A DNA stretch of 64,000 nt, from positions 1 to 64,000 of the forward strand of contig JAPYMA010000752.1 in NCBI GenBank assembly GCA_035041965.1, read 5' to 3'. Of this stretch, positions 1-64,000 are shown in pieces. The position numbers were made by a program, and so were the translations under genes. The stretch comes from Anisakis pegreffii. Lineage: Eukaryota; Nematoda; Chromadorea; Rhabditida; Anisakidae. Below the pieces are notes generated by a model, which saw only the letters and a program-made list of their open reading frames with translations, did not search any database and was not told the DNA's origin. Each line of letters opens with the position of its first letter. Positions within the stretch are counted from its first letter, which is position 1.

Positions 1-305
1 TTTGAAATGATAAACAGTGCATCCTATTATCAGAGTGGGTGTGATATTAGGTTGTATTGTTGTGCTGAGCTTGGTGTGATCGTATTGTTCTCGATTTTAT
101 CAGTGCAATATTCTTAATAAGAGACAAATTGGTGAGCTATTAGCTAGAAAACTCGTACAGGTGAGCGACAACACAGGCATTCATTTCTTTAAAGGCTAAT
201 TGGGTCTATTCTTAAACACGCGTTCAATAAATACGCTGATTGTGAGTGGGTGATTACATGCTGCTGACTCCTAGATGGAATATAGGTGTAAACATCTACA
301 TTTCG

Positions 306-1927
306 AACTCCCAAAACACCATTTCAATGAAACGGTTCAAATCAAAACACAAAGATGAACATATGGGAAAGGCAACATAATTGTTGTATATTCAGATAAA
401 ATGCATGCTGATAGCCAAAACAAAGGTATTGATTGAAAGCTGAGAAATTGGATTGTAATATGTTAACTACGAATATGATCCTTCAGCAACGTGAGAAAAG
501 GAGATGGAACGGAGGCCATAAAAGAAGGCAATGGAGAAGCCAAGGAGGAGATCAGATCAGAGAAGTTCACCACTGATTCGATACATGTAATACGCCAGCG
601 ATTGGCATGCTGACTGTCATAAGTCTATGTTCACCAGTATTATATATTTGGAAGTATTCTTGATAAATTGTAATTATTCCTCCTGTGTCTGGGGAGAAGG
701 GGTGAAAGGTTGTGATAAAGGAACATTCCTTTGAAAGGTTGTCGTTAATGCTCTTTTTAGTAACTCTTCTATTAGTTGTATTATATCCAAAGAAGCGATT
801 ATTAATTATTACTTGGGCATCGAGTGGTTGTTTCGTCAATCGCAGTGAGCGATCGGCGGAATATTTTTTTATTAGATTGATGATTATTTATTGAATTTGC
901 ATTTGACTGCGTTTAATTATGCAAAGTATTCACGGCGACTAATCATTTACTGGGTTGTGTTTGGTTGGCCTGCTTGCCTAGCCAGTGGGGTGGCGTAAAT
1001 TGAGGATAAAACAATGCGCACGGAAACGCGAGCATTGTGGCCAGCAACGTTATAAACGTTTGATAGCCTGGCCGATCCAGGTAATCCAGGTAATATCCAA
1101 AGAAGCAGAAAGCATCCTGCATAACTACCGGAGGACGATTAATGACTGAATCAATTTCAGAAGGAGACCGTTCAATTGAACAGTAATGAATATACTACAG
1201 AAACGAATTGTTCTCAATTAAAATGACATTCAGTACTGCTTGTTGCAGTAATGCATGTTAGTTTATATCGTTTAATAGTGGCCATTGATGAGGAAGAGAG
1301 TTGGTCAGATCAAGGATTGGGTGTTGATGAGCAGGAGGATAGAGAGAACGAGACGGAAACAGGCGGAGTTGGTGATTTATGAATGAAGAGTCGTCATTTT
1401 TTAAAAAATTCCTTGTCTCGATTATCATTTACAAATTTTTATCCAACCAATCTATATGCTCATGATTCAATCGATTGACTTCCAACGCTCCTTATTGTAC
1501 TGATTCAGCTCGATCAATTGTTGAATAAATATTATGGTGGTTGGACACAGGAGGAATAATTACAGTTTATCAAGAATACTTCCAAATATATAATACTGGT
1601 GAACATAGACTTATGACAGTCAGCATGCCAATCGCTGGCGTATTACATGTATCGAATCAGTGGTGAACTTCTCTGATCTGATCTCCTCCTTGGCTTCTCC
1701 ATTGCCTTCTTTTATGGCCTCCGTTCCATCTCCTTTTCTCACGTTGCTGAAGGATCATATTCGTAGTTAACATATTACAATCCAATTTCTCAGCTTTCAA
1801 TCAATACCTTTGTTTTGGCTATCAGCATGCATTTTATCTGAATATACAACAATTATGTTGCCTTTCCCATATGTTCATCTTTGTGTTTTGATTTGAACCG
1901 TTTCATCGAAATGGTGTTTTGGGAATT
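306..1927. repeat. Large inverted repeat, 384-bp arms
   Basis: The segment 306-689 reappears as its reverse complement at 1544-1927. Both arms are 384 bp and differ at only a few positions, for example near 308, 331 and 669. The unrelated spacer 690-1543 is 854 bp. Similarity stops abruptly at both ends of each arm. No open frame of note lies in the arms or spacer, and I see no clear target-site duplication outside 306 or 1927. This could be a young foldback-type element, a local inverted duplication, or an assembly artefact of the palindromic kind. Confidence 0.9.
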
Positions 1928-4100
1928 GGAACAGTACAATTACGATTGCATAAATCACGTTTGGTTCAGAGAGTTCCATCAATAACAAAAATATACGTTA
2001 CAAATCCGAAATTCCGGAGAAACTCTCTGAAGCACGTGTGCTTGCGGGCAGTTACCTTCTTTTTTTTCGAATTATTTTCAATTCACGACTATTGAACAAA
2101 TCAATTTTAAATGGATTAAAAATGGAACTGTGATGTTACTGATGCAAAATCGAGAGGAAATAAACCGAAATTTATATTTTCAGAAACCGGAAAAATATCG
2201 AAGGAATAACGGTCAGTCAATACATTCATTCGTCTATAACCTATCAAAAAGATGTGATTTATGAGTGAAAGCAGGACTGGTGGCTTGTTCTAGTGCTGCC
2301 ATTAACCTGAGATGTTTTACTAACCGGACGTGGATTAGTATGGCATTTTGTTGTTTTGGGGTTCATACATGAACTCGCGAACGGACTAACGTAGCTAACT
2401 GTAAGGAAGATCTGCAGTTTGGTGGTGATTCATGTTCACTGTACCCGCTGAATTTCTAGGCTAAAACTAATTGATAGATTGCTAATATTGATACAAAAAA
2501 GTGCCCAACTGAACTCGACATATGACCAAAAATTTCCAAAAATATGGTTAATCTATTGCGAAATACAAACAAATTGAAAATCGTTTAAGCCAAAAGACAT
2601 TTTTAGAACCACGGTATTCTTCCCATTTTTCTCGAGAATGCATCTGCAATCGTTTGAGGAATTTAATAAACAGAAACGAATAAATTAGAAATGTTTAGGT
2701 AAGCCATTCAGAGGATCGAATCGTAAGCATCGCGAATCACCTCGACATGAGGATTAAAACACTGACATGAGGAGATGAACGTTTAGCGAGACGGGGATTT
2801 GAGAGTGTTGTTTTCCATTACTGTGACATTCGTTCAGACGTTCAGAAATTAACGAAAACAAAGGTATTATTGTCTTGAAAAGTTTGTTGCAGGTGCATTG
2901 CTTATGTGATGAAAATGAGATACCTGGAACGTAGCTTTTCTTTTGCTTAGCAAATAATTACTTCAGTATCCCTTCATCTGGCAATACTTTGAGAGAATGA
3001 CTATGATGATTGAAACAGGGAATTTGCTCAATGAAAATCCGCAATTCCACTTCATGAAATCGAAATATTTCAATAATGCTTCCAAAGAAAAAGTTTATTC
3101 AAAGGATTCAGAACAATCTGCTATCAATTACACGACGAGATGAATTACACGACGAGCAAAGTGCTGTCCATGCAGTACATTCGAAAAACTGAAAAACTTG
3201 AATATGAATGATTCGTGAAATGTGTTTGCTAACAAAATTTTCGAACCACCCAAATTTTGTATCCTTTAGTCGTTTCTTTACAAATAAAATTTTCTAATAA
3301 TCTCCAGTTTGTGAATCGTAAAACATTTTTGGATAAAATATCCTGAGAAGATGCACACTTTCCCTGCTTTTAATCATTCTTTAGGCTTGATGGATAGAAA
3401 GTGGGATGAAATCCGTTTATAAATTAGAGAATGAACCATTTATAAAAAACGAAACGAGAAACATACACAATGGAGCATTATATAAAACTGTCGGTAAAAA
3501 CAAAAACGTTCATATAAAGTGGATTTCACAATTAAGAAGGGAAGTGTATAAGAAATACAGATATTCGAATAAGTGCAGTTCTTTTTAAAAGAATTCGTTA
3601 CACTCAATGAAAGGAACATCCTGACATATAAATGATCTGAATTTTTCAATGTGAATTTTCGTTCGAGAACATCATAAATAATTGAAGTGAATTATTTGAG
3701 TGAGGTTCGCGGAGAGGCGCTTTATAATCCAGGAGAGGTGCTTTTTGCTTGTAATGCTGCAGCACCTGCATCAATTTCTGCAGAACACTTTGTGTACGCA
3801 TTCTCGAACTGCGTCTTTGAAAATTTCTCATATAAATACTGAAATTAGATAGAAATGTTATCAAAGAGCCATAACTGAAGATTCACATTGAATAATATTC
3901 GAAAAATTTACCCTGTTATACATCAAAACCTTAAGACATTGCATATGATGACGGTGAATAGCCTTCCATCGGCATAGCTGAAAATCTATGAAAATAGTAA
4001 TGCGTCACGAAATCTTCAGTAAATTCTACAGAAACATCAAACGCTGAATCGTTGCTTATTGCTTATTTCTAAATTCGTTAGGCTCAATGGAATTGCATAT

Positions 4101-4146
4101 GAGCCGTGCACTGTCCAATTCATCTTTCAGCGCATAACACTTTCAA
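4101..4146 (-). pseudogene. Decayed partial copy of the last BAR-gene exon
   Basis: About 46 bp here matches 4339-4386, inside the last coding exon of the neighbouring BAR gene, with several substitutions and small gaps. The shared core includes the run cagcgcataacacttt/tagcgcataacacttt. Read in the minus direction the copy contains an in-frame stop, so it is not an alternative exon in its present form. It is best read as a short tandem duplication relic about 240 bp downstream of the source. Confidence 0.5.
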
Positions 4147-4231
4147 AGTAGTTGCTTATTCGGAACACTATAGAATTATGCATCTTAGCGTGAGTTATGA
4201 ACCGACTGATTTACAAACGAGTGGAATAGTG

Positions 4232-5422
4232 TCAAAGTGCTGAACGAACTTCAGTGTTGACTCTTTCAAAGAAATCATTATGCTTCTTCTTGGCAGCTTC
4301 ACATTTCGCGGAACGTTCTGGAGTTTGACGTGCTCCTTGAGCCATTACAGCACGGTCCATTTCATCTTTTAGCGCATAACACTTTTTAATATCCTCAAAA
4401 ATTTTATTCATTCGATGCTTTTCCTATCAAAATACTCATCTGTCAATTGATATATTCGAATGGAAGAATATCGAGCCGTAACAATGAACAAATAACCTTC
4501 ATAAGTCGAGGATAGTCCTCCTCGACCCAACTTTTCATTGGTGCCAACACCCGGTCGTACACATCAGCCAGCATTTCCTCCTCCTTTTTGTTCACTGATG
4601 CACACACATTTCCTGTTGCTTTTAACGCTTCGAAGTACGGTCCCGAACCGAAATGTGGTGCGTACTGCAAATAGTTGAAATGGTGTGTACAATTAAGCTG
4701 ATGTGCTCTTTGTAAATGCTGCCTGCGTACGAGTGGCAAATTCTGTCAAAGAAGAATGTTTTAACGATGTTTAATTTGAAATCATCAGCAGTGCAGTATA
4801 ATCAAGCAATGATGATAAAAGTGTTCATGTCAGCACATCGTTTCAGCGAAAGTCTTCAAGGATTCGACAACATCATCCTGTTCTCATAATTTTCAAATCT
4901 CATCAAAGGATATCTTTGCAAATCTCAAAGCATCAAAGAGTAAATTGGTACATTAAAGTACGATAGCATAGTTTTCCGTTTATCTACCTTCTGAGCGATT
5001 GCATTCATCCTCTCAAGTTCATTCTTTCTTCTTGCATGCACAGGTCGAATGATCTTCTCTAGAGCCTCAATTACTGGCATCGTATACTCACGCGTTGTCT
5101 AGAAAGGTAAACATGCTTTTCAGTAAAGTCGATTAGGTTTTTATAAGTGAGGTTGATTTTTAAAATGACTCAATGCACACATTTCTTGCAACGACTGAAA
5201 CCCGTACACTAGCTTCAATCAATTTTGATTCTTTTGCAAGAGAGTTGATTAGTCTTCGACAGTTGTTTTCAGGTATTACGAAATGTATCACCTAGATGAT
5301 TGACTATTAACGAATCAATCTAAGCACACAACTATTGCAACCTTAGTTACTGTTATTGCTTTATCAAACCCTGGCGGATATGCTGACTCTCGTTGAACCA
5401 ATGCTGGTTTTTTCATCGCCAT
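4232..5422 (-). CDS. Small BAR-domain protein (209 aa, 4 exons)
   Basis: Exons in coding order are 5342-5422, 4988-5098, 4497-4742 and 4232-4423. All junctions are phase 0 with GT donors and AG acceptors, and the model ends at a TGA at 4232-4234. The 209-residue product is almost entirely one amphipathic helical domain. It has alternating Lys/Arg and Glu heptads, an LxxAL-type turn before residue 105 (GPYFEALKATGN), then KKEEEMLADVYDRVLAPMKS and WVEEDYPRLMK, the typical second-helix signature of BAR domains (compare amphiphysin and endophilin). BAR dimers sense or induce membrane curvature. No SH3, PH or other accessory domain follows, so the protein is a bare BAR module. The gene starts 357 bp after the dyf-3 stop on the same strand, so co-transcription is possible. 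I cannot name the orthologue. The start is the first of two ATGs two codons apart. Confidence 0.8.
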
Positions 5423-5702
5423 TTTCCTTTTTCAGTTAGAACCGTTTTGCCGACAGCAATATTTAAACAATGAACGGATTCGAGGATGACGAGCATTTTG
5501 TTAGGAGAATTTTGCGTAAATTTGAATCAACTCCTAGATAATATCACTTCAACATTTTAAACAGCACTTGGCTGTGCTAACAATCACAATAGCGTTGCAT
5601 ATGCAAAGAGGGTGGTGTTGATAATAATAACAGCGCATTGTCAATTAGTTTTGCAAAGCACATAATGAAGTTGTGACCTGACAAGAACAATTCGTTTAAT
5701 AG

Positions 5703-5708
5703 TTTATT
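5703..5708 (-). terminator. Poly(A) signal AATAAA of dyf-3
   Basis: On the minus strand an AATAAA hexamer lies about 71 nt after the dyf-3 stop codon, a normal nematode spacing. It separates dyf-3 from the BAR gene that follows. Confidence 0.55.
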
Positions 5709-5779
5709 GTAATTATATGAATTTACATAATGATTGCGTGATCACAGTGAAGATGATAAATATAAATGGTTGATTGCAC

Positions 5780-8700
5780 TCAGAAATCATCACCGCTGCT
5801 GAAATCCGTCTTATCTTCATTGATATCACCTCCTTCGTCCAGTGAATCATCCTGTTGTTAGCCTCATTTGCTAGCGAAATGAAGTTTCAAATGAGATTAT
5901 TCGAGAAAATTTATGTGTTTTCATTGCGAGAAACAAAATTTTTAACGGCAAATTGACCTCGAGTAGTTGTCAATTTTGCAATTTTCGTGGGCTTTTCCCT
6001 GCACTTGTATCAAATCGAAGTGTTGTGATAAGTGGAAATAGTGTGAGAATTATTCAGATCAAGTACCTTGGATGCTTTGTTATCATAAATCAACTTCTCC
6101 TCCTCCTCATCGTCATCTTCACTGAACTCCTCATGCCCAAGATCATCGTCTGCCTCTTCATCACTCAAACCTGCGCCGGTCATGTTCCCGAATACTTTGA
6201 TTGCTGAACATTACCAATTCATTTAAACCCTATACGAATAATGCATGGAACAATAAAATTGCAAAGGTCTGCTTAACTCGAATTAAAATCATCACTGATA
6301 TTACCCTAAGATTCGACTCGGAGCATCAGACATCAGTATCAGCTTCAGGAATTTTATGCAATGCTTATTAAGCACAGGTGATTCTAAAAAGTACTATTTT
6401 AATTGTTGCAAAGCAAACCTTTCTTGCGTGATTCAGCTTCTTCCTCTGCTTCCAGTTCACCAAGTCTAAATCAGTAATATTCGATAAAATGATTACTCTT
6501 AATGAGCCTCGATAAAGCTTATCATTCGGAGTACCGCAAACTTGTTCAAAACATCACAAAACATTTACAATCATACGTTCGATTGTTTTCACTCAAAATT
6601 TCAATAATTTGCTAAAAACAATCAATAGTTATGACAGAATAAGTAAATCAACATATTCCTAAACAGTCTGCTATAATTCTCAATTGCGGTAGTGGTGGGA
6701 AAGTTTAAAAAATGCAGTGCAATTGCACAAAAGAAAGACTCAAGATAGAATGATCCAAATGGCTCTCTGAATGCTTCCATATAACACTGATTGCCAGTCA
6801 TCAAACTACTACCGAGCAAACTTTCATCTCAGTAACTATGAATAAAAAAGCACGAACTGATTATTTGTTAGTGCGATTTGTTCAGCACGCATTCTTTCAA
6901 CGATATTGCGCATCGCTTGTTCAGCTTGTACGGTACGCTGTCGTTCAACTTTATCAAATTCATTCTGAAAGTTTCACCGATTTCTACTTCATCTCATGAT
7001 CGGTCTCATAATAATAATCTCAGTGAATGCGGCAACTGCACTGAAGTATGTCTGTTGTCTGAGAATTAGAGGGTTTGCCGAAATATGTGAATTATTCAAT
7101 CGATATTCGTTGCTACAGAAACTTGTCCATATCCTCCTCTATCCGATGAAAATGACAAGATTTAGTCGTATCATATTCGAGAGACATTCAATGCAATCCA
7201 CCTGTAGCTGCTGCAGATAAGCAACGTTACGAAATTTGAGCACATAGACTGCATACAGTTGTTTCAGTTTCTTTTCGTATTTCTCATATTCATCCATATA
7301 TTGCGGACGAAATGACTGAAATTTTTGAATTGATCTGCACGTTTCAAGTGTTGATATGTGATGCGATGAAATTTGAGCATTGAAAAAATTATGGCAAGAT
7401 TTGATCACTTTCGCTTCTTATGATACTTCAACTGAGAATCAGTGGAAGACGAAAGAACACGCATTATATTATTTGTACAAAATGCAGTAATTTGCAACGT
7501 ACATCTTCATTCTTAACCGATTTTCGAGACTTGAACGATGTTGAAAATAAGTTTTTTCGTCAATGTTTCTTTCATCGAATTCGTTAGACTCTAAGAATTG
7601 ATGACGTTTGTGTAAGGAAACCTGAAGTTTTGCGAGTCGCTTCTGCTGTTGGTCGTATTCTCTCTTTTTGCGTTCAATCTTTGTGTCAAGTGATGCTTCA
7701 TCAGAGCTGATATTTTGTATATTGTGATTAATCTGCGTGAGTTCATTCTGAAATTTATTTATATTTATCACAAAAAGAACTGAAGTTAATATGAAAAGTA
7801 GCAGTACGAAAGTTAAGCAAATTGTGAAAAGCGTCTTGGTATGTGATTTACATGTTTTGGATGTATTTTATAATGAGGAATGAAGGGAATCACTGACCTG
7901 AATTGCTTCAATAGCTTGTTTAATTGATTTTTCAGCATCTCTTAAATCGACTGAATAGGACAGTGCCCTTGATCGAGCCTCCTATAATGCAAACATGAAC
8001 ATACAGCACGCTAGATATAGAAGCATCAGGATCAAACCTCTGATCTCGTTAACGAAGAGAAATATGTAATCATAAAGTAATTCAATGACGATAGTACGGT
8101 GGTTGCAAAAAAATGGACCCCTTCCCTTCAATCAGTTTGGCTTGTTCATTTTAGAAAATGCTGGTTACATGAACGTAAACAGTCACAAATCTGATTTGAG
8201 ATCTCTAATTTTCAATTGTGAATTCTCATAATCCTCACTGCAATTAACTCTGATGTACATTAGCGATGGGAACAGTGCTCTGTTAACAAGAGTTTAACTT
8301 GACTGGTACGCTTCGATTTGGTTCGTTGATTCCAAAGGATACCCCCACTGAATTTCTTTGAATCAAATTATCTGCTACACAAAACTTGAAGAAGTAATAA
8401 AATGTGGCGATGGATAAAGGAGTTAAAATGAATGAATGATTAAGTAGGTTATCATCTGATAAGATAACCTACTGCTGCAATAACTTCTTTTGCCAAAAGA
8501 TCGTAAAGGGTTGCACCAGACTGCGGAATCTGTGACGCAAGTTGCCTGCACGCACGCACTTCTTGCATCTGGAAAATTATTCGTGCATTTCATCGCAATT
8601 GATTTCAGATTCATTTATTCATTCGGGAACGAATTTCCTTCGGAATTGAATTATATCTTTCAATAGTGTACAGGAATGAATTCAACACCTAAATTCATTC

Positions 8701-9737
8701 GATGGTGATAAGTAAACAAGAAATTTAAAAGATATATCAATTTAAAAGAAACGCTGAACCTTGCTGTTAATCTTTGAACGCAGCGCATTCCATGCGATAG
8801 CACTACTTTCGGAATCTAACGATTGCTTGGTGGTTTCATGCACTAAGCGAATCGCTACTGCCAGCTCTTGCACTGCGTATCCATCGGCCTGAAAATGAGT
8901 CGTTTGTTCGTCAACAAATTCATTTCAAAACTGAACTTGATCCATATTCTATTTGAGGATTTTTGTTGTGTACAAACCTGATAAAGTTTCTTCGGATTTA
9001 ATTTGATGCGTGCTTTTTGCAATAGGATTAGTACCGCCGACTTGACGAAGATGACGCGCTCTTGTTCCGTGTCCAACATCGTCGAAATTCGACAGTTTGG
9101 ATCAAATCTGAAACTTGCTCATATTCACAGCACCACAATAAGAAATGTGACTATTTTCGTAGTTGTTTTAAAAAATGTGATCATTTCTATTCACATCACT
9201 TTCTAAAATCAATGTTACAGAATTTATCCAACAAATAATTCACAAAAACCGCAAATAATATTCAATGCAGAATTCCGGTGAGCCTCTTCATAATTTCAGA
9301 CTGCATAAAAGTAATATAAATGACAACAAAATCAACAAACCTACGGACAATCCATTCAAGTAATTCAGCAACGAGTTTGAAATTTGGACTTCGAAAATTT
9401 TCCATCGATATGAGTCGAGGATATCCGAGTGTTCGCAACATTTCGACAACATCGAAAATTTGTTATTACGTTTAGTATCCCCATCATTGTTTCGTTTTTC
9501 ATTAAATCATTGTCATTCATACAATGAGTTGCACAAACCTATTACCTGAACTGATCCAATCCACTGCAGAAATTTTCAAATTTTTCCCAAATTCTTCATC
9601 AAGTAAAAATGAACTCACACGAAAGTGTTCACATTTTTTAGGCAATAAAGTCTCAAATTGTCTTGAAAAAAATAAACTGCTGGAATGACAAAATAAGGTG
9701 GGTACAAAAACTCACTTCTCAACTCTCTGTAGGACAT
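5780..9737 (-). CDS. dyf-3: DYF-3/CLUAP1 (IFT38), intraflagellar transport protein
   Basis: Twelve exons in coding order: 9716-9737, 9341-9452, 8978-9107, 8760-8888, 8473-8568, 7898-7981, 7622-7747, 7202-7315, 6858-6964, 6419-6465, 6067-6203, 5780-5851. They join in phase to 391 residues (human CLUAP1 is about 413). The protein starts MSYRELRN and has [17 protein letters not shown], the DTEQERV and LNPKKLYQ motifs, [10 protein letters not shown], and LYDLLAKEV. This is the calponin-homology-like N-terminal half, residues 1 to about 130. A long coiled coil follows (about 170-300, with [19 protein letters not shown] and [19 protein letters not shown]). The end is an acidic tail finishing in DDF. 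CLUAP1/DYF-3 is a peripheral IFT-B subunit needed to build sensory cilia. An X-box lies upstream. All introns are GT-AG except intron 1, whose only workable acceptor reads TTTTCG. Confidence 0.94.
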
Positions 9738-9808
9738 TTGTGGGATGGCAACTGATTGCTAGTCGCAGGCTATTGCAAGCAGCGTTCTTCCTGCTATAAT
9801 GGCGCGCA

Positions 9809-9822
9809 GTTACCAAGGTAAC
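9809..9822 (-). promoter_or_regulatory. X-box (RFX/DAF-19 binding site) of dyf-3
   Basis: The 14-mer gttaccaaggtaac has perfect 6-bp inverted half sites around AA. It fits the ciliary X-box consensus (GTNNCC, 1-3 bases, RGNAAC). Its near edge lies 71 bp upstream of the dyf-3 ATG at 9737, within the narrow window where nematode X-boxes act. In nematodes ciliary genes including dyf-3 are driven by the RFX factor DAF-19 through such sites. The position also supports the short first exon chosen for the gene. Confidence 0.9.
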
Positions 9823-11634
9823 GACGGGCATGTCAACAATGTTGGATATTGACTATTGGCTTCACGTTCACATTGAGCAGATTTTGGAGGATATTGCCAA
9901 TCGTAAAATTGCTGTGTCATAATCGAGAGGCGATCACTCACTGAAAAATCATTTGTTGCAAATAAGTGAGTTACTGCCGAATGAGAGGTTCCCACTCAAC
10001 AACACATGTTGCCTCTGTGCAAGTTCAGAATTTATTTTATCACACACTTACAATACATCAGAACTCTATCGTTCAAATGTATATGAATACACCCTTTCCA
10101 GTGTTTTGGAGCACATAATGGTTTGCTTAATTTGGCGAAGAATCAATTGAATTTATCGAATTCTAAAAAAGGAATGTTTCAAAAGACGAGTGGAATTTCT
10201 GGAAAATATTTTTCGCTCTTTTTACAGAAAGAATTGATTATACCGGCCGCTTACTAATGTTGCCTCATCACGTTTGAATTCCGCAAATTTTTTATAAGTT
10301 AGGAGCTATGAGATTTCCCATCAGACCAGGTATACGACAGGAAGGCTTGCAAAAAATCATTAGAAATACATTGTATTAGGACCTGAGAAAGTTGAACTCA
10401 TTTTTTTGGAGTTATGCAAAAAGCAATCGCAATCAGATTCAGATTTGTTTCGAATTACGTATACTATGAATTTGAAGAGCACGATCATCCGCGAAATCTC
10501 TGAAGAAAGTTAAAATTTTAGTCGTAAATCTATCATCTCTGTGGTGCTGCTGATATGATAAACTGAATACGATGGTCCTTAAAGATTCTCATCTCAGCCG
10601 CCAACTTCGAATTGCGAAAAGCCGCAAAAGGACAGGTCTAGTTAGAAAGATTCATTGATGGTGAGAAGCACTTCAGTCATTGTTAACAATATCATGCAAT
10701 TCAACTGTACCAGTTTCAATCTTTTTGCAATTAACTGAGTTCCGCTTAGAGCAACCATAGATATTGGCGTACTCGGAAATACGGCTGAATGTAAACGAAA
10801 CATTTTTGTGCTTACGATTAATCGTTTTGTTGCGATCGATAAATTCGTTCGCTGAAGAATGAATGTGCTGAAATTTGTATTGAATTGAAGGAGAAGTAGT
10901 TTTTACAGTTGAAACGTGCACATTTCACAATACGTTTTTGTTTGTTTGTGAAAATTGTTTTGTATTCGAAATTGTCTCTTACAGGAAAATATCTTTCAGC
11001 TAGACCGCATCATATTAAACAATTTCTCATTTCATTTATTCGTTTTTCAGCTTTTTTTTTTCACATCGACCAATTTCAATGTTTTGAAGTCGCTTTAATT
11101 TTGATTCCATCTGATACACATAATGCAATAACAACTTGAAACGGCTCGCTTTTTCAGCCGCTCAACTGCTAACTCTTTTATGTGCACCGCACATCTTCAA
11201 GAGTATCGCTACGGATTAATTCAGGACAAATGCAATCCACATATGCTGTCGTCAGTGAGATATGTTCACGAGAAGTTCTGAACTGAAGTTCGCGGGTGAT
11301 TAGTTCATACTGATCAGTAGTGTCAGATAGATGCTGCTGCTGTTATGGTGAATGAATAAAGAATAAATGAATAAACATGAATCGAAGGAATAAAGGGCGT
11401 TCGGTGTGTTCATTTATTTGTTCGGTGGTCGGTGGTATGCGATGGATGGGATTTGTAGAATGAAAATTTGTGAAAGCATAAGTATGCGTGATGTATTCAG
11501 TTAATACGTTTATTGTACATTATAAAAATAGTACACAATAACAGACAGCACACAACAACAGCTGAACAGTTATTTTTTAAATGTTATTATCGCTTTTGCT
11601 GAATCATTGAATATATATCTCCTTGCAACGATCC

Positions 11635-11680
11635 ATCTATCCATCCATCTATCCATCCATCCATCTATTCATCTGTTTGT
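11635..11680. repeat. (ATCC)n-like microsatellite
   Basis: Imperfect tandem copies of atcc/atct tetranucleotides, seen as repeated catctatccatccatctat. Confidence 0.85.
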
Positions 11681-11811
11681 AACGCCTCCGTCTTCGAATA
11701 CCCTCACTTTTCCCTCTGTTCTTAACTAAAATACAATCATTTCTCAGCAGTCATCTTGACTGTTTGGTACCGCATTCCTATGCTCTCGATGCTTGCCATT
11801 ATCAGTAATCA

Positions 11812-12003
11812 TCAGTCATTCTCAGAATGATGAAACTTATTGCTGCAACAAACATTGTTGTTTCTTGGAGATGAACCCTGTTGAAGTGCTTCGTTCAGCT
11901 GTTTATTCTCGATTAATTGAACAAATACTTCAAAATTAGAGAATTTTGATTTAACTGAGACACATTCTTGTGACTTTGCTATGTTCGATGAGTGCAAGTA
12001 GAA
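11812..12003 (-). CDS. Possible 3'-terminal exon, unrecognised
   Basis: On the minus strand a TTTGCAG acceptor at 12004-12010 opens a 63-codon frame that ends in a stop at 11812. It includes NFEVFVQLIENKQLNEALQQ. Codon content and the clean acceptor are exon-like, but I could not chain it to other exons with certainty. It may belong with the ankyrin-like exon at 14.1-14.3 kb or be spurious. Confidence 0.2.
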   Translation of the reverse strand, partial: FYLHSSNIAKSQECVSVKSKFSNFEVFVQLIENKQLNEALQQGSSPRNNNVCCSNKFHHSEND

Positions 12004-14156
12004 CTGCAAAGATTTCCAGATGATTAGTCATCGACAGTAATCAAATCATTTTGATGTTCTTATTGACAAATATTCACTTCAGCACAGATTGTTCTGTATG
12101 GTGTTTTCATTGCAAGCAAAAAACGAAATGACTCAGGCGATGAATAAGACGTTCTGTTCGTATAGACTCTGAATGCATAAATTCATTTTGATGTTGTCGT
12201 TGATGAATATGTAACAATATGTAACAGTGAATGAATAAAAGCGTATTGCGCAATTAATAAATAAAGCAGTTCGAATTCAGTTCATCGGCATTATGTTTCA
12301 AACTATCTGATGGTCTTAATGCGAAAGCATTTGTAGCAGTCCGCTGTGGTGTTGATGATGTACTTGCAAAACTCTCATTAATATCTTTGTTCAGCATCAC
12401 TTCTTTATGTGTTTTTTGTAATCAAATTATACAGCGGGTCGTTTTTTATAAATTACTTTCTCAAGCGTTACGGTAAATAATGTTAGCAGTTTGTTATTTT
12501 CGGAAGAGAATTAATGTTCCGAGTGTAAACAAATATTTTTTAGGAAGAATTCCACCGTGAATTACACATCAAATATATCGATATCTGAAAGTTTTCTTCA
12601 ATTCACTAAAAAATCAGCGGAATCAAACGTTATACCGCTCGCTAAACGAGTAAATGAAAAACCAGACTTTAAGTTGCTTTTTCTAGTGAAGCTTCAAAAA
12701 TGCGCTTCCGAAATACTTGAAGTGAGATCAAAAGAACTGTTTTACCTTACCGAATTGGTGAAGAGTCCCTAAGAAGTTCAAGTTAACAACTTTATTCATT
12801 TAGTGCTATGAAAAGTTAGCGAGTTGACTCACAATCAGTTAAAGGCGATACGATTCATTGTCTCTTTGCGTTGAGAATTATGAGCTTTCAGTGAACTTGT
12901 TGTTTTGCGTGGCATTCTTTAAACGACAAATTCTGTGTATTTCAGTTGCCGCCATACTTATGTTGGAATTTTTTCACATTTGCTGGTAGGCAAATGGGGA
13001 TATTTGAACAATGTATATAAAGATTTAAAGATAATGCTTGACGCTTGAACGAGTGTTTCTGTTCGATTCTGCAGTTAATTCAACTCGGAAGAGAATAAAA
13101 TACTTTCAGCATGTTGAATCGTCGGTAGATGAGTTTTGGCACATTGAGTTTTCATTTTCGTTTGATAGATGAAAATTGAATGATTTCATGATTTCATTAG
13201 TGTCTTTGCTGAATGTTCTTCACAAAATATAGCGGCAGATGTTCAGCGAAAATTGAAATGAACTTTTTCTTATGGTTCTCAGCTAATTTGAATTGAGCGT
13301 GTAAGAGTTTAATTGCATTAACGCTTATATATCCATGTTAATGCATTCATAACTGATAATCTTATGAACATTAATAAGCGAAATTCAACGATTTTCCTTA
13401 GATGACTAGAGGTTCAAATATAAATACACTGACATATGCATTCATCCAGCATTTTCGTACTAATAACAATAAGCGCATCATCAGTAACAACAACAAAGTT
13501 TTGCTGTTGATCATCTATCGATTTACAACACTACCTGAACGCATAGCTGTAAAAAATTTTTGTTGCCCACTTCTTTGAGCATTGCTAGGTTTATTTTTAG
13601 TGCTAAACGCTGATTGATTACTCTCGTAATATCGTTCGTTCAACCTGAATCTAACTGTTGCCACTGTCTTTATCTTCATTCTCTGAGAGATTTCAGTTCA
13701 GACATAACGATTCGATTCCATTCATTTTCTTTTGACAATCGCAGACCGGATACATTCAGTGAATTAATCTTCGTCCATTTCCATACGAAATTTTTGAAAT
13801 TCATGATCGCAATGATTCGGATAAAACAACTCCATTAGTGTCACGAATTCTACCAGCAGAAAACGTTTGCTTTGAATGAACAATGGTGCTTCTGAATTGC
13901 GTTATTTGAAACCGTTAAGTTTCGTGCGAACAAATATCTTTAACGAATTTTGATTTTGGTTTTTACATTTCCCGAAGTGAGCATTGCCTTTTTTGTATCG
14001 AATGAACTATATTGAATGGGTGAAAACATCGAATATCAGCGATAAGCGCATAATTTTGTAGTACGTGAAGTTTGCATATACTTGCTAGAAAGCATAAGAT
14101 TATTCATTAATCATAGATTTAGCACATCCTTTGATGTTACTGAAACTGGTCTGTAC

Positions 14157-14306
14157 TTATCTCGTTTGAGAAGCTGCACTCTCAAGATTCTTTGCTGTTT
14201 GGCCACTGTGATTGCTATTAATATGACGTATGATATCATTCCTTCCTTTCCCATCACCTTGGCAATGAAGAGGCGTAAAGCCAACGTGATCATCAAACGT
14301 TCCTTA
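14157..14306 (-). CDS. Possible exon with one ankyrin-repeat-like motif
   Basis: In one minus-strand frame there are about 48 open codons. They contain DDHVGFTPLHCQGDGKGR, then an I-R-H-I segment and NHSGQTAKNLESA. The GFTPLH core and the later GQTA are the consensus turn motifs of ankyrin repeats, spaced about one repeat apart. The frame follows an AAG rather than a strong acceptor and ends in a stop. It is a weak candidate: a decayed or partial ankyrin exon, or chance. Confidence 0.25.
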
Positions 14307-15359
14307 TAGTATAAACACCAGTTGCCGACCAAAATATTGAAAATACGGTGGCAGTGAGGGGTACATCTGTTGAACCATTATGAAGCCTGTGGTACTAAGA
14401 GCAAAAAATAACAGAATTATATTTGAATAGATGATGAGCTATAAGCCAAATTACTGCCCGACTCAAGCTTGGGAACATCAATGGCACTGGTACACTATTC
14501 GCTTTCGAGTGAAACTTTCCCCGAATGAGAAACTCCTATTTAAAAACGAATAGGGAAATTTCGCTAGAATTGAACTTACTATTAATCAAAACTGGTAAGT
14601 TTGAAGCCTATGTCATTTTATTCATTAAGCAGTAAACGATAGGACAGTGAAAAGCGTTCCATTACAGCCGCAAAAATGAATGTAATAATGAATGTGAAAT
14701 ATTATATAGGTGTACAGATATTAAATTCTCATTGTTTATCGCAGTAATGAACACATTCAACGAATCATGACCACTTGTTAAAAACGCATTCCAATCAATA
14801 CGATTATTTTACAGTTGTTCAACGCGACACCCTTCCGACGACAACACCTTTCCATTGTACTACACTTATTGTCGATGAATAATTCGATATTATTTGTTCC
14901 ATCGAAGTGACCACTTTTGATGTCTTTCTGTTGATAAACAAGTAAACAAAATAGTTTCTTCAAACTGATAACAATCATGAAAGTATTGATTGTGGGATGT
15001 TATTAGTTATGGACGGAGGACTATTGCAATGTGATCGTTTCCGTTCGTAGACAGGCTATTTGAATTGTCAAACGTCTTCTATGGCATGTATTTATCGTTA
15101 GCAAAAATAATTCCTCAATAAGAGATCCTAATTAAGTCAAGTTTTGTTCGAAAGTCGTTTCAAGTACATCGACGTTCCACCGATCAAACGAAATGCTACT
15201 TGCTAAAAAAAACCCAAATTAACACATTTTTATATGGTGCGATCATAATTGTTGTTATTGTGAATTCATATCTAAACCGTGACATTACTATACAATGAAA
15301 TATGCCATTAGCGAATGAACAAACGAACAACTAGTCATCTGGAACATGAATATAGTGTT

Positions 15360-17857
15360 TCATTGCATGAACTCAATGAAAACATCCAGTTGTCTTGTTT
15401 GTGATCGCATTGTTTCATAAGCCAATTCGACCCATCTGCTACCTGACAATGACTGTGCCGTGCTCCTTTTCATAATAGTTCCTTGTTTCTTTTCATCTGC
15501 AAAAATGTACTGGCGAATGAATGCTTTTGTTGTGCTCACGTCTGAATATAACAAAACAACTCAAGTCAAACACAACAGATTTGGTACCATCATTGAACCA
15601 CACACAATCGAACATCCGAGAACTCAAAAACTGCTTTATTTCCATGCTAAACTTTGAACAAATCATGAGATCTTGTTAAAAAATAAATCGTTTCTGCATA
15701 CAGATGATGTATGTTTATGTGCGTATGGCGTGCGATTATGATAAACAATGAGCACAACAAGCATGGACAAAGATTCGAACAAGAATATGTGAACGTTAAA
15801 TGCAAACGCATCGTATCGTTATCATTACACTACAATGCAGCATTATTGCGGCATTCTGCTCGATCAGTCGTTTCCTTTCTTCTATTCGTATATTTGAAAT
15901 AAATAAACCAAGCAAACCGGATTCGATTCTTTCCTCTTTGCTCATGAAAGACGAAACGTTGAAACACCTCTGCTTTCAATCTTCAAATTGCTCATTATCA
16001 TCGCGTCGTCGCATTACAATCTTTGACACTCTCTAATTGATGATGTTTTTTTTAAAACTGTTCCATTCTCATATTCGTTGCAGATCATAGTTGTGCACCG
16101 ATTTTCTCTTCGAGTATTCTCTGGATGGCTGAATGCTTCGTGATATCATCAGTTTTAGCCAATTAGTTCACTTCCCTGTCTGATAAACTGAACTCGTAAT
16201 TTTCCACCATAACACTGCGTCAAATCTTGGTGGCAAACGTTCGATACTGTTTCGATAGTCTCACAGATTTGGGCGATTTGCTGACAATGAGTCTGTGGAC
16301 TTAGTTGAGCGATTGAGCCTCCATCAAGAGTTCTATCCACACTTGATGATGTTGCGATAGTCGTGTGCCTCTGAATCGCGATATGTGCACGTTGATGATA
16401 GTGTGCCAGTTTAAATCCTTACAATCATTTTCTCCATCAAACAATATCAATTCTCATAGCAATTTCCTAAGTATCAGCTGTTCGTTTATCACACAGTAAC
16501 ATTCAAAACACTACTGAGTACTCGCATTTGATATATGATCATTTTTCTCGACCCTCATCATCTGAAGGAATGCAACGAACGGTAAAGATTTCAAAAGAAG
16601 TTTATGCCAAGATCGAAGAGAGTCTGTGTGAAAGAGCTGATGTGTTACGACGCAACAACGGCAATTCCAATCTATTTTGTTCTAAATTCGCTTGTTGAAT
16701 ATCACGTTTTGCCGAACCTCTAAATATTTGTAAATTTACCGAATTGATGCGTTTTAACAACGTCTCTGAATACTCATTTGCAGAAAAATTTGCTGAAATT
16801 TTCCTCGAATGTATTTATAATCATTTATCCAAATAATGCGGTGAAGACTATAACGTAAAGTTTACAGTTCCCTTTCTATACGGGCTACACTTTTCGCAAT
16901 TCGGTGAAGAGTATCTGTTGAATCGGAATATCTCAACGACATTTTCGGTTAAAGACCAAAGTTAGTGTGTTACTATGATTGAATCTTATTCTCATGTGTG
17001 TTTCTTATGGTTGTAATATAATGGAAAACGTAAGAAGGTCGTTGAAACCGTTTTTGTATCGCTTTTTCATGGTTCTGTTTCACCCTTTTAGCGTACATAT
17101 TGTTCAGTACACATGCTATATACCTGTCTATTTGATATGATATTATTGGAATATAATGATTGGTAATTGTTTGAAAATATTTCGCCGTCGCACCTTCAGT
17201 CCAATACAAACCAATACGCTGCACGATGAAATGTACACAGCGGAACGAAACATTGATTAAAAGTCACCAATAACATCTTTCGACAGCTTGAAATAATCCC
17301 TTCAATACGACAAAATAATTTTACACAGTTATGATTTACGAACGCTCTCTGTACTGAACATTTCACCTGACCATCGTCTCCAAATGACTTCTGCTCCAGT
17401 TCTTAATTGCTTGAGTTGCCGAATTAATTTCGTGAAAGAAGTGCTGGAATTGATGACTCTGGAGGTTGAAATGAAATGATATCAGTGGGGTAATGCTAAT
17501 CACATCTACGTTGCTCATTTGCGTGTCCTCGTGTTCTGTCAAAAACAGCTTCATTTCTTTGATTTGTCTACAAAAAAGCAAAAAACAATCCAGTTTGAAG
17601 AAAGCATTCATCCTGTCCAACTGTATAGAGTAATTGGTGTACAAATCCAACGCCAGCTATGCTGCAAAGCACCACTATGGATTTCAGATCGTTACGCAAT
17701 GCTTTTCTGAAGGTCATTCTGGCACCTGTATCATGTTTTGGCACCCACGCTGTGCTGTGATCTATGAATATTTTGTTTAAACTACGCAGGTTAAACAGGA
17801 AGCTGAAGTCTTCACCATAACATGTATCAATTTCGACGTGTTCGCCGGAAAAAGTAA
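15360..17857 (-). CDS. Candidate unrecognised gene, 4 exons seen
   Basis: Minus-strand exon-like segments in order: about 17649-17857 (acceptor TTCAG; starts VTFSGEHVEIDTCYGEDF), 17124-17218 (acceptor TGCAG, donor CAG/GTATAT; starts RIGLYWTEGATAKYF), 16172-16370 (acceptor GATTCAG; has CQQIAQICETIETVSNVC and DLTQCYGGKLR) and 15360-15541 (acceptor TATTCAG; ends VFIEFMQ and stop). GC content is visibly higher than in the flanks. The last two join in phase (1 to 1) and read smoothly across the junction. The join between 17124 and 16370 is out of phase, so at least one exon is missing or a boundary is wrong. No start or signal peptide was found. The regularly spaced cysteines suggest a secreted or luminal domain, but I do not recognise the family. 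Confidence 0.4.
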
Positions 17858-18621
17858 CTGAATTATTTCTGCTGCAAAATTTTGGTGCAGAACTCTCTGA
17901 GGTCAGTCATACAAATTAGGGAGCATGGAACGATCGAAATGAATATATTCAGATAATGATTATTATTACAACAATAAAGCAATCAATTTATAGAAATATT
18001 CATGTGCAGATAAATCAGATAGTGATCTATCAAAATCACTGTTGTAATGTGATATGTTTAATGGTTATAATTTATCAGCGAAACATGCTGATGCTCGTCC
18101 TCATATAGAACGATAACGAATGTCAGAGATGTTATAATTGATGAGCTAACCGGTTGAATTCGCATCATTTCGTCGCATCATTTCAATTAGATTAAAACTT
18201 CACCAAAAAAAACCATCTCAACGGATATTACTGACAGTTCTGAAATGGATTAATTACCATAATTGGTTTCAATCAAATCAAATTGTAACGGTGAATGGGA
18301 ACAATGTAATTGTGGACTGTGTAATGTGATGTTTTCCTATCATTCGATAGATACGCATAAAGGATTTTCAGTATTAGTTTATTGGAATCTCCATAGTTCT
18401 ATTTTTTTGAAGTGAAGTTCGACAGTTCTACGGTACTTGCTCATGAATTATTGGAGGCTTTAATGACGGCTATTGGAGGCTCATATTTTACAGATCGTGT
18501 GCAATTAAAGTCTCTTGTTAACTAATTGTAGTGCGAAAAAGAACGGAAATTTTCAAAATGCGATAATTCAATGATATTCGACTGCAGCAAACATCGATCG
18601 ATAGAATCTGAAGGAATTGAG

Positions 18622-18684
18622 TCACATATTCTTTGTGGATGAAAAATCCTTTTCTTGACATATATCTTGAATGCAAACATTTTT
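18622..18684 (+). repeat. 63-bp exact direct repeat, copy 1
   Basis: This stretch, beginning tcacatattctttgtggatg, recurs without any mismatch at 18968-19030, 346 bp further on. The flanking bases differ at both ends. Confidence 0.93.
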
Positions 18685-18967
18685 GATATGATATGGTATA
18701 GTGATTAGAAGTGTGAATTTGAAGGTATACATCTGTGAGGGATATTACTCATCGATAGGTTGCAGGAAGATAGGAAGGTGTAATCGGAATGAATGAATTG
18801 ATGAATTAGTGACGTTTAATGATATTATGATGATGATGCATGCGGCCACTCCCTTCTTATACCGGTTGCACAGTAGCACAGTTCTGTTGTTTTTACCGTC
18901 ACTTATCTTCTTCCTTTACAAATCCATCTCACCACTGCAATCGTCTCTCACTCGTTCTCTTCAAAGT

Positions 18968-19030
18968 TCACATATTCTTTGTGGATGAAAAATCCTTTTC
19001 TTGACATATATCTTGAATGCAAACATTTTT
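18968..19030 (+). repeat. 63-bp exact direct repeat, copy 2
   Basis: Second copy of the 63-bp unit at 18622-18684, identical throughout. The intervening 283 bp shows no similarity to either flank that I can see. Confidence 0.93.
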
Positions 19031-22000
19031 CTCGTGTATTATTCGCGCTGACTGGGAACGATTTCACAATCCAAAAAATTTCTGTTAATAACCTGTACGG
19101 AATCAAAATATGGTAAGAATCATAAATTTTCCCACTGAAAATTTTCGAATCGCTGATTTGCTCATTGCTGATTGATTTCATAACCAGCAGAAGTTTTCAA
19201 GAAGAAAAAAATTCGATGACGAACAATTCCAACTCTCGGCAAATCAACTTTGATGGTTTTCATCAGCAATAAAGGTAACAATGATGAAATAAATCATACG
19301 GTTTTTCCTATGTCACAATTTTGTCGTAACTCAAAGGACTTTTAACATAGGACGATACAAATACAACGTCCAATGGCCCGTAACAATAAGATGGCACACT
19401 GATATTGTCTGAACTGTGCGAGTAACGCGGTATTTGCCATAATATTATCACAAGTTTAAAACTGCTGCGCGAATGAAATATTGCATTCACTTGTCAATCG
19501 TAAACAACAGTTACCATCTTATATGAATTTCACTTCGTAAATGATCATTTCCTCCTTCTGCAATCAGAAGCCGTAATCCAACTGATCGATCGCTGTCTTT
19601 GCTAACCCATTTGTATGTCGCTATTAACTCCGTACGATCCTTTCTCAAATAATTTGTCAGTATTTTTGCTTCATTCTTCAAATTTAACATTCACTGATTA
19701 TTTCTGATACGGTCCGAGTCAAAGTTCCATTAGAGTCGCTTGCACATATGGATTTAGAACAGTAATGATGCAAATTCAGTAAGGAGGTAAGGATGATTAA
19801 ACAGACAAAAGTGGTTCAAATATGAAAAGTACGGAATGTTGATGAGGTTGGTTATATGATGGATTGAATAATCATAAAGCAGAAACGCTGAAGAGCATTC
19901 ATTGGCTGGCTGGCTAAATAATGTTGGTTGAAGTATTATACTGTTGGAGAGAGTTGAGCTATAATAGTAATAATAATAATAAGAATACAACGAATACAAA
20001 TATTTGTTATTTGGTTTTGTTGATTGAAGAACGTTGAAGTGAACGAATGAGAAGCGCAAAGAGCAGAGACAAGCAAGATTCATTTCTTTTCTTCAGCATT
20101 TAACGTGCATCTTAATTCTCTTTCATTACGTTCATTTCTGTGATTCGTTGCAATGCACTTATGCGTACAATCAAACAAGCATTTTTTGACAACCATTTAT
20201 TCAGCTATCTTCTCATCATTGATGTTTGCAAACAAATCCTCTCACCTCACATATCTGCTGAATGTGGTGCATCTGTACAGCATCAATCCAAGAAACAATC
20301 TTGTGTACGTCTTTATACAGTTAATCATCCTGTTATTTTTCTGCTTTGCTTTCAATATACAGCAAAATAGTCAGCGTTCTCGTAAACATGTCATTATTTT
20401 CCATCTCACTTTCGAATTTCTTCATACTTCATCGGTCATTTCGAAGAGTTTTGGTCGTTCGAATTGCGTTCAAAAAAAAAAGAACAATTAAAGTAATAAT
20501 GCACACGCACAAACTAATGCGCATATCACCACTCGTTCAATTGGAACTTCTAATTCAGGTTGTCATTTTTTGTTGTTAATTGCAATACTGATCAATGACT
20601 AATCAATCAATGAAGCATTCATTCACTCACTTTTATCGATTCGAAGTTGTCAAAAATAATTCTAAAACGCCCTTTCGAAAGTTTGTTTATTCAAGAACCG
20701 GCCATCGGGCCATCCAGCCTCTGTGCTTCAGCAGCAACAAGAGAGCACCGATTAATGTTCAATGTGGAACATTAATGTAAACGATTAACCAATTTCGAAA
20801 TTGTACAATAGGTAAATGTAAATTTGCGTACATGTAAACACCTTAATGTTGTTTTGTGTTTTCGTGTGTCATTCTGATAAAAATAAGAACGCTACTCTGT
20901 CTGTGTCATTTGAGTGCATTTTTTTCGAGAACGAAAGAATTGAATCATATTTTATTGAATTAAAAATATTCCAAATGGCGCAACTTGATTGAACGTTTTG
21001 CTGCTATTCGCAATTGTATTTATATTCCAAGTGAACAAATGTAATGCCGTATGTTTGGTATGACTGCAAACGATTCATACTAATTGAAGACTAACATTTC
21101 CATGTATTGGTTGCCTCTAAGTGAAAAATCGCAAACGTTATATTCCGCAGCAAACGATTTATTTTTCATATCTTATCGTTAGAGTCGCAATTCTCTGTCT
21201 ACAAAACCGGGTCTCGCCTCTGTACGAGTACTTTTCACACTAATTTCCTCGAGAAGAAAATCACCTTCTTGGAATAAAACGAACACATTTGTTTTTATGG
21301 AATCGTTCTTCTTCAAAGCGTTACTGCTCTAGTCTTTAATTGACTGCTCAATATCATCGAACCAATGAAATTTGCAATTGAATAACACGACGAATTGCTT
21401 TCTGCATAACGGTCTCTGATATGAACTTCCATTGCGTACAATCGTTCACACCAAGCAGAAAAAACCTTTGAAAAAAATCGCACATGGAAAGGCGCCTGAA
21501 TGCACCGCAACTATGGCGCCAGCTGTTATCTGGTACATTTGATTGTAAGCACCAAAACTATTCTTTCATTGATGAGAACTATTACTTTCATGCGTTCATT
21601 TAGTCATTTTTATGTATTTATTCAGTTGAATAGTCATGAAAATGGATCACTCAAAAATGTCATATTCCATATTTCATATTCTAATAAAGTCGGTCTGTGT
21701 CAACTCGACTGTACACAACCTCTTCGTTGACCTCTTCGAGTTCATGTAAGTTATGTGGGAAATGAGTGGAAAACCTCATCATTGTGTTCTCACTAAACCA
21801 GCAATTAATCGTGAAGAAATGTGAATTTGGTAACGAATAGTGAATCTGAGGTGTATCTTATTCAGAAGGGAAGGCAGCTTTCAAAATAAAAATTTCGTTA
21901 GTTGATCAGAAACATTTCTTGATGAATTGTGGCTGAGTTTTAGTGCTGATCAATTGAATGTTTGTAAGTAGTTGTGCGATTGCGGATTGTAATAATCGTA

Positions 22001-23033
22001 ATGGGAATCGCAGAATCACCGTTTGTAAGGTTTTATCAAGTTCATATCGAGGTCATTGAATAGCTCGCATACTCATTACGTCTCATTTATTAAAGGACAT
22101 CTTATTTTGGTGATTTGCCCATCTGATTAGAACATCACCACGAATATGAAACACTATCATTTCTATTATTCATTTAGTTACTACCATTCCTATATCCACA
22201 ATGACCATCTCTTATGTTTCGTTTTGTCCATCTTTCGGTAAATACAACTCACCACTTCATTAACTCAAGTTTACTAATTGATCTGACTAATTAACTTAAG
22301 TTTACTGATTGATCAGATAAATTAAAGAACAAATTCAGCAAAATCATTTGTCCATCTGTTGTTTGTGTGCATTTGGCACAGGATTGTCAAATGTTTTGTA
22401 AAATTCGTGCAAGTAGAAATGCATTTGTCTTCGCATAGAATCGTTCCGATGCTTTTAACGGACGTTTTCCGAGTGTTTTTTGCAACAGTCTCTTGGAGTT
22501 GCCGTTAATGTCGCCTCTTATGGTGTATATCGTTACTGATAAGTTACCTCTCCATTTCATTAAATCAAATGCGCGGTAACAACTTCTTAAACGTCGCTTG
22601 AGAAATATCAATTGCAAAGAATATAAATTTGCTGATCTATTCGAATTTCTCAGAGCTGCTTTATCGAATCTTAAAAACGTTGTTCATACCTAGAATTAGT
22701 CAAGTTCGTTCGGAGTTAACTTCGATCGTGAACAATTCCTCATCAACTTCGTATCAGAATGAGCACTCCTGCCTGATCAAACAATTTTTGGTGAAAGAAG
22801 TTTGCGGAGTGCTGAAAGTTTCTGGTTGAATGAATGATGTGATGGAAAAGACAAACTACTTACTGATGCTGATGATAAAAGCTAACTGTAGAACGGTCGA
22901 TGCGGCATTAAAATCGATTCGAACTGAATGTGATAGATACGTTTTCATTTCGATTTGATAACGCTTCATTTTTGAATATCATTTTAGTACTCATGGAGAA
23001 CGCAAACATTGCGTGTGTCGTCATTTTCATAGT

Positions 23034-23110
23034 GCTATTTATTATTATTATCAATATTTTTATTATTGTTATTATTATTGCTATTATTATTACTACTGCT
23101 ATTATCAATG
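23034..23110. repeat. ATT-rich microsatellite
   Basis: Imperfect (ATT)n/(TTA)n run with interspersed GTT and GCT units. It creates long low-complexity Ile- or Tyr-rich frames on both strands that are not genes. Confidence 0.85.
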
Positions 23111-26100
23111 TTGTACTGATCGATTTTATCGATACCATCATTGCTGTTATTATCCTTACTGGTACGTAATAATCCTCATCGTCAGTTCACATGGTGTTTT
23201 TATTATGAGTACAATAATTCACTTTTTAGTTACTTGCATGCATATTATTATTCAACGGTGTAACAATTATCGTTCCAGTCTTGTATCGTCATTACATTAT
23301 ATGATTATTGTATGATCAGTAAGTAAGCGACACTTTAAGCATTTCATATTTTCAGAAAGCGATTCGTTCGTTTGTGACTATAGCACCAAGAATGCATTAT
23401 TTTTCGACATCGCAACGTGCGTTTCCAACAAAATTTCCAATGTGCTTTCATTCGAAACACTAATTTCATTCTGATTCTTTCAAAATATTCACTGATTGTA
23501 GTCTAAATAAAAACATTCCAAGTGGTTCTCTTCTAATAGAATTCGAATAATACCATTTCAATAACAGTGCCATTCTCGTATATATTTTGAATTCATTCAC
23601 CACTCAAAATGCCTTCTCACTTTTGATAAAAATACGTACGTAGGATAGTAATAGTGATCTGCTGTGATCAGTGTTGATCTCTCGTTCTAATATTTGTTTG
23701 ATAGATGTGGCGGTACGTTTGTTCGTTATTCTGACATATCCTAATCAAGCGTGCTCATCTTAAGATAAGATTGTGGTTATGTCTCAACATTGTAAAACTA
23801 TTTATTACTTTCTAAGTTTTGCTTGATGTATCAGTCTCGAACACATTTTTGAAATTTTTGTTGTTTGATTAATTTGTTCGAAACATTTCTCATCGAATGG
23901 TGACAGTTATAGCAATTGCACTTTCCTGATCTTTAATTCAGACAGTACAAAGTCGGGTGTTACTCAACTCCATTTCTCGACGTCTTGTTACCAATAATTT
24001 ATCGTTATCATTATTCGTATGAATCATAAGCTTATACCGGTTTCGTTATTTTTCAGTTAAATCAAGTTATTTATTTGTTTTCGAAAGCATACATTCCTTC
24101 ATTCTTCCCATTGCTAAGTTCTCATCTGCACTCACCGAAACCACCCACAATTTTGGCACTTACTTTTAATACTTTGATTAAAGCACTTCACATAGATGAG
24201 GTCTGTGGTGCAAACTCAAGTTTTTAGGCAAAGTGAGTTGATTCTTTAAATCGAGTATTTAATTATTGATCATTACGACATATTTCTTAGCAATCTGAAA
24301 TGTTGCGGTTCGAATGAATAACACCAACAATTGTGATATATTAAATGGTGAATGGCATGAGAAGGGGAACAGTAATTTGGAGTAATTGTATTGTTTGTGT
24401 AAAATAAAATTAACTTGTTTATTATGTAACTGCATACAATGCAATAAATTACCAGCAAATTGTGAAAATTTATTGTCGCATCAATCGCTTTATCGTTTCC
24501 CTTACACTCATTCATTCCGATGCCAATCCCACCAGTTTTCGCAGATATTTAATGGTTTCGAATATGTTTTCTTTTAATTTCACTCTGATTATTGTTTTGG
24601 CTAATCCACAAGTTATCATTTAAGTACGCTCTCTCCTCGCTCTATTCGATCGCATTTTTTCAATGAATCTCCTCCTCCTATCAAATCCACCTCAGTTCTC
24701 GACAATACACTTCTTCATTCACTGATTTGAGTCATCTATCAGTTCATTATCAGTTCGTAAAGAATATAAACCGTGTTCGCAAATACCAAAAACAACTAAT
24801 AAAGTACTATTAAAAATACCGTTTCGACTGGAAAACCTAGTGAACCTGGTGAACTTAAACTGTTCAGAGCGATTACATAGGCAATCGACGATATTTTCAA
24901 ATGTCTGGCTGTCTCAACTCTTAACCGGCTATGCCGCCGGCGTATGTACTGGACGAGTGCATTTGCAAAAACCATTCAATGTTTTGCTGATTGCATGAGA
25001 CACTTCCGGCGCATTTGACCGATGAGCAGAGAGCAAATCGCCTGTTGGTGATGTCAGTTACTTATAGACTAAATGCCATGTCTAGTCGCAGCCAAATGAT
25101 TTTCGTTAGGTTGCAAATGGTTTTCTTTACGCAGGAATCGAACTTGGAAACGATTGAATGCAAAGACCTAAAAGCAGCAAAGTTCCATGCAAAATTGCAA
25201 AGGAATGATACATTTAATGCAAAACAGTATATTGATGAAAGTTTGTTGGTGATGCGCATGAAAAAGTATTAAATTGGGTATATGATGAACTGATGCGCAA
25301 ATGCGTTCTGACATTCGCCGAAAATGATACTGAAGTGAAAGATTCGCAAAAATATAATTTATATGATCACGAATGCAAAACAATTATATCGGATCATCAC
25401 AGCCTACAACAACACTTTCGACGATATTACTTGCGCTCGTTATCCATCCCTATCTTCAGCCAAACGGTTCCATCCTAATATTTCACAGTTTTACATTGTT
25501 CTCGTTCTGCCTTATTCTTAGCATTCGTCTTCATTACTGAGCGAATCCTTCCTCACTCATAGAACATGTTTACATTTTGAAAACATGCTATTATTCTGTA
25601 CTACATTGGAATTTTCGTATTGCCAGACAACATTATATTAAGTGATGCTCATCAGTGGCCAAATGCTGTGTTATCTGTAATGTCCGTTTCTTGAGGATCA
25701 TATAAAAGATCATGAATCTAATTCAATTACATTCAGTCTATCTGCGTTTTGCTGAATTCAGTTACTCATTGATCAGAAGCAATCCGTAACAACTGCGTTG
25801 TCACTCCACTATCATTCATTCTGAAATGCTTCACAGAAGTTGTTAATGAATTTGAGATCATGTTTTGTGAACGTTAAGCATCAAGAGATTCGACTATTCA
25901 AATTCCTTCTCATTCATAAACTCCTCTTCGAACAAACTTATCGAGAAATAAATTTTCTCAAAACTATTCATGCAGTACAAGTCAATGACCTTCAGAGTTC
26001 CACCCAATCATCACTGTCATCTTTCCCACAGTTCTTGGTTATTCATCCGTGTTCATTGGAATGTTTCGAGAGTTGTTGATTTTAACAACCTTCTTCCTCA

Positions 26101-29100
26101 AAATATGAAATGTTTGAAAAGGTTTCCATCCGCAGATGAACTGTACAAATCATAATCTCAGCGGTAACTAACTTGTCATCAGCTGTCCAATCGTTGCTCC
26201 ATTTTTTTCGTACACATGACGAATTTCAAAATTAACATTGATAAGACTGAGTCGTTAAAAAATAAGTTTTTGTATTTTATGTGAGAAATGACCACTCTGA
26301 ACTCATTTGATTCTTTCATTAAACACTATCGATTGATATCAATTCAGCAGCGATTATCTTTACTTCAGACAGAATGAAAATGAGCGAATTTTCACGGGTC
26401 ACTCAAAGATGTAAACGATTGATTGAATTCAATCAGATGTTTTCCTCGCTTCAACCCTCACTACCCACTGTTTCGATGAGCGCATATTAGGTGTCTTCAA
26501 TAAAAGAGGCGAATTGTCAGTTTGGGTTCATATCGTGAAAACGGTGAATGGATGAGGTGATTCGTTGTAAACATTCGAGAAGTGAAGAATATTTGCAGTA
26601 TTCTGAACAGTTTATGAGCCATATGAAAAGTATGTTTTTTGTGACCTCATCACTCGAATCGATGATATAAATGGAAATTGTGTTAACATTCGCAAAAACG
26701 ATAGCACATTAGAATGATTGCATAAATTTATCGCTACATGCATAACAGGTTCTAGACATATGTACATAAAGGTATGTGCATAGAAAAATTAACGATAAAT
26801 TGAAGAAAGAATCATCAGTTGAAATACAATCGTCTTGAAAGAGTTTCTACTTAAGAGCCTTCTTATTTTGTATGCGCATGTTCTCAAGCAAAATAACAGT
26901 TTCAGTTGTTGTCTTATTCATAACCACATTACAAAAGTTACTCTTCGCAAAACAAAACATCTCACACGTCCTATATAACACCAAATTACATATAATCATC
27001 TAATCTATACTAACTGTACAGTTCATTGAAATTCACCACTAATAAAAGTTGCTTTGTATTGCATAATTCAATCAAATGTCCACATTACACATCTGTCTGT
27101 ATTTGATTACGCTGCTTTGGACGAGCCTATCCGACGATGTCATCATCACTTCAACAATAGCATTGTGAGATTTAAGCAAACACAAAACAATACCAGTTAG
27201 TATAATGATTGTCAGTGTGTTTGTTTTCACACCTTGATCATCGGTGAGATTCATTATACTACTGACATCGATCTCGGTTCGATCATTCTCTTCAACTGCA
27301 GTTAAACTGTTTTTATGAAGTAGTTCAGTTTACCCAGCACTTTGGTAAACCTTTTTCATGACTGTACGACATATAATCGGAGAATGAACCAGCATGACTT
27401 TTAGATTCGAGTGCTTTTGTTTTTCACAATCATAGGAATTCTTGGGAGCCCATCATGCATCATCAGCGACAAGTTGTACTAGCTTCTACCAATGTGTTCA
27501 TCATTAAAATCAATCAGTCAATTTCCTTATCTTATCACAATGATCATATCGTCACAAAAAATTACTCCATCCTCCACCCTATTCAATTTTTTAATACTTT
27601 GAAATCATCGTTCGAACATCCTCTCATTAGTCATCATTATTTCAACACATCATTCAGTCAGCATTATTCAAATTTGTTCAGTCGTTAATGTTTCCGTGCG
27701 GAGGTATTTATATCTATGGGATGACTTTTTTTTTGAAACACAATGATTCATCCCGGCTGTATTTTTCTTATTATGCGGTTTTGTTCGTTTCTTGTGTTGA
27801 AAAAGCAAACCAAATATTTCACATGGCATTCAGTTGAACAATGGGGCAAATTCAAAAAAACAAATTTCATATTTGAACATACGGTTGAATCTGCTCGCAA
27901 TCCGAACTCATTTCTGATGAAAATAGTACAATTCCAAAACGTGATATTATTATTTCATTTCTGTATAGTTTCAAGAATTTTTCGCAGTCACTTCACCATT
28001 TTATAGCGGAAAGAGACAATTTCCATCGGTCGTTTAATTAAAGCTCAGAACATAAACGAAACAATATTTCAGGGCGATTTTTCCTTCACTTTTCATGATT
28101 TCATTACCGATTACTTCTTTAAATCAGTCTTCTTCACATAACTTATGTTGGGATGCCTTTCTCTCACTACTGCTAAATGGCGGCATCATCAAAAAATGCG
28201 CATTTTCATCGATTCTCAAAAAATACAATCAAGTGTGATGAATGAATGAACAAGTTCACGCGAATTGACTGTAATATTTAGCTACAACTATCTGTATCAT
28301 GCTTCAGAGTGCTTCTACTTTTACTTGTACGAGTACTTTGTTGTGAAATTGCTGGATTGTTTTATAGCAGCAATTTTTCGTAACTGACTGAGCACATCGT
28401 GAATCTCCTACAGATAGTAGCGGATGTAACACTGATATTTTGACACACAATCAAAAAAAGCAAAAAGCAATTATTTCACTGCTGGAGTTTGAATCAACAA
28501 ATTAACTGAATCATTTCATGAGTGAATGCATCAGATAAAACAAAACTCTTCTTCATTCGTTGATGACATAGAATTTCTTCATCATAACCATCACCTGTAT
28601 ATATATTGCTTTATATATGCTATCATCAGACAGTAAACATCGTCTAGATGACTTGTACCTTACCCATTCAGCAATTCCATCATTTTCACTCATCTTCACA
28701 AAGCATCTTTATTACCATCCGTCTGCACCCATCCATAAGTGTACCCAACTTCCTTCCGCACTTTACCTCAGTAAATTTGTGTTTTTAGTGCGCATCACCT
28801 TGACTTAGTCTCCTCTTTTCAGTTGCGATCTGCTGATTTATTATCAGTTTACGTAGCTTTATGTGAATTTATTTACTCACATGAAATATTCATTATTCAG
28901 TCGTCTTCTTGAGTCGTAAGTGTTTTTTGCGACGGTAACTAGAAGTGCTCGAGTTACCTGCTTGAATCTATAAATTCGAAATTTTCTCGAGCGTGACATC
29001 TTCGAGGGTTCATCATTCGGTATGACCTCTCGACTCCATTCGAGCGTTCATCATTCAATTTCACCATTCAAGGTTCATCATTCAGTGATGCTCTTATCCA

Positions 29101-31639
29101 ATCAGCAAAAAGCTCCATCCATAATTTATGAGGAATTTTTAACCCTTCAAGCATTCGTCATCTGACGCGACAGTCGTAATGACATGATGAAATGATGAAA
29201 ATTTATGACAGTCGTCATTGTGAAGATTTTTTTCAAACAACTGATAAGAAATTTTCCCAGTCCGGATAAGAAATAGTACAATAAAACATAAAGCATCAGT
29301 TGCTCATTGGTAACTGATGAACACTTTTTCACTTGAGATACATCAACTCATTCCGAATGGTGTTTTGACGAGCTCTTATCAAGGCTTTCATACTTTAATC
29401 CGTGTGGTGTTTTGACAAGCGTTTATAATTTATACTTCAACCAAATGGATATTTTGCCATCAGCCGCAATCGTGTTGTTCTATTATCACTGCTTAGAATA
29501 AGTTCACTGTGTTGTTCGAAAGCAATAGCGAGTTGAAATCGCCTTAGGGTGGTGTTTTGATGAATCTATCGCATTTACTAACTGATGCGTTCGAGTGGAG
29601 AGATAAAAGATGAATGATTACAGCTGTGAATCAGTGTGAGAAGGATTTGTGTATGGTTGCAGATCTTTTCGCGAATATCTCATATATTTCAGAGCTCCCA
29701 AATTTCTTCAGATTAGTCACTAAACAAGCATTAATTAATGCAAGAATTCAAGGCAACTATCAGTATGGGGTTTCGTTAATAGTATCACAAGAGCGTCGAA
29801 CAAAACTGATCGCAACCATCGCCCTTAATTCAGAAACTAACATTCCTGAGCGATTAACGATGAAAGGAATGAAAATATTGCAAATGTTTTGACATTTCCA
29901 AATGGTTGGTCTGACTATGAAAGAACGACTGTTCAAAACTGCTGATGAAAAACTGTCCCGAATTGAATAACTCTCTATGACCATTTATCGTTGTGTTGAC
30001 TGTAAGCAGAGAAATGAAAGAGATTCGAAAAAACAACTGTGCAAGAACTGATATATATATATTGAATGAAAAATAATCCACACAAATTTCTGGAATCTCA
30101 AATGAATTTTTCAAATGAAAGAGAAAATTTTTTTCCTACAATAATTCCACTCTCACTTTTCCAGTTTTCTTTTCCACTTTCATTCAGTGCAAACATTCCG
30201 AACTGAATTGCTAAAAGAGTATGCACGAACCGCGTTCAAATCTGTAACGATTCAACGAATTCAGTCAGAAAACTATTTTAATATGTTCGGTGATCAATGC
30301 TCATCTGTAAACAGTTTATGAGTGACAAAATGAAAATAAAATTCATCGGTTTTTTTAGTATTAATTCGAATAACTTGCTTAGTGAAGCGATTTCAACGAT
30401 GTGTTGAATCCAATCAATGCACTGCGAATAATTTGTGTAAAGTGCGCTCTGATCGTCGTTTTTTTTCGTCTTATCAGTATAGTAATCAGTCTGTTGTTTT
30501 TTTTGTGGCGCGATAAGCATCCTTATTGATGAATGCTTTTCAATGTTTCCGATTTTTTTTGAGTGTTTATCTTTACAATCAAGAATTGCTTTCGTGAATG
30601 TATTCAAATCAACAATTCAATTACATTGAGTTCGATGGAAGTGAACAATTGATGCGATAGATATCACTCGAACATTCGCTTCGTTGAGAGGAACAGATGA
30701 GCATTCCGTTGGAAATTCTTTAAGAACACATTCACGAACTCAGTCTAAGAAATTCAGTTAACATCTGGTTAATATTACAAGAGCGTATCGTTTGAGAAAA
30801 GATGATGTGTTGAATGCTTGAGCTCATTTGCTTTCTTGTTGCAGGTAATCAGTTAGCAATGGAAGTCTCACCACTTCCATTCGTTATTTACCTTAATTGA
30901 ATGGAAAATTCAATGCATTCAAAGATAAAGAAGGGTCGCGTGAGTGGTCGTGTTCATACTCCGATATCATCACTTATGACTCGTGAATAACAACACTGTT
31001 TATCAAATCATTTTCCAAACCTCAAAAATTAAAATCGATTACTTTTCTTGTTCGATCCATATATATTCTTCATATGCTCAAAAAATTTCGCTTCGTACTC
31101 AAATTACGAGAAATAAATTTGCTAAAAACAAAGAGCAATGCCATCGTCTCACACTAATAGGATCAAATCTACGTTACTTGTTTTCTCACTGAAATACCTG
31201 AAACAAGTTCACTTTCTGCTACATCACAACAAGCTCTAACAATGTGTTATTTATTGAAACAATTCTACTTGTCAAACTTGATTGGAAAGTATGGTTGCGG
31301 TGCCATTACAGCTCTATATTGGACAGTTTTCTGCGTTGACATAGTTGTTAAATTATGAGATGAAGCAATATTTCCTCATACTTCCTCAGACATTTGAAGG
31401 ATATTCATGCAGGAGATGATGAAGTACGGCAACTCGTTTTTAATAATCTCAGAATTGCATTGTTTTCGAATGTTCGTTTCTTGAAGTTGCTTTTCACTTC
31501 AATTTTCTATTATTTATTTTGATTGTTGTATCACCGAATGTATTTCGTGAATTTCGTGTCGATACGATGTTGTTCATGCTCGATAAATGCAGAATCCCAA
31601 CAACTTTATAGGTTTGAAATTAGCCGTTTACTATTTCAG

Positions 31640-31706
31640 ATGAGAGCGGTCTCGGCAGCCCTTCTGGTGGCGCCGCTTTTCCTCCTCTTTATCTCGTCAA
31701 TACAAG
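31640..31706 (+). other. Signal-peptide exon of the giant gene
   Basis: The frame starts MRAVSAALLVAPLFLLF and continues I-S-S-I-Q before a strong donor CAAG/GTAAG. Arg at position 2 followed by a hydrophobic core of about 15 residues and small residues is a classical signal peptide. The ATG immediately follows TTTCAG at 31634-31639, so the start codon sits directly on a splice acceptor. This fits either spliced-leader trans-splicing or a 5'-UTR intron. An upstream in-frame ATG exists but would bury the signal peptide. Confidence 0.75.
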
Positions 31707-34700
31707 GTAAGAATTTCTTCTTATGCGACTCACCTCATATATTATTCGTTTGCAATTATTTTATCATTCGGAACGATAATTTTCATCTCTTTCGCTTAAT
31801 TCGCTCGTTATCATTCCACGAATGTCATCCAAAATATGATGAATACGTGTGAAAAGAACAAGAAACTGAGTTGAACTTTCATTCATTCATTATTCTAATT
31901 GAAACTGAAGCAGATGCGCTATTGTTTACATACAATACGTAGTGTTTGTTCCCGTTCTTAAAGTCAACATAAGGCAGACATAACTTCCATAAAGACTTTC
32001 TAAACTGATTCTTTCAACTAAAATTACTGATCAAGTCTCTGCGTTTTTTACACGCATCTGTTCAAAGAAATTCTGTGAAAAACAATAAAAAGCAGTTATC
32101 GCCAATAGTGTTCGTAGTTAGTATGAGTAATATTGAAATGAACTGAGAGTAGGAGAAACTGACTGGATGAGAAAGTAGTTGCAGAAGGATGTTTACTGAG
32201 TAGTCATTTTGAGTTACTTCATCAGTTAGCATTTGTGATCAATGTAATCCTAGAAGAGCGCATTCACTTCCCAATGGTTCACTTGCTCACCACTTCGCTC
32301 ATTTTTTGCACTACTAAAAGCCTTGCGAATACCACACTATATGAAATGATATCCTAAAATATTGAAGTCTTCATAAATTGTTCCTTTTCATTCTGAATAA
32401 ATCGACGTCTCACATCAGTTTCGATAGAATAAACATAGCTTTACTACCTTGCATCTTAGAACTCTTCATTATTAACTGTACTATGTATTCTAACCTAACA
32501 CATCTCCATTCATGGGACTTTCATCTTTTTCGGTATCAAAAATTGTCATCGACATGCTGTTCGTATTCGTAAAGCATTCTTCGCTAGACCGGATATCACT
32601 TGCAGAGTACTTCACTGAAGTTTTCTGTTAGATTTAGCACTATTACGAGCGCTCGAAAATTTAACGATTGATTTGATGCAATAAATGTCCATTATTCAAA
32701 GGAACATAAGGACAGTATGCAATAAAGGCAAAAATTAGAATAAATAATAGCAGAATATGATGCAATAAAAATAATGTTCCCAGCAGGGAAACTCGTCATT
32801 GGCATTCACGGAACTCATTTGATAACAACGTATTCAACTAAACGCATATGAATGCTTCTTTGAACGTTCAACTGATTTCGTAATCAGTACGATGATTCGA
32901 ATTTCGTGCATTGGCCATTACTAAAGGGTGACGATAATAGCGCCTCGGGGCAATTCTCGATTAGATCTTTCGAATGAGCAAATAAACATCGATAAATCAT
33001 GCCTGTTCATTTGAGCTCGCAAACCGACACGCTGACATTTTCGTGGCGACGACGAGTTTTTCGGAAATTCGTGAATAATTCTGTATGAAGATAAATTTTT
33101 TTAAAATGCATGTTGCTGTGTAAAATTCAGGAATTTTAAAGAGATTTCAAGTGTTTGATGCATTTTGTCTGACAAATTTTTTCCTCCACTAGAAAAAAAA
33201 GCATGCCATTAGTCACATTAGTGGAACAAAACTGGTGAGCTAATCAAATTAATACACCCGATTTCACAAGAAAGTAAACGGAAACGAAATCAGTCTTATT
33301 TGGAAGCATCCACCCGAATCATTCTGTACAGTGTGTGATGTAGTAGGATACTGCTAAAAGAAGCGTAATGATTCTTATGAGAAGGATGACATAGTAATTA
33401 TCGATATCGAAGAAAACTGTTGTGCTTGAAGGTGGCCAGCCAGAGGCTCGCGTACGACGAGATACAGGTGGATCGCAAAGCCTGTTGACAGTTGAATGGG
33501 AAGGAATTCAGACAGGCGATCACCCGGATGACACAGTAGGGGGATTTGCAGTAGAATATCGGGCCGAAAAGGACACTCAGTGGCATGTGCACGATGGTAT
33601 CATTCCCTACAAGGGTCCCAATCTTCAATACCGAGTTCAGGTATTCATATTCGACTTAACATCACGAATCATGATCATCTCAAATACTCGACACTATCAG
33701 GATCACTTTAAGTCAAAAAGAAGTCCCGTTACAGAGCGTGCATCTTATGCTACCTGTAATGTGAAGGAATTTTTATGAGTGGTGAACGTTTCAATTAACT
33801 AATTGAAAACCATAGTTGATTATTCTCTTCATTATCTGCTGCGATAACGCACTACAAATCTACATAAATGTCTTCATCCCCACACTTCGCTTACCTTTTC
33901 AGATTCCTCGACTTCCAACCGGAATCGCATATTTTGTAAGGATAAAGGTCCTCGGGAAAAACGGCAAAATTCTGGTTGAGACTCCAGAAATTCGAGCTCG
34001 AAACGAAATGGTCAGCATTAAGTGCGAATCAGGTTGGTTGACTAAACTTTCTTACTTTTTTTGTCTTTTTCGTGCTCATCTTCTCAGAAACGGTGCCACT
34101 GATAAGTATTCTGCCGGCACAAAGTTCCGATTCGTTATTTTTATGAGGAATGGAATGTGTAACCTAAATCGTAATTCTTCTGCTGTGTTCGGAAAGAAAT
34201 GACTTCTTGCATTATGAGTTCATTTCCTAAGGATTCTCTTGTTCACGATTAATACGCCATGCAAACGCGATTAATTTTCAGATGATTTAACTGCTCCAAG
34301 AAACGTTGAAATAACACAAACCGGTCAATATAGTGTTGCTATTTCATGGGAACCACCAGAATGTGGTTCAGTCGGTGAATATCAAATTGAAGTGAGTCAA
34401 TATAAAATTATGAAACCATCTTAAAATCGTTCAGGTGAAATGAAGCATTTATGATGGATATCTGACATTTGTTCCAGCAAAACAGCTCACAGTGCTAACT
34501 GCGAAAATGCGTTGAATTTACAGTGATAACGGAGAGTGGCATATGTTTTAAGCACTATGACTCACTCCGTACCGCATATGCACCATATCTTGAAACATCT
34601 TCGTCATTTTTATGCCTCCCAACAAAATGTTATTATATTTCAATTGTCCTCCTACGATCAAAACAAATCATTGAGAGACATGAAGTGAAAAACGAAGTGA

Positions 34701-37700
34701 GTGATAGCAGCATATGGTTCATGGCACTGAAGGATGCTTCTTTCTGGCTTGAGATTTTATCAGCCACCAGCGAACTGCTGCCCTGTGCTGCAGTAAAAAT
34801 AAAGTGGAAGAATAAAAATAAAAATTCAAGGGAACATGTTCATTTTTTAGCACATTCACTTCGTACAAGATGTGGAATCATCTCTGTAGAAAATTTGTTC
34901 CTTTGAAATGATTTCCATACAAAATTCGTCTTTCACTGCAAGCGACTGAAATTTGAATTCTAATCGTGAATTATAAACTACATGAGATGAGAAGGATACG
35001 AATTAAATCTACACAAAAAACCATCTCATATGCATCACAGACAAGCTGAACAAATGAAAAACTCATTGAAAACCCAAAGCCAAGTCATGATTATGATGCA
35101 AAAGTAATATTTCAGCAAGATCGCCGTTTTCGTTAGAAGCACACGATTCTCCTCAGAGTTGATGGTCATTGTAGTAAACACACCCAACAACTACAGAAAC
35201 TATAATTAAGATGGCATTATCTGATGAAATGGAAGCAACGCAGTATCATGCTTAACTGAATGAGTGCATTTTCAGTTATCTGGAATAGAGACTAAATTTG
35301 ATGTGCATCGACAAACGGTAACACATCCATCGGTGAGTGTGACCAACCTATTACCAGGAACCGACTATCAGGTACGTGTTCGCGCTGCTGACCGCTCACG
35401 CAATCTCGGTCCCTGGAACGAACATACGACTGTTGCCACAACTCAAGGACGAGGTACTATCCCTCATCTTTCATTAACATTCCTAAAATCCCGAACTCCT
35501 CATTAACATATTGGCTTGTTTGAGCAACAGTAAAAACTTCGACAAAACCAATTGAATTTCGAAAATACACCCAAAAATTTTCATTCCAATTGCGCTACAT
35601 TTGCATTCATTGTTCCTATGACTATTGTTAACATCATTTGCTGTGCTTTCAAATAATGCCGTAATTCAGCACCTGATGTATCATCGAACGTTGAAACCGA
35701 TTATCGTACGGATACACAACTACGAATTCATTGGCCACATTACGAAGACGAACGATTACAATTTTATGAAGTGGGAATCAATTGTTCATGTTTTTGCATC
35801 ATTTTGAGGGCAACGATCACAATGCTGCACAGCTATCTACCATTCGCTTCATAATCTCACGTTCATCTCTGAACCTACTTACGTGATTTCACTGTTACGT
35901 CAACAAGACCTTCACTAAACAAAACGCATAAAAACGACACATTATTTTTGGTATTGAGCATTGAGGAGAAGACGAATATTGAACGATTTTAGAGATAATG
36001 TGCTGTGTAAATATTTAACACAGAGATTAAAAGCCACTTCTGCACTCATTCGTTGATCAGCAAAACTGAGAATTGAGAGTTGTATAAGTGTAAAGGGGTT
36101 AATAGATGAAATGTCTGTTGCGTCATTAAAACGTCAATATATATCACGGAGGTAAAAATAACGTTTTTTTAAGGTGATGGCAGTTGAAGTAAACAGCGAG
36201 GGCCGTTCCGTGGAGCGTGCTCGAGTATCACCGTTAATAAATTCACATGCATTCGCAGGTCTTCGTCCCAATACCGAATACTTGATCGGTGTCGTGGCGT
36301 TCGTTGATCATGAACCCAAATATGTTTACAAGCATTCAGCGAACACCATCGCGAAGACAGCGATCGAATGGCACGATAAGCCAGCTATAACGAGAGAAAG
36401 TGCCAATCATTATTTGATACGGTGGACTAAGCCTGAGACAAGTCAAATCATCGACAACTTCATCGTTGAGTGTCGTCTTCCTAATGAGACTGAGTCGGTG
36501 ACATTAAGTGATCATTCGATTTTTTACTTATGAATGACACCTAATGAAACTATGCTTGATCGACTGGCTGCAAAAAATTGCTCACAAATAGCTGAAACAT
36601 TAATTTGCCAATTACCTGACAACTAAGCGTCCAGTAATGAAAAGATGAAATCGTCATGACCCAACTCATAATCAAAAGGTTTAAAAAGCGATTCTAGTGT
36701 TTTCGGTAGTGATCTTCTGACTGAACATGTTGGATTTGAAAATGTTACTGCAAATATAGATGTGAGCAATATAGCTTGATCTTGGCATATTCCTTCATCG
36801 TGAATCATTAAAATATCACCCATCATCTAGTCATTACTCATTTTTATTTGTTTTACCATCATTCATCAATGAATTGAAAAATCACTTGAATATGGTCAAG
36901 AAATAATTGATAAATAAGAGTATAAATTGATCGAGTGATAGGTTTTGGATAATTTCGGAATACTTCTAGATGGAGGAAATATGGTGACGTACCTGTTGAT
37001 GAAGATACCTTTGAATATCAGATGGCTGTCGATACAATCGGTGATATGTCGTACTATTCATTGCGCGTTATCGCTGTTGATGAACAAAAGAATCTCATTA
37101 CCAAAACACCTGAAGTTTGTTTTGTTTGTTCTTGATACGAACAGAGCAACTTTCAAGCGTTTTGCATACCTTCCTTCTGTCGAAAAAAATGATGCCTAGT
37201 TAACAATCCAATATTTAACGATGTTACATAGGAGCAAAATAAAATGCTCCGTATCATTCGCCCCGTTCAGAAAAATTTTGTTCGTCATAAAATTTCGTCA
37301 TAAAATTACATAAAAGTACAGATTGCTGTTGGATCAGCATCTTTGGACGCATGTTCGGGTGAGGCTGGCATACCTCAAGATGTGCGTGCAGGGTTTGTTT
37401 CCGAGAGCACCATTCAATACACTTGGGAAAAGCCACATTGCGATGAAAGTTACGGACCTATCGACGGTTATGAATATGTGGTATAGTTTTTTGACCCGTT
37501 ACAGTCAAACCACGTATTGCATGACATTAAATATCGCTAATGCTGCTCAATTGCAATTCCTTCACCTAACAAGATCAGTCCTGCATTTCTCGAGAATCAT
37601 CTAGTCTCCACACCTCACCAAATTACGAATTTCATCTTTGTAGCTATTATCTTTTTACACAGTAACGTGATAACACAACAACATTCACTTTAACAGATCG

Positions 37701-40700
37701 GAATGATTTGCAGTTATGGAATGTAGAATCAGATAAACAACCAGAAGGTGCCTCTTACGTCGGTCGTAATGCAGTTGCAGCGAATGATCTTGAACCAGAT
37801 ACTCGATTTGCATTTCGCGTTAGATCTCGTTCAGGGCATGGACACAGTCCATGGAGTGACGTCGTGCACGCATCGACGAAACCACATTCCGCTATAGTTG
37901 GTATGTGAGAACAAACTCGATATGGGCACTCATTCAGAACACTTCCACATAACCCTCACAATTTCTTACGTTTTACAAACACTATTCCCAATCATCACCC
38001 TTAATCTCTCGTTATGTTATCATCACTTATCAGTTCATTAGCTTCATTAGCTTCCCCTCGATAGTTGACCGCTTGAGACTGAACCCTAGACCGGTGACAC
38101 TTTTCAACGCAGTGAGAGATTGTCTCTAAAGATCGAATTCTTGAAAATTGGAAACTAGCCTTTCCTTGAAAATGAGGTGGTTTACTTGAATACTTCGAAA
38201 ATGTTATCTTATTTGATGGGCACTTTTATTTTATGAATTACGTCCTGATTACATTTTAAAAAATAATATTGATGATTGATACCTTCGAAATGTTACAGTG
38301 CTGAACGCATTTCGAAGAAACAATAATAACGGGTTGAGAAACTAACTTCCGTTCATCCATAGAAGCCGATATATTGCAAATTCAATAATTTCTCGCCCAC
38401 TTTTGTTTCATATATTACGTTCTATTTTTATTTGAATGCACACCCCACGACAAAATGCTGAATATTTAGCACTACGTTCTGTTCATAATTCAAACATCTT
38501 TGAAGCTCAGTACCCGGACAATCTGCTTAAAGACGTTTGCCTAAGAACTGTTTGCCTAACGGACAGTTTGCCTAACGGACAATTTGTCTATTAGGCAAAA
38601 TATCCATTAAAAAACTGTCTGTTAGGCAATGAGGCAATCTATGCTTAGGCAAAACATCTTTAGGCAGATTGTTCGGTCACGATGAAGCTCATCATACTCC
38701 CAAAGCATTAAAATCCACAATTTTGAATGAACTTTCCAGCCATGCTCATTACCTCCCATATCTCCTTGAATCTGCTGTTCACTTTTGTCATGTGTGTTTT
38801 AATGTCAACTTTCGAGTGCACTCATTATCAGTTGATTCAGGGAGATATCATGCTATTTATTGTGTTGTCTAATTACAAATCACCTAACAAAAGGGTACTA
38901 ACCAACCAAATACGAACCAAATGCACCTTTCTTCTTTTACACACTAACATTCAGAAGATGGTGGATGGTTATCACTAATCTCACCGCAAATCAGCACCTC
39001 ACTCATGTCTGCATCAAATCGGAGAGTGAAACGACAAGCTAAATCCAAGATCACAGGTAATTTTGGTATAGTCTGCGGCAGTTGAATCTCCTCTCATCAA
39101 ACAGTTTAAAACACATTGCCAAATCACGCTGTCACTTTTCGAATTGCAATTTTGTGCAGCCTCACAACTTAGAGTACATTTTTGTCAGCTATGAAAACTG
39201 AGCTGTGCAACGAAACTCAAGTATTTTCATTTCAAAAACCTAATTGATACTTTATTCGGTGTGTAGATTTATAAAGAAATTTCTGTAATCATTCAAAACC
39301 ACACTGCAAAAATCGTAATATATTCATTCGTAAATTCCGAAGCATTATGTTGCTTTACGACGAACCCTTAACCAAATGAATTCGAAACGTGTATGGAATT
39401 TATTGAATTTGTTTATGACAGTTGGACTCGTGCTTCGTCACTATTTATCCACACTATGATGAATAATACTCTTCATCCGAAATTCAGCAATTTCACTCGT
39501 TCACCGTATTGAATCAATCTGGTTGTGAGATAGATCATTGATTGTGTTGCACTTTTACTTCACCCCATTGTATCAGCTTTAATTGATCGGATTTTCAGAC
39601 GATCGCAATATTTATCAGTTACGAATCGTTTTGGCACCACCAAAATCCTACCTTGTTTGGACACCACTACCAGAACATGCAAACGATATACTGGTATTCG
39701 AGTGAGTTCTTTTTTTCCGGAATGTAATAATCAATTCTTTTCTACGATCGCCTTGCAAGAGATCAGAGTATTCCCGGAGAAAAAGTACTGTTTAGAGGAG
39801 TAATGCGGATTAAATTTGTTCAGTTCGGATTGGTATAAGGAAACGTCAATGAAATTGCAGATTGTCTTACAAGAAGAGTGCGACCGGTAATTGGACTCGC
39901 ATCACTGAACCGACCCAGTCTTTTGAATGTCCAAACGGTGTCGCTGACGACGAAGATTATTGCTATGATTTGTCGAAATTTTCGTATGGTGTTCAGTACA
40001 CTGCTGATGTAATAGCATCATCTTTGTTCTCACTCTCATTTACCAATCAGTCATTCTCCAATTTATATTTCGAAATTGACAACGAAATAATCGAAAATAT
40101 CTCATAACATCGAGGGATACCTTAACGAAAAAATTTGATTTGAACGATTCGTCATAATTTTAAACGAGCGATTTTTTGTGATCAAACAAACATTTTGAAA
40201 ACATTATTGACATTGAATAGTTATGGACGAATTATGGGAAATAAATAATCAACATCAGTTTGTTAACCTATTTAATTTCTTGAAAATCTCATAGAATATT
40301 TTTTATTGAATAACTTCATATGATCATTGCATTGCAGCTGACCTATCAATTACGCTCTGGTGATTGGGCACCTCATGGAAATCCACTTTTCTTCATTTTA
40401 GTTGAAGCTGGTAACGTCGTTTTTTGGCATCTGATTTTGCATTATCAACTCATTGTACATCACTTTGTTTCGTTCCGTTCCTGTGCACGTTTTTAATTGT
40501 TCGCGCACTTATCTCGTCATGATTGTTCGTCCTATTAATTTTTGTATCGATTTCAACAGAAGTAGGTACAGACACATTTCTGTGAATAGGCGTCATCTCT
40601 GAACGATTGATTGCGCTCCATCCGAGTTTCATCGCGAAATGAACAACTCCTGCTGGATGAAAGAACTGATTTATGGCTTGTAGTCATGCGAATACCACAA

Positions 40701-43700
40701 AATGCACAACTCACCCCAGCAATTTGTTCGTATGCATTTCAGGTGAACCATCCGTACCATCAGCACCAAACAATTTACAAATCAGTCCTCGTGATGCATC
40801 CAGTGTCGAGTTGCGTTGGTTACCACCACTCAGCTCGGTGCACATCCCCTTCTATGAGGCACGCATCTTGTTCATTCTTCCGTCACCTTTTCCTATCTTC
40901 AACATTTTATCATTCCCTAAAAGGATACCTCTGTAATGTTCCCTTTCTATATTGAACCCTTTCGTATGCTCTGTACCTTTGTCCGCTCACTGACTATTCG
41001 TTTCGGATACTTTTGACAGACTCAAGCGAAAATTGCTAACCTTGAGAATACATCAGAAAAATTTGTGCGAATTTGAGGTTACATGCAGATAGCACAACAG
41101 TTTGATTTATTGACGGTGTCAAGCCAAATATTCTCACTTGTCTAGATTTATACGTACCTTTTATCACAGGCAAGTACATAATTAAAATAATCATCAATTA
41201 GTTTTTGTTACTTATTGACAAGCATGCAGAGGCAAACAACTGAAAACTGAGGATTACCCAGAAGCTGAACGCAACCTTCTCCGAACAATGGACGAGTGGT
41301 TGTCGGATTAGAAATGAACGAAAGCGAATGCATTTGATGGTGTTAAAATGATTCAGATTACAATCGAAGATATGCATTCGGGTACGAAACGTACCGAGAA
41401 GGTACCGGGTAGTTATTTTGCGCATATCGTTTCGCAGTTATCCCCGTATTCGTCGTACAATATCTCAGTTAGAGCCGTTACGGAACCGGGTGCATATGGG
41501 GATCTGGCATGGACGATTGTCTCATTGCAACGATACATTGATGGTGTAAAGCCAGAGGCGCCTCAACAAACCCATCGCATATCCCAACAAGAGCAATTAC
41601 AACCTCCAGCTGTTCAGTGCGAATCTGCTACGCCAACCACTCCGTGCACACCACGTAAGCTGCTTCCCTCCTAAATGCCCCTCCAATTATTCATCCTTCT
41701 GACTTTCTGAAATCAAGAACTCTTCCTCCGTAAACCCTCTGCAAGTCCTTCATTTTCCTGATGGAAGCCTCAGAAATTTCAACCCTATTCAGCTTTTCCT
41801 TGCTTATGACTCTGTTTGTCTTTCGCTTTGTTTCGATCGATTACGCCTTCTTGCATAGCTTCTTTCTTGATTTCATAGAACCCACTTTTTAAAGAGCCCA
41901 TTGGTCGGAGAGTATCACACAAGAATGCATCGACTTTGAATTTTGAGTTTGAATCGTCTTCGATCATACAGCAATAAAAATTGTCAATACGACATCTACG
42001 ATCATATTTGATTCTATCTGGTGAATAAGATTCACTGTCGACTGAGTGGTTGTTGCATGAGATTCAATCAAAGCATGGAATTGAATGAATGAATACGAGA
42101 TAATATCACAAAGCACTGCATGGTATATAGTTGGATGAAACTAAGCATCTCGTTCAGATTAACTAAAATTACGTTCAGATATCTTATGATATGAACTGCT
42201 TTTCAAGAAAATTTCAAATCTTCTATCACAACTCAGTTGCGAGATTGAACGACTTCTGGCTACAACGTATCGCGATGCGAAGAATTTGTCTTCACGTATT
42301 TAATAACTTCAAATAATACTATAGAGTAATAATTTCAAAATTGTAGTAGCTCGTGCACATCCCTCGTTAGGCATCGATCAACCGCGTATAGAACAACATG
42401 GTTCTCGAACTGTTCTTAATTGGAACGTTGGTGGTGATACCTCCAATGTTGTTGCGTATCAGGTAACGTACCATTCTTGCATACAACTGCTTTGATGTAT
42501 GCTAGTGTTGTGCGAGGAGAGAATAAAAAAGTTGGGGACGGGCAAAGTACCCGAAAATGGCCGCCGCTCGAAAATGGTCGAGGACGGGGACCCCGAATTC
42601 GGAGACTCCCCGCACAACACCGATGTATGCCTTTTACCCCGAATCAGTGAAGACCATTCACTGTTAAATTAGCTTCGTTCCAGTTGTAACATTGAGTTTG
42701 TTATTTTGCTACCAAAGAAGCAACTTATAAGTTAATAAAATCAGAACAACTCTTAATAAATTTCGTGGTTAGTATGTGGAGGTTGTGACTTAATTATGGC
42801 GAAGTGACAGTTACTTGTTCTGTAGATTGAACTTCGTTCGGAGTCTGATCGCGATTGGCGACAGCACGGAGGTTACGTGATGCATGTTCCCTCCGAGCGA
42901 CAGTTCCGTCAGGAATTGACTGATCTCAAGACGAATGGCCGTTATTTCGTGCGTGTTCTTGCTCTTGACCGAGCCACAAGACGTCAACTTGCCGTCTCAC
43001 CAGTTACCAGTTTCAGTGTGCAATGTCAAGGTATATTGCTCTACCTTATAACCAAATAAAGCGCTCCTTCAATCAGTTAAAGTTCATATAATCACCTAAT
43101 TCCATTAAGATGAATAACAATAAATGTAACAATTCCCACAAATTCAGCGTTGAATTTAAGAAGATTGACTCAAAGGCTAACAACAAGATTAAATGATAAT
43201 GTAATGAACAGCAAAATGAAGTGATGAATGATTTCAGTACCAAGTAAGCCACCAGAGAATGTGCAGCTAGAAGAGATGCTACCAGATGCTGTTCTATTGA
43301 GCTGGACGTACAGCAGCGAGGATGGTTCAGAATGCGTCCCACATTTCGTAATAACAGGATATCAAAATGGAGTTGCATTCAATCAAAAAGTGGATGGTCG
43401 AGTACGTGAATACCGTTTCGAGAATCCAGTTGGCGGCGAATGGCAAGCTGAAATCAGAGCTGGCAATGCGGCTGGCATGGGTCCGTCGAGTTCAATTGCC
43501 AAACTTCAAACTCAGCAACAAGGTTCGCTCAATGATATGTTTGAGATTCACAGATTATTTGAAAGGTTCTACCGAATGTTGTTTATTTATTGCAGATCTC
43601 ACTTTCACTGTTGTTAACAAACAGTTCTACCATTCTCGTGTGATTGATTCCACAACACAGATCTCATTTAATAAGTTTGAAACTGAATTCAATCTTTATT

Positions 43701-46700
43701 TTAAAAAAACGACAGTTTAGAACGATGTAGATAATGGTCTCATTGTCAATGTGATATCAGTATGGCAGTTAATTGATATGAATAACAATCTTGCAAAATC
43801 TGAAAGAGCTGATTGTGGTTGTTGATAAACAAAAAGGCGATCAAATGCTTTTGCCTTCTCTGAGATATAGGCTCGGCCATAACACGAATGAAATTGCTGA
43901 TTTTGCTAGTGTATAGTATTATTATTCTATGGTTTTTATTCTCAGTTGTGCTTCTAGTATGGTTGCTTATGTTATTATCATATCATTGTCATTTACTTCG
44001 TTATCGTCACTAATTTTGTCTGAAATTCAGCTTGCTTTTTTTTGTATATGATCGGTTTCTTCAATCGAGAGATGTTGCGATTTCAGATTGCTAGTGATTG
44101 ATTTAAGAATTAGGGGAAAGTCTGTGAGGTTTAGCAGTATGACTAAGCTATTGGATAGGGAGCAGTATGGAACGAAATGATGCCCTTATGCTTTGCATTA
44201 TTTTGCTTTTCTTCTTATTCGGTTGTTTGCTGGAAATGTGGATAGCGGCTGTAACTGTCATTATCAACCCTCGTTTTTGTTATCATCATTATCAATCTCA
44301 TTTTTTGTTCTATTTTTTCCAACAATGGTACCGACCGGAATTGTGATGAAAATACTTAAGCATTCAACAAGTACCTCAGTTTAAGCCAAGGGAAGATGAA
44401 CGAGAGAATCTCGCTTTGAAAGAGTGACTAATCGCGGGAGGATAGCTGAATTAAGTAATTGTTGATTTGTTCTTAGCCCTCGAAACTGAACGATTTCTAT
44501 GGTAGCGTACCACTTGTCGAAGGCTTGATATTCAGTGACCTATACCTATATGAAAGGTTCCGTAGTGGTTTAAGATGGTCCGGTATGATTGTTGATGTGA
44601 TTGTCATAAATTCGTTTTTATTTGGTTCTGTTCATTTTCATTGCTCGTTTTGCCCTCACCATAGCTGATATACGCTGCCGTACGCTTGCAGTCAATACAG
44701 TGAATGTTCATCATGTCCGTGTTCACCGTTCTATATGTGATCCACGTACTGATTTCTGGTGTCAAGCCCCGTCACAAACATCAGACTACTATTCGGCATC
44801 ACGTCAGTTTGACGAAGGTTCGTTATGAGTATCTGTGTGTTTTGCTTTTCGTTTTGTTTGTAGTGAATGACATTACTTACTTGTGCTGTTTGTTTCGTTC
44901 AATAACTCATTTGTCAGCGTCCATTCCAACGGGTCAATTCATCGCGTTCGCTATTTTTGCTAGCATTAAAGCCATCACTATATCACATATTCTTATTCGA
45001 TCTCTTGATTCGTTCAATTTGCAACTGTTGGTATCATTTTTAACATCAAATCAATGTCATCCCTACAGTTCAATTGCATCTGGCCACAACATTTTGGCAC
45101 TCCATGTTCAGTGGAATAGATCAGTCATGGGAAGGTTGTTCTGCTTAGTCGTTCCCTTCAAGTTCTGCGATGCTCCCTTCAAGATATTCATCCACAGTCA
45201 ATATCGCAATTCCACAAAGTTGATTCAGTGCAAAGATTTGGGCATCAAAAATTTTCAGGCAATGAAACAAATTGCATTCATTGTTCCTAATGGCGCTTAT
45301 TGATGAATTGCTTTCATGTTTTAACATCCACCTCATATCAGAACATTCATGGATGTCTTGATATCTTGTTTGCAACGCACCTTTTGCAAATTTTTACATG
45401 ATTGCAAGCACAAAGTATTTTATCTCGCACATCTCACGTACTATATCATCATTTGTAACCCTCAAGTATGTTTCGTCTTTAAAAAGCTCAATTCCTGCGA
45501 AAAGTACAAATTGTTGTGAAATGCACGAATCCATTAGTGCTGCTTATAAGTATATTCGTTCTCTGAACACTTTTTCACTCCAATAGTTTCCTAGAAGTGG
45601 CAACGCAGATGTTTTGTGACAGAACGACGCAGTCTCAGAGTCCAGTTGAGCTGTCAAACTTGTCAACCCAATCGATTTTCAACATAAGCATTTTCCGAAG
45701 TTATTCATGAGATAATTCCTGGGAAATGCTTGTTTGCATAAAATATTTGGGTCAAATTGATGCTATCGTGTAAATTCATTCATTCCAGAGGATTATGATA
45801 GTGTTGATGATCTCGTACCGATATGTCTGAATAGAACGACTGGTACCTCATGCACAAAACCATTCAATGGTAGAGTGTATAAAAGAATTGATTGCGATTG
45901 TGATTGATTCACTCTGTTCTGTTGTAACCCAAACAATCTTTGACTACATATCCCTTATCACAGAAATCTGATTTCATAGATCCAGTCCAATGTGTAGATC
46001 CTGCTTCCACTCTTATGGGTCCTTCCGTGAAATTTTAGATAATCTAGATAATCAATTTTCATTATGGAATTCTTTTGCATCTGACTTTCCGCATGTACCA
46101 ACCGCATCCGTTTCATGTTTAGGCATGACTCAAAGTAACATTCGTCATGTAAGAAAAGAGAATTCGGAACATCGAAGTTGCATGTTGATGAAACGTCGAA
46201 GCATCACATTCTAGTGCATGACTGCATGATCTTTGCATGATGTGTTCACTTGCAAATGGAACAATATGCACACTCACTGTAGTCTATTCAAAACTAATTT
46301 TTGCATTACTCTATCAAAATCACAAAGTTCACTTTCAGTTTCAGTCACTTGTCCACAACGATCAAATAATTCTCAATCAAAATTTCGAAGTGTTGTATGC
46401 GGTAAGATAATGAATGAATGATGCTGCTGCATGAAGCGTTATCGTTAATAATAGATGCACACTCGTGTGAATTCTGAACGAATTTCTCAAAAGTTTTGGA
46501 CTCCTAAAAGAATCATTCCGTCTGTTCGATGTCATTCGTTTCAGAGCATGCTCGCATACCGAAGCATAACTTATCTCATCTTTAGAGATTTGTCGTAGAA
46601 ACATCCCTAACCTAGAATCTTGTTTGCAAATGTACGAGTAGAGAATATATTAATCTCATGCTTACTCAGAAGAGCGATTCATGCAGTACGTTAAACTGGA

Positions 46701-49700
46701 TAAATCTAGAAGGTGTGCGATTTAAAAAAGGTATTAGATTAGATGGTGTTGAGGTGTTTGGTTGTTGTTGAATTGTGTCTCTTTTGTGAGAGTGTTATTT
46801 GCCGTTTTTTGCTAAAATGTTTATTGCTTTACTAATATTATCATTCGAGAAAATTTTTGTGCAAGTTTTTCAAAATTGATTCAGCATTGATATCAACGCC
46901 ACGAGTAAGCGCCAGAGGAAGCGATCTGAATGTGGAATGGACCAGTGAAGGGAATGGCCGTGGAGTGTTCGGTTATCGTGTGCAGTTCAGGAGTGACAAT
47001 ACTGGATGGAATCCATACGGGTGAATCGAATTTCAGAATTGTTTCAGTTGTCAATTCTATTTGCGATTACAGTTAATGTTAGGGGCATATTCACAATCAA
47101 TTGATGGCCTTTCGTTCGGAGAACAGATTCGAGGCTGCTAAGTGGTTCGCCAACAGTTCTTCGAGGATCACAGAAATATATTGATCTCGTATTCATGAAG
47201 GTCGTTGACTCAATCTGGTTATCTTCAGGCAAATAGTACCATATATTGGTGATAACCAGCGCTATTCGCAAACCTTAAGCGGTCTTCAACTTGGTAAAAC
47301 TTACTATGTTCACATTCAAGTGTTGGATCGTAATTCCTACGTAATGTACACAAGTCCTGAATCATCAGCACGCACAACATGCACTGGTTAGTTGAATGAA
47401 TACGAAATATTCCAAGCTTGCTTGCAATTCTGACTTATCTCCACTGTTACGGAAAGTCAAATAAGATAAGTTTCGCTCACTGATTACACACAAAAGCAGT
47501 TGTCATTCATATCATTCCTTCACTTTATGCCGCTAACTTTGTTACTGTTTCTGAGTGAATTGATTCCTGAATATTTCTGGAGGATACAATAGTTATGCAC
47601 ATAAAACTTTTCGAAGAGTGGAGTGATGTGGATATGTGATGGAGTTCGTTTATGTTGAAGGAGCATCAAAAAATTTCAGCACCGACCCATCCGCCATCTC
47701 ATTTACAAATCGAAGCACCAGATCCAAGACATGTTCGTCTGAACTGGGCACAACCGCCTCAAAGCACATGGCAGTGTGATAATATCCAGGTGGAAATCCA
47801 AGCCACTGAGCCAACGAATCAACCACCTGTTGTCGTTGATGGACGACAAACCACGCACATTTTTAGCAGTGATGCAAATCAACCATGGATTGTTCAAGTA
47901 CGATCTAAGAATCCGGCAGGATATTCACCATGGTCAGCTCCAGTTTCAACAAAAACACCACCTATCGGTGAACTCATTGTTGGTCCGAATGTCAATTATC
48001 GACAAGGAATACCAATAATATCGTGGTCGAGTAAGGAGAGAGTTGATGATCTAGTGGAAGCATACCAACTTGAATGGAGATCTCATCGTGATCCCCAATG
48101 GCGGAAGTATCGTTCTCAGGTATTTCTTCAGTTGTATTATGCGATTGCTGGATTCTGTTATTGCAATTTGATTTTTTAAAGCATATATTCAGTGCGGCAC
48201 CGTATCGGTTCGCTTAATGCATTTTGAATTTAGAAAGGGTTCGTAATATCAAATCAACATTTTCCGTTCCTATTAACTGAACAGCTAGCAAATAATGATA
48301 GCAGTCTTGATAATACGCACCAATGAAGTGAGTGAACATGACGATGATGTTTTCAGATTCCTTACTCTGGTTGGCAAAGGCCCTATAGTATTGACTTAAG
48401 CGAATTGCCCACTGGAGAAATGTACCAAGTTCGCGTACATGCAATTGATCCGAATAAAGCAATCGCGTATACATCACCTTCTGTCAACGTACAAACGCAA
48501 CCAAAATGCTCTTCTCCTCGACGACCACCAGCTGATGTCAGAGTGTCACCAATTGGACCAACACAGATTCGACTCTCATGGAGGGTATAAATCCATAAAA
48601 TAACTTGTGTACATGAATCTTTTACATGAGATTTATTATACTCATAAAACGAAGCCGATGGTTTCATGAAATACTCCTGTGTCCACTAGTCATCTCAACT
48701 TTTTGTCAGTATTGTACTTTACGATGTGATATTCTCACGATAGTGATTTCCACAAAAACCAATCGAAAGTGATAGAAGGACAAGATAAAATGTGAAAAAA
48801 TACCAACATTGATGAAATGTAATTAAGGCATTGCATGAGAGTGAATGGAACTGTGATCGTGTATGGTATGTTGTGAAGTATACCACTCCAAGAACTGAAG
48901 GATTTCGTAATTTAACAAATGGTGAAGATGAAGTTATATTCGATTCTGAACCATTCACACAATGGAGCTTCGAGGTTCAAGCAGCGAATCCCAACGGTGA
49001 ATCCCAGTGGACAAGACCTGTTGTCACTCAAACTCAAGGGACAGGTTCATTACACTCTATATTCTTACCTCATAACACAAATGTTGTTCAAAAGAACACC
49101 TTCTATATAAACACTGAAAATCTTTAAGCACCTGGACCCGTATCCGACTTTCGCATCTATCCAATGTCACCGGATTCGCTGCAACTCTCTTGGAGACAAC
49201 CTCAGAATCCAAACGGAGTTATTACTGGATATGAAATCACCTATCAGCTGCTGTCCAAGTAATTTTTCTTTCATTTGCGATAATTGTTTTTTGTACAATC
49301 GAATAGTTTATTTTTGACTGAACTGAAGTTCAAAATGCTCACATTTCATATTTCCGTGACCTTTAAATTACTGTTTCCAAAAATTTCTGCTGCAGTAAAA
49401 GTGGGAACTATTCAGGGGCATGTGTGACCAGAGACCTGAAAGACCAATAACAGTGTTTTGCGATAAGCCGATGTACACGCTCCAAGGACTATCACCTCAT
49501 TCGCGTTATCGAGTCAATGTGGCAGCCAAAACCAATATTGCTGGTTTGTTTCTACTTTTATGCTTTTTTTGTTCATTCAAGCTTATTTGAAATGATTTAA
49601 TCAATTATTTAACTGTCTGTCTTCAGAGCTTCCACGATCAAATTATTAGAGCTGACTGGATTATTTTCACCTCTTAAGGGACCCATATTTCTATTCTTTC

Positions 49701-52700
49701 TGAAATTCAGTAATTATTTTGAATTAGTATCGTTCAATTCTAATCATTTCAAATTCCATTACTCTTTCAATTCCATATCGAACCTTGGATGCAAGACACA
49801 TCAAGCACACTTTCAGGCGAACCAGTATCGCAGGAATTACAAACAGATCAGTCCGTGCCCAGTGCAGCACCACTCTATATTCGTGTCGAAAATCCACTCC
49901 CGACCGAAGTTGATCTTAGCTGGCAAGCACCCCCATGCTTACAGACGAACGGAGAACTCACTGAATATGAATACGAGATAAGACACGTTGATGGGGATGC
50001 GCAGGTTCCGCTACGTACAGATACGATACATGGAACAAGAGCTAAAATTGTTGGGTTAAGTCCATTCACGCGGTACACAATTCGAATGAGAGCGTTCACT
50101 CGCAAAGGACCAGGACCTTGGTCGCAGCACGTCCACTTTCAAACTGCTGCGGCACCACAGGTATTCAAACCTTCATCTCACTATTCCACCAACCGTTTTT
50201 GAAATCCGGTTGCTTCCTATCCGCAGAGAGAACTGCAAAAATTGTTGCATATTGCGATTGAATTACTCGAATACGATGAAGTGATATTATTATAGTTATG
50301 CTTAGCATAATGTGTATGATATTATTTAAGCAGAACTGTTTCTGCTCTATTTAAAATGATTCCATCGTTGACAGAAAGTCTTGATATTCATTGTGTATGT
50401 TTGGACAACTTGAATTTGATGTGCATTTGCTAGTTGCATTCCAGATCGAACCACCGCCAATGGTTCAAGTGATCAGTACTGGTGCTGATACTGCGCATTT
50501 GGTATGGCAACAACCAAGAGGTTATGTTGATAAATACAAGTGTCAATATGCTATTGTTGGTACACAAAAATATCAGGAACGAGTATTCCCGGCAAATAAT
50601 CCATGCGAACAACAGATTAGCATTGAAAGATTACCAGTATCCGTACCGCAAGGATCTCGCTTGCACTGTGGACGTATCGATGGTTTACAACCCGAAAGAG
50701 AGTACGACTTCAGGGTTTGTTCATCATCTCATCTTTTCCATCCAATCCTTTTATTCACTGTAAACCATTGGTCAGCACGCTTCAAAACAAAGGAACGGTT
50801 CCGACCATGATCGTTAATTTTGTTGAACTTCGTTACTCTTTTGACTATATTCACGACCGGGAGTTGTGTCGACGACAGCTTAATGATCCATCTTCTCGTT
50901 CAGGTTTCGGCTGGTGGTCCAAACGGTCACTGGTCACCGTGGAGTGAATCACAGCGAGGCCATATCACTCAAGGCCCCGTCCAAGTTGGTTCCGTTTCAA
51001 GGATCAGCAGCTCGTCGAATAGTCTTCATATTGGATGGATTGTAAATCCGGCTGACGCGGCGCGTGTCACTGAATATCGCATCTATGTCACACCATTGGG
51101 ACGTGGAGCTAGGCCTCAAACATTTTCAGTGGATCGTTCAACAACACAATATCGTGTTGACAATTTATCGCCAAACACTCTCTACAATATCACCGTTCTA
51201 GCAGCCACCGGTTCGAGACTGCATGCCGGAACGAGCGTTGAAATGAAAACGGATAGTGCTCCTTTGCAGGGCATTCTTTCAGCACCTCGAGTTCTTCTTG
51301 AACAACCAACAGCAGTTAAACTCGAGTGGGATGCACCAGCAGGTACCGTCAGCGGTTTCATCGTTGAGTACCGATTAGGTGATCAATCTTGGCAACAGTA
51401 TGGCACACGCGTTCCTGCGTATCCGGGTAGGCGGACCTACATGGCAGTTGTCGACCAGGTTATTTGATTTTATTTAACCAATCACAAATGTAAATGGTGT
51501 ACTGAACAGTGTAGTACACCATCTACATTTGTGCACGAATATGCATGAAACTGATTGCTTGCTTCCACTCTGAAACGATATGGAGTAATGCCGCCATTTT
51601 TAACTCTTTCCATACATGAAACTTTGATATTACCAGCAGCACTTGATTTCTGAATTGTACGATTCAGTTGAAATATTGTGCGATTACTTCGAAGTATCGG
51701 CTAATAAAGAGTGAATTGTTTTCAGCTACCAACAAACAATGTTGTCGATCTTCGAGTACGTGCCGTATCTGTGCAGAATGAGCAGTCCCCACCCAGTCCT
51801 GAGGTTCGCGCAAGAACCAAGTGTTTAGCTCCCTCACAACCGCCTCAAGGTGTTCGTTTGGATGCACCTTCAACAAACGAAGTTCGAGTATCATGGGCCA
51901 GACCTGGTAAAGATACATGGCAATGTGATCAGTTGAATTTCGATATTGCTTATCGTGTGAGCAATCAACCAGAACGTGTGATACCCGTGCCTGGTGACCA
52001 AACGGAGTACGTATTCTCGGCTGAACCAAATTCACGATGGGCCATCAAATTGCGTTCCAGCAATCAAGTGGGATCGAGTCCATGGAGTTCAGAGCAAACA
52101 ATAATGACACGACAGGGAACGCCTGGAGTAGTGCGTGACTTGAGACTTCGAGCTAGAGGACCTAATGAAGTGCATGTTCAGTGGTCACCACCACTCGTAC
52201 AACGCGGCACGATTGTTGGTTATGATATCAGTTACCGTCTTAAACATCGTCTCGCATGTCCAAATGAAGAGCCGCGCGATGTGAGTCGTGATTTCATCAC
52301 TGTTTATAATCACAAAGATTTGGAGTATACGCTTACGGGTTTACTACCTTTCTCACTGTATGAAGTTCGGGTCAGAGCACGAACTACTGAGTTGGGACCC
52401 GAGGAAACAAGAGAGATCGCTACTGAACAGCAACCACCAAGTTCACCTCCACTTAATCTTCAAACCGGATACGCTCTTGAGCGTTCCATTAATTTCCAGT
52501 GGGAACCAGTTGATTGCTCTCAAAGACATGGTCATATCACAAGTTATGAATATGAGATACTTGGACAAGATGACTGGGCTAAATTAGAGCGACAAATAGC
52601 GAATACAACTGATAATAAGGTGACAATTGACGGACTCACACCATTCACTAAATATGTGATGCGTGTTAAAGCATTTAATAGTATTGGTGGTGGACCAAAC

Positions 52701-55700
52701 ACCGAGAACTTGGATGCAATGACTGCAAAGGCTGATGCACCTTTACCACCGCAAGATTTGGTTGTTGCACTGGAGGGAACCGATTTCTTCATGGTGTCGT
52801 GGCTACCTCCATACCCACCGTATGGACCACACGATGGTTATAGACTTCGATATCAGCTACTGAAGGGTGACACATGGAAGGTGATTGAGAAGAACGTAAA
52901 AGATCCAGCATTAGAATGCCCTCTTGAAAGTCCTCGTTATTGCTTCAATGTGACCGGACTCGAGAACGGTCAGCAATATCGTGTTCAGGTAGCGACACAT
53001 ATTGAAGGTGGCTCATATGGACCTTGGTGCAGTCCAATAATCGCCAACACCCTTCAAGTAATGCCAGATGCTCCAAGAGCGATTGAATTGATCGATAAAA
53101 CAGACCATTCACTGCACATCAGATGGTTACCTCCATTAGATCCAATGGGGTATATAACACAATACAGATTGAGTATTGTATCCATGGAAGATCCACGCGA
53201 TCATGTCAAAACATACCTAGTTGATCATCCAACGCTCACATACCTCTTCGAGCATCTGCAACCCGAAACGTCCTATAACGTCAGCATCTCAGCCGGTACT
53301 AAGCGGGGATTCGGTCCAGTAATCTGGACACGTTATTCGACTGACCCATTCAAGTTGCCCGCTGTATCACAAGCACCACAAGTTACACCAGACGGTATCA
53401 ATGGACTGGATGTGCAATGGAATGGCCTGATGGATCCAAAGAATAGAATACGTGGTTATGTCGTTGAGGTTCGTCCCAGTGATAATCCAACGTTCACAGA
53501 ATATGGGGGTATCGTGAACCATGATTCCGTGAAACGAATTTATCATTCGAAATTGGCGAATCTTGATGCAGATACTCTGTACTTTGTTCGAATCAAAGCT
53601 GTCGACAAGAAACAACGTGTCAGTGAGCCGAGCCCAGAAGGACGAGGAAGAACGGGATGTGCAGGTTGGTAAATTCTTGAAGCTACATTTTCAGACGGCT
53701 ACGTTTAGACAATATCTTGATTTTGAGAAATTCTCGGAAAATTTTTTTTTCAAAACTTCTCGGCTAGATTTTTTCATTCCCAATATCAAGTAAAGAGAAA
53801 TTACCTGAATTAGTGATAATGGTGATAATAGAGAGGCATAAACTCGTAATGAGTTGGATTCGTTGATTAAACACATAAATGGACTTGAATCAATTCGTCC
53901 ACCATCAAGAACTACACGACAACACCACGACAGTGAAATTATGTTTTAGCCCCACGATCACCACCATCCAATGTGAATGCGCAATCGCCATCATCAACAC
54001 AAGTTCGTGTCAACTGGCTTGCCCCAGTTCAAAGTTCATGGCTTTGTTCGAATATCAAATACAAAATCGAATACCAAAACGGTACTGCACCAAGAAAACA
54101 GATTGATCTACCAAGGTATTCATTCGCATCGTTTTCTTTTTCACAATAGATTTTAAACATGGTCTTATCGGCTATTATCATAATGAAAGAATTAATGAAT
54201 TGAATATGAAATTTTTCTGCATGAATTAAATATGAAATTCTAATAATAAAGGATAAAAGTTGCAGCGGAACAACTGAACAAGTTCTCGACTCAGCTCCAA
54301 ACACGATTTGGCGTGTGCGCGTTCGTGTTGAGAATGAGGCTGGTGCTTCGGACTGGAGTAAAGAAGTATCGGTAACAACCGGCGAAGGTGCACCAGGTCC
54401 CATCGGTGACTTGGATGCCAGAGCAACCGGTCCGAATGCAGCGATTGTGACATGGAGAGCACCGGTTCAACCGAATGGTCAAATAACCGGCTATACGGTG
54501 GTATATCAACTGAAATCAAGAGGTGAATGCGGTCCTCGTACATCGCAACCGATCACGAAGCACGTTCGTGGTGAAAAACTCACACTTGATGATCTTCTGC
54601 CAGACTCCACGTACGAAATTCATGTTGTCGCACATACCTCACAAACCGGACCTCAATCCGAAACGGTCACATTGACTACTGAAGAAGCACGTAAGTCATC
54701 TGAATATTCCTCGTTCTTCTATTGAGATCGCGAATTTACGACAATACTTCTTTTCACTAATACATTTTTTTGATCGATAGTTCAGTGATAAAGGTGTGAT
54801 TACATTCATACAAGTTACCAAAACGAGCATTGACCTTATCAGTTTAAGGCATCTTCACATAGTTGCGAAATCGAATTGTGATCCGCATTATTATCATAGA
54901 TTATCTAAATATTAGGATGAGAACGTAGTAATTCACGGCGTTCATATTCCGAAAGGAAAATAATTAAGCGCGATGTTTATGTCTGCAAAGGTTTGCAAAA
55001 TTTCTGTCTCGCAAGCGATTGCATTGAACGTATTTCAGCACCGACCGGACCACCACAGCACGTTCACATGAGTTCAGTGACACAGACTCGAGGAGATCTG
55101 TTATGGAATGAACCGGATTGTGAAGCAAGGAATGGCAAAATAATGGAATATGATTATCAGCTGGAAAGTATCGATAAATGGGATGAAAACCGTGTGGATC
55201 ATAGCATTGCTCGACGCGTTTCGTTCGATCAATTGGTGCCTTATACCAGGTATCGAGCTCGAGTTCGAGCCACTAACTCCAAAGGTGAAGGACCTTACTC
55301 GGAATGGACTTCATTCCAAACACTACCTGCATGTGAGTTGAATTCACTGCTCCACTTTCACTTTGAAGCAATGAACATGTCAGTTGTAATGTATGTGATT
55401 CACCTTCAACTGTGTTCAAGCGTTCAATTCTGTTTCTCCATCCAACTTTGCGATGACATTCAGTTTCGATTACTTTGATAAAATAGCAAAATTGTTCGCG
55501 AGATAGTTTTTGTTTTTAGAGGTAGAAAAATTTCGCATGAAGTATTTGTTGCATATATCTGCGATGGACCGAATCATATCATCTGGTTTATTTTGTTGCA
55601 GCACCACCACAGCCTTCTGATCTCAACGAAGAACGATCATTCCCGCATGCCATCGAAATATCATTCCTACCTCCTTCACCACCACATGGAGTGATCAATG

Positions 55701-58700
55701 AGTATCGTATACGACAGACACCATCTGGACAGGTTCATATCTTCATTTTCTTCTGAATGCATCTTCATCTGCCGTAATGTCTGACTTGATTCAACAACTT
55801 CTGTTTCCCGGGATTATCATATCTTGAAAGTTTCTTGTGGTCTACAAATCAAAAAATGAACGTGACGAATTGACCAATATTTTGGATGCTTCCAGCATTC
55901 ATTTCGCTGCTTTTGTTGACTATTAGTCATTTGCAATGAAATTCTGTAATTTCAAGTTGAACTACAAAGAAGTTCGCGCACCAGCAGCCAGAATGGAGTG
56001 TTCAGATGCGACCAAACGAGACCGAAAGTGCTATCGAGTAGCTAATCTTGAACCAGAACAGGAATATGAGATACAAGTGGCTGGGCATACTGATGGAGGT
56101 GGTTGGGGCGAATGGAGCGAACCGTTGAATGCACAAACTCATGAACAAAGTGAGAGAATTCGTTATATTACCAATGAATTCGTTATTTTTCATCGAATCT
56201 TGTTTTTATTAACTACAAGACTTACTGATGTAACGAGCGTTGATGAATTCATCAAAACTGAAACCAATTCTAGACTTGGAAGGATTGAGAATCTTTCAAA
56301 GTCAGAATTCGTCGTAATCATTTCCTAATGAATATCTTCCACTGATTGATTCGTTTTGAATTTGATGACAGTTGGGCATAATGTAATGAAACGCATCAAA
56401 TTTGTTTGTAGATATTCCTGTTCTCGAAAGACAGTTGCAAGTGGTCGACACAAAACCAACAAGCATCACTGTTAAGTGGCAAGGCCTAGATCCAGAGCAG
56501 GTATTGTTTTGAATACGAGCATGTTTCATTCTGATATAGTTCGATATCTCACACTTTTCATTCTGAATATTGTTCGATGCATTTGCTTGTGTTTAGCTCC
56601 TTTGTCAGAAATGATAGATTGAACGTGTATTGCCATTGCATAGATTTTCGAATATTTGTGCATCAATCAAATATTGCAACAGTCGTTGTGATTGCATTGA
56701 AGAACGCCGATAGGAAGGCATAATTAACTGTTCCCATATTCCTTTGACTACAGGCAGCGCACGTTGTTGGATATATACTGGAATATAAATCTGAGAATGA
56801 GGCTGACGACTGGCAAGAATATAATGGCATAACGAGACATCGATCTCGACAGAACGAATACAAGGTTCAAGTTCGTGGTCTCGAAGAAGCAACCGAATAC
56901 TTCTTCCGTTTGAAAGTGATTGGTAAGAACGATAAAAGAGGCGAACCTGGACCTGAGGTCAAAGCTGTGACCAACTGTGGACGTAAGCCCTTTTTTCATT
57001 CGCCTGATCTTTTCAGAGCGATCACTGAAAATATGAGATATTCGGTGAAATTGTCTAGTAGTGCAATTAAATCATGAATGGTCGTCTATTAGAAAGAACG
57101 CTTCATGGTTTAAGAAGACTACACATATGGTAATAGCAAAAGAGAATATGATCGGAAGACCATAAAATTCAGAGCACGAAATGGACGTCTAATGCTAGAT
57201 TCTAGTATGACGAATGCAACGTGCTTGCGATCTTGAGGCACTTCATACAATGTGATTGTCGTTCATGATTAATCATGATTTTTTCTATACTTATGTTTCT
57301 TTCTACATCTATGATCAACATTTACGACTTATGCACTATGATCTGGAATCAGCAGTTATTCGTTATTTTATGTGACATATAGTTTTCAAGATTAACCGTT
57401 GAATTTTTAACCATTGTAAATTGTAAGCCCACCGAAATTGCAAGGATGATAGATGAAATCAATGAAATAACATTCCAGGACCAGAAGAGCCTCCAGCAGA
57501 TGTGAAGTTGGAATCAGTTGACTTCGAGACGATCAAATTGTCATGGAAGAATCCAAATGAAGAGTCATGGAAATGCGATGAGATTGAATACGTTATTGAT
57601 TTTGTGAACACAACATCTCGTGGAGTAATGAGTGTTCCACTCGATTCACCTGAAGAATTGCTCCTTTCAACACTACCTGGAACGAAGTGGCAAATTCGAA
57701 TGCGTACACAAACTGTTGAAGATGGCCAGAAGCCGCATTATAGTGCATGGAGTGATCGTATTTCGCTGATAACCCAAGCACTCCCTGGTGAATTATTCGT
57801 CAAAGTTGAGCCAAAGAGTCCACAGTCTGCAACAGTGATTTGGGATTTAGCGGATGAAGATCAAAAATGGAATTACGGCGTTGATATAACTTATAAATTG
57901 AAGCAGTTAGGTGGCTGCACTGATACGCAAAGTACTGATCACGAACCCATAACAAGATACAATGTTCAAGATAAACAAATCCTTATCGAAGATCTGAAAC
58001 CTGGTTCTGAATATGAAGTCATTGTGACACCACGTAAACCACCAACGCTGCACTCATCAATTGAAGCACCAAAAACCGTTCGTCGCTTCCGTACAAAGTC
58101 AGACGTACCAGGTGGAGCACCAACAAACTTGCGGAGTGATTCTCGTAAAGATACTGAAATCGGTTTCAAATGGGACGCACCTTTGTGTGAGGATCAGAAC
58201 GGGAAAATAACACAATACGAATATCAAGTGAGTGGTATTGAGGAATGGAATGAAGGACAACGTGAAGGAGTTACGCCAAGAACGAATACGGTTGTTGATC
58301 AGTTGAAACCAGGCTCGCTTTATAATGTTCGTGTTCGTGCGTATACTAAGGAAGGTTCTGGACCATGGTCAGAAACCATACAAATTCGTACGACTGGCTC
58401 CGAGTTAGGTGCACCACGCGAACTGACAGCCGTTCAAACGAAGGCGAAATCAATTCAACTCACTTGGTTACCACCTTATCCAGAACGAGCGCAGGTTGTT
58501 GCTTATAAGATCCGTCACAGTCCACGCGCTGACGATTCGAATCCGGTGGAAGTTGAGCTATCGGGTGATGATCTGAGCTGTTCGGGATTCAGGAGTCCGT
58601 TGATAACGAGCGAGAATTTGTGTGGAACTGCAGTGGGGCTTCATCCGGACACGACGTACAGATTTGCTGTTCGGGTTAGAATCTTTCGATATTTTGAACA

Positions 58701-61700
58701 GTTTACAATTATGTCCATCAGAATTCACTTGATTCCATTAATATGAAGCGAATTATTTTGCAACGCAAAAACGAACGCTCTTGTTAGCAAAAATTAGCAC
58801 CATGCTTGAATGGTCGTCGTTCAGGCTCAATCGACAAATGGTAACTGGGGTGACTGGTCTCCATCTTACTTCGCAACAACGCGAACAGTTGACGATGGTC
58901 CTATACCTGGTAAACTACGATTGGTTTCCGCAGGGCATGATAATCTCCGAGTGAACTGGACTGTACCGCCAGTTATTCGAGATCTAATCGATGAATATTT
59001 GGTAAGTATTGCCGTGATTGTTGTGTTCAATTGCACAAATTTGCGAAGTAGCGTACTTTGCACTCAAGCACGAAAGCCTATCTTGAGATGAAGTCAGGTG
59101 TCCTTCATAAGTGCTACTTGGTACATATTCTGAGTTTAGAACATAAGTATTACAGGTGAACATTTCATTGGCAAGCTCGCTCGATCAGCATCCACATGAG
59201 TTCAGAACGCCCGGTTCACAAACTGATTATCATTTCCACGGATTGGATCCGATTACTCATTATAATATCACTGTACAAGGTCTTTCTGAAGGCAAACGGC
59301 TTTGGTTCATCTCAGAAGTATTCGCAACCACAGATTTCGGTACGTGATCTGAATAAGAAGCTCAAGCATTCACGTCTTTGAGAACTGGAAGACATTAATG
59401 CGTTTTACTTTATACGGCAAACTGATCAATGTTGCGATCAAAAATTTATTTGAATAGTTCATATGAACCGATTTGATTTGTAGCGGAGGGACTGCTGTCG
59501 TGGTTACCGTCACCAACCGATTTGAAATTACTCGAAAAATCTGATACAATGATGCACGTTGCGTGGAGCCCACCAGAAATATTCGATCCACAATATAAAG
59601 ATCTCATTACTCATTATCGTGTATGTTTGCACTTATTCTACTTGTAATATAAGATAACTTTGTGGTTTCTTCAACTCTAGATGTGCTAAACAAGTATTCT
59701 TTATTTTAAAGAACGTGGAAGGGCAGATCATTCTACTGTTTTCCTCATTCTTTATTCAATCTACATGCTTTATTCGTTTCCTGACAAACGGATATCGATT
59801 TTATCACGACAAATAATTCTTGAAGGAACGCTCGGCCTGTTCGTTTCCACCAGATGGAAATAAAGACTGAGCGTTGAATCCATCTTTTCGTTCTGGAGTT
59901 TTCAGCGCAAAGGAGTCCAACTTTTGTGCATCTTTCAGGTAACAATAGCTCCGTTCGATGCCATTCGAGGTAAAACTGGTCGGCCAAAGAACTACACTGT
60001 GCCATACCCAGGAAGTTCGATAAGATTTGAAGACCTAAGACCGGATACGATCTATAATGTCACTGTACAAGCGGGTACCGATAGTGGTTATGGACAGGTA
60101 TTGTGGGGTACATACAGTACACTAGCACCTGGTCAAAGTCATATATTGAAGCTTGTATATCGTACACCAACCACATTGACCGTTGACTGGGAGCCAGTAT
60201 GGCCAACTGATAGGGGATATGTGGTAAGTTTAATTCAAATGAATTGGACGATTGCAAAAATTTTTTTGGAGGGAGATGCTCATGCATACTTCATTTCTGC
60301 ATGTTGCATCTTCACCAAATTGATCGATTCTTATTTCTTAAATCGAATCCCAATCATGTTTTATCTATCCCATTTCTCAGTTGATTATTGCGATTACACA
60401 AGAATTTTGCATTCAGCTAACGTGGAAATCACTTCATTCCACGAATCCGTTCACTCGTCTCAACGTCATCAGATCAGCACAACTCGATGGTACCGCAACA
60501 AATTACACCATCCGAAATCTCGAACCATCAACTGTCTATAACGTAACACTACAACCACGCGGCATAGCTGATATGGCATATGGCGTATATGCAACACTAC
60601 CGCCAGGATGGTTTGTAGTACGTAACTTGGTGTACTGCGATCGAACGAATTATGCTGTGTCGCTGAACTGGGAACCAATCGATTTGGATATGGCAACACA
60701 TTATCAGACCAGATATTTACGTCTCAAAGAGCATGACGCTGTCTGGAATGAGGAACAACCACAAAGAGCTGTTGAACTGCTGTGTCCAAAAGATGGTTGC
60801 AATCGAAATTGTTACTTAGTTTACAATCTTGAACATAATCCTGCTGAATACGTGTTTCAAGTGAGAGCAAAAGTGAGTAACACTTCCACATCTACTCTGA
60901 ACTTCGCGAAATTTTCGCACATTTTCCATTCGTTACAACATAATGTCCGAAAAAATACCGTCAAAACAGTTATTTTTTGGTGCTAAACAAGAGATTCATT
61001 GTGGAAGTTCAACAAAATCAGTCCTGAACTTGTTTTGAATGAAATCAAAACCAGCGAATATTTCACCTCATCAAAGAAGAGATTAAGCAAGAAAGATTAC
61101 TGAACGTGTATATTTGATTGAAATTCACACCAATAATCATGCTGATGGCTTTGTTTTGAATCGAGTTAGCACTCAGGTGAACAATCAATGGAACCATTGG
61201 AAAACGGCTGGTAAGCCAAGTGTTGTTGATAAGTTTGATCGGAAGAAGGGATGCTGTATTGTTCCTCCACCGTATATCGTTGAACACATCGGCGCACCGG
61301 GTACATTCTGGGAAGTGGACATTGCTCCGGTAGAGTCACGACCGAAGAACATCTCGTGAGCACAGCATTTCTGTATTCAATTCGTTACTTCTCATCAAAA
61401 AATGCAACAGCAATCATATTGACTGAATCCAAAAGTCCATCGGGGACTAGTAGCACTCATTTTTCAGACAAAATGAAATGGATTCCTTCGTCTGGCTGAT
61501 GTTGAAGACAGAATGCACTGAAGCAGAGGAATCAATACAATATTTCCTCTGTTTCACTCTGTCATTTTGTTGTCAGCGCAGTTACCTTTCCGATACTTAT
61601 TCTAGAGCACATTAGATGTATGAAAAGTATGAACTAGTAATTTGACAGAGTTTTGGTTATTTCTTTCATCAATTCGGTAATAACATTTTGTCAAACAAAT

Positions 61701-62874
61701 GAATCCATCAAATCAATCTGCTTAGTCTCTAACTCTTCAAATCGAATTTTTATTTTGATTGTTTCACTGAGTGAGTATCGTTATTTACCACAGCACGAAT
61801 GCTAGTATATCGTCCAAAGAGGTCAAAAATGTTTTCGACGAAGAACGCAAACCATGATTCGGTTTTGCTTAGCTTCGGAAGGATGTCAAATACGAAAATT
61901 GCCTGTCTCAATTCATATTTCAACCCTTACTTAAAATCTTATTTCCCCTTACAATGTCCTATTTTAAATAGGTATATTACACCAAGCAAAAACAGTCTCA
62001 TTGAAATTAAACAAATCCACTGATCACGTCTTCATTCACTGTCCTTTAAATTACTCTCCAAACAGATCTAAGTCATTATTTGATTCTTAATTTTCAATCA
62101 GATTTTGTACTCATAATCGCTAATTGTAAGAGAAGGATCAGAAATAAAAGTTCGATATGTAGCTGACTGAAAAAAATTTCTACTTTGGCCCTCTGTGCTC
62201 CTCTGAATAATTAATAATCATTTACACTTTCCATTCTCAATTCTCATAAGAATTGCCATTCATCATAGATGTAAAATTCACGATCTAATCATGCGTGCCA
62301 ACAAGTTTATTGATGATGTTCATATGTAATAACTCCCAAATGAAATTGGTAAACTGCGAAAGTAAGCAACGAAATTTTGATCATTGACAAAATCAAATTG
62401 CAGTCGTTACTACGTGGTTGTTGATGAACGCGAACCAGCCGGCAATACGAATTGGACCGAACTAACCGATAAAGTAACAGCATCCAAACAAAAATTACCG
62501 TACTATGTTGCTGCATCATTCAACGCGGATACGTTGCAATCGCCTAGCAAAGTGCGCATCGGTGATGGCTCTGTAATTGGTGGCTATTTGAATTATCCAC
62601 TTGTTAAAGGCAAAAAGTATAACTACGAAATTTACTCACTTTGGGAACTGGATGGTAAACCGGCTGTTGTGGCACGTCAAAGAGGTGAGTGCTCATACAA
62701 TTACGTTTATTTGATGGGATTGAGTCAATTTCAATCTGTATTTCTATTATTATTCGACTTTTTTAAATTGCGTATTAATAATTGGATAATTTCATCACAA
62801 ATTTCATGCGCCAGAAGATAATGTGATCGTAAAGTGCATTCACATTTTGGGTTCATTCTGTTGCCGAGAATTAG
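31640..62874 (+). CDS. Giant FN3-repeat receptor, RPTP-like, 3' partial
   Basis: One plus-strand gene of about 44 core exons plus several possible cassettes. It encodes a signal peptide, about 37 FN3 domains and a membrane-proximal domain like those of receptor-type protein tyrosine phosphatases. From 33413 to 62684 every core junction keeps phase, giving about 3,980 residues without cassettes. That is far longer than the 12-20 FN3 ectodomains typical of Ptp10D, PTPRB or PTPRQ. No Ig, EGF, transmembrane or phosphatase sequence is seen inside the window, so the gene must continue past 64000. Exon 1 ends in phase 1 but the exon at 33413 begins in phase 0, so one small exon between them is unresolved; 33131-33150 would fit the phase. 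The family call rests on the last domain, where WEVDI, RYYVVVDE, PYYVAASF and the IGDG/GGYLNYPL/KGKKYNYEIYS series parallel the region before the membrane in RPTPs. Ligand and signalling are unknown. Confidence 0.88.
33413..37900 (+). other. FN3 domains 1-5 (types F, A, E, F, C)
   Basis: Exons: 33413-33640, 33903-34032, 34282-34391, 35276-35453, 35670-35770, 36174-36493, 36970-37114, 37322-37480, 37714-37900. Most FN3 domains are split once between strand C and C', a usual FN3 intron position. Landmarks are LTVEWEGI, AISWEPPECG with LLPGTDYQVRVRA, LRIHWPHYED with LRPNTEYLIGVVAF, YLIRWTKPE with WRKYGDVPVDE, and YTWEKPHCD with LEPDTRFAFRVRSRSG. The exon 35670-35770 is small and easily missed; it supplies the first half of domain 3 and restores phase between its neighbours. 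The donor at 36494 (GTCGGT) is weak. The acceptor before 33413 (TCGAAG) is also weak. Confidence 0.8.
38510..38682. mobile_element. Short inverted-repeat element with 9-bp TSD
   Basis: An element of about 173 bp in an intron of the giant gene. Its ends are imperfect inverted repeats of about 30 bp (left ccggacaatctgcttaaaga, right complement ccgaacaatctgcctaaaga). It is flanked by the perfect duplication tgaagctca at 38501-38509 and 38683-38691. The interior has tandem tttgccta units. It encodes nothing and fits a non-autonomous MITE; a 9-bp target duplication points to Mutator-like elements or a related group. Confidence 0.8.
38955..39056 (+). other. Possible cassette exon with furin site RRVKR
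   Basis: A 102-bp open segment lies between a CATTCAG acceptor and a CAG/GTAATT donor. It enters and leaves in phase 1, matching the exon before (37900) and after (39599), so it can be included or skipped without a frame change. It encodes 34 residues from EDGGWLSLI to KSKIT, with SASNRRVKRQAKSK in the middle. RVKR fits the furin consensus R-x-K/R-R. It lies in a linker between FN3 domains, where a protease could reach it. Confidence 0.55.
39599..43522 (+). other. FN3 domains 6-9 (types D, E, F, A)
   Basis: Exons: 39599-39701, 39861-40008, 40338-40410, 40743-40858, 41357-41654, 42347-42462, 42826-43030, 43238-43522. The D domain shows the type-specific cysteine pair (SFECPNGVADDEDYCYDL). The E domain reads SSVELRWLPP then YNISVRAVTEPG. 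It is followed by a Pro/Gln/Thr-rich linker of about 40 residues. The F domain has VLNWNVGGD and YFVRVLALDR. The A domain starts PSKPPENVQL. The donor after 40858 appears to be GC rather than GT. Confidence 0.82.
42503..42621. mobile_element. GC-rich 119-bp MITE with 9-bp TSD
   Basis: In the intron between exons ending at 42462 and starting at 42826. The ends are inverted repeats (gtgttgtgcgaggag against the complement gtgttgtgcggggag). The perfect duplication gatgtatgc flanks it at 42494-42502 and 42622-42630. The interior is strikingly GC-rich (ggggacgggcaaag, ggccgccgctcg) against an AT-rich background. It has no coding capacity. Target length and ends suggest a non-autonomous hAT- or Mutator-like element. 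Confidence 0.85.
44665..46401 (+). other. Cluster of phase 1-1 cassette-like exons, Cys-containing
   Basis: The 3.4-kb gap between an A domain (ending 43522, phase 1) and an F domain (starting 46885, phase 1) needs no exon, because A is directly followed by F elsewhere in the gene. Yet it holds at least four open segments with acceptor, donor and matching phase 1-1: 44665-44817 (51 codons, has RSICDPRTDFWCQAP), 45069-45134 (LATTFWHSMFSGIDQSWE), 45789-45869 (VPICLNRTTGTSCTKPFN) and 46345-46401 (TCPQRSNNSQSKFRSVVC). A weaker one is 45980-46018. Together they encode about eight cysteines and no FN3 strands. An overlapping alternative, 45980-46148, uses another frame and a strong donor. Confidence 0.45.
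46885..51458 (+). other. FN3 domains 10-18 (F, A, F, A, B, C, D, E, F)
   Basis: Exons: 46885-47020, 47229-47386, 47680-48119, 48357-48584, 48828-49044, 49129-49258, 49416-49543, 49817-50160, 50445-50714, 50904-51458. The block begins with F and a short A-F unit, then a full A-B-C-D-E-F unit. The last domain is completed by the exon at 51726. Type landmarks: A has a W-x-C-D (TWQCDN, EWNCDR), B has NGVITGYEITYQL, C has LTEYEYEIRHVDG, D has a cysteine pair, E has NTLYNITVLAATGS, and F has W-Q-Q-Y-G near its middle. In exon 49416-49543 the acceptor is the second AG (ATTCAG); the first one would bring in a stop. Confidence 0.85.
51726..53664 (+). other. 1.94-kb exon carrying a full A-F FN3 unit
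   Basis: This single uninterrupted exon of 646 codons is by far the largest in the gene. It starts mid-way through an F domain (VVDLRVRAVSVQNEQSP), then encodes complete A, B, C, D, E and F domains. It ends on the cysteine (GRTGCA) that precedes the next A. The domains elsewhere are mostly split by introns, so this copy either lost its introns or preserves an unsplit ancestral form. It defines the six-domain repeat most clearly: TWQCDQ in A, GTIVGYDISYRLK in B, ITSYEYEILGQDDW in C, ECPLESPRYCFNV in D, YITQYRLSIVSMEDP in E, and RIRGYVVEVRPSDNP in F. Confidence 0.95.
53950..60872 (+). other. FN3 domains 25-37 (A-D, F, A-E, E, E, D)
   Basis: Exons: 53950-54115, 54266-54690, 55039-55332, 55602-55732, 55957-56149, 56412-56500, 56754-56982, 57479-58674, 58825-59001, 59156-59339, 59484-59620, 59939-60223, 60417-60872. 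The first unit runs A-B-C-D-F with E missing. The 1.2-kb exon at 57479 carries A, B, C and most of D. After E the order breaks: two further E-like domains (with VTVQAGTDSGYGQVLWGTY and VTLQPRGIADMAYGVYAT) are followed by a D-like domain with cysteines (LLCPKDGCNRNCYLV). All junctions are in phase. Confidence 0.88.
61177..62684 (+). other. RPTP-like membrane-proximal domain
   Basis: Exons 61177-61355 and 62404-62684 join in phase 2. After the end of the last D-like domain (NNQWNHWKTAG) and KKGCCIVPPPYIVEHIG the sequence becomes TFWEVDIAPVESRPKNIS then RYYVVVDEREPAG. It continues KLPYYVAASF, RIGDGSVIGGYLNYPLVKG and KKYNYEIYSLWELDG. In RPTPs the membrane-proximal region has the same order: YxVVV, then YxAAxF, then xGDGxxxGGYxNxPLxxGxxY. 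This is why I expect a transmembrane helix and phosphatase domain downstream. The acceptor at 62402-62403 and the donor GAG/GTGAGT at 62685 are strong. Confidence 0.82.
62815..62874 (+). other. Possible next exon of the giant gene
   Basis: A 60-bp open segment after GCGCCAG and before TTAG/GTAGAT, phase 1-1 and so consistent with the exon ending at 62684. It encodes EDNVIVKCIHILGSFCCREL. Too short and polar for a transmembrane helix; it could be juxtamembrane or spurious. Confidence 0.35.
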
Positions 62875-64000
62875 GTAGATGATTCGTGAAAAAAATTGGG
62901 AGATTGCTTCTAAATATTTTGAGAATATACATGCTGAATACGAAACGAATTCTTTTTACAATGTTATGGCGTTGGAAAGTTTTTTCAGCATCGCTATCAA
63001 TCAAAAAATCGTAGTAATGTTAACGCTAAAATTTATCACATCGACTTTTGTTGTATTTCATTCGCTCTCTGAATAGTCTTACGTGATTCTTGTTTCTCAA
63101 AACATTTTACAATGTTATATTAAGCGATTCTCTTTGCTGTTTCCGTAAATCACGGGAAATTTTCGAGATAACTTCATATGAACTCCAGTTTTACGATTAC
63201 AATAGCAATGTCCAATAGTAAACCATTAATTGTCACACTCATTATGATTGCTCAGATTCTACTTCCTCCCGATGTTGAATAGCTTTTGAGAATTTTCATT
63301 TCTCATTTTACAGTTTATCTTAAAATCGACGAACAACTTAGACATAAGACATATTCTGTCGAGATAAACCGTTTCCTATTAAGTTTTCAATTAGGTGAAA
63401 TTATACTCGCGAAATGTTCTTGTTCAAGGACTCTGTTAAGTTTAGAATGATAATTGTGCTGAATAATTGCACAATCAAGTCGACATTTTCAATCGTCAAG
63501 ATATTGCAATTTGATAAGATTTTATCAGTAGATTACAAACATGTTATTCTCAATTATGCGACGAAACCTGATCTGTTCTGAGCATACGAATGCGATATAC
63601 GTGCTGCAGCAAAAACGCCCTTCATCTGAAACCTTGCACATTATCCGAAATATGCTCATTCCAATATGATCTGACCAGAAACATTCCTACGAAACTTTTC
63701 AACATACAGTCAAAAGTAATATTTCCTGTGTATTATTTGCTATCACGAAACGCACACAGCATTGCATGCGCGCAATGAAATGATAGTCTAAAAAGTCAAC
63801 GAAAACGGTTAATAGCGTTGAGTTTAATATTGTTCACCGTGTGCTGCTTGCGTAATGATTGAAATGATAACGAGTGATTGCGCGTAGTTTGTTTGATTGA
63901 AATAATAAATTTATTCGAAAGTTATTTATGGCAGCTCAACGTGATACAGTTCATGAAAATGAGAGCATCGAAAAGTGAATTCACTGAGAGAGCATTGGCG
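62875..64000. other. Probable intron of the giant gene to window end
   Basis: No exon-like segment with acceptor, donor and correct phase was found. The frames at 62879-63076 and 63590-63778 are AT-rich and lack similarity to phosphatase domains. The sequence is taken as intron, with transmembrane and catalytic exons beyond 64000. Confidence 0.5.

What the first reader, a model, noticed from the sequence alone, without database searches (positions are those of the whole stretch)
33413..60872. Six-domain FN3 super-repeat (A-F), duplicated and rearranged
Seen: FN3 domains fall into six recurring types by their own landmarks, such as W-x-C-D in A, G-Y-x-I-x-Y in B, Y-E-Y-E-I in C, a Cys pair in D, Y-N-x-[TS]-V in E and a W-[RQ]-x-Y/H-G stretch in F. 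The order reads F,A,E,F,C,D,E,F,A | F,A,F,A,B,C,D,E,F | A,B,C,D,E,F | A,B,C,D,F | A,B,C,D,E,E,E,D. Inference: the ectodomain of about 4,000 residues grew by duplicating a unit of about 600 residues, then lost or copied single domains. RPTPs known to me have at most about 20 FN3 domains without such higher-order periodicity.
Basis: partly seen in the sequence, partly recalled or inferred. Interest (0 to 1): 0.8.

Follow-up and report, generated by a model that had tools for sequence, protein, structure and literature searches.

The report
Nematode myotactin with six-domain super-repeat
This gene encodes a nematode's version of myotactin (LET-805), a giant protein that anchors skin to the underlying matrix; its outer part is built from six kinds of domain repeated in a fixed order, and its cysteines suggest that some neighbouring domains are stapled together in pairs.

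Summary
A spliced model (31640-75965 of contig C549, running past the window) gives about 4,740 residues with 38 FN3-like domains. Similarity peaks at lag 6 (0 of 20,000 order permutations) and at an offset of 605 residues. The protein is not a phosphatase but the orthologue of C. elegans LET-805/myotactin, already credited with 36 FN3 repeats. All 38 slots are at least 68% filled in Trichinella and Trichuris, so the layout predates their split from the other nematodes sampled. Apparently new is a cysteine grammar: each F or B has one conserved cysteine towards the next domain, each A or C one in its BC loop, D an internal pair, E none; 36 of 36 junctions obey, including all 9 that break the cycle. 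This suggests F-A, F-C and B-C disulfide staples; the published suppressor change C1424R would break one. An echinoderm receptor phosphatase shows a like cysteine chain and A-B-C order, hinting at descent from such a receptor; trees do not settle it. Bonds and ancestry are inferred.

The parts
31640..31706 (+). exon 1: start codon and signal peptide MRAVSAALLVAPLFLLFISSIQ
   Evidence: gene model; start chosen by eye from the hydrophobic leader
33437..34286 (+). d01, type F (spans introns)
   Evidence: terminal Cys 32/32 orthologues
   Evidence: best profile partners d32, d15, d27, d5, d21, all C; Cys 33/33
35672..36362 (+). d03, type E
   Evidence: single-sequence best hit is a C domain
36363..37363 (+). 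d04, type F (weak, divergent; one weak donor at 36493)
   Evidence: terminal Cys 33/33
37364..37900 (+). d05, type C
   Evidence: Cys 32/32
39599..40410 (+). d06, type D, added by hand to the HMM list
   Evidence: profile best partners d22, d28, d16; Cys pair 31/31 and 31/31
40743..41654 (+). d07, type E, with long tail; more than half filled in 14 of 35 orthologue models
   Evidence: not in the Parascaris model
42361..43242 (+). d08, type F
   Evidence: terminal Cys 32/33
43243..43515 (+). d09, type A
   Evidence: Cys 34/34; the only position not monophyletic in the tree
44692..45869 (+). two exons (44692-44817, 45789-45869) coding a Cys-containing insert between d09 and d10
   Evidence: match 72 residues present in Parascaris P0001
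46885..47684 (+). d10, type F
   Evidence: terminal Cys 34/34; repeat 9 of PMC5887144 by my mapping
47685..47963 (+). d11, type A
   Evidence: Cys 34/34
47964..48518 (+). d12, type F
   Evidence: terminal Cys 35/35
48519..49046 (+). d13, type A
   Evidence: Cys 35/35
49131..49860 (+). d14, type B
   Evidence: Cys 35/35 (a second Cys is peculiar to the window, 0/35)
49861..50160 (+). d15, type C; carries the Cys that I match to C. elegans C1424
   Evidence: Cys 35/35
50445..50975 (+). d16, type D with a long insert
   Evidence: Cys pair 35/35 and 35/35 plus a third Cys 32/35
50976..51266 (+). d17, type E
   Evidence: no Cys
51267..51833 (+). d18, type F
   Evidence: terminal Cys 34/34
51834..52121 (+). 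d19, type A (start of the full unit A-F lying in one exon)
   Evidence: Cys 35/35
52122..52439 (+). d20, type B
   Evidence: Cys 35/35; mean identity 82% to orthologues
52440..52739 (+). d21, type C
   Evidence: Cys 34/34; mean identity 82%
52740..53063 (+). d22, type D
   Evidence: Cys pair 34/34 and 35/35 (a third is peculiar to the window, 0/35)
53064..53357 (+). d23, type E
   Evidence: no Cys
53358..53954 (+). d24, type F
   Evidence: terminal Cys 35/35
53955..54392 (+). d25, type A
   Evidence: Cys 34/34
54393..55043 (+). d26, type B
   Evidence: Cys 35/35
55044..55334 (+). d27, type C
   Evidence: Cys 34/35
55604..56416 (+). d28, type D
   Evidence: Cys pair 35/35 and 35/35
56417..57483 (+). 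d29, type F (E is missing between d28 and d29)
   Evidence: terminal Cys 35/35
57484..57780 (+). d30, type A
   Evidence: Cys 35/35
57781..58110 (+). d31, type B
   Evidence: Cys 35/35
58111..58404 (+). d32, type C
   Evidence: Cys 35/35
58405..58896 (+). d33, type D
   Evidence: Cys pair 35/35 and 33/33
58897..59503 (+). d34, type E
   Evidence: no Cys
59504..60127 (+). d35, type E
   Evidence: no Cys
60128..60608 (+). d36, type E
   Evidence: no Cys
60609..61251 (+). d37, type D (divergent)
   Evidence: four Cys: 35/35, 33/33, 34/35, 34/35; single-sequence best hit is a C domain
61252..62684 (+). d38, membrane-proximal FN3-like domain resembling that of RPTPs
   Evidence: weak Fn3_PTPRU match, 22 bits under a 24.7 cut-off; over the cut-off (26.3) in Pristionchus P0023

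Best explanation
The locus is the LET-805/myotactin gene of an ascaridomorph-like nematode. Its product is a single-pass epidermal membrane protein with about 38 FN3-like domains outside, one membrane span and a tail without a recognised domain inside. By homology with C. elegans it sits at fibrous organelles and ties the epidermis to the basement membrane over muscle. The ectodomain arose by tandem duplication of a six-domain unit A-B-C-D-E-F before the split of the Trichinella/Trichuris lineage from the other nematodes sampled, and was then trimmed and padded. I propose that the unit survives because it is a mechanical module: F is disulfide-bonded to the next domain (A or C) and B to the next C, D is locked internally, and E is the cysteine-free spacer that is copied or lost freely. 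Shown: orthology, the six types, the periodicity, the age, the cysteine pattern. Inferred: the bonds themselves, stiffness, load bearing.
For: Orthology: Parascaris homologue of 4473 residues, 85% identical over 100% of the query part, and 43 nematode homologues at 39-85%; the C. briggsae protein shows the same kind of leader, ectodomain, membrane span and tail; all 37 hits to the C-terminal 774 residues of the Parascaris protein are nematode, among 1441 candidates scored. Function of LET-805: PMC5887144 (passages). Types and period. Age: 36 of 37 positions form one clade across window, C. briggsae, Plectus, Trichinella and Trichuris, so far as each has the domain; all 38 slots at least 68% filled in Trichinella P0038 and Trichuris P0040. 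Cysteine grammar: conservation per domain in 35 orthologues longer than 3600 residues, of 43; 36 of 36 junctions obey donor (F, B) before acceptor (A, C), 9 of 9 non-cyclic ones included, chance about 0.0013 if those nine are independent and 0.012 for their six kinds; 0 of 200,000 label shuffles obey everywhere. Topology: in the AlphaFold model of Onchocerca P0092 the F cysteine follows strand G, the B cysteine follows strand C (CC' loop), and the A and C cysteines lie between strands B and C, which by the known FN3 topology (recalled) puts donor and acceptor at facing poles. [quoted passage not shown] I map it to the d15 acceptor cysteine, the only Cys between 1329 and 1521 in C. briggsae.
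Against: d16 has a third conserved cysteine (32/35) without a partner in the scheme. By my mapping the published suppressor alleles fall in d10+d11 (F-A) but also in d15+d16 (C-D), which is not a stapled pair, and C1424 is the only let-805 residue named in the passages that I saw. Increased clustering was measured in ju1123, which carries a second missense change, not in ju1386. The donor-acceptor rule is partly implied by the cyclic order, so only the nine non-cyclic junctions test it independently, and some may share one event. With foreign FN3 domains in the tree, types B, D and E are not single splits. Function in this species is carried over from C. elegans.
Confidence: 0.65

Rival explanations
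1. The gene is a receptor tyrosine phosphatase whose phosphatase domain lies beyond the window.
For: The membrane-proximal domain resembles Fn3_PTPRU, and several database entries for orthologues carry phosphatase names (Trichinella and Soboliphyme PTPRQ, Dirofilaria RPTP F, Rhabditophanes).
Against: No PF00102 match on C549 among 132 matches (150 of 157 candidates scored); the tail has no Pfam match; none of the 43 nematode homologues lists PF00102.
Confidence: 0.02
2. The conserved cysteines act singly: they are free, buried, or bond between molecules (oligomerisation), not between neighbouring domains.
For: LET-805::GFP clusters more in ju1123, which carries C1424R and one more change, and in two other suppressor alleles; this fits exposure of a reactive cysteine or a changed intermolecular contact as well as a broken staple.
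Against: Donor and acceptor are always adjacent and equal in number and lie in loops of facing poles; an echinoderm RPTP has 13 successive junctions with a like arrangement.
Confidence: 0.25
3. The six types are functional convergence of domains in like surroundings, not descent by block duplication.
For: The types differ by few landmark residues, the fold is small, and with foreign FN3 domains added the tree keeps only C and F (or A, C and F with Cys masked) as single splits.
Against: Type partners survive masking of C and W (33 of 37), each type is one split in the tree of 183 nematode domains, and type D shares a phase-0 intron in what I judge to be strand F in 4 of 6 copies (d06, d16, d33, d37), not seen in another type.
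Confidence: 0.05
4. The ectodomain descends from an RPTP that lost its phosphatase; the A-B-C order and the cysteine chain are inherited from it.
For: Amphiura RPTP P0047 (two PF00102 stretches) reads E/F-like, A, then B-C six times by the nematode type HMMs (C up to 84.5 bits against 28.5 for the next type; B up to 63.2; A 27.1 against 11.5), with a terminal Cys after the first domain and a leading and a BC-loop Cys at 13 successive junctions; 12 of these 13 A/B/C calls hold when Cys is masked; its membrane-proximal domain is the only hit to the d38 HMM with E under 0.01 among 48 non-myotactin proteins (E 1.8e-4, 13.8 bits).
Against: In trees with other FN3 proteins Amphiura C groups with nematode C at only 0.78, together with one A and one sidekick domain (0.60 with Cys masked, with the sidekick domain), and Amphiura B and A do not group with nematode B and A. 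The first domain scores E 23.5, F 21.2: undecided. One species, one protein.
Confidence: 0.35

Closest known systems
LET-805 / myotactin of C. elegans
   Same: Orthologue: leader, FN3 ectodomain, single span, tail without known domain. The 36 repeats of the paper equal d01-d37 without d07, which the C. briggsae protein lacks in my tree set; that would explain the one-step shift in numbering (inference).
   Different: d07 is present here, in Plectus, Trichinella and Trichuris; a six-type order or a cysteine grammar is not mentioned in the passages that I read.
Titin A-band super-repeats
   Same: A higher-order arrangement of domains repeated along a giant chain (listing and abstract starts).
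   Different: Muscle, Ig plus FN3 (abstract starts); relation beyond FN3 was not tested.
Receptor tyrosine phosphatases with long FN3 arrays (PTPRQ; Amphiura RPTP F-like P0047)
   Same: FN3 arrays with lag-2 or lag-3 order; P0047 shares A-B-C calls, BC-loop cysteines and a PTPRU-like membrane-proximal domain.
   Different: They carry phosphatase domains; no six-type cycle was found.
Sidekick
   Same: PMC5887144 calls LET-805 distantly related to Sidekick; the Trichuris orthologue is named sidekick; one sidekick-like domain joins the C types in a tree.
   Different: A Trichinella sidekick-like protein does not read in A-F order (1 cyclic junction of 12).

Membership tests
LET-805 / myotactin | collinear sequence similarity over the whole protein to nematode myotactin | tested here: met
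   85% to Parascaris, 60% to C. briggsae over 4,341 aligned residues. C. elegans LET-805 itself was not compared; C. briggsae stood in.
LET-805 / myotactin | ectodomain of FN3 repeats, single transmembrane span, no catalytic tail | tested here: met
   one non-FN3 insert lies between d09 and d10
LET-805 / myotactin | basal epidermal location at fibrous organelles and attachment function | not testable with these tools
   known for C. elegans (PMC5887144, passages)
receptor tyrosine phosphatase | one or two PF00102 domains after the membrane span | tested here: not met
receptor tyrosine phosphatase | RPTP-type membrane-proximal FN3 domain | tested here: inconclusive
   PF23144 at 22 bits, below the 24.7 cut-off, in this protein; 26.3 in Pristionchus
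six-type FN3 super-repeat | same-type domains cluster across units and period of six | tested here: met
   with foreign FN3 domains added only C and F (or A, C, F) stay single splits
inter-domain disulfide staples | bond between the donor cysteine and the next domain's BC-loop cysteine | not testable with these tools
   adjacency, equal number and loop position only

The most novel reading that the evidence does not exclude
Myotactin is a phosphatase-less descendant of an RPTP whose ectodomain is a disulfide-stapled chain: F-A, F-C and B-C pairs are rigid rods, and only rearrangements that keep every one of these cysteines matched have survived over the history of the nematodes. The published suppressor change C1424R then acts by opening one staple.
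Probability: 0.25. Interest if true: 0.75.

Novelty: new variant of a known kind. Interest (0 to 1): 0.55.

Why it matters
Loss of let-805 is lethal in C. elegans embryos, and its ligand and way of working are unknown (PMC5887144, passages). A domain grammar kept since before the Trichinella/Trichuris lineage branched off gives numbered, testable modules: it predicts which domain pairs are rigid, which spacers can be removed, and why a Cys-to-Arg change acts as a gain of function. It also warns that nematode myotactins are being annotated as phosphatases (PTPRQ, RPTP F) or sidekick.

Tried and rejected
Rejected: RPTP identity. Rejected: that the published suppressor pairs are the same types in two units; by my mapping they are F+A (d10, d11) and C+D (d15, d16). 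Rejected as a relative of note: P0044, the best hit after the 43 nematode proteins, an unnamed low-complexity FN3 array that looks bacterial to me. Rejected: that super-repeat order is unusual among FN3 proteins. Of nine control arrays four had a family-wise p under 0.01 (frog PTPRQ of Hyla, sponge PTPRQ-like, Amphiura RPTP, lancelet tenascin-X-like), two lay between 0.01 and 0.02 (PTPRQ of Ranitomeya 0.0108, zebrafish tenascin 0.0168) and three did not reach 0.05 (usherins of Nematostella 0.127 and Ascaphus 0.64, fibronectin of Gouania 0.091). My stricter models dropped exons 44692-44817 and 45789-45869 and I took them for junk; the Parascaris protein showed them to be real. Order of types A-F in other FN3 proteins: of 13 non-orthologues only Amphiura P0047 had more cyclic junctions than shuffles; four of the 13 (tenascin-X-like, fibronectin, tenascin, P0045) got one label nearly throughout, so the test says nothing for them; the positive control, Trichinella myotactin, was read with one F missing. 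PDB sequence search with d20-d21 gave 19 sequences: RPTP F, delta and S, contactins, titin and neogenin; the fold search gave titin, ROS1, contactin, cytokine receptors and RPTPs at the top: FN3, nothing more specific. Paper searches on inter-domain disulfides in FN3 arrays found 0 papers (each requiring all its terms). Super-repeat with fibronectin type III: 14 papers, all on titin or muscle by title and abstract start. Searches (19 of 19 listed; 20 of 84 listed; 10 of 64 listed) on myotactin were seen as listings only, apart from PMC5887144, of which I saw passages. Hresko et al. 1999, the original myotactin paper (cited there), and the supplement of PMC5887144 were not read, so an earlier description of the repeat order cannot be excluded.


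Full report
What the locus is. The window is the first 64,000 bases of contig C549 (103,584 bases) of a 122.7-Mb assembly. I built a spliced model with a small home-made gene finder, FN3 profile hints and hand curation, then corrected it with the Parascaris protein. It runs from 31640 to 75965, has 58 exons, gives 4,740 residues, and continues past the window. Weak points: the first intron, the donor at 36493, the join 40837/41357 inside d07, the exon 38955-39056 (absent from the Parascaris model) and several tail exons that differ from Parascaris. The closest homologues are Parascaris and Toxocara (85% identity each), so the worm is probably an ascaridomorph (inference); its species was not identified.

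Not a phosphatase. PF00102 has 132 matches in the assembly, none on C549 (150 of 157 first-look candidates were scored). The tail has no Pfam match. The 43 best database hits are all nematode by their names, 39-85% identical, and none lists PF00102, although several are named PTPRQ, RPTP F, protein-tyrosine-phosphatase or sidekick. The C-terminal 774 residues of the Parascaris protein hit 37 proteins, all nematode, within the tool's length limits and among the 1441 candidates that it scored. The C. briggsae sequence shows the same kind of leader, membrane span and tail. PMC5887144 (passages read) describes LET-805/myotactin as a single-pass epidermal protein at fibrous organelles, with an ectodomain of FN3 repeats only (32 annotated plus 4), a small disordered intracellular domain, and no conservation outside nematodes.

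The six types. I aligned the window protein with the 43 orthologues, cut out each domain (profiles of 14 to 44 sequences) and compared all 38 profiles with HHalign (703 comparisons). The best partner is of the same type for 37 of 37 domains: F = 1,4,8,10,12,18,24,29; C = 2,5,15,21,27,32; E = 3,7,17,23,34,35,36; D = 6,16,22,28,33,37; A = 9,11,13,19,25,30; B = 14,20,26,31. d38 stands alone. I assigned the labels from this matrix, so that count is partly circular; the tree and the single-sequence test below are not. The order is FCEFCDEFAFAFABCDEFABCDEFABCDFABCDEEED. 27 of 36 junctions follow the cycle A-B-C-D-E-F-A, against a mean of 6.2 and a maximum of 17 in 20,000 shuffles. At lag 6 the mean score is 63.1 against 39.3 (sd 4.8), and no permutation reaches it; taking the raw maximum over all 24 lags, 324 of 20,000 permutations reach 63.1, because long lags are noisy. 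With the window's own letters only, z is 4.88 and family-wise p 0.0002; the three misses are d03, d16 and d37. The same analysis, with domains cut through the alignment, gives lag 6 as top lag in C. briggsae, Plectus, Strongyloides, Trichinella and Trichuris (5 of 5; z 4.1-5.4), with 35 of 36, 37 of 37, 33 of 35, 37 of 37 and 37 of 37 best partners of the same type. The self-comparison without any domain cutting peaks at offset 605, then 1229 and 514.

Age. All 38 slots are at least 68% filled in Trichinella P0038 and Trichuris P0040. Across 35 orthologues longer than 3600 residues, 37 slots are more than half filled in 31 to 35; d07 in only 14. In a FastTree of 183 domains from window, C. briggsae, Plectus, Trichinella and Trichuris, each type is one split (support 0.785 to 1.0) and 36 of 37 positions unite the species that have them; d09 does not. 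The duplications therefore came before the split between Trichinella/Trichuris and the other nematodes sampled. Type D copies d06, d16, d33 and d37 share a phase-0 intron in what I judge to be strand F, not seen in other types; phase-0 introns in strand C occur in C (d02, d05), in E (d03, d34, d35, d36) and near there in d08, so they do not mark a type.

Controls against my own reading. Order in FN3 arrays is not special to this protein: frog PTPRQ (26 FN3, lag 2, z 4.8), sponge PTPRQ-like (28, lag 3, z 4.6), Amphiura RPTP (16, lag 2, z 4.3) and a lancelet tenascin-X-like protein (36, lag 2, z 6.4) also show it; a second frog PTPRQ (p 0.011) and a tenascin (p 0.017) are intermediate; two usherins and a fibronectin do not (nine arrays). 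In a second tree, with three nematodes and five foreign FN3 proteins besides Amphiura (193 tips), only C and F remain single splits, or A, C and F with Cys masked; B, D and E mix with each other or with foreign domains. The types are thus firm within myotactin but not all of them are set off from other FN3 domains.

Cysteine grammar. In the 35 longer orthologues (gapped rows left out of each denominator) the terminal cysteine of F is kept in 32/32, 33/33, 32/33, 34/34, 35/35, 34/34, 35/35 and 35/35; the BC-loop cysteine of the twelve A and C domains in all rows (32/32 to 35/35) except d27, 34/35; the single conserved cysteine of B in 35/35 four times; D has a conserved pair in each of six copies; E has none, except a tail cysteine in d07 (4/6). 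Hence every F or B is followed by an A or C, and every A or C is preceded by an F or B: 36 of 36 junctions. Nine junctions break the cycle (FC twice, AF twice, EE twice, CE, DF, ED) and all nine obey; a random non-cyclic junction would obey with probability 0.477, so 0.0013 for nine or 0.012 for six kinds. Cysteines that the scheme does not use: a third in d16 (32/35), four in d37 in place of two, two in d38, those of the insert between d09 and d10, and three found in the window only (in d04, d14 and d22; 0 in orthologues). In the AlphaFold model of Onchocerca P0092 (1012 residues, mean pLDDT 81.6, pTM 0.30, 20 sequences) the F cysteine (403) follows strand G, that of A (437) and of C (634) lie between strands B and C, and that of B (548) follows strand C. 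By the established FN3 topology (recalled) these are facing poles of neighbours. Distances could not be measured.

Link to genetics. The 36 repeats of the paper equal d01-d37 without d07 in number, and C. briggsae has no d07 in the tree set. Its repeats 9+10 and 14+15 are then d10+d11 (F-A) and d15+d16 (C-D). This agrees with the unusual sequence that the paper reports between repeats 8 and 9 (the d09-d10 insert) and in the middle of repeat 15 (the d16 insert). The one let-805 residue named in the passages, C1424R, fits C. briggsae C1410, the d15 acceptor cysteine; the neighbouring cysteines are at 1329 and 1521. [quoted passage not shown] increased clustering of LET-805::GFP was measured in ju1123, which has a second missense change, and in two further alleles. 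My reading, an inference: C1424R opens the d14-d15 staple.

Possible origin. Scored with HMMs of the six types, the echinoderm protein P0047 (RPTP F-like, two PF00102 stretches and a PF23144 match) reads E/F-like (23.5 and 21.2 bits), A, then B-C six times, then two unclear domains; each of the 13 junctions from the first domain to the last C has one cysteine on the leading side and one in the BC loop of the next, by sequence position. 12 of the 13 A/B/C calls hold with cysteines masked; one B becomes E. The d38 HMM finds its membrane-proximal domain (E 1.8e-4) and nothing else under 0.01 among 48 non-myotactin proteins. Trees do not settle it: Amphiura C joins nematode C at 0.78, with one A and one sidekick domain (0.60 masked, with the sidekick domain); A and B do not join their namesakes. 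Of 13 non-orthologue arrays only P0047 shows the order, four being uninformative. I hold RPTP descent at about one in three.

Verdict. The protein is a known family, super-repeats with FN3 are a known kind, and the six-type cycle with its cysteine grammar appears to be a new variant; the listings (19 and 60 shown in part) gave no description of it, but the original 1999 paper was not read.

Noticed in passing
window 40743-41654: Domain d07 (type E) is present here, in Plectus, Trichinella and Trichuris but not more than half filled in 21 of 35 long orthologue models, Parascaris and C. briggsae among those without it: lineage losses, alternative splicing or annotation gaps.
   Followed up: partly
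window 44692-45869: A cysteine-containing insert of about 70 residues, not FN3 as far as I see, sits between d09 and d10 in an otherwise FN3 ectodomain; it is also in Parascaris.
   Followed up: partly
window 38955-39056: Predicted exon with a furin-like RVKRQ stretch between d05 and d06, absent from the Parascaris model; another RVRR stretch lies at the start of d01.
   Followed up: no
L009 5597-6197 (C549:69597-70197): The cytoplasmic tail has four copies of a short motif (GYVRGFRDA, GYVKGLRDA, GYMQGFRDG, GYIEGFKEG), also recognisable in C. briggsae; function unknown.
   Followed up: no
G000:C555:117789-139103 (minus strand): Another large FN3 array with paired FN3 and regular gaps, in the style of twitchin (Fn-Fn-Ig, recalled); identity not tested (rows).
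   Followed up: no
P0038, P0039, P0040, P0041, P0043: Public entries for nematode myotactin are named PTPRQ, RPTP F or sidekick although they list no phosphatase domain.
   Followed up: partly
window 62684 to L009 3177 (C549:62684-67177): A 4.5-kb intron in my model separates the membrane-proximal domain from the transmembrane exon.
   Followed up: no
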